From an uncultured Eubacteriales bacterium (GTDB lineage Bacteria; Bacillota; Clostridia; Christensenellales; Aristaeellaceae): a stretch of DNA of 38,169 nt. A model generated the notes under the pieces. It did no database searches and was not told the origin of the DNA. It was given only the letters and a program-made list of their open reading frames with translations. Numbering within the stretch: position 1 is the first letter of the stretch; every line of letters starts with the position of its first letter. This document shows positions 1 through 38,169 of this stretch, piece by piece. Location of the stretch: contig OMYT01000045.1 in the NCBI GenBank assembly GCA_900315315.1, positions 1-38,169 of the forward strand, in the 5' to 3' direction. The translations under genes were made by a program, and so were the position numbers.

Positions 1-1
1 A

Positions 2-2527
2 GCGATTGGCGAAGATACGGCCAACTACGACATCACAATCAATGAAGGCGATCTGACGATCACGAAGCGTCCTGTGACGATCGAAGTGAAGCCGCAGAGT
101 TACGTGTACAATGCGGAAGCCCAGGGTGAAGACGGTCAGACGATCTACGCGACGGAAGAAGAAATCGCGGCGAAGGTCACGACAGACAACCTGATCGAAG
201 GACATCCGCTGACGAGCCTGACGCTGAACGGCCAGGAGACGAGCGTCAAACTGGATGACGAAGGCAATGCGATTGCATACGAAGACGCGATCACAGTGAC
301 CGGCGTAGCGATTGGTGAAGACACAGCCAACTATGACATCACAACCAAGAACGGCGACCTGACGATCACGCTGGCTGATCTGGAAGTCGAGGTCATCGGT
401 AACAATGCTGAGCCGACCTACACTGGCTACGATCAGGAGGTTAAGGGCTACACGATCAACATTCCGGAGGGCGCTACGCTGACGGAAGACGAGATCGTGA
501 AACCTGGCCAGAACACAGTAATCGCGAAGGGCAAGAACGTTGACGGCGGATCCAACACAGACGGAACTTATCCGATGGGCCTGACTGAGGATCAGTTCAG
601 CTCCAAGAACACGAACTACACGGTAACCTTCAAGGTAACGGACGGTTGGCTGAAGATTACACCTGCTGAGCTGAAGATCACCGCGAAGGACCAGATCAAG
701 ACCTACAACGCGGCGCTCCAGGGTGAGAACAAAGCAACCTACACCGCAGACTTCGACGAGAAGGTCACAGTGGACAAACTGCTGGGCGACGATAAACTGA
801 CCAGCATCACACTGGACGGCCAGGAGAAGAACGTCAACCTGGATGCCAACGGGAAGGTAACTGCTTACACCGGCAAGATCGTAGCGAGCGGCGCAGTGAT
901 CGGCAACGCGACCGGAAACTACACGATCACATACGTCAAGGGCAATCTGACGATCAATCCTAAGGCGATCTCGATCACAGCCGACGACAAGACCATGATC
1001 TACGGCAACGCGGAGCCGATCCTGACCGCCACAACGGTTGGACTGGTAGGAACCGATTACATCGCAACTACCCAGACCCGTGTGGCAGGAAAGGATATCG
1101 GCGAGTACACGATCACCACGACCGTGAACGAGGGTCAGGACATCGTCAAGAACTACAAGATCGAGACGCTGCCCGGAACCCTGACGATCAACCGGAGACC
1201 GGTGACGGTCACGGCGGCGGACAAGGGCAAGGTATACGGTGAAGCGGATCCCGCCCTGACGGCGACGGTGGACGGCCTGGCAACAGGTGAAAGCACCGAC
1301 AAGATCAGCTACACGCTGAGCCGCGCAGCAGGCGAGAACGTCGGCGAGTACCTGATCACGCCGAGCGGTGCAGCGGAACAGGGCAACTACGCAGTAGCCT
1401 ACGAGACCGGAACCCTGACGATCGTACCTGAGGATACCGTTGTGGTGACTATCACCGCACACGGCGACTCCTTCAAGTACGACGGCATCGAGAAGGACCT
1501 GAGCGGCTATGACGTGGCGATCAACAACTCGCTGTACACAGAAGCTGACTTCACCTTCACGGGCAGCAGCGAGCTGAAGGGCAAGAACGTCGGAACCTAC
1601 CGCACAAACATGCAGAAGAGCGACTTCGAGAACACGAACGCGAACTTCGAGAACGTGATCTTCGTAGTCAACAACGGTACACTGAACATCACGCCGCGCA
1701 GCATCACGCTGACCAGTGCAGACGGTGAAAAGAAATACGACAGCACTGCGCTGACGAACGATACAGTGACCATCACCGGCGACGGATTTGTGAAAGGCGA
1801 AGGTGTGAACATCACCGTAACCGGACGCCAGACCGCCGTGGGTGAATCCGAGAACACATTCACCTATGCGATGACCAGCGGAACACGCGCAGGCAACTAC
1901 GAGATCACCACAGTGTACGGCAAGCTGAAGGTTACCGAAGCGCCGGCAACGGCGACAGGAGGAACCGGAAACAACGCCGGAACCGAGGAAGAGGAAGTAA
2001 CGTATCACAAGCTGACGATCACCTACCAGTACGAAGACGGAACAGTGATCAAGACGTTCACACAAGACTACATGAGTGGAACCGCTTACTCCGTAACGAG
2101 CGGCAAGGTCGACGGCTATACGCCGGATGTAGCGGTCGTGAAGGGTACGATGGGCAACAACGATGTGAATGTCACGGTTACCTACTCCGAGACGGAGTAC
2201 ACGCTGACAGTGAAGTACGTATCACTGGCCAACGGTACGGAAGTAGCCAAGGCGGTCACGATGAAGCTGAAGGCCGGCGACAACTACACGGTGTTTACAC
2301 CGGCAGTTGAAGGCTACACAGCACAGGCTGACAAGGTGACCGGTGAGATGCCGGACAGCAACCGCACGATCACGGTATTCATGACGCCTGACGGCGCTGA
2401 GCTCGGCGAAGGACTCGGCGGATCGACCGGCAAGGGCGGCGGCTACAACGGCGTCGAGATCGATGACTTCGGAACACCTTTGGGAATCGCTGATACGATC
2501 CTGGGTGGTGGAGAAATCATCGAATAA
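2..2527 (+). CDS. MBG/MucBP repeat surface protein, 5' truncated by window edge
   Basis: The reading frame is open from base 2, so the gene begins before the window and no true start is visible; a GTG at 74 is only an internal valine. The visible part is a tandem array of about 90-residue MBG-type beta domains. Repeated landmarks are a YNAxxQGE start, a TSxTLxGQE middle, and a GNYxIT...GxLTI end. Shorter units near residues 300-450 begin ITADDKTMIYG and VTAADKGKVYG. Two MucBP-like domains follow (YQYEDGTVIKTF and VKYVSLANGTEV). The C-terminus is Gly-rich and ends in an acidic DDFGTPLG...GGGEIIE tail. I see no LPXTG motif and no C-terminal membrane segment, so wall anchoring is not evident. 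Such repeats form extended stalks in secreted adhesins, and adhesion is inferred. The repeats are diverged at DNA level and read cleanly. Confidence 0.85.
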   Translation, partial: AIGEDTANYDITINEGDLTITKRPVTIEVKPQSYVYNAEAQGEDGQTIYATEEEIAAKVTTDNLIEGHPLTSLTLNGQETSVKLDDEGNAIAYEDAITVTGVAIGEDTANYDITTKNGDLTITLADLEVEVIGNNAEPTYTGYDQEVKGYTINIPEGATLTEDEIVKPGQNTVIAKGKNVDGGSNTDGTYPMGLTEDQFSSKNTNYTVTFKVTDGWLKITPAELKITAKDQIKTYNAALQGENKATYTADFDEKVTVDKLLGDDKLTSITLDGQEKNVNLDANGKVTAYTGKIVASGAVIGNATGNYTITYVKGNLTINPKAISITADDKTMIYGNAEPILTATTVGLVGTDYIATTQTRVAGKDIGEYTITTTVNEGQDIVKNYKIETLPGTLTINRRPVTVTAADKGKVYGEADPALTATVDGLATGESTDKISYTLSRAAGENVGEYLITPSGAAEQGNYAVAYETGTLTIVPEDTVVVTITAHGDSFKYDGIEKDLSGYDVAINNSLYTEADFTFTGSSELKGKNVGTYRTNMQKSDFENTNANFENVIFVVNNGTLNITPRSITLTSADGEKKYDSTALTNDTVTITGDGFVKGEGVNITVTGRQTAVGESENTFTYAMTSGTRAGNYEITTVYGKLKVTEAPATATGGTGNNAGTEEEEVTYHKLTITYQYEDGTVIKTFTQDYMSGTAYSVTSGKVDGYTPDVAVVKGTMGNNDVNVTVTYSETEYTLTVKYVSLANGTEVAKAVTMKLKAGDNYTVFTPAVEGYTAQADKVTGEMPDSNRTITVFMTPDGAELGEGLGGSTGKGGGYNGVEIDDFGTPLGIADTILGGGEIIE

Positions 2528-2535
2528 GGGAAGGA

Positions 2536-2638
2536 TTAGGGGGCTTTCCGAGTGCCCAGGGCTTCCGCCCGTTCTCTGCTGAGAAAGAGCCACTGGCTCT
2601 TTCTCCGGGCACGACGAACCCTCCTAAGACCCCTTCGG
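2536..2638 (+). repeat. Long-form pseudoknot-type intergenic element (copy 1)
   Basis: Starts 8 nt after the stop of the surface-protein gene. The outer arms TTAGGGGG and CCCTCCTAA pair with one mismatch. GTGCCC (2572 region) pairs with GGGCAC. Inside is a perfect 11-bp hairpin, GAGAAAGAGCC/GGCTCTTTCTC, with loop ACT (2581-2605). The conserved loop CTTTCCGAG precedes and CCCCTTCGG ends the element, so CCGA can pair with TCGG. It is one of four long copies in the window. Confidence 0.75.
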
Positions 2639-2658
2639 ATCCCAATAGTTAAACAGGA

Positions 2659-2692
2659 GTGGAGGACCAGGCGAGAGTCTGGTCCTCTTTCC
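2659..2692 (+). terminator. Hairpin, possible rho-independent terminator
   Basis: GAGGACCAG (2662-2670) and CTGGTCCTC (2679-2687) form a perfect 9-bp stem around GCGAGAGT, followed by only TTT. GTGG/CCAC could extend the stem. It lies between two pseudoknot-type elements, 130 nt after the surface-protein gene. The short T-tract makes terminator function uncertain. Confidence 0.5.
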
Positions 2693-2695
2693 ACC

Positions 2696-2733
2696 TCAGG
2701 GGGCTTTCCGATCGCCCCCTGAAACCCCTTCGG
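2696..2733 (+). repeat. Pseudoknot-type intergenic element (copy 2, short form)
   Basis: TCAGGGGGC pairs with GCCCCCTGA around the conserved loop TTTCCGATC. CCCCTTCGG follows. The stretch 2528-2862 therefore holds two elements of this family, one hairpin and about 130 nt of AT-richer leader for the next gene. I could not assign a convincing promoter in that leader. Confidence 0.75.
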
Positions 2734-2862
2734 TCGGATACTTACTTTTGGGAGATTTGGGTAGAGCTGCTTTCATAGCATTTTTGCAGGAAATGCGGAA
2801 ATAGATGTAGAAATAGTATAGATACGGAAAAGACTAACCTACCCTCAAGGAGGATGGTACAC

Positions 2863-4758
2863 ATGAAGAGATTTTTAGCGTGGACATTGGTTATTGTATT
2901 GCTGCTGGGGGTTATTCCGGCAGTGGCGGAGGAAGCCGACAAGTATGACAAGCTGACGGTATCGGTGACGACACCATTCAGCGGGAACTTCTTCTCCGAT
3001 GTTCTGGGAGGCAACATTTGTGACCAGGATATACGCAAGCTGATCCACGGATACAATCTGGTTTACTGGGACAACGAGACGGGCAGTTATCAATTCAACC
3101 CAAAGATCGTGAACGCGACGAGCGTGTCCGACGACGGGACGAGCTTTATCCTGGCGATTGCCGAGGAACTGACATACAACGACGGTACCCCGATCACCGC
3201 GAAGGACTACGCGTTCAGCCTGCTACTGCAGGGATCCCCGGAACTGCAGGAGGCAGCCGGGGGCAGAACGGATCTGAAGCGCATCTGGGGCGGACGCGAC
3301 TTTCAGGATGGAAAAACCGACGAAGTAAAAGGCATCCGGATCCTGGGCGATCATCAGTTCGCACTGACGATTGACCCGGAATATGTGCCTTATTTCTACC
3401 AGCTGAAAGCACTGGACGTATCCCCGCTGCCGATCTCTGTGATCGCGCCTGACTGCGAAGTGAGAGACAACGGGCAGGGCGCCTATATCGACGGCGATTT
3501 TACGGCGGAAGTGCTGGAAGAGACGCTGCTGGACCCGCTGAGCGGATACATGAGCCACCCGACAGTGACCAGCGGTCCCTACCAGATAACAAACTATGAT
3601 GAAAAAACGGTGCAACTTGAGCTGAATCCGAACTATGAAGGCGATGAGCATGGCGTGGTCCCTTCAATTCCGCACATCATTATCCAGGTGAGTGATCCGG
3701 ATAAGGTCATTGCAGACCTGGCGGGCGGAAAGACGGACCTGGTGGTCAGGTGCGTACGGTCGGAACAAATTATGGCTGGGATGCAGCTGGCGGCGACCGA
3801 CGACTTCGCCATGAAGGCTTACAGCCGGAACGGACTGAGCTTCATCAGCTTCTGCGCGGAGAAGGGCGCCACCTCAGACCCCGCCGTGCGCCGTGCACTG
3901 GCGATGTGCATCGACAGAGCGACACTGACAGAGCAGTACGCCGGGCAGTTCGGCCTGGCGGTCGACGGGCTTTACGGAATCGGCCAGTGGATGTACCTGA
4001 TGGCAAATGGGACGATGGTGCCGGAAGAAGGAGCCGAGGAAGAATGGGCCGACCTGAAGCTGGACGTCATTCCGAAATATGAATTTGATCCGCAGGCGGC
4101 GGCGAAGCTGCTGGAAGAAAACGGATGGGAAATGGACCGCGACGGCGTGCTGAGCAAGGCGATCGACGGAAAGGACGTTCACCTGCGCCTGAAGCTGATC
4201 TATCCGGAAGGGAACGGCGTGGGTCTCCTGCTGGAGCAGGTGTTTATCCCTTACCTGAACGAAGCCGGCATCGAACTGGAAACCGAAGCGATGCCGATGC
4301 CGGACCTGCTGAAGAAATACTACAAGCAGGAAGAACGGGACTGCGACATGATCCTGGTGGGAACCAACTTCGGCGACGTATACGACCCATCGGGGGAGTA
4401 CGACGACAACGGTACAAGCTACCTGACCGGAATCACAGATCCCGAGCTGCGGGAGCTGGCCATCAGCCTGCGCAGCACGGAACCCGGCAACGCGACAGAA
4501 TTCTGCCGGCGGTGGCTGGCATACCAGGCCAAACTGGCGGAGGTCGTGACGACCATACCGCTGTACAGCGACGCATACCTCGACTTCCATATTTCCGCAC
4601 TGCAGCAGTATGAACCGGGAGCGAGCGGAAGCTGGGCGACCGCCGTCACGGGTGCTATTTTGAGCGACTTTGTGCCTGAGGAAGAGCCGGAGGAAGAAGC
4701 CGGAGACGACTTCGAACTGGAAGGCGAAGGGCTCGAGGACCTGGAGGAACTTGAATGA
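2863..4758 (+). CDS. ABC transporter substrate-binding protein, family 5 (peptide type)
   Basis: Extracytoplasmic binding protein of the SBP_bac_5 (DppA/OppA-like) family, 631 aa. The start is the ATG at 2863, 9 nt after AAGGAGG; an ATG at 2854 overlaps that ribosome site and is rejected. A signal peptide (MKRFLAWTLVIVLLLGVIPAVA, residues 1-22, split here for description) fits signal peptidase I cleavage after AVA. There is no lipobox cysteine, which is unusual for a Gram-positive binding protein that must stay at the membrane. Family-like segments include LTYNDGTPITAKDYAFSL, SGPYQITNYDEKTVQLELN, and DPAVRRALAMCIDRATL. The C-terminus is a strikingly acidic tail (Glu/Asp-rich, last 28 residues). 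No permease or ATPase gene is adjacent. The stop codon overlaps the start of the downstream sensor/GGDEF gene by 4 nt (ATGA), so the two are translationally coupled. The ligand is unknown. Confidence 0.88.
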   Translation: MKRFLAWTLVIVLLLGVIPAVAEEADKYDKLTVSVTTPFSGNFFSDVLGGNICDQDIRKLIHGYNLVYWDNETGSYQFNPKIVNATSVSDDGTSFILAIAEELTYNDGTPITAKDYAFSLLLQGSPELQEAAGGRTDLKRIWGGRDFQDGKTDEVKGIRILGDHQFALTIDPEYVPYFYQLKALDVSPLPISVIAPDCEVRDNGQGAYIDGDFTAEVLEETLLDPLSGYMSHPTVTSGPYQITNYDEKTVQLELNPNYEGDEHGVVPSIPHIIIQVSDPDKVIADLAGGKTDLVVRCVRSEQIMAGMQLAATDDFAMKAYSRNGLSFISFCAEKGATSDPAVRRALAMCIDRATLTEQYAGQFGLAVDGLYGIGQWMYLMANGTMVPEEGAEEEWADLKLDVIPKYEFDPQAAAKLLEENGWEMDRDGVLSKAIDGKDVHLRLKLIYPEGNGVGLLLEQVFIPYLNEAGIELETEAMPMPDLLKKYYKQEERDCDMILVGTNFGDVYDPSGEYDDNGTSYLTGITDPELRELAISLRSTEPGNATEFCRRWLAYQAKLAEVVTTIPLYSDAYLDFHISALQQYEPGASGSWATAVTGAILSDFVPEEEPEEEAGDDFELEGEGLEDLEELE

Positions 4759-6680
4759 TCAACGGAAAACGCAGAACGATCGGCGTTTTCATGTGCAAGG
4801 CTTATTCCACGTTTGACAGCGCCGTGTTTCTCAGACTGGAAGAAGAGGCCAGAAGATTCAACTACGACATTATCATCTTTACAACTGTTGGCTATTTCGC
4901 GAGCCAGAACGACTACGACAGTCAGGAGCTGGGCATGTTTGCCTTTGCCCCGATGGAAGAGCTGGACGGGATCATCATCGTCCCGGATACGTATGAAATC
5001 CCGGGATTCCGGGAAAAACTGTTTGAGGAGATCCGGAGCAGGGCGCACTGTCCGGTGATCGCGATCCGCCACTACAGCGACGAGATCGACTGTGTCTATA
5101 CGGACCAGGGGAAGGCGCTGCGGCCGATGCTGCAGCACCTGATCAACCATCACAGGCTGAGGCGGATCGGCTTTCTGGCAGGATACAAGGGGCATCCGGA
5201 CAGCGAGCTGCGGCTGAACGTCTACCGGGAAGAGATGGCGGCGAACGGGATGATGGTGGACGAAGAAAAGGACATATGCCACGGGAACATGTGGCTGGAC
5301 TGCGGGGAGGCGGCATACCGGTTCTTTTTCTCTGATCCGGCGCGGCAGCTGGAGGCGATCGTCTGCGCGAACGACTATATGGCGGTCGGCCTGATGCGCA
5401 CGCTGGCGGAGCGCGGCATCGCGGTACCGAAGGACGTGATTGTGACAGGATTTGACAATGTGCCCACGGTGGCCATCTCGGTGCCGACGCTGACAACGGT
5501 GGAACAGGACTTCGGCCGGATGACCACCATCGCGATGGAGGAACTGGACCGGCAGATCCGGGAAGGCAAACAAAAAACGGACAGGAAAAACTTCAAAGCA
5601 GGCATGGCAGGGAAGATGGTCTGCGGCGAGAGCTGCGGATGCGGACGACGCGGGGAAGACTATTATGTTGAGCTGAGCGATTCGCGGAACCGGATGGTGG
5701 ACAGCATGAACGTGAGAGAGGTCGCGATGACCTACCTGACAATCGAGCTGAGCGCCTGCGACGACCTGAAAGACCTGCATGAGGTGCTGGTCCGGAAGAC
5801 GGACGACACACCAATGCTGCGGGACTATTACCTGTGCCTGTTTGAAAAGGGAAAGAACGAGAACGGGGAGCCGGTGTTCGCCGAGGAACTGACGGAGAAG
5901 ACGTGCCTGGTTCACGCGATGCGGGACAGGCAGGACCACGGGATGCCGATGATCACGTTTGACCGGAGCAGGCTGCTGCCGGAGATGGCGGAGCGGGCGG
6001 ACGAAGCGCAGGTATTCTACCTGATGCTGCTGCACCAGAAGGAGCAGTTCTACGGATACGCGATGTTCCACTACAACAAGGGGGAGATTCCGTCGACCTT
6101 CTTCCAGCACTGGAACGTGATCCTTTCCGGGGCGCTGAGCAACATGCACAAGCGGAACGAACTGATGGCCCTGTACGAGGAGCGGCGGCTGAGCAGCATC
6201 ACGGACGTGATGACCAGGCTGCTGAACCGGAGAGGGCTGGAGGAACAGCTGGCGCCGATCTGGCAGCGGCTGTGCAACGACCAGGAATCGGTCGCGTTTG
6301 TGTGCTTCGATCTGGACCACCTGAAGCAGATCAACGATCATTTCGGACACCAGGCCGGAGACTTCGCCATCCGGCTGACGGCCAACGCCATCCGGAAGGC
6401 CGCGCCAAAGGACGCGATTGTGGCGCGCATGGGCGGGGACGAGTTTCTGGCGGTACTGCCGGAAGCCAGCCAGGCGGGGGCGGACCGGTTTATTGCGGAA
6501 TTCAACAGGCAGATTGAGCTGCTGAACAGGGAAGAGGACCGCGCCTTCCGCGTGGAGGCAAGCTGCGGCGCGGTGGTATTCAGGCTGGATACGCTTTCCA
6601 CCATCGAAAGGTGCATCCGGAAAAGCGACGAGGAGATGTACCGGAAGAAGGAAGAGCGGCACGCCGGGCGGACGGAATGA
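4755..6680 (+). CDS. Periplasmic-binding-like sensor fused to GGDEF diguanylate cyclase
   Basis: The 641-aa protein joins a LacI/GalR-type sugar-binding fold (residues about 5-280) to a helical linker and a C-terminal GGDEF domain (about 475-635). The sensor has no helix-turn-helix, no signal peptide and no membrane segment, so it should act in the cytoplasm. Sensor landmarks are RTIGVFMCKAYSTFDS, RRIGFLAGYKGHPDS, AIVCANDYMAVGLMRTL and DVIVTGFDNVPTVA. The cyclase has the D-x-LT-like entry ITDVMTRLLNRRG and an intact MGGDEF near residue 560, so it should make cyclic di-GMP from GTP. The usual inhibitory RxxD site upstream of GGDEF is missing. Coupled by a 4-nt overlap to the upstream substrate-binding protein, it plausibly reports nutrient state; that link is inferred. 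A 747-aa antisense open frame here is only a shadow of GC-rich codons. Confidence 0.92.
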   Translation: MINGKRRTIGVFMCKAYSTFDSAVFLRLEEEARRFNYDIIIFTTVGYFASQNDYDSQELGMFAFAPMEELDGIIIVPDTYEIPGFREKLFEEIRSRAHCPVIAIRHYSDEIDCVYTDQGKALRPMLQHLINHHRLRRIGFLAGYKGHPDSELRLNVYREEMAANGMMVDEEKDICHGNMWLDCGEAAYRFFFSDPARQLEAIVCANDYMAVGLMRTLAERGIAVPKDVIVTGFDNVPTVAISVPTLTTVEQDFGRMTTIAMEELDRQIREGKQKTDRKNFKAGMAGKMVCGESCGCGRRGEDYYVELSDSRNRMVDSMNVREVAMTYLTIELSACDDLKDLHEVLVRKTDDTPMLRDYYLCLFEKGKNENGEPVFAEELTEKTCLVHAMRDRQDHGMPMITFDRSRLLPEMAERADEAQVFYLMLLHQKEQFYGYAMFHYNKGEIPSTFFQHWNVILSGALSNMHKRNELMALYEERRLSSITDVMTRLLNRRGLEEQLAPIWQRLCNDQESVAFVCFDLDHLKQINDHFGHQAGDFAIRLTANAIRKAAPKDAIVARMGGDEFLAVLPEASQAGADRFIAEFNRQIELLNREEDRAFRVEASCGAVVFRLDTLSTIERCIRKSDEEMYRKKEERHAGRTE

Positions 6681-6690
6681 GGAGAAGAAG

Positions 6691-7161
6691 ATGAAAAGAG
6701 CAGTCGGATTGCTGGTGTGCCTGATGATGCTTTTCGGGTGCGCAGCGGCGGAGCGGAGCGTGGAACTGCCGAACAGCCGGTATGTGATTGAAATTCCGGA
6801 CTGGATGCGCTACAGCGACGCGGAAGAGGAAGAAGAATATAACGGCGTGGAAGCCTATGTTTCCGAAATGCTGGAGATCGACTATACGTCCTATCCCAGG
6901 GCGACGCTGATCGGCGCCGGAGCAGCGGGATCACTGCGGGAGGTGGCGGAGGAGAGCGCCGCGAAAGGGAACGAGGTGGAACTCCGGAAGATCAACGGGA
7001 TTGAAATGCTGTGCTTCCGGACGATGGATGAGAGTGACAAGGCGCCGTGCATCGGGTATGTGTTTGAGGACGGGGATTGGCTGGTGGAGTTGGATTTCTG
7101 GTATTCGACCGAGGAGGCGGCTAATCTGACGACGCAGATTATTTCGTCAATTCACGAATAA
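6691..7161 (+). CDS. Small exported hypothetical protein
   Basis: The 156-aa protein starts at an ATG 10 nt after the previous stop, preceded by GAGGAGAAG. Its N-terminus is a clear export signal, with MKRAVGLLVCLMML followed by FGCAAAE. The cysteine at residue 17 could be a lipobox, although phenylalanine at -2 is atypical. Cleavage after AAA is the alternative. The mature part opens with VELPNSRYVIEIPDWM and an acidic EEEEE stretch and ends with a predicted amphipathic ISSIHE. I do not recognise a named family. Its position makes it the third gene of the substrate-binding/GGDEF operon, so it may be an extracytoplasmic partner. No terminator with a T-run follows; two pseudoknot-type elements do. 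Confidence 0.75.
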   Translation: MKRAVGLLVCLMMLFGCAAAERSVELPNSRYVIEIPDWMRYSDAEEEEEYNGVEAYVSEMLEIDYTSYPRATLIGAGAAGSLREVAEESAAKGNEVELRKINGIEMLCFRTMDESDKAPCIGYVFEDGDWLVELDFWYSTEEAANLTTQIISSIHE

Positions 7162-7165
7162 GAAT

Positions 7166-7257
7166 TTGGGGGGCTTTCCGATCGCCCCCCAAGCCCCCTT
7201 CGGGGATTTCGCGTCTGCGGACGCGACCAGGGCTTTCCGATCGCCCTGGACCTTCGG
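7166..7257 (+). repeat. Two tandem pseudoknot-type elements (copies 3a, 3b)
   Basis: Copy 3a (7166-7203) has stem TTGGGGGGC/GCCCCCCAA and tail CCCCCTTCGG. Copy 3b (7204-7257) has an extra upstream hairpin CGCGTC-TGCG-GACGCG (7210-7225), then CCAGGGC/GCCCTGG and tail ACCTTCGG. Both keep the loop TTTCCGATC. They sit between the stop of the small exported gene and the dnaE promoter. Confidence 0.75.
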
Positions 7258-7292
7258 CCGGTTGCCATGAATTATGCTATTTGGCGATCGGC

Positions 7293-7321
7293 TTTTTAGT
7301 GCGCGGAAAATATGGTATAAT
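7293..7321 (+). promoter_or_regulatory. Promoter of dnaE
   Basis: TATAAT at 7316-7321 is preceded by TGG, giving an extended -10. A weak TTTTTA -35 lies 17 nt upstream (7293-7298). Transcription would start near 7328, about 38 nt before the dnaE ATG. Confidence 0.65.
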
Positions 7322-7365
7322 TATAAGGATAAGGGGTTCTAACCCCATCGGGTGAGGTTGATGAA

Positions 7366-10300
7366 ATGAGTTTTACGCATCTGCATCTGCATACGGAGTA
7401 CAGCCTGCTGGACGGGGCTTGCCGGATTTCCTCTCTGGTGGAACGGCTGAAGGCCCTGGGCATGGATTCGTGCGCCATTACGGACCACGGGGTGCTTTAC
7501 GGCGCGATCGACTTCTATACGGCGATGAAGGATGCGGGGATCAAACCGATCATCGGGTGCGAAGCCTATGTATGCCGGGACCGGACAGACAAATCATTCG
7601 CAGGGCGGGAGAACAGCCATCTGATCCTTTTATGCGAGAACAACACGGGATACCAGAACCTGATGTACCTGATCAGCGAGGGATTCCTGACGGGATATTA
7701 TTACCGGCCGCGGATCGACTACAACCTGATCCGGGAGCACCACGAAGGGCTGATCTGCCTGAGCGCGTGCCTGAGCGGGGACTTGCCGAAGATGCTGCTG
7801 AACGGACAGGACGAGAGCGCCCACGCCTATGTGCGGGAGATGCAGGAGATCTTCGGGGAAAAGAATTTCTATATCGAGATCATGGATCACAACCTGCGGG
7901 AGGAGAAGACGGTCCTGCCGAGGCTGATCGCGCTGGCACGGGAAATGAACGTGCCGCTGGTGGCGACGAACGACTGCCACTACCTGGAGAAGAAGGACGC
8001 GCACGCCCAGGAAGTGCTGATGTGCATCCAGACGGGGAAGACGCTGGCGGATGAGCAGCGGATGCGCATGGAAACCAGCGAACTCTATGTGAAAAGCGAA
8101 GAAGAGATGCGGGCTGTGTTCCGGCAGGTACCGGACGCGATCGACCGGACGCAGGAGATCGCGGCGCGGTGCAACGTGGAATTCGAATTCGGCGTGACAC
8201 GGCTGCCGCACTACCCGGTGCCGGAAGGGGAGACGGCGAGCAGCATGCTGCGCCGCCTGTGCGGCGAGGGGATGGCGCGGCTGTATCCGGAAGCGGGGCC
8301 GGAGGACGAGCCCTACAAGCGGCTGGAGTATGAGCTGAGCACGATCGAACACATGGGCTATGTGGATTATTTCCTGATCGTATGGGATTTCATTCACTAT
8401 GCGAAGAGCCACGGGATCATGGTGGGGCCGGGGCGCGGGAGCGGAGCGGGCTCCATCGTGGCCTATTCCCTGGGAATCACGATGCTGGATCCGCTGAAAT
8501 ACCAGCTGCTGTTTGAACGATTCCTGAACCCGGAGCGGGTGACGATGCCGGATATCGACGTGGACTTCTGCTACGAACGGCGGCAGGAGGTCATCGACTA
8601 CGTGGCGCGGAAATACGGGGCGGACCACGTGAGCCAGATCATCACCTTCGGCACGATGGCGGCGAAGGGCGTGGTGCGCGACGTGGGCCGGGTACTCGGG
8701 ATGAGCTATCAGGAGACGGACGCGGTGGCCAAGGCGATCCCGTTCGACCTGGGGATGACGCTGAACAAGGCACTGAACCTTTCCCCGATGCTGAAGGAAA
8801 TGTACGACGGACAGCCGCGGGTGAAGGAACTGATCGACACGGCGCTGACGCTGGAGGGAATGCCGCGGCACGCCTCCACGCACGCGGCGGGCGTGCTGAT
8901 CACCGGAAAGCCGGTGGTCGAGTTTGTGCCGCTGCAGCGGAACGACGAAGTGATCACGACCCAGTATCCGATGGGAACGATCGAGCGGCTGGGCCTGCTG
9001 AAGATGGACTTTCTGGGGCTGCGGACGCTGACGGTGATCCGTGATACGCTGGACATGATGCGGGAGACCGGAGTGGACATGAAGCCGGAGGAGATCCCGC
9101 TGGACGACCCGCAGGTGTACGAGATGATCAGCCGCGGGGACACGGACGGCGTGTTCCAGATGGAAGGCGCGGGGATGACGGGCTTCCTGACGGCGATGAA
9201 GCCGGCCTGCTTTGAGGACATCATCGCGGCGATTTCCCTGTACCGGCCGGGACCGATGGAGTCCATTCCGCGGTACATCGCGGGGAAACAGGATCCGTCA
9301 AGCGTAAAGTACAAGACGGAGAAGCTGCGGCCGATCCTGGACGTGACGTACGGGTGCATGGTATATCAGGAGCAGGTGATGCAGATCGTGCGCGACCTGG
9401 CCGGATACAGCTACGGGCGGAGCGACCTGGTGCGGCGCGCGATGGCGAAGAAAAAGCACAAGGTGATGGAGGACGAACGCCGGATCTTTGTGCACGGGCT
9501 GGTGAACGAGCAGGGCGAGGTGACGGTACCGGGGTGCGTGCGCAACGGGGTGCCGGAAAACGTGGCCAACGAGATCTACGACGAGATGATCGCCTTCGCG
9601 AGCTACGCGTTCAACAAATCCCACGCGGCGGCATACGGCGTGGTCGCCATGCAGACGGCATGGCTGAAGAGGTATTACCCGGTGCAGTTCATGGCGGCGA
9701 TGCTGAACAGCGTATACGGCAACACGGGGAAGATCGCCGGATATATCCAGTACTGCCGGGGCCGGGGGATCCCGGTGATGCCGCCGAACATCAACCGAAG
9801 CCGCTGGAAGTTCACGGTGGACAAGAACGACGAGGGGAAGGACGGGATCCTGTTCGGCCTGGGCGCGATCAAGAGCGTCGGGGAGAACGCGGTGGCCTCG
9901 ATCATCCGGGAGCGGGAAGCCAGCGGACCGTACCGGGATATCTTTGACTTCTGCCGGCGGATCGATCCGACGGAATGCAACAAGCGGGTTGTGGAGAACA
10001 TGATCCGGGCCGGGGCATACGACACCCTCGGCGCAAACCGGCCGCAGATGCTGGCCGTGTATGAAGCCGCCATGGACGCCAACCAGGCGGAGAAGAAAAA
10101 GAACGTGAGCGGGCAGGTGAGCCTGTTCGACATGTTCGGCGGGGATGACGGGAAACCCTTGTTCGAAGCGGAAATGCGGCTGCCGGACCTGCCGGACTGT
10201 CCGGCAAGGGAAAAGCTGAACATGGAGAAGGATGCGGCCGGCGTGTATATGACCGGGCACCCGCTGGACGACTACCGGGAGGTGCTGAAGAGCCTGAACT

Positions 10301-10914
10301 GCACGGCGGCGGAGATCACGGAGCAGGACGAGGCGGGCGAAGAGAGCCTGGAGATGGACGGCCGGTTCGTGGACATGGGCGGCATCCTGACGGAGGTCAA
10401 GGAGAAGGCAACCAAGAAGGGCGACTATATGGCCTTTGTGACGCTGGAGGACATGACGGGGCAGATCGAGTGCCTGGTGTTCCCGAGGGTGTTTGAGAAA
10501 TACCGGCCGCTGCTGAATGAAGACGCGGCGGTGGTGATCAGCGGGAAGATCAGCGTGCGGGAGGAAGAGACGCCGAAGCTGCTGGCGGAGCGGGTGACGA
10601 GACTGGCGGAATGGGACCGGAAGAATGCCGGATCCCTGGCGGGCGAGACACCCGGAAGGCAGCAGGACAGGCTTACGGACGCACAGATCGCGGCGAAGGC
10701 GGAGAAGAAGCTGTTTCTGCGGCTGGAGCGGAAGAGGATGGAGAGTGTGACGGCGATGCTGGCGCTTTCCGCGGGGAGTATTCCGGTTTATATGCATATT
10801 CCGGAGGAGAAGATTACGCTGCTCTGCCCCAGAGAGGACTGGGTCAGGGCGGATGAGGAGTGTATGCGGCGGCTTTTCGAAGCCTTAGGGAAAGACAATG
10901 TTGTTTTGAAATAG
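7366..10914 (+). CDS. dnaE: DNA polymerase III subunit alpha
   Basis: Replicative C-family polymerase of 1182 aa, the usual DnaE length. The N-terminal PHP domain opens with HLHLHTEYSLLDGA (residues 4-17) and contains AITDHGVLYG. The polymerase core has GPGRGSGAGSIVAYSLG (about 352-368), the catalytic PDIDVDF (about 393-399), and a third catalytic aspartate in KMDFLGL (about 547-553). Further family marks are SYAFNKSHAAAYG and the QVSLFDMFGG segment. An OB-fold nucleic-acid-binding domain starts near residue 1000 (GGILTEVKEKATKKGDYMAFV). No DEDD exonuclease domain is inserted, which distinguishes it from PolC. The start is ATG 7366, with a modest GTGAGG upstream. It is transcribed alone from the extended -10 promoter and is followed directly by a pair of pseudoknot-type repeats. 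Confidence 0.97.
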   Translation: MSFTHLHLHTEYSLLDGACRISSLVERLKALGMDSCAITDHGVLYGAIDFYTAMKDAGIKPIIGCEAYVCRDRTDKSFAGRENSHLILLCENNTGYQNLMYLISEGFLTGYYYRPRIDYNLIREHHEGLICLSACLSGDLPKMLLNGQDESAHAYVREMQEIFGEKNFYIEIMDHNLREEKTVLPRLIALAREMNVPLVATNDCHYLEKKDAHAQEVLMCIQTGKTLADEQRMRMETSELYVKSEEEMRAVFRQVPDAIDRTQEIAARCNVEFEFGVTRLPHYPVPEGETASSMLRRLCGEGMARLYPEAGPEDEPYKRLEYELSTIEHMGYVDYFLIVWDFIHYAKSHGIMVGPGRGSGAGSIVAYSLGITMLDPLKYQLLFERFLNPERVTMPDIDVDFCYERRQEVIDYVARKYGADHVSQIITFGTMAAKGVVRDVGRVLGMSYQETDAVAKAIPFDLGMTLNKALNLSPMLKEMYDGQPRVKELIDTALTLEGMPRHASTHAAGVLITGKPVVEFVPLQRNDEVITTQYPMGTIERLGLLKMDFLGLRTLTVIRDTLDMMRETGVDMKPEEIPLDDPQVYEMISRGDTDGVFQMEGAGMTGFLTAMKPACFEDIIAAISLYRPGPMESIPRYIAGKQDPSSVKYKTEKLRPILDVTYGCMVYQEQVMQIVRDLAGYSYGRSDLVRRAMAKKKHKVMEDERRIFVHGLVNEQGEVTVPGCVRNGVPENVANEIYDEMIAFASYAFNKSHAAAYGVVAMQTAWLKRYYPVQFMAAMLNSVYGNTGKIAGYIQYCRGRGIPVMPPNINRSRWKFTVDKNDEGKDGILFGLGAIKSVGENAVASIIREREASGPYRDIFDFCRRIDPTECNKRVVENMIRAGAYDTLGANRPQMLAVYEAAMDANQAEKKKNVSGQVSLFDMFGGDDGKPLFEAEMRLPDLPDCPAREKLNMEKDAAGVYMTGHPLDDYREVLKSLNCTAAEITEQDEAGEESLEMDGRFVDMGGILTEVKEKATKKGDYMAFVTLEDMTGQIECLVFPRVFEKYRPLLNEDAAVVISGKISVREEETPKLLAERVTRLAEWDRKNAGSLAGETPGRQQDRLTDAQIAAKAEKKLFLRLERKRMESVTAMLALSAGSIPVYMHIPEEKITLLCPREDWVRADEECMRRLFEALGKDNVVLK

Positions 10915-11008
10915 GGATTTCGCGTCTGCGGACGCGACCAGGGCTTTCCGATCGCCAAGTCCCTCCGGGGGCCAAAGGGCTTTCCGATCGCCCTTTGGAA
11001 ACCTTCGG
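10915..11008 (+). repeat. Two pseudoknot-type elements (copies 4a degenerate, 4b)
   Basis: Copy 4a begins right after the dnaE TAG with the CGCGTC-TGCG-GACGCG hairpin and CCAGGGCTTTCCGATCGCC. Its 3' half is degraded (AAGTCCCTCCGG in place of the normal arm and tail). Copy 4b (10972-11008) is intact: CCAAAGGGC pairs with GCCCTTTGG and the tail is AAACCTTCGG. Confidence 0.7.
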
Positions 11009-11064
11009 CCGCAAATTTGATTAAGAACAGAAAATAATATTTTCGGATAAGGTTGATTTTGGAA

Positions 11065-11994
11065 ATGATCGAACTGGAGCATGTGGTGAAGAATTACGGC
11101 GGCATACCGGCTTTGCGGGATGTCTCTTTTCACGTGCATGCCGGGGAGACAGTCGGGCTTCTGGGACGCAACGGCGCCGGGAAGACGACGGCGCTGAACC
11201 TGATTACCGGGTATTTCCCGCCGACGGAGGGGAGCGTCCGGATCGGGGGAAAAGAAATGATTGCCGAGCCGCGGAACTGCAAGCGGATGATCGGCTATCT
11301 GCCGGAGAAACCACCGCTGTATGATGAGATGACGGTGGAGGAATACCTGCTGTTTGTGAGCGAACTGCGGGAAGTTGTCCGGAAAGCCAACCGGAAGCAC
11401 GTGGAAGAGATCATGGAACTGTGCGGGCTGACAGAGATGCGGCAGCGGGTGATCGGGAACCTGAGCAAGGGATACCGACAGCGGACAGGGATTGCCCAGG
11501 CCCTGTGCGGGGCGCCGGAGATCCTGATTCTGGACGAGCCGACGGTCGGGCTTGACCCGAAGCAGACGGTGGAGATGCGGGAACTGATCCGGAGACTGGG
11601 GGAAAGCCATACGGTGCTGTTTTCCAGCCATCTGCTGAGCGAGGTGCAGCAGCTGTGCTCGCGGGTGATCATATTGCACGAAGGGCGGATGATCCGGAGC
11701 CTGGAGCTGGGGGCGGAGGAAAGCGAGACGATCCGGCTGCGGCTGCGGGTGGCAGGGCAGAAGGATGTGGCAGTGAACGCGCTGAAGGCGCTGGATTGCG
11801 TCGAACAGGCGGAGGCGGGGGCTTCTGCCGAAGAAGGAGAAACGGAGATCCTGGTGGTTTGCCGGAGGGCGGATGAGAAGGGAAGAGCGACGGACCAGGT
11901 GTTCAGGGTGTTGGCAAAGATGAATATGCCGATCCGCGAGATGAGGGAGGAGAAAGACTCTTTGGAAGAGGTCTTTCTGCGAGAAACTGAATAG
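11065..11994 (+). CDS. ABC transporter ATP-binding protein, GldA-like
   Basis: Nucleotide-binding subunit of an ABC-2 type exporter, 309 aa from ATG 11065. A TTG at 11053 in the same frame is possible but lacks a clear ribosome site. Walker A is GRNGAGKTT (about residues 37-45), the ABC signature is LSKGYRQR, and Walker B plus D-loop is ILILDEPTVGLDP. The switch histidine lies in VLFSSHLLSEV. The C-terminal third (about 215-309) is the extra domain typical of exporter ATPases. Membrane permease, GldG-like and DUF4340 genes follow on the same strand, the order found in Gld-like systems of many non-gliding bacteria. The substrate is unknown. The promoter is not obvious. Confidence 0.93.
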   Translation: MIELEHVVKNYGGIPALRDVSFHVHAGETVGLLGRNGAGKTTALNLITGYFPPTEGSVRIGGKEMIAEPRNCKRMIGYLPEKPPLYDEMTVEEYLLFVSELREVVRKANRKHVEEIMELCGLTEMRQRVIGNLSKGYRQRTGIAQALCGAPEILILDEPTVGLDPKQTVEMRELIRRLGESHTVLFSSHLLSEVQQLCSRVIILHEGRMIRSLELGAEESETIRLRLRVAGQKDVAVNALKALDCVEQAEAGASAEEGETEILVVCRRADEKGRATDQVFRVLAKMNMPIREMREEKDSLEEVFLRETE

Positions 11995-12048
11995 GGATTT
12001 CGTGCCTGCGGGCGCGACCAGGGCTTTCCGATCGCCCTGGACCTTCGG
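11995..12048 (+). repeat. Pseudoknot-type intergenic element (copy 5)
   Basis: Begins directly after the TAG of the ATPase gene. The upstream hairpin here is CGTGCC-TGCG-GGCGCG, which keeps pairing through G-U changes relative to copies 3b and 4a. The core is CCAGGGC/GCCCTGG with tail ACCTTCGG. The ribosome site AAAGGGGG of the next gene follows within 10 nt, and tail CCTT could pair with it. Confidence 0.75.
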
Positions 12049-12068
12049 AGAAAGGGGGTTATAACTGC

Positions 12069-12776
12069 TTGAATACGATCCGGAAGCGGGAGATCCGGGG
12101 ATATTTCCATACGCCGGTCGGGTATGTATTTATCGGCGTGTTTCTGGCGGTTTCCTCCGTGCTGTTCTATATGCAGATTCTGCGGCAGCGGAGCGGCGAC
12201 CTGCCGAACTTCATCGCGGAGATGAGCTATCTGTGGATGCTGCTGAGCCCCGTGCTGACGATGCGGCTGCTGGCGGAGGAAAAGCAGAAGAAGACGGACC
12301 AGCTGCTGCTGACCAGTCCGGTATCCCTGCCGGGGATCGTGGTCGGGAAATATCTGGCGGCGGTGACGGTGCTGCTGATCACAGCCGGGCTGACGCTTTT
12401 CTTTGTGCTGATCGTCGCGCTGTACGGAACGATCTATCCGGCGGAACTGGCGGTGAACTATCTCGGGTTTATCCTGCAGGGCTGCGCGTTTGCGGCACTG
12501 GACCTGTTTATCTCGGGATGCGCTGGGACGCCGGTGACGGCAGCGGTGATGGCCTTCGGGGCGAACTTCCTGCTGTGGATTCTGGACCTGCTGGAGAACG
12601 CGGTGCAGGTCGGATGGGCTTCGGATGTGCTGAGGTTTCTGAGCCTTTACAGGCGGAACGAGCCGTTTGTGATGGGGCAGCTGAGCTTTGCGGGGCTGCT
12701 GTTTGATCTGTCGTTTATTGCGGCATTTCTGATCCTGACGGTATATCATCTGGATCGGAGAAGGTACAGCAGGTGA
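12069..12776 (+). CDS. ABC-2 type transporter permease, GldF-like
   Basis: Membrane subunit of the exporter, 235 aa. The start is TTG 12069, 10 nt after AAAGGGGG. The protein begins MNTIRKREIRGYFHTPVGYVF, as is usual for GldF-like permeases. About six membrane segments are visible near residues 17-38, 57-72, 94-120, 125-150, 155-175 and 205-225. The RLLAEEKQKKTDQLLLTSPVS segment after the second membrane span is characteristic of the family. It should form the channel with the upstream ATPase. A pseudoknot-type element lies between the two genes, in the 5' leader, immediately before the ribosome site. Confidence 0.88.
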   Translation: MNTIRKREIRGYFHTPVGYVFIGVFLAVSSVLFYMQILRQRSGDLPNFIAEMSYLWMLLSPVLTMRLLAEEKQKKTDQLLLTSPVSLPGIVVGKYLAAVTVLLITAGLTLFFVLIVALYGTIYPAELAVNYLGFILQGCAFAALDLFISGCAGTPVTAAVMAFGANFLLWILDLLENAVQVGWASDVLRFLSLYRRNEPFVMGQLSFAGLLFDLSFIAAFLILTVYHLDRRRYSR

Positions 12777-12777
12777 A

Positions 12778-12814
12778 CCAGGGGGCTTTCCGATCGCCCC
12801 CTGGACCCCTTCGG
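12778..12814 (+). repeat. Pseudoknot-type intergenic element (copy 6)
   Basis: Starts one base after the TGA of the permease gene. CCAGGGGGC pairs with GCCCCCTGG around TTTCCGATC, and the tail is ACCCCTTCGG. It is a clean reference copy of the short form. Confidence 0.8.
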
Positions 12815-12876
12815 ATGGCATGTTTGTTTATAGGAAAGAATGGAAATAAAGACAATACGGGAAAGGAGGAGAGAAC

Positions 12877-14331
12877 GTGAAGATAACGCCCGGGAAGAGC
12901 AGGAAGCTGAAGTACGGGTCGGTATCGGCTTTGATGGTGGTTTTGGTCCTGGCAGGATTGATTGTGCTGAATGTCGGCGCAACACTGCTGGAGCGGAAAA
13001 AGGGATGGCGGATCGATCTCTCCTTCAACGCGATTGCTTCCCAGAGCCCGGAAACGGCAGAGATCCTGAAGGGAATCGATACGCCGGTGAAGATCTGGGC
13101 ATTATACCGGAAGGGCGACGAGGACGCTCCGCTGGCGGAACTGCTGGACCGGTACGCGGCGGCCAATCCGCAGATCTCCTGGGAACAGGTTGACCCGTCA
13201 CTGAATCCGGCGCTGCTGAACCGGTTTACCACGGACAGCGTGACACCGGGGAGCGATTCCCTGATCGTCTGGTGCGAGAAGACGGGACGATTCCGCGTGC
13301 TGGGTCCGGAAGACTATGTCAGCATCGGGATGGATTCTGAGACCGGGGAATACGCCTATACCGGATGGACCTATGAGCGAAGCCTGACAGGCGCGATCTC
13401 CTACGTGACGAAGGAGCGGATTCCGCGGACGGTGATTCTGCAGGGGCACGGGGAAATGGATCAGCAGACGCTGGCGAGTTTTGAAACCCTGATGAGGGAA
13501 AACCAGTATGAAGTTGCCTATGCGGACCTGACAGACAGCAGTTATGTGCCGAACCCGGAGGATCTGCTGATCTTCTTCAGCCCGCTGAGAGATCTGACGG
13601 AAACGGAACTGGCAACGCTGACCGCGTTCGCGGGGAAAGGCGGGAGCTTCCTGTTTACCTGCGACTATACGGATCCGGTGAACGAAATGCCGAACTACAG
13701 CGCGCTGCTGCGAAGCTACGGGTTTCTGCCGCGGGAAGGAATCGTGATTGCCGACCCGCAGGACAGCGGCAGCTACTACAACGGGAACCAGGTATGGCTG
13801 CTGCCGGAAATGTGCCCGACGGACCTGACGCTGGACCTGATCGCAACGGGAAAGAATCATCTGCTGCTGGCCGGGGCGAGAGCCTTCGGGGAAGCGGAGG
13901 ACGGGGACAGGAACCTGACGGCGGCGGTAGTGCTGCGCAGCGGGGAGACATCCTACCTGAAGGCGCTGAACGCGGAAACGGTGAGCATTGAGAAGACGGC
14001 AAATGATCCGCAGGGCGCATTCCCGCTGGCGATGGAGGCACGGCGAATCACGACGGAAGGATATGTGAGCCGGGCGTTTATCATCGGGTGCAGCGCGGCG
14101 CTGGCGGACCAGCAGCTGTATTCCATGACCGACAGCCGGCAGATGATGATCCGGATCGCGGAGTTTTTGCTGAGGCTGGATGCGTCGGATCTGAACATCA
14201 TGCCCCGGGAAGCGGTGAGGCCGTCGCTGAGCGTCAACAGTTCTGCGGTTGGAAGTCTGATCCTTGTTGCGCTGCCGCTGGGCGTGCTGTTTGCGGCCCT
14301 TCTGGTGCTAGGGCCCAGAAGAAATTCATAA
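12877..14331 (+). CDS. GldG-like ABC transporter auxiliary protein
   Basis: The 484-aa protein has a GTG start 6 nt after AAAGGAGGA. One membrane helix is at residues 14-36 (YGSVSALMVVLVLAGLIVLN) and another at the C-terminus (about 455-478, SLILVALPLGVLFAALLVLG). The extracytoplasmic domain between them matches the ABC_transp_aux/GldG type: it has a KIWALYRKGDEDAPLAELLDRY segment, VILQGHGEMDQQTLASF, and LLIFFSPLRDLTETELATL. Such proteins partner GldA/GldF-type exporters. Their role is poorly defined, although in Bacteroidota the system is tied to gliding; no gliding genes are seen here. A DUF4340 gene follows, as in many Bacillota and spirochaetes. Confidence 0.88.
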   Translation: MKITPGKSRKLKYGSVSALMVVLVLAGLIVLNVGATLLERKKGWRIDLSFNAIASQSPETAEILKGIDTPVKIWALYRKGDEDAPLAELLDRYAAANPQISWEQVDPSLNPALLNRFTTDSVTPGSDSLIVWCEKTGRFRVLGPEDYVSIGMDSETGEYAYTGWTYERSLTGAISYVTKERIPRTVILQGHGEMDQQTLASFETLMRENQYEVAYADLTDSSYVPNPEDLLIFFSPLRDLTETELATLTAFAGKGGSFLFTCDYTDPVNEMPNYSALLRSYGFLPREGIVIADPQDSGSYYNGNQVWLLPEMCPTDLTLDLIATGKNHLLLAGARAFGEAEDGDRNLTAAVVLRSGETSYLKALNAETVSIEKTANDPQGAFPLAMEARRITTEGYVSRAFIIGCSAALADQQLYSMTDSRQMMIRIAEFLLRLDASDLNIMPREAVRPSLSVNSSAVGSLILVALPLGVLFAALLVLGPRRNS

Positions 14332-14352
14332 TTCAGAATAATCGCTGCGGCG

Positions 14353-14382
14353 GGGAGATCCTTCACTTCGTTCAGGATGACA
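14353..14382 (+). repeat. Short palindromic repeat, CCTTCACTTCG type
   Basis: ATCCT and AGGAT flank TCACTTCGTTC, in the 92-nt gap between the GldG-like gene and the DUF4340 gene. I recall very similar GAGATCCTTC...CAGGATGAC repeats from many bacterial genomes, but only one copy is in this window. Confidence 0.45.
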
Positions 14383-14423
14383 CGGGAAGGACATCATTCG
14401 GAAGGACAGAAACGGGCAAGATT

Positions 14424-15935
14424 ATGCAAAAAGTTGAGCGGAAGAAGCATGGGGAACGGCGGCACGGACGGGTCGCCGGGGTGCTGCTTTGCGCTCTTGT
14501 TTTGGCCGGCTGTGTGATTGCGGCGGTGCTTCTGACCCGGAAGGCGGAGGAAAAACCCGAGCCGGCGCGGCAGCCGGTGACGGGATCCATTGTGCAGCGG
14601 GAGCCGGAAGAACTGGAAAGCATGACGATCACCCCACGGGAAGGAGAAAGCTGGACTGCGGTGCGGCTGGAGGACGGGTCGTTGGCGTTGGAAGAAACAA
14701 AAAGCGGGCCAAAAGGAACCGTCCCCCCCGGCCCAATTGACTCAGCGGTGGGAGAGATGCTGCTGGACGCGGCGGTTCATCTGACCTATGAGGATGTGTT
14801 TACGGAAAACCGGGCAGACTGGGAGCCGGAAGCGGCGGACTTCGGATTGGCAAAGCCGCTGGTGAAGGCTGTATTCCGGTATACAGACGGGACAGAGACG
14901 ACGGTACGGATCGGGGACAGCGCGGACCCGGAGTATAACGTCGTTTACTATATGACGGTGGACGGGGATGACAGGCTGTACGCGGTCGGTGCGGGCACGG
15001 TGAAGGACCTGAGCACGGACAGGAATGTGCTGCTGCCGGTGCCGAAGCTGCGGATCCACAGCGCGCTGCTGGACCGGATTACCGTACGGAACGGGGACGG
15101 AAGTTCCCGGACTGAATGGGTGCTGAAGGGCCAGGTGTCCGACCAGGACGCGGCGGAAAACTGGATGCTGACGACTCCGTTCACGTATCCGGCGGATTAC
15201 GAGGCAATGAAGAACCTGAAAGACAGCGCGGAACAGCTGCGGCTGGGTACTTATGTTGATACCGGAACGGAGGAAAACCTGGAAGCGTACGGAATGAAGG
15301 AACCGATGGCTGAGCTGGAAATGCATATGGCAGCCGGATCGACGGGCACAGTAGGGACGGAAGGCGTCTATGATGTATCCGACTGGGAAGAGCGGACGAA
15401 AACGCTGACGATCGGGAAAGCCAAGAGCGAAATGGTGGACTATGTCCTGTACGAGGGGAAAATCTATACGATCAGCCGGTTTTCCATCAGCGCGTTCACG
15501 GAGACGGAGGCGCTGAGCACGGCGGCAAGGTATCTGGTGGCAACGCCGCTGAATTCACTGGAAAGCGTGACGGTGGAAGAGGACGGGAAGGAGCCGGTGC
15601 GGTACGGGCTGATCCGGTTCGATGAAGAACAGGCAGAGGACGACAACGGCAATACAGAGTCAGAGCGGACGATCCGGTGCATTCGGAATGGGGAAGAGAT
15701 CCCCTATGAAACGTTTGCGGCAGCGTATGAGCGGATGCTGACAGTGACGGTGAGCGGGAAACTGCCGGAAGGGTATGAGGCGAAGAAGACGCATACAAAA
15801 TATACGTTCCGCACGGTGAGCGGCGGAACGCATACGGTGGAGCTGTGCGATTATGACGGCATCCATGATGCTGTCATAATGGATGGGTGTATGGAGTTTT
15901 ATCTGATTAAAGGGGCAATGACGGAGTTGCCTTGA
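14424..15935 (+). CDS. DUF4340 domain protein of Gld-like ABC system
   Basis: Membrane-anchored 503-aa protein. I chose ATG 14424 (MQKVERKKHGERRHG), just before a basic stretch and a membrane helix (VAGVLLCALVLAGCVIAAVLL, about residues 17-37). The frame stays open 112 codons further upstream, but that part overlaps the GldG-like gene and a repeat. The ribosome site is weak. Two DUF4340-like modules follow, with LTYEDVFTENRADWEPEAADFGLAKP, TVRIGDSADPEYNVVYYM, and a second GLxxP-type segment NLEAYGMKEPMAELEMHM. The family accompanies Gld-like ABC exporters and lies outside the membrane; the biochemical role is not known. Residues about 93-105 (TKSGPKGTVPPG) are encoded by a palindromic repeat unlike the rest of the protein. 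Confidence 0.85.
   Translation: MQKVERKKHGERRHGRVAGVLLCALVLAGCVIAAVLLTRKAEEKPEPARQPVTGSIVQREPEELESMTITPREGESWTAVRLEDGSLALEETKSGPKGTVPPGPIDSAVGEMLLDAAVHLTYEDVFTENRADWEPEAADFGLAKPLVKAVFRYTDGTETTVRIGDSADPEYNVVYYMTVDGDDRLYAVGAGTVKDLSTDRNVLLPVPKLRIHSALLDRITVRNGDGSSRTEWVLKGQVSDQDAAENWMLTTPFTYPADYEAMKNLKDSAEQLRLGTYVDTGTEENLEAYGMKEPMAELEMHMAAGSTGTVGTEGVYDVSDWEERTKTLTIGKAKSEMVDYVLYEGKIYTISRFSISAFTETEALSTAARYLVATPLNSLESVTVEEDGKEPVRYGLIRFDEEQAEDDNGNTESERTIRCIRNGEEIPYETFAAAYERMLTVTVSGKLPEGYEAKKTHTKYTFRTVSGGTHTVELCDYDGIHDAVIMDGCMEFYLIKGAMTELP
14706..14744 (+). repeat. GAACCGTCCCC-type palindrome inside the DUF4340 gene
   Basis: GGGCC and GGCCC flank AAAAGGAACCGTCCCCCCC, followed by AATTGACTCA. The sequence resembles dispersed GAACCGTCCCC palindromes known to me from many genomes and the GTCCCC/TGACTCA repeats elsewhere in this window. 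The reading frame passes through it. Confidence 0.55.
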
Positions 15936-15936
15936 T

Positions 15937-16036
15937 GCGAGGGCTTTCCGAGTGCCCGGGGCTGCTGCCCGTTCTCTGCTGAAAACTGTCCACCGGACAG
16001 TTTTCCGGGCGCGACGAACCCCTCGCGCTCCTTCGG
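15937..16036 (+). repeat. Long-form pseudoknot-type element (copy 7)
   Basis: Begins one base after the DUF4340 stop. The outer arms GCGAGGG/CCCTCGC are perfect. GTGCCC/GGGCGC pair with one G-U. The inner 10-bp hairpin is AAAACTGTCC/GGACAGTTTT with loop ACC (15982-16004), different in sequence from copy 1 but equally paired. The tail CCTTCGG is followed by a T-rich stretch. Confidence 0.75.
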
Positions 16037-16097
16037 CCGGTCTCTCTTTTTTGTGACTATCTTTTTATGAATAATCTGGAAAACATCGGTTGCATGC

Positions 16098-16577
16098 TTA
16101 GTTTGTTGCTTTGTCCCAGCCTATTATATTTCTCCCTGTGTATTTGAGGGTTATCTGGTCCCCGGCTTTGAAGTCGGGCAGGGGATGTTCTGCGTCCCAG
16201 TAGAAACATTGTTCGCGGGAGCCGTGTTTATCCGGCTCGCCGAGGAAGATCAGGCTTTTGCAGGAAATGCCTTCGACCATAGAGGGATCGGATTCCGCCT
16301 CTTTGAACTCGAAGGTGCCGATATGGGTCCGGCCGGTGAGGGCGGAGGTCATGAGCTTGCGATAGCGGTGCAGGGGAAGGCAGAAGAGATCGATTCCGAA
16401 GACTAAGGTCACGCCGGCCAGGAAGACGGCAACCATGGAAAGCCATTGGATCCGGACGATGAAGGACCAGATCACAAGGGCAAGAAAAAGGCCAAAGATG
16501 ATGAAGATGATGGTGTAGCGCTTTTTCAGCTGTTGATTGATCAGATTGATGTCTTTTTCGGAATATAGCTCGGTCAC
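16098..16577 (-). CDS. Two-helix membrane protein, hypothetical
   Basis: I place the start at GTG 16577 because GAAGGGGGA lies 9 nt before it, giving a 159-aa protein that begins VTELYSEKDINLINQQLKKR. A longer version from 16637 would overlap its own promoter region. Two adjacent membrane helices are visible (YTIIFIIFGLFLALVIWSFI and WLSMVAVFLAGVTLVFGIDL), followed by a soluble domain of about 90 residues with CKSLIFLGEPDKHGSREQC and FKAGDQITLKYTGRNIIG. The soluble part looks like a small beta domain facing the cytoplasm or wall. I do not recognise a named family. It stands alone on the minus strand, just after the ribosomal operon terminator. Confidence 0.7.
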   Translation of the reverse strand: MTELYSEKDINLINQQLKKRYTIIFIIFGLFLALVIWSFIVRIQWLSMVAVFLAGVTLVFGIDLFCLPLHRYRKLMTSALTGRTHIGTFEFKEAESDPSMVEGISCKSLIFLGEPDKHGSREQCFYWDAEHPLPDFKAGDQITLKYTGRNIIGWDKATN

Positions 16578-16608
16578 GGAACAGGATCCCCCTTCTTTAT
16601 ACTGAATT

Positions 16609-16637
16609 ATCATGAAGGGAAAAGGGGAAAATGTCAA
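16609..16637 (-). promoter_or_regulatory. Possible promoter of the two-helix membrane protein gene
   Basis: On the minus strand a perfect TTGACA (16637-16632) is followed after 17 nt by CATGAT (16614-16609). GATAAT fits the -10 better but at 20 nt. The -35 is convincing, the -10 is not. Confidence 0.4.
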
Positions 16638-16644
16638 GAGGGGA

Positions 16645-16682
16645 TAAAAAGAAACCGCCCGCTTGTGCAGGGCGGGCAGTTT
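16645..16682 (-). terminator. Terminator of the rpsM-rplQ operon
   Basis: On the minus strand CTGCCCGC pairs with GCGGGCGG across CCTGCACAA (8 bp, one G-U), followed by TTTCTTTTT. It lies about 115 nt after the rplQ stop. Confidence 0.75.
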
Positions 16683-16708
16683 ATGCTTGCTTGATGTGAG
16701 GATTAATA

Positions 16709-16773
16709 CCAGGGGCTTTCCGATCGCCCCTGGACCCTTCGGCCAGGGCTTTCCGATCGCCCTGGACCTTCGG
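16709..16773 (+). repeat. Two tandem pseudoknot-type elements (copies 8a, 8b)
   Basis: Copy 8a has CCAGGGGC/GCCCCTGG and tail ACCCTTCGG. Copy 8b has CCAGGGC/GCCCTGG and tail ACCTTCGG. They lie between rplQ and its terminator but read on the plus strand, antisense to the ribosomal transcript. Confidence 0.8.
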
Positions 16774-16795
16774 TCAGATACTGTTTATTCAGAAA

Positions 16796-17308
16796 TTACA
16801 CTAACTCGAGAATGACCATCTCGGCGGCGTCGCCGCGACGGGGTCCGAGCTTATAGATGCGGGTATAACCGCCGGAGCAGTTCTTCTCAGCGTTACGGGC
16901 CTTGTACTTGGGTCCGAGCTCACGGAAGAGCTTTTCCACCACGGGATGCTTGTTATCCTTGGTGCGCTCACGGTATTCGGCCTTGTTCTCGTCGTCCTTC
17001 TTCGGCTCTTTCAGATCATAGAGGTAAGCCATCATGATCCGGCGGGCATGCAGCTTGGACGGGGCGTCGTTCACCACGTCCAGGGTGACGAGCTGACCTT
17101 TGTCATTATGGGTTTCCTTGGTGGTGGAAACCGTGTTGTCGCATTCGCGCACGGCCAGGGTGATCATCTTATCGGCGATCCGGCGGACTTCCTTGGCCTT
17201 GGCTTCGGTTGTCTCGATCCGGCCGTACCAGATCAGATTGGTCACCTGATTGCGAAGCAGCGCCTTGCGCTGATCCGCTGTGCGACCCAGCTTGCGTTGG
17301 TTAGCCAT
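16796..17308 (-). CDS. rplQ: 50S ribosomal protein L17
   Basis: L17 of the large subunit, 170 aa, longer than the 113-130 aa common in bacteria. The N-terminal core is typical: [23 protein letters not shown] and [22 protein letters not shown]. The C-terminal core is [23 protein letters not shown]. Extra length sits in two insertions, around residues 58-78 ([20 protein letters not shown]) and 95-130 ([21 protein letters not shown]), as in some Clostridia. It starts at ATG 17308 after TAGGAGGG and is the last gene of the alpha operon, 18 nt after rpoA. Confidence 0.97.
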
Positions 17309-17326
17309 GGGATTATCCCTCCTACA

Positions 17327-18274
17327 TTATTCGTCAATGGCTTTCAGGCCCAGGCCCAGACCGCTGAGCTTCTGCTCAACTTCTTCCAGGCTCTTACGGC
17401 CGAGGTTACGGACCTTCATCATGTCTTCCTGATTCTTCTGCACCAGCTCAGCAACGCTGTTGATGCCGGCGCGCTTCAGGCAGTTATAAGCACGGACGGA
17501 AAGATCCAGTTCTTCAATCGTCATCTCCAGAACCTTATCCTTCTTATCGTCTTCAGGCTGAACCATGCTGACGGGCATGACCTGGTCGGTCAGGCTGATG
17601 AACAGGTTCAGATGCTCATTCAGAATCTTGGCGGCGCTGGAGATTGCTTCTTCAGGCTTCAGCGTGCCGTTGGTCCAGATTTCAAGAGTCAGCTTGTCAT
17701 AGTCCGTGATCTGACCTACACGGGTGTCTTCCACGGTGTAGTTGACCTTCTTCACGGGGGTGAAGATAGAGTCGATCGGGATCACGCCGATGGGCATGCT
17801 GGGGGTCTTGTTTTTGTCGGCGCTGATATAGCCGCGGCCGCGTTCGAGGGTCAATTGCATCTGCAGATGCGCATCCTCATTCAGTGTGGCGATATGCAGC
17901 TCCGGATTGGCGATTTCCACCTCATCATCCACTTTGATGTCGCCGGCCTTCAGTTCGCAGGGCCCCTTCACGTCGATGACGAGCTGCTTGGAGCTTTCTG
18001 CGTACATTCTGCAGGCCATGGTCTTCAGATTCAGGATGATTTCGGTCACGTCTTCCTTGACTCCCGGAATTGTGGAGAACTCATGCTGCACACCTTCGAT
18101 GTGCACGGATGAGACGGCCACACCGGGGAGGGAAGAAAGAAGCACGCGACGCAGAGAGTTGCCCAGAGTATGACCGAAACCGCGCTCCAGCGGCTCGACC
18201 ACAAAGCGGCCGTAGCAGCCGTTCTGTCCAACTTCGACGCATTCGATGCGGGCTTTTTCGATTTCGACGATCAT
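17327..18274 (-). CDS. rpoA: DNA-directed RNA polymerase subunit alpha
   Basis: RNA polymerase alpha, 315 aa. The N-terminal assembly domain (about 1-230) has [30 protein letters not shown], and the C-terminal domain (about 250-310) has [19 protein letters not shown] and [20 protein letters not shown] for promoter UP-element and activator contacts. The ATG at 18274 follows GAGGAGGG. It lies between rpsD and rplQ, the standard alpha-operon order. Confidence 0.98.
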
Positions 18275-18312
18275 TTCGTTGTACCCTCCTCAATCGGGTT
18301 GTCGATTCATCA

Positions 18313-18909
18313 TTAACGGGAGTAGAACTCGACGATCATGTTCTCCTGAACCTGCAGATCAATATCTTCGCGGGTGGGAAGAGCGTTCACGGTGCCGGTG
18401 AGGTTCTGAGCATCGAAGCTGAGCCACTTGGGGGTCAGGGTGCTGGTGCCTTCACGCAGGGACTTGAACATTTCCATCTCTTCGCTGCGCTTGCGCAGGG
18501 TGATCTTATCGCCGACCTTCACCTGGTAAGAGGGGATGTCGACCTTCATGTCGTTGACACGAATGTGGCCGTGGCAGACGATCTGACGGGCTGCACGGCG
18601 GGTCTTGGCCAGGCCGAGACGGAACACCACGTTGTCCAGACGCAGCTCCAGCAGGCGGAGCATATTGTCGCCGGTGATGCCCTTCATGTTGGCGGCCTTC
18701 AGATAGTACTTATGGAACTGCTTCTCCAGGACGCCGTAGACGAACTTGACCTTCTGCTTTTCCTGCAGCTGGGCGCCGTACTCGGAGACCTTCTTCCGGC
18801 GGTTTCCGCCGGGATTGCGGGTAGACTTTTTATTGCCATAGCCCATGACTGCCGGGGAAATATCGAACTTCCGGCATTTCTTGGCGATAGGCTCTCTTGA
18901 TACTGCCAT
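18313..18909 (-). CDS. rpsD: 30S ribosomal protein S4
   Basis: Primary 16S rRNA-binding protein of 198 aa. The N-terminal half includes GNRRKKVSEYGAQLQEKQKVKFVYGVLEKQF, and the S4 RNA-binding domain starts at RLDNVVFRLGLAKTRRAARQIVCHGHI. Only one of the N-terminal zinc cysteines is present (KKCRKF), so this is a zinc-free form. AAGGAGG precedes ATG 18909. In the alpha operon S4 commonly feeds back on its own mRNA; whether it does so here cannot be read from the sequence. Confidence 0.98.
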   Translation of the reverse strand: MAVSREPIAKKCRKFDISPAVMGYGNKKSTRNPGGNRRKKVSEYGAQLQEKQKVKFVYGVLEKQFHKYYLKAANMKGITGDNMLRLLELRLDNVVFRLGLAKTRRAARQIVCHGHIRVNDMKVDIPSYQVKVGDKITLRKRSEEMEMFKSLREGTSTLTPKWLSFDAQNLTGTVNALPTREDIDLQVQENMIVEFYSR

Positions 18910-18927
18910 TTCTGTCTGTCCTCCTTA

Positions 18928-19329
18928 TTACACGCGACGGCGTTTGGGCGGACGGCAACCGTTGTGGGGAATGGGCGTCACGTCCTTGATCATGTTCACA
19001 TCCAGACCGGCGGCCTGCAGAGAACGGATAGCAGCCTCACGGCCGGAACCGGGGCCTTTGACATACACTTCAACCGTGCGCAGACCGTATTCCATAGCGG
19101 CCTTGGCAGCGGTTTCAGCAGCCATCTGCGCAGCGAAAGGCGTAGATTTCTTGCTGCCGCGGAAACCCAGACCACCCGCACTCGCCCAGGAAAGAGCATT
19201 TCCCTGGATGTCGGTGATGGTCACGATGGTATTGTTGAAAGAAGAACGGATATGGGCAGCGCCGCGCTCGACGAGCTTGCGTTCACGGCGTTTACGCGTA
19301 GCCTTCTTCAGCTTTTGCTTAGGTGCCAT
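18928..19329 (-). CDS. rpsK: 30S ribosomal protein S11
   Basis: Platform protein of the small subunit, complete at 133 aa. Family marks are [63 protein letters not shown] and the basic [15 protein letters not shown] end. GGAGGGAG precedes ATG 19329. It lies about 70 nt after rpsM and 18 nt before rpsD. Confidence 0.98.
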
Positions 19330-19398
19330 TGATTTTTCTCCCTCCGTAATGCCCGCTCAGTGGCGGGTACCATTCATTGAATGAAAGTTTGATGAAGA

Positions 19399-19727
19399 TT
19401 ACTTCGTGGCTTTCTTCTTGCCGGCGATGGTCTTCTTCGGGCCCTTCCGGGTGCGGGCATTCTGCTTGGTATTCTGTCCGCGAACGGGAAGACCGTGACG
19501 ATGACGGACGCCGCGATAGCAGCCGATTTCGATCAGCCGTTTGATATTGAGCGAAACTTCACGGCGAAGATCACCTTCGACCTTCAGGTTATGCTCAATG
19601 TATTCACGCAGCTTGCTGATTTCGGTCTCGGAGAGATCCTTTACCCGTGTGTCGGGATTCACACCGACTTCCGCGAGCATCTTCTGCGAATTTCTCTGGG
19701 CAGGTCAACACCTGCAATGCGTGCCAT
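19399..19727 (-). pseudogene. rpsM: 30S ribosomal protein S13 gene with apparent out-of-frame deletion
   Basis: The normal start is ATG 19727, 13 nt after a GGAGGTG ribosome site, and encodes [12 protein letters not shown]. The frame then runs into unrelated residues and stops at 19659-19661 after 22 codons. The rest of S13 continues in another frame from about 19689 ([19 protein letters not shown]) to the stop at 19399, with [25 protein letters not shown] intact. Compared with known S13, roughly 17 residues (the KRVEIGLTYIYGIG region) are absent. Only 2 nt remain between GAA (E12) and TCG, so I estimate a 49-nt deletion. S13 is normally essential, so this is either a sequence or assembly error or a real lesion rescued elsewhere. 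An internal ATG at 19680 would give a 93-aa protein lacking the first third. Confidence 0.85.
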
Positions 19728-19986
19728 TTACCTAATACACCTCCGTATGTTGTTTGACCTTTACGGTCAACCGGGAAAGAGTGTTCCGCCAGGGGCGAGG
19801 CAACCCAACCAGGCCGTGCGAAACGAATCTCTGCGCCGGCGCCCGGTGAAAGCAGGCGCACGACAACACTGACGGGCCGCTATGGAAGGTGCGGTCTGCC
19901 AGCGCCTAAAGAGACGGGGTTTGATTTCCCGCCGGAACACCCGTTTTTCAACGGATGCAGCCGCCCGACGACAAACCAGGGCTAAC
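19728..19986 (-). promoter_or_regulatory. Long 5' leader of the rpsM operon
   Basis: About 260 nt separate the predicted start of transcription from the rpsM ATG, with no infA or rpmJ gene in any frame. Visible pairing includes TTGACC-GTAAA-GGTCAA (around 19755-19771), shortly before the ribosome site, and GCGCC/GGCGC combinations near 19835-19860. Length and GC-rich hairpins suggest a ribosomal-protein autoregulatory leader. I cannot match it to a named family. Confidence 0.4.
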
Positions 19987-19992
19987 TCAGCC

Positions 19993-20021
19993 ATTCTATC
20001 ACAGCGGAGAAAAAATGGCAA
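19993..20021 (-). promoter_or_regulatory. Promoter of the rpsM-rplQ operon
   Basis: On the minus strand TTGCCA (20021-20016) and TAGAAT (19998-19993) are separated by exactly 17 nt, in an AT-rich upstream context. The alpha operon is thus detached from the S10/spc genes. Confidence 0.75.
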
Positions 20022-20065
20022 TGAAAATTTTAACAAAAGTATAAAATTTTCATTAAGAAATTAAG

Positions 20066-20236
20066 GGCTTCGCGCCTGCGGGCACGACCAAGGCTTTCCG
20101 AGTGCCCGGGGCTGCCGCAAGGAATCGCACGCGCACCGCGGCCGGTGTGCCGGCTCGCGCACCGCGCGCGGCATCGTTCAGCTGAAAACTGTCCACCGGA
20201 CAGTTTTCCGGGCGCGTCGAACCCCTGGACCTTCGG
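20066..20236 (+). repeat. Long-form pseudoknot-type element with GC-rich insert (copy 9)
   Basis: A leading hairpin like that of copy 5 (CGCGCC-TGCG-GGCACG, one mismatch) precedes CCAAGGCTTTCCGAG. GTGCCC pairs with GGGCGC, and AAAACTGTCC/GGACAGTTTT is shared with copy 7. A 47-nt GC-rich module (20127-20173) replaces the short spacer of copies 1 and 7. The tail ACCTTCGG ends at 20236, exactly where the TGA of the minus-strand GH43 gene begins. Confidence 0.75.
20127..20173 (+). repeat. 47-nt GC-rich module, copy A
   Basis: Matches 23338-23384 with a single difference (GCG versus GTG in the twelfth position region). The sequence is itself rich in inverted pairs of CGCGCACCG, CCGGTG and CGGCTCGCGC. 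Confidence 0.75.
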
Positions 20237-21655
20237 TCATTCCAGCGTAAATGAATTCAGGGCGGCGGAGCCGTGGCCGCGGTAGGTGAAGTAGAGAGCC
20301 TGAATGCCGTCGGGGATTTGGACTTCGGCTATGTATTTCGTCCAGACATTGGTAAACTCGACGGGAATGGTTGCGAGGACGGGACCATCCCAGGCGGTTT
20401 TGACTTCAAAGAAGCCGCCTGCATAGCCGCGAACTTCAATGGTGACAGAGGTGACGTCTTTGCAGTCGAAGTACTTGAAACCGCAGGTGGCGCTGTCGGT
20501 CATGTTCATGATATATCCCTGCTCTTCATCACCGTCCCTGCCGTCCTGGGTGATCCGGGGGAAGGTGCCGTCCAGCCAGAAACCTTTGCTGCCGGGTCCT
20601 CCGGAATAGGGCCGCTCTTCATCTGTGAAGAGATTGCAGGCGATATAGGCAGGGTAGGTGCCTCTGCCCTTAAGCGGTCCGCCGTTCAGACCGCAGGACG
20701 TCATTTCTGCCTGCGGGATTGTGCCGTCGGGCAGGAGGGTGATTTCCTGGGCCATGCCCTGGCGGCTGAAGGTGGTGCCGTCGGTCTGACGATGATAGAA
20801 GATATAGGTTTTCCCATTGATCTGCACCAGGCCCCCATGGTTGTTTCCGCCATAGTACATCGGTTTTTCCGCGGGCTTATAGGAAGAGATTCCGATGTCG
20901 TTGTTGCTGACGATCACGCCGCGATAGGTGAAATCCCGGTCCGGGAAGCGGCTGGTCGCGTAGCAGAGTTCATGCATGACAACGGAAGAATATACAAAGT
21001 AGTAAAGATCGCCGAATTTCCGGATGGAAGAGGCTTCAAAGAACTCATGTCCTTCGTAGCCAGAACCTTCGCTGTAGGGCTTGCTCGGCATGATAAAGAC
21101 GGGTTCCTGTTCGATGGTCAGCATGTCTTCCCCCAGCAGGGTGCACATCGGACCGTGACGCGTGGCATCAAAGGGAGAACAGAAACCGGTATAAAGCCAG
21201 GTTTTACCGTTTTCTGTCAGGACACCCGGATCGAACTGCGGCTCGTCTCCTTCGCGGTGACCGAGGAGATTTCCGTCCCGGTCGTGTACGTGGCCGTAGA
21301 ACTCATATTTGCCGGCAGGCTGATCACAGACGGCAACGGCAACGGTGCACTCTTTGTCCAGCACATAATACAGGTAGTAACGGCCATCCGGACCGCGGGT
21401 GACATCCGGGGCGTAAAGGCAGGCACGGCCGAAGGGGTTATCCGGGTCGTCCGTCTTTTTATAAATTACGCCCTCATACCGCCAGTCGGCCAGGTTGTCC
21501 ACCGGCGCGGACCAGCAAACGTAATCATTCAGGCAGAAGACATGACCGCGAAAACGGTCGTGGGAGCCGTAGACATAGAGGCGGCCGTCGAAGATGTGGG
21601 GTTCGCCGTCGGGAGTGTATTCCCAGGAAGGAAGGTAGGGGTTGAAGGCTTGCAT
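20237..21655 (-). CDS. Family 43 glycoside hydrolase with C-terminal CBM6-like domain
   Basis: The 472-aa protein has the five-bladed GH43 landmarks. An early aspartate lies in PHIFDGRLYVYGSHD, YAPDVTRGPDGRYYLYY supplies the central region, and HEFFEASSIRKFGDLYYFVYSS contains the likely acid glutamate. GGNNHGGLVQINGKTYIFYHRQ follows. The last 120 residues (from about 350, YIMNMTDSATCGFKYFDCKDV to ALNSFTLE) look like a CBM6-type beta-sandwich. The family cleaves arabinose- or xylose-containing plant polysaccharide fragments; the exact bond is not predictable. There is no signal peptide, so it probably acts on imported oligosaccharides. ATG 21655 follows AAAGGAG. A 9-bp inverted repeat around TATAAT upstream suggests repressor control. 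Confidence 0.9.
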   Translation of the reverse strand: MQAFNPYLPSWEYTPDGEPHIFDGRLYVYGSHDRFRGHVFCLNDYVCWSAPVDNLADWRYEGVIYKKTDDPDNPFGRACLYAPDVTRGPDGRYYLYYVLDKECTVAVAVCDQPAGKYEFYGHVHDRDGNLLGHREGDEPQFDPGVLTENGKTWLYTGFCSPFDATRHGPMCTLLGEDMLTIEQEPVFIMPSKPYSEGSGYEGHEFFEASSIRKFGDLYYFVYSSVVMHELCYATSRFPDRDFTYRGVIVSNNDIGISSYKPAEKPMYYGGNNHGGLVQINGKTYIFYHRQTDGTTFSRQGMAQEITLLPDGTIPQAEMTSCGLNGGPLKGRGTYPAYIACNLFTDEERPYSGGPGSKGFWLDGTFPRITQDGRDGDEEQGYIMNMTDSATCGFKYFDCKDVTSVTIEVRGYAGGFFEVKTAWDGPVLATIPVEFTNVWTKYIAEVQIPDGIQALYFTYRGHGSAALNSFTLE

Positions 21656-21666
21656 TGAGGGGGCTC

Positions 21667-21696
21667 CTTTACAATTATTATAAAAATATTGTAAAG
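21667..21696 (-). promoter_or_regulatory. Operator-like inverted repeat over the GH43 promoter
   Basis: CTTTACAAT and ATTGTAAAG are perfect 9-nt arms around an AT core that contains TATAAT on the minus strand. The right arm runs into the AAAGGAG ribosome site. The -35 is weak. A repressor would cover both the -10 and the start of transcription. Confidence 0.55.
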
Positions 21697-21701
21697 GGTA
21701 A

Positions 21702-23302
<1,601 letters not shown>

Positions 23303-23310
23303 CAAAGAGT

Positions 23311-23482
23311 ATTTCGCGCTTTCGGGCGTAAGGATATGCACGCGCACCGTGGCCGGTGTGCCGGCTCGCGCACCGCGCGCGGCAGGACCAGGGCTTTCCT
23401 GCCCAGGGCTGCCGCCCGTTTTTTACTGAAAACGGGCACACTGGCCCGTTTTCCGGGTGTGCGAAACCCCATGAACCTTCGG
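23311..23482 (+). repeat. Long-form pseudoknot-type element (copy 11, rearranged)
   Basis: The 47-nt module here precedes the core instead of sitting inside it. The core is CCAGGGCTTTCCTGCCC, so the CCGA loop is lost. The inner hairpin is GAAAACGGGC/GCCCGTTTTC (23428-23453), again a fully paired sequence different from the other copies. The tail ACCTTCGG directly joins AAGGAG, the ribosome site of the next gene. Confidence 0.7.
23338..23384 (+). repeat. 47-nt GC-rich module, copy B
   Basis: 46 of 47 bases match 20127-20173. Here the module is upstream of the CCAGGGCTTTCC core, showing that it moves independently of the element. Confidence 0.75.
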
Positions 23483-23497
23483 AAGGAGTCTTTGCTG

Positions 23498-24076
23498 ATG
23501 GGAGAGCGGACTTATAAGGCGGCGTGCGGGCTGTACCGTGCCTTTTCCCGGAAGATGAACGTTGAATGGACGGAACCTTTTGAGAAGGGTCCGTGCGTGT
23601 TCGTCGTCAACAACGCGGGTGTTGCCGGCGCGATTGAGATGATGGCCCGGTTTCCGGAGAAAGACAAAATTCACCCCTGGATTCTGGAAGAAATGTTAGA
23701 GAAACGGGAGTATCCGATTCCTCCGGCAATCCTGAAAGGGACGCCATATATTCCCGTATACCGGGACCAGCGGTTTATCCTGACGCTGAGACAGAGCATC
23801 CGGGTTCTCCAGAAAGATCACTATCTGTTGATCTTCCCGGAGCAGACACCCGGCGGCCGGGAAACGCACCAGTGGATCAACACCGGCTGGCTGCGGCTCG
23901 GGGAGATGTGGTACAGGGCCAGCGGCAGATCGCTGAAGATGTATCCTGTGCATGTGGATAAAGACAAGCATCTGATTAAGGTTGCGGCACCGGTGAGATA
24001 TGATCCGGCGAGAAGATTCAGTGAGCAGGAAAAAGAACTGGTGGAGAAGCTTTCCGCCGGGTTGCGCGGGGAATGA
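23498..24076 (+). CDS. Degenerate lysophospholipid acyltransferase (PlsC-like)
   Basis: The 192-aa protein starts at ATG 23498, 9 nt after AAGGAG; the longer frame to 23336 is encoded by the repeat element and is rejected. The fold resembles glycerophospholipid acyltransferases. CVFVVNNAGVAGAIEMMARF occupies the place of the usual NHxxxxD block, LKGTPYIPVYRDQRF the second block, and YLLIFPEQTPGG the FPEGTR block. The catalytic histidine and aspartate of the first block are missing (NNAGVAG), so ordinary acyl transfer is doubtful. There is no signal peptide or strong membrane helix. Function is unassigned; it may bind lipid without catalysis. Confidence 0.65.
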   Translation: MGERTYKAACGLYRAFSRKMNVEWTEPFEKGPCVFVVNNAGVAGAIEMMARFPEKDKIHPWILEEMLEKREYPIPPAILKGTPYIPVYRDQRFILTLRQSIRVLQKDHYLLIFPEQTPGGRETHQWINTGWLRLGEMWYRASGRSLKMYPVHVDKDKHLIKVAAPVRYDPARRFSEQEKELVEKLSAGLRGE

Positions 24077-24078
24077 AC

Positions 24079-24115
24079 AAGGGGGCTTTCCGATCGCCCC
24101 CTTAAATCCCTTCGG
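24079..24115 (+). repeat. Pseudoknot-type intergenic element (copy 12)
   Basis: Two bases after the stop. AAGGGGGC pairs with GCCCCCTT around TTTCCGATC, with tail ATCCCTTCGG. It is followed 25 nt later by a TGAGTCA palindrome in the same arrangement as copy 13. Confidence 0.75.
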
Positions 24116-24140
24116 CCCGGATTTCATACTTGATTGTAAA

Positions 24141-24173
24141 AATGAGTCAGTAGGTGGGCCCAGTTAACTCATT
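24141..24173. repeat. TGAGTCA palindromic repeat, copy 1
   Basis: AATGAGT and ACTCATT arms surround CAGTAGGTGGGCCCAGTTA. It is preceded by TACTTGATTG, as is the copy at 26431. The TGA in the right arm, read on the minus strand, is the stop codon of the next gene. Confidence 0.65.
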
Positions 24174-24789
24174 TAAGGGTGTCGCGGCAAAGAATGCGGA
24201 GAAATTTCAGGGCATTTTCTTCATTGGCGCTGGTTACGGGAATACAGAGATAACCGTCCGTTGCGTAGGCATACTGACTGAGACCGGGAACCTTGTTCTG
24301 CGGGATACCGCAGAGATGGCTTTCCCCGGTTTCGTTGTCTTTTCTCCAGCCGTTCTGCAGGTTGATGCCTGCCTGATCGAAAAGCGCCATCAATTCCTTG
24401 TCATTTTCCAAGGGCAGCAAGGAGCCCTGTGCGGCTAAAGTGACAAATTCATCCCGAGACAGGAGGTAAACATCTCCCTCACTTGCGGCCATATAGGTCA
24501 TCAGCTGCATCGGTCCGTAATAACTGTCGTTCATCAGCTGAAGAGGCGTCATAACTTCCATGTCTTCCATTTCGGTGGTGCGTACTTTTTCCATATAGGT
24601 AGTCAGCTTTTCCTGTTCCATCATGCCGTAAACATAGAATTCCACTTTTTTGTTTGCGGGGGAACGGTAAGCGGTCATTGTATAAAGAAGATCCACAAGA
24701 CCGAAGGCAATCAGGGCAACCAGCAGATACTTCCACCAGCTGTAAGCAAAATGCTGCTTCAGGGTCTTTGAATTGAGCGGTGTGTTCAT
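24169..24789 (-). CDS. Membrane-anchored extracytoplasmic protein, hypothetical
   Basis: The start is ATG 24789 (MNTPLNSKTLKQHFAYSWWKY) after GAGGAGA, giving 206 aa. One N-terminal helix (YLLVALIAFGLVDLLYTMTA, about residues 20-39) leaves a domain of about 165 residues outside the cell. Its middle, YMAASEGDVYLLSRDEFVTLAAQGSLLPLEN, resembles the lobe of extracellular solute-binding proteins that lost most of the fold. No cysteine lipobox is present. The last lysine and the stop are encoded by a palindromic repeat, so the original C-terminus may differ. No family name is assigned. Confidence 0.7.
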   Translation of the reverse strand: MNTPLNSKTLKQHFAYSWWKYLLVALIAFGLVDLLYTMTAYRSPANKKVEFYVYGMMEQEKLTTYMEKVRTTEMEDMEVMTPLQLMNDSYYGPMQLMTYMAASEGDVYLLSRDEFVTLAAQGSLLPLENDKELMALFDQAGINLQNGWRKDNETGESHLCGIPQNKVPGLSQYAYATDGYLCIPVTSANEENALKFLRILCRDTLK

Positions 24790-24991
24790 GGGTGATGTCT
24801 CCTCGGTTCGGCCGTCATGTGAAAGTATAAGGGAACGATAATGGAAGGATAGCACGGAAAAAGGGGAATGGCAAGGGGAAGGCTTTTTGGCGAGAAGCAG
24901 GAAAAAGGGAAGCGAAAGACGAAATAAAGACATGGAATGAAAAAAGACGTTGATAGCGACCAGACCATGTAATGAAAGGAAGGTTTTTTGT

Positions 24992-25639
24992 ATGAAGAAT
25001 CAGCCGATCATCACCATCGGGCGTCAGTATGGGTCCGGGGGACGCTATGTGGCAAAACTGCTGGCGGAAAAAATGGGAATACCTTACTATGATAAAGAAT
25101 TGCTGACGGAGGCATCCAAGGACAGCGGGATCTGCAAGGAACTGCTGGAGAGCTATGATGAAAAACAGGGAAAGAATCTGCTCTTCTCTCTGATCAGCGG
25201 GTCGCAGGTCCGTGCCGAGCCCGGCTCCATGTATATGGATATGCCGCTGAATCATAAGATTTTCCTGGCTCAGTTCGATACCATCCGCAGAATTGCCGAC
25301 GAAGGGCCCTGCGTCATTGTCGGCCGCTGTGCGGACTATGTACTGCGGGATCATGAGAATGTAATCAACGTTTTCATCAAGGCCGGCACAGAGCAGCGGA
25401 TTAAACGCATCATTAAATACAACGGCGCGGATCCTGTGCGGGCGGAGGAAATCCTTAAAAAGGCTGACAAGCAGCGCGCTTCCTACTATAATTATTATGC
25501 CACGGGTACGTGGGGGGATATCAGCAACTATGACCTTTGCGTGGATACCGGTACGCTGGGTATCGAAGGCTGCGTGGACCTGATCTGCAAATGCGCAGAA
25601 GTCAAAGCAAACTTCACGGGAGAAGAAGAGGAATGGTAA
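24992..25639 (+). CDS. Cytidylate kinase-like protein
   Basis: The 215-aa P-loop protein starts at ATG 24992 after AAAGGAAGG. The N-terminus PIITIGRQYGSGGRYVAKLLAEK is the diagnostic start of the cytidylate-kinase-like family (PF13189 type), which is common in Clostridia and distinct from Cmk. YYDKELLTEASKDSG and CVIVGRCADYVLRD follow, and NVFIKAGTEQRIKRI is the lid region. It probably phosphorylates a nucleotide, but substrate specificity in this family is not settled. It overlaps the next gene by 7 nt (ATGGTAA), so the two are co-translated. Confidence 0.85.
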   Translation: MKNQPIITIGRQYGSGGRYVAKLLAEKMGIPYYDKELLTEASKDSGICKELLESYDEKQGKNLLFSLISGSQVRAEPGSMYMDMPLNHKIFLAQFDTIRRIADEGPCVIVGRCADYVLRDHENVINVFIKAGTEQRIKRIIKYNGADPVRAEEILKKADKQRASYYNYYATGTWGDISNYDLCVDTGTLGIEGCVDLICKCAEVKANFTGEEEEW

Positions 25640-26394
25640 AGCGTCTGCTGGCATTGCTCGCGGCAGCGCTGCTTCTGCCGGGAACGGGAATGGCATCTAT
25701 CGCCTGGCGGGAGAAAACCCCTGCACAAAAGCTGTTGAAAACCTATATTGAGAATGTAAATATCTTTCTGGTCGAACAGGGAGAACAGGAAATCAATACC
25801 TGCTTTGAGATGTATGACCAATTGGTGGTGCTGGGAATCACGTCCGCGCCGAATGCGGAAACGCCGGAGGGCATGGAGATTACCGCAAAGCTGTATTATG
25901 ACAGTATCAACTCAATTGAGATTCGCGTTGACGAAATTGAACGTTTCCCGGTAATCGCCGGCGCTTTCATCCGGGCATTGTATCCGGAAAGCATGAGTGC
26001 GGAAGCGGCAATGAAGGCACCAGCAGACAGGGCAAAGCTTGCACTGGAGAATCCGGAGAACTCGTTTGTGGACGAAGTGGAGGAGCTGAACGGCACCGTT
26101 CCGCGAACGTATTATGCCTATCTCCCGGATCAGTATCATGACGGAGTCAACTGGATCCAGCTGACCATTATCTTCCCGCTGGCGGGATACTGGGAACCGA
26201 ACGGGACCATTATTGACGGGGCAACGCCGACGAAGGCACCGGATGTTACCAGCGACCACGATCCGGAGTATGAGGGGTATTACTCTCAGGACCCGTATCT
26301 TCATTATGAGTTCTTTATCACACCGACGCCGGAACCGGACTCGCCGGCGGGGGAAGAGGAAACTGGGTTAGGGGGCTTTCCGCTCGCCCCCTAA
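25633..26394 (+). CDS. Secreted hypothetical protein with repeat-encoded C-terminus
   Basis: ATG 25633 overlaps the stop of the kinase-like gene, and GAAGAAGAGG precedes it. The 253-aa product has a signal peptide (MVKRLLALLAAALLLPGTGMA). The mature domain includes KLLKTYIENVNIFLVEQGEQEINTC, then MEITAKLYYDSINSIEIRVDEIERFP, and VNWIQLTIIFPLAGYW. A Pro/Thr-rich segment (TPTPEPDSPAGEEE) follows. I do not know the family. The last nine residues (GLGGFPLAP) and the stop come from a pseudoknot-type element, so the ancestral stop was probably lost when the element arrived or the two have co-adapted. Confidence 0.7.
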   Translation: MVKRLLALLAAALLLPGTGMASIAWREKTPAQKLLKTYIENVNIFLVEQGEQEINTCFEMYDQLVVLGITSAPNAETPEGMEITAKLYYDSINSIEIRVDEIERFPVIAGAFIRALYPESMSAEAAMKAPADRAKLALENPENSFVDEVEELNGTVPRTYYAYLPDQYHDGVNWIQLTIIFPLAGYWEPNGTIIDGATPTKAPDVTSDHDPEYEGYYSQDPYLHYEFFITPTPEPDSPAGEEETGLGGFPLAP

Positions 26395-26405
26395 GACCCC
26401 TTCGG
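26368..26405 (+). repeat. Pseudoknot-type element overlapping a CDS end (copy 13)
   Basis: TTAGGGGGC pairs with GCCCCCTAA and the tail is GACCCCTTCGG. The loop is TTTCCGCTC, so the CCGA/TCGG pairing is weakened in this copy. TAA in the right arm is the stop of the secreted protein. It is the last copy in the window. Confidence 0.75.
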
Positions 26406-26430
26406 CCGAACTAAATACTTGATTGGGAAA

Positions 26431-26467
26431 AATGAGTCACTTGGTAGCCGTCCCCAAGTGACTCATT
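26431..26467. repeat. TGAGTCA palindromic repeat, copy 2
   Basis: AATGAGTCACTTGG and CCAAGTGACTCATT are complementary arms around TAGCCGTCC. It follows copy 13 by 25 nt, with TACTTGATTG between them, as at 24079-24173. Confidence 0.75.
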
Positions 26468-26502
26468 TTCTGTCGTTTCTCTGTTGTTTTTTGGAGAATC
26501 TG

Positions 26503-26531
26503 TTGTATGTGCCTGTCTGGGAGCGTAGAAT
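26503..26531 (+). promoter_or_regulatory. Promoter of icd
   Basis: TTGTAT (26503-26508) and TAGAAT (26526-26531) lie exactly 17 nt apart. The -10 is inside the loop of the hairpin at 26512-26541, so either a regulator binds there or the hairpin ends the upstream transcript. Confidence 0.5.
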
Positions 26532-26549
26532 CGCAGACAGGGATTTTTT
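26512..26549 (+). terminator. Hairpin with T-run before icd
   Basis: CCTGTCTG and CAGACAGG form an 8-bp stem, followed by GATTTTTT. It could terminate readthrough from the secreted-protein operon. It overlaps the proposed icd promoter. Confidence 0.5.
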
Positions 26550-26565
26550 ATCCCTAAAAGGAGAA

Positions 26566-26598
26566 AGTGGACAGTGGGGACTGTCCCCAGTGTCCACT
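26566..26598. repeat. AGTGGACA palindromic repeat
   Basis: AGTGGACA and TGTCCACT arms flank TGGGGAC/GTCCCCA, a nested palindrome. It lies in the icd leader, immediately before the AAGGAG ribosome site. Confidence 0.7.
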
Positions 26599-26610
26599 AA
26601 GGAGTTGCGT

Positions 26611-27810
26611 ATGAGTAAGATTCAGATGAAAACGCCGCTGGTGGAGATGGACGGGGATGAGATGACCCGGATTCTTTGGGCAGAGATTAAAAAAGAACTG
26701 CTGGTGCCCTTTGTCGAGTTGAAAACGGAATATTATGATCTGGGCCTGAAGCACAGGGATGAAACCGATGACCAGGTAACCATCGACAGTGCAAATGCGA
26801 CGCTGAAATACGGCGTTGCTGTGAAGTGCGCCACGATCACCCCGAATGCACAGCGGGTGGAGGAATACGGACTGAAAGAAATGTGGAAGAGCCCAAACGG
26901 GACGATCCGCGCGATTCTGGACGGGACGGTGTTCCGTACTCCGATCCAGGTAAACGGTGTTCATCCTACCGTGCGGACCTGGAAAAAGCCGATCACCATT
27001 GCGCGTCATGCCTACGGGGACGTGTACAAAAATACGGAAATTCGCATTCCAGGAGCGGGAAAGGCGGAGTTGGTATTTACCGGAGAAGACGGACAGGAAA
27101 TCCGGAAGACGATTTTTGATTTTAAAGGTCCCGGCATTGTGCAGGGAATTCATAATCTGGATGCTTCCATTGAATCTTTTGCGCACAGCTGCTTCCGGTA
27201 TGCCCTGAGTGTCAAACAGGATCTGTGGTTTTCTACGAAGGATACGATCAGCAAGACCTATGATCACCGTTTCAAGGATATCTTCGCGGAGATCTATGAA
27301 AAGCAATATAAAGAAGCTTTTGAGAAGGCCGGAATTACGTATTTCTATACGCTGATCGACGATGCGGTGGCCCGCGTGGTACGCTCGGAGGGAGGATTCA
27401 TCTGGTCCTGCAAAAACTATGACGGAGACGTGATGAGTGATATGATCGCTACGGCGTTCGGTTCTCTGGCGATGATGACCTCAGTGCTGGTCAGTCCGAA
27501 CGGTCAGTTTGAATACGAAGCGGCTCACGGGACGGTCACCCGACATTATTACCGGTATCTGAAGGGAGAGGAGACCAGCACGAATCCCGTGGCGACCATC
27601 TTTGCCTGGAGCGGTGCGCTGCGCAAGCGCGGCGAAATGGATGGTCTGCCGGATCTGCAGGCATTCGCGGACAGGCTGGAAAAGGCAACGCTGGATACGA
27701 TCAACAGCGGTATCATGACCAAAGATCTGGCAATGCTGTATGAAGGCGAGGCCAAAGCAGTCAACAGCCGGGAATTCCTGGCCGAAATCAGAAACAGGCT
27801 GGAAAAGTAA
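26611..27810 (+). CDS. icd: NADP-dependent isocitrate dehydrogenase, eukaryotic-type
   Basis: Oxidatively decarboxylates isocitrate to 2-oxoglutarate. The start is ATG 26611 ([20 protein letters not shown]), 6 nt after AAGGAG, giving 399 aa; the upstream in-frame extension runs through repeats. The sequence is of the homodimeric NADP type also found in mitochondria and some bacteria: [59 protein letters not shown] and [11 protein letters not shown] are all present. Metal-binding aspartates lie in the LIDDAVAR and YDGDVMSD regions. It supplies 2-oxoglutarate for glutamate synthesis. A good terminator follows directly, so it is a single-gene unit. Confidence 0.95.
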
Positions 27811-27825
27811 GGGGTAAAAAATTCT

Positions 27826-27861
27826 CCGGTGTCGTGGATTGATCACGGCGCCGGTTTTTTT
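27826..27861 (+). terminator. Rho-independent terminator of icd
   Basis: CCGGTGTCGTG pairs with CACGGCGCCGG (11 bp, two G-U) around GATTGAT, followed by seven T. Confidence 0.9.
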
Positions 27862-27908
27862 GTGCCGGGGATTTTGAGGATGTTACAGAAAATTAATAAT
27901 GGGATTCA

Positions 27909-27938
27909 TTGAAGTTTCACCGCAAGGGATGATATAAT
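27909..27938 (+). promoter_or_regulatory. Promoter of the coiled-coil protein gene
   Basis: TATAAT at 27933-27938 with TTGAAG (27909-27914) 18 nt upstream. The leader to the GTG start is about 80 nt. Confidence 0.65.
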
Positions 27939-28023
27939 ACGAATCAGAAGGACATAAGTATACTAAAACAGGCACGACCGACCACGACACCATTAACCTG
28001 AAGAACGGAAAGGGGATAGGATT

Positions 28024-29157
28024 GTGAAGAAGAATGTAGCTTATGGTGTGATCTCTGTGCTGGCAATTCTGGCGATTGTATTCTGCGTGCTGCATTTTAC
28101 CAACAACGCCGGAAAGATAAGGGAGATCGATGCCCTGAAGGCCGATCTGGCGGACCGGGACAGCCGGATCCAGGCGCTGGATACGGACATGGCCGCGAAA
28201 ACCGGCGAGATTGAAACGCTGCAGAAAGATGCAGAAGGCAGGGCCGGCGAGATTAAGACACTGACGGACGAGGCAGCTGCCAAAGATGAAGAAATCAAAA
28301 CGCTGACGGCGGATGCGACGGAAAAGGCCGGGCAGATTGAAACCCTGACGGAGGAAGCGAAAGGCAAAGACGCGACGATCGAAACCCTGACGGGGGATGT
28401 TCAGGACCGTGACAGCCAGATCGAGACGCTGAACAAGACGGTTGAGGAAAAGGCGGCGGAAATCGAAAAGCTGACAGCGGATGTGACGGAGAAAACCAGG
28501 CAGAACGAAAACCTGAGCACGGAGATCGCGGAGAAGGATAAGCAGATTGAGATGCTGACAGCGGATGCGGAGGCGCAGAAAAAGGATATCTCAAGGCTGA
28601 ATACGTACATAGCAGGGAGCAACAAGGAGATCGAAACCCTGAATACCGATATTGTTGAAAAAGCAGGGAGGATCCGGTCGTTGGAAAAGCAGATTGAGAA
28701 TCTGAACGGCCAGATTGAGAAACAGAAGGGCGACGCGGAGCAGCAGGCCGGGAAGATTACGACGCTGGAGAAGGACGCAGCTGATAAAGACGTGAAGATC
28801 ACAGCGCTGGAGAAAGATACAGCGGATAAGGACGCGAAGATCACAGCGCTGGAAAAGGACGCAGTTGATAAGGATACGAAGATTACGGCGCTGGAGAAAG
28901 ATACAGCGGATAAGGACGCGAAGATCAAGACGCTGGAAAAGGATGCAGCAGATAAGGACGCGAAGATCAAGACGCTGGAGAAGGATACGACGGATAAGGA
29001 CGCGAAGATCAAGACGCTGGAGAAGGATACGACGGATAAGGACGCGAAAATCAAGACGCTGGAAAAGGATATTGAGGAGAAAGACGGGCAGATCAAGACG
29101 CTGACGGAAGACATCGCCAAGAAAGACGCCGAGATCAAGAAGCTGAAAGACAAGTAA
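28024..29157 (+). CDS. Membrane-anchored coiled-coil protein with 14-residue repeats
   Basis: GTG 28024 follows GGAAAGGGGATAGG. The 377-aa protein has a short basic start, one membrane helix (AYGVISVLAILAIVFCVLHF, residues 6-25), and then an uninterrupted coiled coil to the end. From about residue 244, near-identical 14-residue units (KIKTLEKDTTDKDA type, two heptads) follow one another. Upstream units are diverged versions (EIETLQKDAEGRAG, QIETLTEEAKGKDA). The rod would extend roughly 50 nm outside or inside the membrane; orientation is uncertain. No enzymatic domain is present. It has its own promoter and terminator. A role as a tether or spacer is inferred. Confidence 0.8.
   Translation: MKKNVAYGVISVLAILAIVFCVLHFTNNAGKIREIDALKADLADRDSRIQALDTDMAAKTGEIETLQKDAEGRAGEIKTLTDEAAAKDEEIKTLTADATEKAGQIETLTEEAKGKDATIETLTGDVQDRDSQIETLNKTVEEKAAEIEKLTADVTEKTRQNENLSTEIAEKDKQIEMLTADAEAQKKDISRLNTYIAGSNKEIETLNTDIVEKAGRIRSLEKQIENLNGQIEKQKGDAEQQAGKITTLEKDAADKDVKITALEKDTADKDAKITALEKDAVDKDTKITALEKDTADKDAKIKTLEKDAADKDAKIKTLEKDTTDKDAKIKTLEKDTTDKDAKIKTLEKDIEEKDGQIKTLTEDIAKKDAEIKKLKDK
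28753..29088 (+). repeat. Eight tandem 42-nt units inside the coiled-coil gene
   Basis: Units start at 28753 and every 42 nt to 29088, each encoding KI(T/K)xLEKDxxxKDx. The units starting at 28963 and 29005 are nearly identical in DNA, pointing to recent amplification. Confidence 0.85.
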
Positions 29158-29201
29158 CGATTCAAGGCCTGAGGAAAGAAAACGGCATCAAACGGCCGGA
29201 G

Positions 29202-29257
29202 AAAAGAAGAATCCTGCGAGTCGTTGTGTCATCACACGAAACGGGATTCTTCTTTTT
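29202..29257 (+). terminator. Rho-independent terminator of the coiled-coil gene
   Basis: AAAAGAAGAATCC and GGGATTCTTCTTTT are the outer arms, with a smaller GTGTCATCACAC hairpin inside, and six T follow the stem. Confidence 0.8.
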
Positions 29258-29283
29258 TGAAAAATAAGGGGCGGAGGCTGTCA

Positions 29284-29613
29284 TTGAAAGAACGGATGAA
29301 TTATAACGAGCCATGCCGGGATCATCAGGGGAAGGAATACGCTAATTACAAGGAAATGGCGGAGGCATATGGGCTTACGCGCCAGAACCTGATTCAAAGG
29401 CTCTATGGCGGCATGAATCTGGAGGAAGCATTGACGAAGCCGGCCGGCAAGGGAAAGGTCAAAGCCTGCACGGATCATCTGGGGAAGGAATACCACTCCT
29501 TTCCCGCCATGGCCAAGGCATACGGCCTGACCAGTGAAATGCTGTCCAGAAGGCTCAAATTATACGGATGGGACCTGGAGCGGGCGCTGACGACGCCGGT
29601 CAAAGAAAGATGA
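29284..29613 (+). CDS. Small protein of two duplicated HTH-like repeats
   Basis: I place the start at TTG 29284, 6 nt after GGAGG; ATG 29296 is too far from it. The 109-aa product consists of two copies of one motif of about 43 residues. Copy one has DHQGKEYANYKEMAEAYGLT and then NLEEALTKP. Copy two has DHLGKEYHSFPAMAKAYGLT and then DLERALTTP. The pattern, a short beta start, a helix-turn-helix-like MAxAYGLTxxxLxxRL and a GWxLExALT end, recalls small DNA-binding repeats seen in phage and Bacillota proteins. DNA binding is inferred. It is preceded by a terminator and followed by a partial palindromic repeat. Confidence 0.65.
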   Translation: MKERMNYNEPCRDHQGKEYANYKEMAEAYGLTRQNLIQRLYGGMNLEEALTKPAGKGKVKACTDHLGKEYHSFPAMAKAYGLTSEMLSRRLKLYGWDLERALTTPVKER

Positions 29614-29660
29614 GGCGGGGATTCGGCACCTGAACGAAAGAGTGATCGAATCTGGATTGA

Positions 29661-29690
29661 TGATTGGTAGCCGTCTCCAAGTGACTCATT
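29661..29690. repeat. Partial TGAGTCA palindromic repeat, copy 3
   Basis: TTGGTAGCCGTCTCCAAGTG followed by ACTCATT is the right half of the repeat. The left AATGAGTCA arm is missing (GATGATTGG instead). Confidence 0.6.
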
Positions 29691-29706
29691 ATTGAAGATT
29701 ATGGAC

Positions 29707-29735
29707 TTGACGAATGGAAAAGGCTCGGTTATAAT
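29707..29735 (+). promoter_or_regulatory. Strong promoter of a non-coding RNA
   Basis: TTGACG (29707-29712) and TATAAT (29730-29735) are 17 nt apart, one of the best promoters in the window. No open reading frame with a ribosome site follows. The next gene is on the other strand. Confidence 0.8.
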
Positions 29736-29741
29736 AATATC

Positions 29742-29930
29742 AGACTTCCTGGGGTTCGCGACAGCTTTTCGGTTTTCCCCACATTTCAAAAAATGGAGCC
29801 CGGGTCCAGGAGCGATATGCCATGCCCCCGTTTTGAACGCCAGGGGACGGCAGAGTCGTTCGGCAGGGCACCAGCCTGCTTTATAGAGCGGGTGAAAAAA
29901 CGAGGGCATCGGCTCCCCGGGGTTCGGAAT
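29742..29930 (+). ncRNA. ssrS: Probable 6S RNA
   Basis: An RNA of about 190 nt lies between a strong promoter and a terminator, the usual 6S length. The ends close: CCTGGGG (29749 region) pairs with CCCCGGG near 29917. The interior has a long stem in which ATGCCCCCGTTTT pairs with AAAACGAGGGCAT, flanked by GGAGC/GCTCC and CCCGG/CCGGG. The 5' CTGGGGTTCGCGACAGC and 3' CAGCCTGC...GGGCATC segments recall the 5' CTGAGATGTTCGC and 3' CAGCCTGC...GGCATC parts of E. coli 6S RNA. 6S RNA mimics an open promoter and traps sigma70/sigmaA holoenzyme. It lacks the SRP GGAAGGAAGCAG loop and tmRNA features. The family call is tentative; the transcription unit is better supported. Confidence 0.5.
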
Positions 29931-29961
29931 AACAGATCATCTGAAGAGATGGTCTGTTTTT
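29931..29961 (+). terminator. Terminator of the ncRNA
   Basis: AACAGATCATC pairs with GATGGTCTGTT (11 bp, one G-U) around TGAAGA and is followed by TTT. It also lies next to the end of the minus-strand gene beginning at 30447. Confidence 0.75.
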
Positions 29962-29964
29962 CAG

Positions 29965-30447
29965 TTATTGACCCAACGTAATTTTGGAAGAGAAGGGAAT
30001 GCCCCAGAAGTACCAGGTGACAATTGCCTCACGGACGCTGTGATTATCACGGGAAGTCAGGATCGTGGCGGAGAGCGTTCCTTTTTTGCCGGCGGGAACG
30101 GAATGCTCCTGCTCTTCACCGAGCATCAGGACGTCGCCCTGCATAGGGGTGATCCGGATTTCGGCAGTATCTGCCTTCAGGAAGGCGTGATTGTCGAGAT
30201 TGACAGTATAGGTCAGAAATTGATACTGGTCCGCGGTCTGAAGATCTTTATCTCCATATAGGGTACCGATAAAGGAACCGTTGGCGACCTGTTTCTTGAC
30301 CTGATCGAAAAAGTCAGCTTGGGTCACGCCATCGGTGGCAATACAGGAGTCGAAGGTGACGGTCAGGTTGGCATTGAGGTAGAGCCAGCCGACGCCGACC
30401 ACGGCGGCCAGGACCAAAATGATTAATATGATTGCAAATGGTTTCAT
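29965..30447 (-). CDS. Single-helix membrane protein, hypothetical
   Basis: ATG 30447 follows AAGGAGCC, giving 160 aa; the upstream extension to 30483 lies in a repeat. An N-terminal helix (AIILIILVLAAVVGVGWLYL, residues 4-23) anchors a beta-rich domain of about 135 residues with LTVTFDSCIATDGVTQADFFDQV, YQFLTYTVNLDNHAFLKA and VREAIVTWYFWGIPFSSKI. The domain resembles small extracytoplasmic immunoglobulin-like folds, but no family is recognised. It lies 140 nt downstream of the MotA/MotB-like pair on the same strand, so it could be a third member of that operon, although palindromic repeats separate them. Confidence 0.65.
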   Translation of the reverse strand: MKPFAIILIILVLAAVVGVGWLYLNANLTVTFDSCIATDGVTQADFFDQVKKQVANGSFIGTLYGDKDLQTADQYQFLTYTVNLDNHAFLKADTAEIRITPMQGDVLMLGEEQEHSVPAGKKGTLSATILTSRDNHSVREAIVTWYFWGIPFSSKITLGQ

Positions 30448-30465
30448 CGTTGGCTCCTTGTAAAA

Positions 30466-30512
30466 CACCTCATCCGCCCGCAAGTGGGCATCTTCTCCCC
30501 ATGGGGAAGGCG
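30466..30512. repeat. ACCTCATCCG-type palindromic repeat
   Basis: CACCTCATCCGCCCGCAAGT continues into GGGCATCTTCTCCCCATGGG and GAAGGCG. It contains the hairpins GCCCGC-AAGTGGGC and CTCCCC-AT-GGGGA. I recall very similar dispersed repeats from Clostridia; only one copy is present here. Confidence 0.5.
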
Positions 30513-30513
30513 A

Positions 30514-30592
30514 AATGAGTCAGCAGGTAGCTGTCCCCAGGTGACTCACTGGTAAAATGAGTCAGTTGGTAGCCGTCCCCAGGTGACTCATT
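30514..30592. repeat. Two tandem TGAGTCA palindromic repeats, copies 4a and 4b
   Basis: Copy 4a (30514-30550) and 4b (30556-30592) each have AATGAGTCA...GGTGACTCA with CC(A/T)-type arms around GCCGTCC or GCTGTCC. The right arm of 4b contains, on the minus strand, the TGA stop of the MotB-like gene. Confidence 0.75.
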
Positions 30593-31541
30593 CGCCGGAG
30601 AGGATGCGGTTCATTTCGTCGATCATTTCGGCATCCTTGAGGCTGAACTTGAATTCCACACGGCGGGAGGCGTCAGGGTCTTCCACGCCGTTGACCATGA
30701 TCAGATCGGAGGAACTCCGGCCTTTGGCGGTCAGAATCTGCTGCAGTTTGGCCTTCTGTTCCCGGGTGAGACCCGGCATATTCAGGCAGTAGAGCGCGAC
30801 CTGCAGGGCGCGGTCCTGGCTCAGCTTCAGGTTGCTGTTATAGGTTCCCTTCGAGTCTGTGTGACCCTCGATGATGATCTCACCCAGATAATCCGCGTAT
30901 TTATCCCGGAGCAGCACTTCCAGATAGACCGGGATGAATTGATCAAGCAGTTCCTTACCTTCCTCGCGGATGGTAGATTTGCCGGTTTCGAAGAAGACGG
31001 CGCTGTCCAGCTTGATATCGCCGGTGTTCGGGTCCACGGCGGCCTTCAGATTGGAAGAGGAGAGGGAATCCGACAGGTCCTTAATCATGGCAGCCTTGAT
31101 GCCGATAAGGCTGTCGATGCGCAGCGCCTGGGCATTCAGCGCGTCCTGCTGTTCCTGAACCTTCAGGGTGGCGGCTTCCAGATCCGCTTCCTTGGAGACC
31201 AGGATGACCTGCAGGTTTTCCAGCTCTTTTTCCTTATCATTCAGATCGATTTTAAGCTTGTCAAGGTCCCCCTGGATGACGATCAGCTTCTGTTCCTTGT
31301 CGTTCAGGTTATCTTCTGCCAGTTTCAGCTGGACGCTTTGCTGATCCAGGATCAGGCGCTGGTCGTCCAGTTCCTTTGTTTTGGTTTCCAGCATGGTGAA
31401 ATACTGATAAAGGCTGTAGGTCAGGACAAGCACAAAGATCAGCAGCAGGGCGGCCATCATGTCCGAATAACTGATCCAGCTGGCCCCGGTGCCGGAGGAA
31501 CCTCTGCCGCTCCGCCGGTTATGGATGCGTTGACGAGCCAT
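30588..31541 (-). CDS. MotB/OmpA-family protein, ZorB-like
   Basis: The 317-aa protein starts at ATG 31541 after GGAGG. One N-terminal helix carries the channel aspartate in SWISYSDMMAALLLIFVLVL (about residues 21-40). A long coiled coil follows (about 50-150). The OmpA/MotB peptidoglycan-binding domain occupies the last 130 residues, with GEIIIEGHTDSKGTYNSNLKLSQDRAL and DASRRVEFKF. It should form the stator partner of the MotA-like protein encoded 2 nt upstream. Unlike flagellar MotB it has no neighbouring flagellar genes. ZorB of the Zorya antiphage system has the same build. The stop codon is supplied by a palindromic repeat. Confidence 0.85.
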   Translation of the reverse strand: MARQRIHNRRSGRGSSGTGASWISYSDMMAALLLIFVLVLTYSLYQYFTMLETKTKELDDQRLILDQQSVQLKLAEDNLNDKEQKLIVIQGDLDKLKIDLNDKEKELENLQVILVSKEADLEAATLKVQEQQDALNAQALRIDSLIGIKAAMIKDLSDSLSSSNLKAAVDPNTGDIKLDSAVFFETGKSTIREEGKELLDQFIPVYLEVLLRDKYADYLGEIIIEGHTDSKGTYNSNLKLSQDRALQVALYCLNMPGLTREQKAKLQQILTAKGRSSSDLIMVNGVEDPDASRRVEFKFSLKDAEMIDEMNRILSGE

Positions 31542-31543
31542 GA

Positions 31544-32851
31544 TCAGACCTCCTCCGAGAGACGGGTCAGCGTATCGGAAACGGTTTTTACCTGATCATT
31601 CAGGCCGGCCATCAGGTCACGGATCTCTTTGAGACTGTCCTGCGTGGCGGCGGTTTCACCGGCTGATTGGCCTGCGGCGTCGGAGATGTTCTGGATCTTG
31701 TCTCCAAGGTCACTGATCAGCTGTGCCATATCACGGCTTTCCTGCCGCATTTCATTCAGCAGTTCGGCGGCACGCTGGTCAAAGTTCTCATCCCGCTCCC
31801 GCACGATGTTGAGCTGCGACATATAGGCGTCAAACTTGTCCAGTGAATGGGAGGTGATGGCTTGTAATTCCTGAGCGCTGCGGACAATGCCTTCGGCGGC
31901 GGTCAGGTTCTCGTTGGTTGCCCGGGCGGCGCGAAGCTGTCCCTGCTCGAGGGCGCTCATGGTCTGGGAGAGGGAAGTAAACTGATTGCCCATGCTCCGG
32001 TCCATCTCGGAGAGGAAGCGGCTGACGATATGGTTGACGCCTTCGATCTGGTTGCGGGTGGTACCGACGATGAAGCGGTCCATGGATTCCGCAACCGGGT
32101 TCATAGCGCGGGAGATGGAGCGCCCGACGTTGTCCGCCAGACGGTCCACCAGTGTATCGTTGATGCCCTGGAGCATGAAGTTGCGGTCCTGATTCTGGCA
32201 GATAAGCTGTACATCGTTATCCAGGGGGCGGGACATCGCCAGCTGGGTAAAGGAGGTTACGAAATCATCAATAGCGCGGTAGCTGGAGCCCTGGGAGATC
32301 CGGTTCAGCATATTGAAGATCAGGCTGCAGCTGATGCCGGCCACGGATGTTCCGAAGGCGAAACGCATGCCGCCCAGCAGGTCCGGAATGCCCTGGATCA
32401 ACTGGGTGGAATCGGCGAAATTCAGGGAGGAGAGGCCGCGGCTGAGGCCCATGAAGGTGCCGAGGATACCGAGAGAGGTCAGCAGATTCGGGATCAGCTC
32501 GGCCAAACCGGCGTTGCCGGGGCCGTGGGTGACGGTATCATCATTAATATAATCCTCCACGTTGGTAGGGAGGCCGCGCCGGTCCAGCTGCTCGGCATTC
32601 TGCAGAAAGCGGAGCCAGCTGCCTTTCAGCCGTTTGCCGACAAAACGCGCTTCCTGCCAGACGGGCTTATCCAGTTGTTTGCCCGCATTATCCTGCAGGC
32701 GGGAGATCGCCCGGCGCAGGGCGGCGGTGGTCTTCCAGAGGGGAATCAGACATTTAAAGAAGCCGATCAGCGTAACCACCGCGATCGCTCCGTAGACTAC
32801 GTAATCAGCCAGATTGGGAAGGATGGCCGTCACTTTAGACAAATCAGGCAC
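31544..32851 (-). CDS. MotA/TolQ/ExbB-family protein, ZorA-like
   Basis: The 435-aa protein starts at GTG 32851 (MPDLSKVTAILPNLADYVVYG) after AAGGAGG. Three membrane segments are visible: YVVYGAIAVVTLIGFFKCLI (about 18-37), ELIPNLLTSLGILGTFMGL (about 110-128) and GMRFAFGTSVAGISCSLIFN (about 150-170). The second carries the MotA/TolQ channel signature. A cytoplasmic tail of about 250 residues follows, mostly coiled coil (AAELLNEMRQESRDMAQLISDLGDKI). A long tail behind a TolQ-like core is the hallmark of ZorA. With the MotB-like partner it should form an ion-driven stator. No ZorC, ZorD or ZorE is nearby, so the function as a defence system is unproven. Confidence 0.85.
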   Translation of the reverse strand: MPDLSKVTAILPNLADYVVYGAIAVVTLIGFFKCLIPLWKTTAALRRAISRLQDNAGKQLDKPVWQEARFVGKRLKGSWLRFLQNAEQLDRRGLPTNVEDYINDDTVTHGPGNAGLAELIPNLLTSLGILGTFMGLSRGLSSLNFADSTQLIQGIPDLLGGMRFAFGTSVAGISCSLIFNMLNRISQGSSYRAIDDFVTSFTQLAMSRPLDNDVQLICQNQDRNFMLQGINDTLVDRLADNVGRSISRAMNPVAESMDRFIVGTTRNQIEGVNHIVSRFLSEMDRSMGNQFTSLSQTMSALEQGQLRAARATNENLTAAEGIVRSAQELQAITSHSLDKFDAYMSQLNIVRERDENFDQRAAELLNEMRQESRDMAQLISDLGDKIQNISDAAGQSAGETAATQDSLKEIRDLMAGLNDQVKTVSDTLTRLSEEV

Positions 32852-32863
32852 AGGCTTCGCCTC

Positions 32864-32883
32864 CTTAAAGCTATAGCTTTAAG
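32864..32883 (-). promoter_or_regulatory. Perfect 20-bp palindrome at the ZorA-like gene start
   Basis: CTTAAAGCTATAGCTTTAAG is its own reverse complement. It lies just downstream of the -10 box and its right end merges with AAGGAGG, so it could be an operator or an mRNA hairpin that hides the ribosome site. Confidence 0.65.
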
Positions 32884-32884
32884 A

Positions 32885-32893
32885 ATTATATCA
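32885..32893 (-). promoter_or_regulatory. Extended -10 promoter of the zorA/zorB-like operon
   Basis: On the minus strand TATAAT (32890-32885) is preceded by TGA, an extended -10. No -35 stands out. The gap 32884-33185 otherwise holds AT-rich sequence and the divergent cotH promoter. Confidence 0.6.
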
Positions 32894-33015
32894 TATTTGA
32901 AAAGAAAATGAAATATTAATTTAATAGTTTGTATTCAAAAGACAGAAATGAACCGGAGAAAAGTCATATGTAACTAAGATGAAGGACAAACCGCAATTTT
33001 TCCTGAATTGAATCA

Positions 33016-33044
33016 TTGTGAAAAACTGCGTTATAGTGTATAAT
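33016..33044 (+). promoter_or_regulatory. Promoter of the CotH gene
   Basis: TTGTGA (33016-33021) and TATAAT (33039-33044) are 17 nt apart. The leader to the GTG start is about 135 nt. Confidence 0.65.
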
Positions 33045-33185
33045 TTATAAGGTTAGTATCTGTTTGTTTTGTTCAGTGATTATCAGAGAAAATGGTTATT
33101 TAGGAAAAATGATCAGTTGCCGGGGATGTATCAGATTATCCGGAAATGAGAAATTTTTTGGTTCGATGAATGTGGGAGGCTTTCC

Positions 33186-34808
33186 GTGAACAGACGCGAT
33201 GCGATCATTGGAATCGGAATTGTCGCAGTGCTTGCGGTGGTCCTGATTCTGATTCTTTCGAACAAGAAAACAGAGATGGTTCCATCTGTTATGCAAACAC
33301 ACGAAACCAGCAGCCTGACAGAAACAGAAAAACCTGCTGACTCGCCCACAGAACGAAAAGCCATCCGAATAACAAATCCTCCCGCCGAAGCAAATACAGA
33401 GGCACCAACGGCCACTCCGAATCCATGGGTTGAAACGGAGCATTCGCCAACCTGCGAGGAAGCCGGATACATTGTCCGCGAAAACAAAGCAGAAGGCTAT
33501 ACGGTTATTGATGAAGGAAAGCCAGCCCTCGGACATGAATATGGCGAATGGAAGCGAAATCCCGACAATGGTATGATGGTTACAGTTTGCACCCGGTGCG
33601 GAAAAGAGATCAGCCGGAGAGCGGTTCATGAGTACAGCATTCCCCGAATTGATTTTACAGGCTCAATGGAAGGAATCGGCAAAAAGGACCAGGTAACCCT
33701 TGGCTTTGACTTTGCCAGCTCCACGGACAATTTTTCCTGCTATTCCTATACAACATGGCAGGGGCATAATACGCTGAAATATCCGAAAAAGAATTACACG
33801 ATTCGGCTGTTCAATGATGACAGCATTACAGAGAAGCACAGACTGGCTTTCAACGGCTGGCAGAGGGAACATAAGTATATCCTGAAAGCCAATTACCGCG
33901 ATATTTCCCAGGCCAGGAATCTGATTGCGGCCAACCTATGGGCGGATCTGGTGGCATCCCGGCCCGGGCTGTTCGAAACCCTGAAACACACATCAAACTA
34001 CGGGGCAGTGGACGGTTTCCCTGTGGTAGTTTATCTGAACGGGGAATTCCATGGCTTATATACGATGAATCTGCATATTGATGACGATCTGTATCAGATG
34101 GACAATGCCCGTGATACAGTGATGATTGCTAATTCGACGGAACCGGATGAATGTCGGTTCCAAGCGGAGGCGGCATTTACCGACCAGAAAAACGCCTGGG
34201 AGGTTGAATTCTGCGGTTCCGGAGAAGACGATCAGTGGGCGAAGGACAGCCTGAATGAATTGATCCGGTTTGTGATGAAAAGCGACGATGAAACCTTTCG
34301 TGCGCAACTGAAGGATTATCTGGATGTGGACGGCGCGATAGATTACCTGATCTTCCTGTATGTGACGGGATTGCAGAACAATGCGGGAAAGGATCTGGTG
34401 CTGCTGAAATACCATGACTGCAGCGTATGGATTCCTTCCGTATATGATATGGAACGGGCATTCGGATTAGGACTGGATGGGACGGAATATATCAGCCCTG
34501 AAGTATTTCTCCCGGAAATCAGCGACGAGGTTCGGAACTCAGGGACGGGAAGCCTGCTGTGGGACCGGCTCCTGCAGGGGTTTACACAGGAAATCCGGGC
34601 GAGATATTCGGAACTGAGGCAGACTTTGCTGGAGGAAGAAAAACTGATCGGCCGGGTAGAAGCATACATGGAACAGATTCCAGATATTTATCAGGAAATG
34701 GATTTGAAGCTGTTTCCCAGACAGGTGCCGGAACAAAAACCAAGGGAACAGATGATTCAGTATATCCGACAACGGCTGACTGTACTGGATCAGGCTTTAA
34801 AGGAATAA
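33186..34808 (+). CDS. CotH-like kinase with membrane anchor
   Basis: The 540-aa protein starts at GTG 33186 after GGGAGG. One N-terminal helix (IIGIGIVAVLAVVLILILSN, about residues 7-26) is followed by a Pro/Thr/Glu-rich linker (27-80) and a small zinc-ribbon-like module (about 83-145) with C in SPTCEEAG and CTRCGKEI. The CotH kinase domain (about 155-500) contains YTIRLFNDD, KYILKANYRDISQARNLIAANLW, FPVVVYLNGEFHGLYTM, YLIFLYVTGLQNNAGKDLVLLKY and YDMERAFGLG. CotH proteins phosphorylate surface or secreted proteins; in Bacillus they act in the spore coat and in Clostridia on surface or cellulosomal proteins. The adjacent LRR protein could be its target, which is inference. Confidence 0.9.
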   Translation: MNRRDAIIGIGIVAVLAVVLILILSNKKTEMVPSVMQTHETSSLTETEKPADSPTERKAIRITNPPAEANTEAPTATPNPWVETEHSPTCEEAGYIVRENKAEGYTVIDEGKPALGHEYGEWKRNPDNGMMVTVCTRCGKEISRRAVHEYSIPRIDFTGSMEGIGKKDQVTLGFDFASSTDNFSCYSYTTWQGHNTLKYPKKNYTIRLFNDDSITEKHRLAFNGWQREHKYILKANYRDISQARNLIAANLWADLVASRPGLFETLKHTSNYGAVDGFPVVVYLNGEFHGLYTMNLHIDDDLYQMDNARDTVMIANSTEPDECRFQAEAAFTDQKNAWEVEFCGSGEDDQWAKDSLNELIRFVMKSDDETFRAQLKDYLDVDGAIDYLIFLYVTGLQNNAGKDLVLLKYHDCSVWIPSVYDMERAFGLGLDGTEYISPEVFLPEISDEVRNSGTGSLLWDRLLQGFTQEIRARYSELRQTLLEEEKLIGRVEAYMEQIPDIYQEMDLKLFPRQVPEQKPREQMIQYIRQRLTVLDQALKE

Positions 34809-34868
34809 GTCGATTCATTGCCGATTCATTACCGAAGGGACACGGAAAGATACGGGGGAAGGAATCAC

Positions 34869-36107
34869 ATGAAAAAGGGCATGCTGTTGCTGGCAATGGT
34901 TTTGCTGATAATTACAGCGGTCTGTACCGGAGCGATGGCGGAGGACAATGTCTGCGGAGACGGACTGACCTGGTCTTATGACGAGGAAAACTGTGTGCTG
35001 ACAATTACCGGAACGGGAAGCATGGATGATTATTACAACATCCAGGGGAAGGCTGTGCCATGGAACTCCAGAACAGTCAAATCAGTGGTTATCGAAAGCG
35101 GCGTGACTCATATAGGGTCCGGAGCCTTCGCCGGCAATTCCTGGCTGAGCAGCGTCACAATACCGGACAGTGTTACTTCCATCGGGGACAATGCATTTTC
35201 CTGCTGTTACGGATTGGCAGAGATTATTATTCCGGAAAACGTTAAATCCATCGGGGATTTTGCGTTTGACTCATGTGAAAGCCTGAAAAGCATTGTGATC
35301 CCAGCGAGTGTTCAGACTATCGGAGTGAATTCCTTCTCCTGCTGCAGCGCGCTGGAAGAGGTGACCGTTGCCGGGACACCTGAGATCAGAATGGGGGCGT
35401 TCTGGGAATGCACCAAGCTTTCCAGTGTTTCCATTCCGGAAGGCGCAGTTTTGGGAGAAGCAGTTTTTTATGGATGCCATTTGCTTTGCGATGACGATGG
35501 ATTCGTCGTGAAGAACGGAATCCTGTTCGAATACTCGGGCCAAGCGGCCAGTGCAGTTATTCCGGCCGGAGTCCGCAAAATCAGTGCTTATGCATTCAGA
35601 AGCGGCACTATGAGCAGTGTCTCTATTCCCGACAGTGTAACGGATATTGGTCCCTATGCCTTCTATCTCTGCACGAACCTTGGAAGCATCGAGATTCCAA
35701 TCAATATAACGGTAATCAGACAGTATACGTTCAGTGGCTGTTCAAATCTTTCCGGCGTATCCCTGGCTGGAGATATTACCGCAATTGAACAGTATGCTTT
35801 TTCCGGATGTTCCAACCTTGAGAACATCGAAATCCCTTCTACCGTAACGAGCATCGGCAGTTATGCTTTCTCCGGATGTTCAAGCCTGAGCAGCCTGAAT
35901 GTTCCGGAAACCGTAGCAACCATCGGCACCAATGCATTCAGCAGGTGCACGGGTTTGCAGGATGAAAACGGCATCGTTGAGATTCACGGCATTCTGTTCG
36001 GATATTATGGCACGGAGAGCAGCTTGACAGTGCCTGCGACTGTCCGGCGTATCGATCGCTATATCGTGGATAACAAAAGTTTTGCTGACAAGCATCGTTT
36101 TCCATGA
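34869..36107 (+). CDS. BspA-like leucine-rich repeat surface protein, first part (frameshifted)
   Basis: ATG 34869 (MKKGMLLLAMVLLIITAVC) begins a signal peptide ending near GAMAED, about 62 nt after cotH; GGGGAAGGAA is the ribosome site. A lead module CGDGLTWSYDEENCVLTITGTGSM is followed by treponemal/BspA-type LRRs (LRR_5) of 22-24 residues, each with (V/I)TSIGxxAFxxCxxL and a VTIPxSV-type strand. The frame ends at 36107 with an unrelated tail (FADKHRFP), while the repeats continue one frame over from 36082. LRR proteins of this type bind host or fibre surfaces. CotH just upstream suggests a modified surface protein. The C-terminal anchor is in the next entry or beyond. Confidence 0.85.
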   Translation: MKKGMLLLAMVLLIITAVCTGAMAEDNVCGDGLTWSYDEENCVLTITGTGSMDDYYNIQGKAVPWNSRTVKSVVIESGVTHIGSGAFAGNSWLSSVTIPDSVTSIGDNAFSCCYGLAEIIIPENVKSIGDFAFDSCESLKSIVIPASVQTIGVNSFSCCSALEEVTVAGTPEIRMGAFWECTKLSSVSIPEGAVLGEAVFYGCHLLCDDDGFVVKNGILFEYSGQAASAVIPAGVRKISAYAFRSGTMSSVSIPDSVTDIGPYAFYLCTNLGSIEIPINITVIRQYTFSGCSNLSGVSLAGDITAIEQYAFSGCSNLENIEIPSTVTSIGSYAFSGCSSLSSLNVPETVATIGTNAFSRCTGLQDENGIVEIHGILFGYYGTESSLTVPATVRRIDRYIVDNKSFADKHRFP

Positions 36108-38121
36108 TGATATTGATGTGATCGATCAATATGCATTTTCATCTTACGGCAAAACCATTGTGAAATATGCCAATCCGGATACCCGAACCGCCGCTGCGCT
36201 GAGAGCGGCAGGATATGCTTTCCGCTCACAGGGGGATAACTTCAGTCTCCGGTATATTGATACTGACGACGGACAAACGATTGTTGAAATCACGGAAGTA
36301 GATAAGAATGCGGTCACGGTACGGATTCCGGAGAATGTGACCCGCATTGCCGATAGTGCGTTTTATAACTGCACAGCCCTGACCGGGGTCAATATTCCGG
36401 AGAGTGTTACTGAAATAGGTGTTTGTGCCTTTTATGGATGCAGCAGCCTGGAAAGTCTCACGATCCCGTCTGCCGTTGTGTCGGTTGGCAGAGGAGCTTT
36501 CTCATACTGCACAGGGCTGAACCACATTTTCCTTCCGGAAACGCTGGCCGACATCGGGACTAATGCATTTGCCGGTTGCAATGTAATCATCTATGCAGAT
36601 GCGGATTCTGAACTCGCATATGCGCTGGGAAGGGCGAATTATTCCTTCAGAGAACCCGGAATGAATTACAGTTTACTGTATTACAGATATTATTCCAATG
36701 GTGAGGAACGATACAGTACTTATCTTACTTCAGTCGACAAAGATGTTATTTCATTTGAGACTCCTGAGAGGGTTGAATATATTGGATCCGGCGCTTTTGC
36801 GGATTGCGTGAATCTGACCTCGATCCTGATTCCCGACAGGATAGCATACATTCCTTACGGTGCCTTTAAGAACTGCAGATCGCTCCAGCGTGTTGTGCTG
36901 CCTTATTCCGGATTCACTTCCATCGGGGACCAGGCGTTTGCCGGCTGCACAAGGCTCAGCCAGATCACGATCCCCGATTCGGTGACGTCTATCGGGACAG
37001 AGGCTTTCCTCAACTGCACGGGCCTGTATCATCTTTCGCTGAAGAACCAATCGGTCCGGATCGGCACGGGTGCTTTTTCCGGCTGCACGCAGCTGACGCT
37101 GGCCGGCTACGCTGGATCAACGGCGCAGACCTATGCAACCCAGAACAACGTTCCATTCACTGTCCTGCCGGCGATTCTCCAGACCGGAGACTGCGGCGCG
37201 AAGGCAAAATGGTCTCTCGATGAAAACGGCCTGCTTCGGATCTACGGCTCCGGCCCGATGTATGATTATACCAGCACGCCGGGCTATCCGAAGAACAAGG
37301 TTACCAGCCTCTTGGTTGAAGAAGGTATTACGTCTATCGGGAAACGTGCATTCAATGGGTTTGCGAAGCTGACCGGGTCGATTCAGATTGCCGGGACGGT
37401 GACAAAAATCGGCGAAGATGCTTTTTCCAATACAGGTATCACCAGCTTTTCCTTCAGCAGCGGCGTGACCGAGATCGGCAGGATGGCTTTTGCTTCATGC
37501 CAGAACCTTCGGACGGTTACCCTTTCCGCAAGCGTGCAGACCATCGGGGATTATGCCTTTTATAACTGTAAAGAGCTCTCATCACTGAATTTTGCGGGCC
37601 ACGGCGTCGACATCGGAAAGAATGCGTTTGAACTGGATACGGCTTTATCATCTGGAAGCACAATCATTGTGCCGGTCGGCACAACCTGGTACGGCAGCAA
37701 TACGGGCTATGCTTCTTTCCCTTCGGGCATTACGCCGGTTCACGCGGTATTTGACGGCATCTGGTACCGGGTGGTGGATAAAGTTTTTATGGGTTACGGA
37801 TACGGCGATTATCCGTACATTGACGGCCCGATGATGGCAGTGGTCGGCTGCGAGGACAGCCAGACGAGCATTTTCATCCGCAGTTCTGTGCTGAATATGC
37901 CTGTGAAAGCGATTGCAGAGTATGCTTTCACCGGGGGAACGGATCGGAGAAGCGCATATGCAGCTAGCAAGACGATCACAGGCGTGCTGGTGATTCCGGA
38001 CAGCGTGGAGTATATCGGTTACAATGTTGCCTATGAACTTGAGGGGATTACCTCCCTCCGGCTTGGTTCCTGCGTAGCGTATAATGGTTTTACCGAAAAT
38101 CGGAAAAAGAATTCCCGATAA
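36082..38121 (+). CDS. BspA-like leucine-rich repeat protein, second part in +1 frame
   Basis: Reading from 36082 gives LLTSIVFHDDIDVIDQYAF, the direct continuation of the repeat series of the previous entry, so the two are one gene of about 1083 codons split by one extra T in a TTTT run (36080-36083). About fifteen LRR_5 units follow. Around 37186 a second CGAKAKWSLDENGLLRIYGSG module repeats the one at the protein start. The frame stops at 38119-38121 after YNGFTENRKKNSR, inside a short direct repeat (AATCGGAAAA...GAATTCC twice), so the end may also be disrupted. No LPXTG or membrane anchor is seen before the window ends. Confidence 0.8.
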   Translation: MLTSIVFHDDIDVIDQYAFSSYGKTIVKYANPDTRTAAALRAAGYAFRSQGDNFSLRYIDTDDGQTIVEITEVDKNAVTVRIPENVTRIADSAFYNCTALTGVNIPESVTEIGVCAFYGCSSLESLTIPSAVVSVGRGAFSYCTGLNHIFLPETLADIGTNAFAGCNVIIYADADSELAYALGRANYSFREPGMNYSLLYYRYYSNGEERYSTYLTSVDKDVISFETPERVEYIGSGAFADCVNLTSILIPDRIAYIPYGAFKNCRSLQRVVLPYSGFTSIGDQAFAGCTRLSQITIPDSVTSIGTEAFLNCTGLYHLSLKNQSVRIGTGAFSGCTQLTLAGYAGSTAQTYATQNNVPFTVLPAILQTGDCGAKAKWSLDENGLLRIYGSGPMYDYTSTPGYPKNKVTSLLVEEGITSIGKRAFNGFAKLTGSIQIAGTVTKIGEDAFSNTGITSFSFSSGVTEIGRMAFASCQNLRTVTLSASVQTIGDYAFYNCKELSSLNFAGHGVDIGKNAFELDTALSSGSTIIVPVGTTWYGSNTGYASFPSGITPVHAVFDGIWYRVVDKVFMGYGYGDYPYIDGPMMAVVGCEDSQTSIFIRSSVLNMPVKAIAEYAFTGGTDRRSAYAASKTITGVLVIPDSVEYIGYNVAYELEGITSLRLGSCVAYNGFTENRKKNSR

Positions 38122-38169
38122 TCGGAAAAGGAATTCCGTGAAAACGGAACGGGACATGTTGAAGCAAAT

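Follow-up and report, generated by a model that had tools for sequence, protein, structure and literature searches.

A dispersed repeat of gut Clostridia, with a predicted pseudoknot fold, that behaves as mobile DNA

A family of short repeats, recognized in a 38,169-nucleotide stretch of contig OMYT01000045.1 from an uncultured Eubacteriales bacterium (hereafter, the window), is dispersed in the genomes of gut Clostridia and also turns up in certain phages of these bacteria. The repeat behaves as mobile DNA rather than as regulatory RNA. At somewhat less than even odds (roughly 45%), we propose that it is a non-autonomous, REP-like mobile element whose pseudoknotted sense strand moves as folded single-stranded DNA at replication forks. 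Under this proposal, the 5' arm (outer bases, G-run, and C) would pair with the 3' arm, (T)CGG of the tail would pair with the loop CCG(A), and the C/T run between the 3' arm and TTCGG would follow the purine 5' arm in parallel and in register, with C beside G and either T or A beside A. The most likely moving form would be the folded single strand exposed on the lagging-strand template at forks. A candidate enzyme would recognize the knot and join the element mostly into intergenic DNA, partly straight after stop codons. We infer both the DNA nature of the active form and the enzyme and chemistry of its movement.

Copies in the window and across genomes

All 16 copies of the original prediction, 12 short and 4 long, are present, and every one lies on the plus strand. 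Its stem arms (TCAG/CTGA, TTGG/CCAA, CCAG/CTGG, CCAAAG/CTTTGG, AAG/CTT, and TTAG/CTAA) had also been read correctly. Among the short copies, arms and tail are TCAGGGGGC / GCCCCCTGA and AACCCCTTCGG at 2696..2733, TTGGGGGGC / GCCCCCCAA and GCCCCCTTCGG at 7166..7203, CCAGGGC / GCCCTGG and ACCTTCGG at 7227..7257, CCAAAGGGC / GCCCTTTGG and AAACCTTCGG at 10972..11008, CCAGGGGGC / GCCCCCTGG and ACCCCTTCGG at 12778..12814, and AAGGGGGC / GCCCCCTT and AAATCCCTTCGG at 24079..24115. The arms CCAGGGC / GCCCTGG recur at 12018..12048. Another CCAGGGC copy (16743..16773), whose site is empty in the relative G030, stands in tandem with the copy at 16709..16742 (CCAGGGGC / GCCCCTGG, tail ACCCTTCGG), where the adjoining genes are on the minus strand. 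The copy at 26368..26405 (TTAGGGGGC / GCCCCCTAA) sits in the last codons of a gene, at a site that is likewise empty in G030. The long copies are found at 2536..2638 (outer arm TTA, a G5 stem, and a loop that holds a guest domain), at 15937..16036 (arm GCGAGGGC and tail GCTCCTTCGG, in which T faces an A of the arm), at 20088..20236 (two guest modules, adjoining genes on the minus strand), and at 23388..23482, in a guaB-to-next-gene region that is about 200 nt shorter in G030.

Some copies are preceded by a 5' adjunct hairpin on the same strand. These occur at 7204..7226 (GGATTTCGCGTC TGCG GACGCGA, belonging to the copy at 7227), 11995..12017, 20064..20087, and 10915..10937, the last adjoining the stop codon of the DNA polymerase III alpha gene. 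Some details of the original prediction change as a result of the closer reading. Of its two degenerate copies, the one upstream of guaB (21715..21746) stands, and the one placed at 10915 begins with the separate hairpin just mentioned, the degenerate copy proper spanning 10938..10969. Similarly, the long copy at 23388 has lost the CGA of its loop and reads CTTTCCTGCCC, and the copy at 26368, said to have lost CCGA, keeps CCG, with CCGC replacing CCGA.

Shared strings are enriched in the window. With at most one mismatch, CTTTCCGATC matches 16 times (10 exactly) against a chance mean of 3.87 and a maximum of 8 in 100 shuffles; 11 of these matches fall inside copies and 5 elsewhere. CCTTCGG is found 27 times on the two strands (chance mean 7.14, largest 15). 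When the source draft genome was searched (4.26 Mb in 197 contigs), the core GGGCTTTCCGAKYGCCC gave 284 matches at two or fewer mismatches and its reversed control pattern gave 1. The richest genomes carry 439 (G140), 291 (G068), and 112 (G076) copies, and a search at one mismatch drew a blank in 16 of the 45 genomes from the genus. Copies also occur in phage contigs and, in other genera, often as inverted pairs in both orientations. Listings from literature searches contained neither the motif nor a comparable element; some papers matched the short tail string alone.

Covariation of the stems and the tail

Sequence comparison supports the view that the element can fold as an H-type pseudoknot. 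Its segments follow the H-type order (S1 5', S2 5', S1 3', S2 3'), and compensatory change backs both helices. For stem 1, we used the 308 distinct copies with at least 6 bp, out of 449 distinct loop matches (the 141 with fewer than 6 bp were left out), and obtained a mean of 8.35 bp, versus 5.01 bp when right halves were shuffled between copies (maximum 5.19 in 200 shuffles). For stem 2, with any tail base allowed, loop GCGA was accompanied by tail TTCGC in 31 of 31 copies. Loop CCGN was accompanied by TTCGG in 381 of 397, the remainder having another last base (4) or no TTCG in reach (12). The covarying pseudoknot that had been predicted from the window therefore survives in larger sets of copies, as does the suggested pairing of loop CCGA with tail TCGG, since loop and tail vary together. 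A UUCG tetraloop hairpin was considered for the tail and rejected, because TTCGG becomes TTCGC where the loop is GCGA, which would break the closing pair. A count of G.T versus A.C mismatches as a test for RNA was dropped, as the counted cells extend past the stem.

A third stretch of sequence changes along with the stems. Specifically, the tail run (CCCC, CTCC, and so on) keeps step with each base of the 5' purine arm in parallel orientation; in natural copies, arm CCAGAGGGC goes with tail ACTCC and arm CCAGGGGGC with tail ACCCC. At a parallel shift of 1, 348 of 407 positions matched across 90 distinct arm/tail combinations, whereas 300 shuffles averaged 295.7 and never exceeded 306; a shift of 2 equaled its shuffle maximum. 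The shift of 1 exceeded all 500 shuffles in five separate sets: the source genome (180/214, 0.841; shuffle maximum 0.784), other species of the genus (144/171, 0.842; 0.764), other genera (60/79, 0.759; 0.740), named contigs of unknown genus (105/128, 0.820; 0.756), and a held-out set of 22 phage-contig combinations absent from the genomes (86/110, 0.782; 0.718). In this 500-shuffle test, parallel shifts of 0 and 2 rose above shuffles in no set. Antiparallel pairing of the tail with the 5' arm was rejected, given that none of three registers in six sets exceeded the shuffle maximum and one tied; in earlier, less clean sets, one of nine antiparallel tests was just over its maximum (0.623 versus 0.621).

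These patterns resemble an intramolecular pyrimidine triplex in sequence terms, in that the putative third strand runs in the same direction as the purine strand and sets C next to G and T next to A. The rule is not strict, because A stands in for T at some positions. Where the arm carries an A, the facing tail base is T in 15 and A in 4 of 19 genomic combinations, whereas the 12 viral combinations divide evenly between T (6) and A (6). In the proposed fold, the C/T linker would bind physically as a third strand along the 5' arm. The element would thereby share with H-type pseudoknots and with intramolecular pyrimidine triplexes (H-DNA, telomerase-type pseudoknots) the order S1-S2-S1'-S2' and a third strand that runs parallel to a purine strand. 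Counting against this, such a linker spans the minor groove in the standard H-type pseudoknot, and no C.G-C / T.A-T code would be anticipated there. To our knowledge, the known triplex and pseudoknot examples are single genes or simple mirror repeats, and none is a dispersed, covarying family with many versions. It is unusual for a triple-helical contact to be backed by three strands that covary over roughly a hundred distinct natural stems, and these stems could serve directly as a library in tests of the permitted triples.

An argument can be made that palindromes were perfected as a by-product of repair, through template switching or gene conversion, with no selection on the fold. Two observations suit such a process: although the outer 5' arms may derive from host DNA, all three outer positions agree with the 3' arm in 43 of 75 hairpin-less copies of the source genome (expectation 8.0), and some copies have a recombined-looking loop. 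Repair would nevertheless leave the joint change of loop and tail and the parallel relation of arm and tail unexplained, and we regard this account as improbable.

Orientation and insertion sites

The copies are oriented with respect to replication. Judged by the sign of the GC skew of each stretch, the G-rich strand carries 221 of the 239 copies counted across nine species of the genus. Agreement is 194 of 198 in six of the nine; the preference is weaker or opposite in G024 (7/9), G026 (20/27), and G016 (0/5), the five opposing copies of G016 all being on one 35-kb contig. An earlier count for five species was 190 of 194; the nine-species count includes G024 and G026, which belong to the same genus. 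Strand counts use the stricter pattern; a looser pattern gave 167 matches, of which four (L154, L173, L174, and L190) lay on the less favored strand of their stretch and fail the stricter pattern. For other genera, the GC skew is too weak for testing a strand lock. In the source genome, the orientation of copies is independent of gene direction, and 21 of 22 copies between two genes that both run against the fork follow the fork. A role as terminator was rejected on the same grounds. In most species examined, the sense strand is on the lagging-strand template, as is the active strand of IS200/IS605. This one-way orientation suggests spread as folded single-stranded DNA.

Selection could also maintain orientation if the repeat were a polar chromosomal site comparable to KOPS, Chi, or a primase signal. 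The count on the G-rich strand in nine species is what such a site would predict. However, G016 and part of G026 run opposite, 16 of the 45 genomes of the genus have no match, sites differ between close species, and other genera hold inverted pairs. We therefore consider a polar site very improbable.

The occupied sites point to mobility. Of 30 region-by-relative comparisons with a copy in the source genome, 25 were empty in the relative; sharing of sites between species was not significant (5/30 versus 3/50, p = 0.14, two-by-two table). Left neighbors of insertions vary, TAA being the commonest, and the left-flank profile has one strong position, an A beside the G-run, with no GT[AG]G at the 5' foot of the palindrome. 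The case for target-site duplications was unconvincing: direct repeats were barely above shuffles (0.30 versus 0.17 at score 14), and the strongest cases are tandem arrays or neighboring copies.

Among the 75 hairpin-less copies, 24 start within 6 nt of a co-directional stop codon, 8 of them directly after it. This would also be expected of an RNA element, either a 3' UTR structure with a regulatory role or a SINE-like RNA that a reverse transcriptase copies, as would the complex pseudoknotted fold with compensatory changes, which extend to the long form. A reverse transcriptase was present in 7 of 13 carriers as against 3 of 13 genomes that lack copies, a modest excess. Yet the enzyme has no match in the two richest genomes, G140 and G068, or in G177, G087, G075, and G113, and no Rfam family matches the element at gathering score. 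Folded DNA fits better than RNA because orientation in the source genome follows replication and not genes, and an RNA element seems to us quite unlikely.

Candidate enzymes and known relatives

None of the transposase, reverse-transcriptase, or integron-integrase families tested accounts for the element. The strongest contender is a Y1 enzyme: the repeat could be a REP/BIME moved by a Y1 transposase (TnpAREP/RAYT) or an IS200/IS605 end moved by TnpA, with the gene missing from the drafts or active in the past. The copies are numerous, intergenic, and palindromic, those of other genera form BIME-like inverted pairs, and the strand preference resembles that of IS200/IS605. Furthermore, a Y1 gene or fragments occur in some carriers, namely the source genome (fragments), G030, G101, and G113. 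Against this, Y1 has no match in G140, G068, and G076, which have the most copies, or in G058, G052, G087, G177, G127, and G075 (the genomes searched being drafts, 85 to 97% complete). Conversely, genomes rich in Y1 (9 matches in G168, 4 each in G002 and G007) hold one copy or none, and the foot and flank described above do not fit. Y1 mobilization is thus unlikely in our judgment. IS91 and IS110 transposases are both absent from G140, G068, G076, G058, G101, and G052, with IS110 present in the carriers G000, G030, G008, and G127, and no integron integrase exceeded the curated cutoff in 28 genomes. The 51 open reading frames flanked by copies formed only four small clusters, the largest consisting of a single stretch retrieved four times over. 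G140 and G068, with hundreds of copies and no match to Y1, IS91, IS110, or reverse transcriptase, are a well-defined starting point in the search for a new strand-transfer enzyme.

Our preferred reading, a REP-like element moving as folded single-stranded DNA, has precedents. According to excerpts of PMC8266576 and PMC6006769, REP/BIME/REPIN sequences are short intergenic palindromes with hundreds of copies, single or in inverted pairs, and are thought to be mobile as single-stranded DNA. In contrast to the REP/BIME of TnpAREP as described there, the element is without a GT[AG]G foot, has a pseudoknot and parallel tail in place of a simple hairpin, and reaches its highest copy numbers in genomes without a Y1 match. 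IS200/IS605 uses the lagging strand (excerpts of PMC6006769), and the element shares this preference for the lagging-strand template. The ends of IS608 offer a further likeness in their subterminal hairpin with base triplets, which involve its 5' flank, its 3' flank, and the cleavage site; these triplets of guide, hairpin 3' flank, and target are a precedent for the arrangement proposed here (excerpts of PMC5934647). Unlike the element, IS608 as portrayed in those excerpts relies on tetranucleotide guides that lie beyond the hairpin, has TTAC as the sequence after which it inserts, and carries its own TnpA, whereas the element's tail follows the whole purine arm and none of the enzyme families tested accounts for it. 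That a REP-like family should strongly prefer one strand relative to replication, and yet have no REP transposase in the hosts with most copies, raises anew the question of how intergenic repeats spread in bacteria. More tentatively, and we would not bet on it, the repeat may represent a new class of single-stranded-DNA mobile element, a triplex-stabilized DNA pseudoknot that reads its own stem with a third strand, tolerates many stem sequences because its three strands vary in concert, and is pasted into the lagging-strand template of bacteria and phages by an undescribed enzyme family.

The family had not been recognized in the original prediction, which proposed an Rfam search and SHAPE probing and allowed that a known transposon-derived DNA repeat might explain it. 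This last possibility holds in part, in that the repeat behaves as mobile DNA, but no tested transposase family fits. The Rfam search of the window gave no family at gathering score, and a search of three stretches placed two tRNAs over threshold and nothing on the element at gathering score. Below threshold, PhotoRC-I overlapped one copy (22.8 bits versus 45, E 0.13) and Plastid-ycf2 lay over a tRNA.

Two covarying helices in a widespread element

Read 5′ to 3′, the short form consists of a 5′ arm (outer bases, a G-run and C), the loop TTT-CCGA-TC, a 3′ arm (G, a C-run and outer bases), a linker, and TTCGG. Stem 1 had at least six consecutive Watson-Crick pairs in 308 of the 449 distinct loop matches in the fetched stretches. 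Its mean length in those 308 copies was 8.35 bp, and swapping right halves between copies lowered it to 5.01 (at most 5.19 across 200 shuffles); the two arms are therefore matched within each copy. CCGA and TCGG, the two sides of the second helix, varied together. When each distinct copy was counted once and any base was permitted in the tail, loop GCGA was followed by TTCGC in all 31 distinct copies (21 from other species of the genus, 3 from other genera, 2 from named contigs, and 5 from phage contigs). Similarly, CCGN was followed by TTCGG in 381 of 397 copies; another base was found in 4, and there was no TTCG within reach in 12. Both variants coexist inside single genomes (locus L281 of genome G052 and L284 of G026). 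These results uphold the H-type pseudoknot of the original prediction, and the 12 short and 4 long copies that it listed were all present at the positions given. At three loci (L181:4123-4330, L184:14716-14850, and L186:13891), tandem arrays and single copies had 5′ and 3′ arms seemingly from different subfamilies, as if they had recombined in the loop.

The element is abundant well beyond the window. Within it, the loop motif with up to one mismatch matched 16 times, 11 of them inside copies, compared with 3.9 in shuffles (maximum, 8), while the tail motif matched 27 times compared with 7.1. In the draft genome from which the window comes (G000; 4.26 Mb, 197 contigs), the short-form core with up to two mismatches gave 284 matches and a reversed control pattern gave 1. 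At one mismatch, the core was found in 29 of 45 genomes of the genus, G000 included, and in 44 of 150 genomes sampled from the family; the richest single genome of these two sets held 439 copies. A scan of named genomes yielded at least 113 loci, chiefly from rumen and gut Clostridia MAGs. Among the 80 matches listed from that scan, the tail was present in 59 of 66 Clostridia-titled loci and in none of the 14 from other taxa, which therefore look like chance matches. In a viral collection, 49 of 53 matches had a tail-like motif, although one of these (L393) has the core stem and nothing more. Virion or tail proteins were encoded on all of six element-bearing phage contigs, where 8 of 10 scanned proteins matched phage families; one of the six (L362) falls outside the 49 with a tail-like motif. 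The phage-contig copies (L358-L410) carried many new arm sequences, and one exact core was found in 48 of the 53 fetched stretches.

Agreement between linker and 5′ arm

The linker tracks the 5′ arm. Copies whose G-run was 3, 4, 5, or 6 bases long had C-runs of 2, 3, 4, and 5, respectively (140, 33, 91, and 15 copies); 20 of 299 copies lie outside these four classes, and 3 of the 20 (2 G, 1 C) still obey the n-1 rule. Furthermore, an A interrupting the G-run has its counterpart in the C-run, which is interrupted at the mirrored position (CCAGAGGGC with ACTCC, CTGAGGGGC with ACTCCC, and TCCGGAGGGC with CCTCC). Across 90 distinct combinations, a parallel register omitting the loop-proximal G gave 348 matches over 407 positions, against an average of 295.7 and a peak of 306 in 300 shuffles; in the same test, shifts 0 and 3 were within the shuffle range and shift 2 equaled its shuffle maximum. 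This agreement held in split sets, each with 500 shuffles: 180/214 positions in G000 (0.841; shuffle mean, 0.747; maximum, 0.784), 144/171 in other species of the genus (0.842; 0.679; 0.764), 60/79 in other genera (0.759; 0.646; 0.740), and 105/128 in named contigs of unknown genus (0.820; 0.697; 0.756). The rule was derived from bacterial genomes first and phage contigs were tested afterwards; their 22 combinations absent from the genome sets matched at 86/110 positions (0.782; 0.626; 0.718). No other parallel shift, and none of three antiparallel registers, rose above shuffles in the split sets, with one antiparallel test tying. Opposite an arm A, the tail base was T or A and never C or G: among 19 genomic combinations, 15 had T and 4 had A, and the 12 viral combinations were evenly divided (6 T, 6 A).

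Judged by sequence, this pattern is the one expected if the linker ran along the purine arm as a parallel pyrimidine third strand (C+.G-C, T.A-T), and the linker may physically bind that arm. Yet, in an ordinary H-type fold a linker of this kind sits in the minor groove, which counts against a simple major-groove triplex. The nearest precedent that we found for a tail reading its own stem is IS608, in which base triplets form between the guide, the hairpin's 3′ flank, and the target (PMC5934647).

The long form and its guest domain

Twenty-four long copies, found by pattern in stretches of G000 and its closest relative, G030, were aligned. The stem GAAAAC..GTTTTC was 99.6% paired, with both-side changes at 6 of 11 pairs. 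A candidate further helix, which would cross the GCCC/GGGC pairing, included two covarying pairs (CG 18 / UA 6 and GC 14 / AU 7, with 3 unpaired) and one pair that was unpaired in 13 of 24 copies; RNAalifold, run on the same alignment, instead predicted a nested fold that pairs GTGCCC with GGGCRY. There were 80 both-side cells compared with 28.0 in shuffles, but the hairpin variants may have been exchanged as intact modules, so that these cells do not count as independent events. Further pair types in the alignment were no more numerous than in shuffles.

The domain inserted in the long form is a guest. In the window it (GGGCTGCCGCCCGTTC..CTGAAAACNGTCCACNGGACNGTTTTCCGGGCG) lies at about 2552-2619, 15952-16019, 20103-20221, and 23400-23466, and elsewhere at L416, L420, L421, and L411-L415. 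It was also found apart from the core, in relatives without core matches (G007 and G060), and in diverged form on plasmids of Rhodobacterales, in places within an annotated gene (DUF6330). Another GC-rich module, CACGCGCACCGCGGCCGGTGTGCCGGCTCGCGCACCGCGCGCGGC, occurs inside the loop of, or immediately before, long copies (at about 20127-20173 and 23338-23385 in the window), and also at several further loci.

Insertion sites, strand, and mobility

We compared G000 intergenic regions with those of four other species in 80 pairings, each with one species. A G000 copy was present in 30, and the counterpart was empty in 25 of these. Site sharing was not above expectation (5/30 versus 3/50; p = 0.14) in a comparison where the relatives' stretches had been chosen around their own copies. 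The insert downstream of rplQ and of guaB is missing in G030; at the rplQ position, another species (G042) carries a degenerate copy. At 26340-26405, the insert at 26368 took over the end of a reading frame: the stop, TAG in G030, now lies within the element's 3′ arm, and the C-terminus of the upstream protein is altered. A further repeat with an inverted repeat, ATACTTGATTG..AAAAATGAGTCA, lies 3′ of two copies (about 24126-24175 and 26415-26470) and is missing from G030 together with the 26368 copy. Among the 75 G000 copies without the 5′ adjunct hairpin, 24 start within 6 nt of a co-directional gene's stop codon, 8 of them directly. In 43 of the 75 (expected, 8.0), the three bases 5′ of the G-run fully match the 3′ arm, and at some sites these outer bases are host sequence, for example, a stop codon. 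Target duplications sought at the copies were not convincing.

Copies within one stretch mostly share an orientation, which was mixed in 1 (from G026) of 60 stretches that held at least two copies and had been chosen for containing copies. Of 239 copies counted across nine species of the genus, 221 matched the GC-skew sign of their own stretch: 136/139 in G000, 24/25 in G030, 6/6 in G021, 18/18 in G008, 6/6 in G018, and 4/4 in G025, with weaker or opposite agreement in G024 (7/9), G026 (20/27), and G016 (0/5). All five G016 copies, on one 35-kb contig (C59; L443 and L444), run opposite to the strand rule of the other species. Between two genes that both oppose the fork, 21 of 22 G000 copies follow the fork, and the preference in G000 is thus not explained by gene direction. 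The strand with G>C is the lagging-strand template, replication direction in these drafts being inferred from skew alone. The folded single strand would most likely be recognized on this template and pasted at another place on it, like IS200/IS605 ends.

No enzyme for the element was found among the families searched, and no gene recurred between copies. The richest genomes (G140, G068, and G076) lacked Y1 transposases, as did six other carriers; these are drafts 85 to 97% complete, such that absence from one genome is weak evidence and absence from several is firmer. Y1 was found in carriers G030 and G101, and G000 had fragments of it; Y1-rich genomes had one element copy or zero. Reverse transcriptases occurred in 7 of 13 carriers versus 3 of 13 noncarriers and were not found in G140 or G068. 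IS91 was seen in G008 only, while IS110 was found in some carriers and some noncarriers and not in the richest genomes. No integron integrase match exceeded the cutoff in 28 genomes. A tyrosine recombinase model gave 25 below-cutoff stretches in G000 (C46, C69, C76, C87, C139, and other contigs) versus 2 to 11 in 27 other genomes.

In its working, we likened the element to an IS608 end or a REP. Unlike REPs, it has no GT[AG]G foot and its richest genomes have no Y1 match, nor does it have a transposase of its own. We therefore place it in the REP/MITE kind, as a variant, and there is a real possibility that it forms a new class.

Outside the genus, GC skew is weak and inverted pairs about 140 nt apart are frequent (40 "+-" pairs at 120-160 nt, from partly overlapping loci). 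The inverted pairs examined in G140 and G068 (L036, L056, L070, L091, L094, and L104) combine two different arm types, such as CCAGAGGGC with CCAGGGGC or CCAAAGGGC with CCAGGGGGC, and their spacer is similar from copy to copy.
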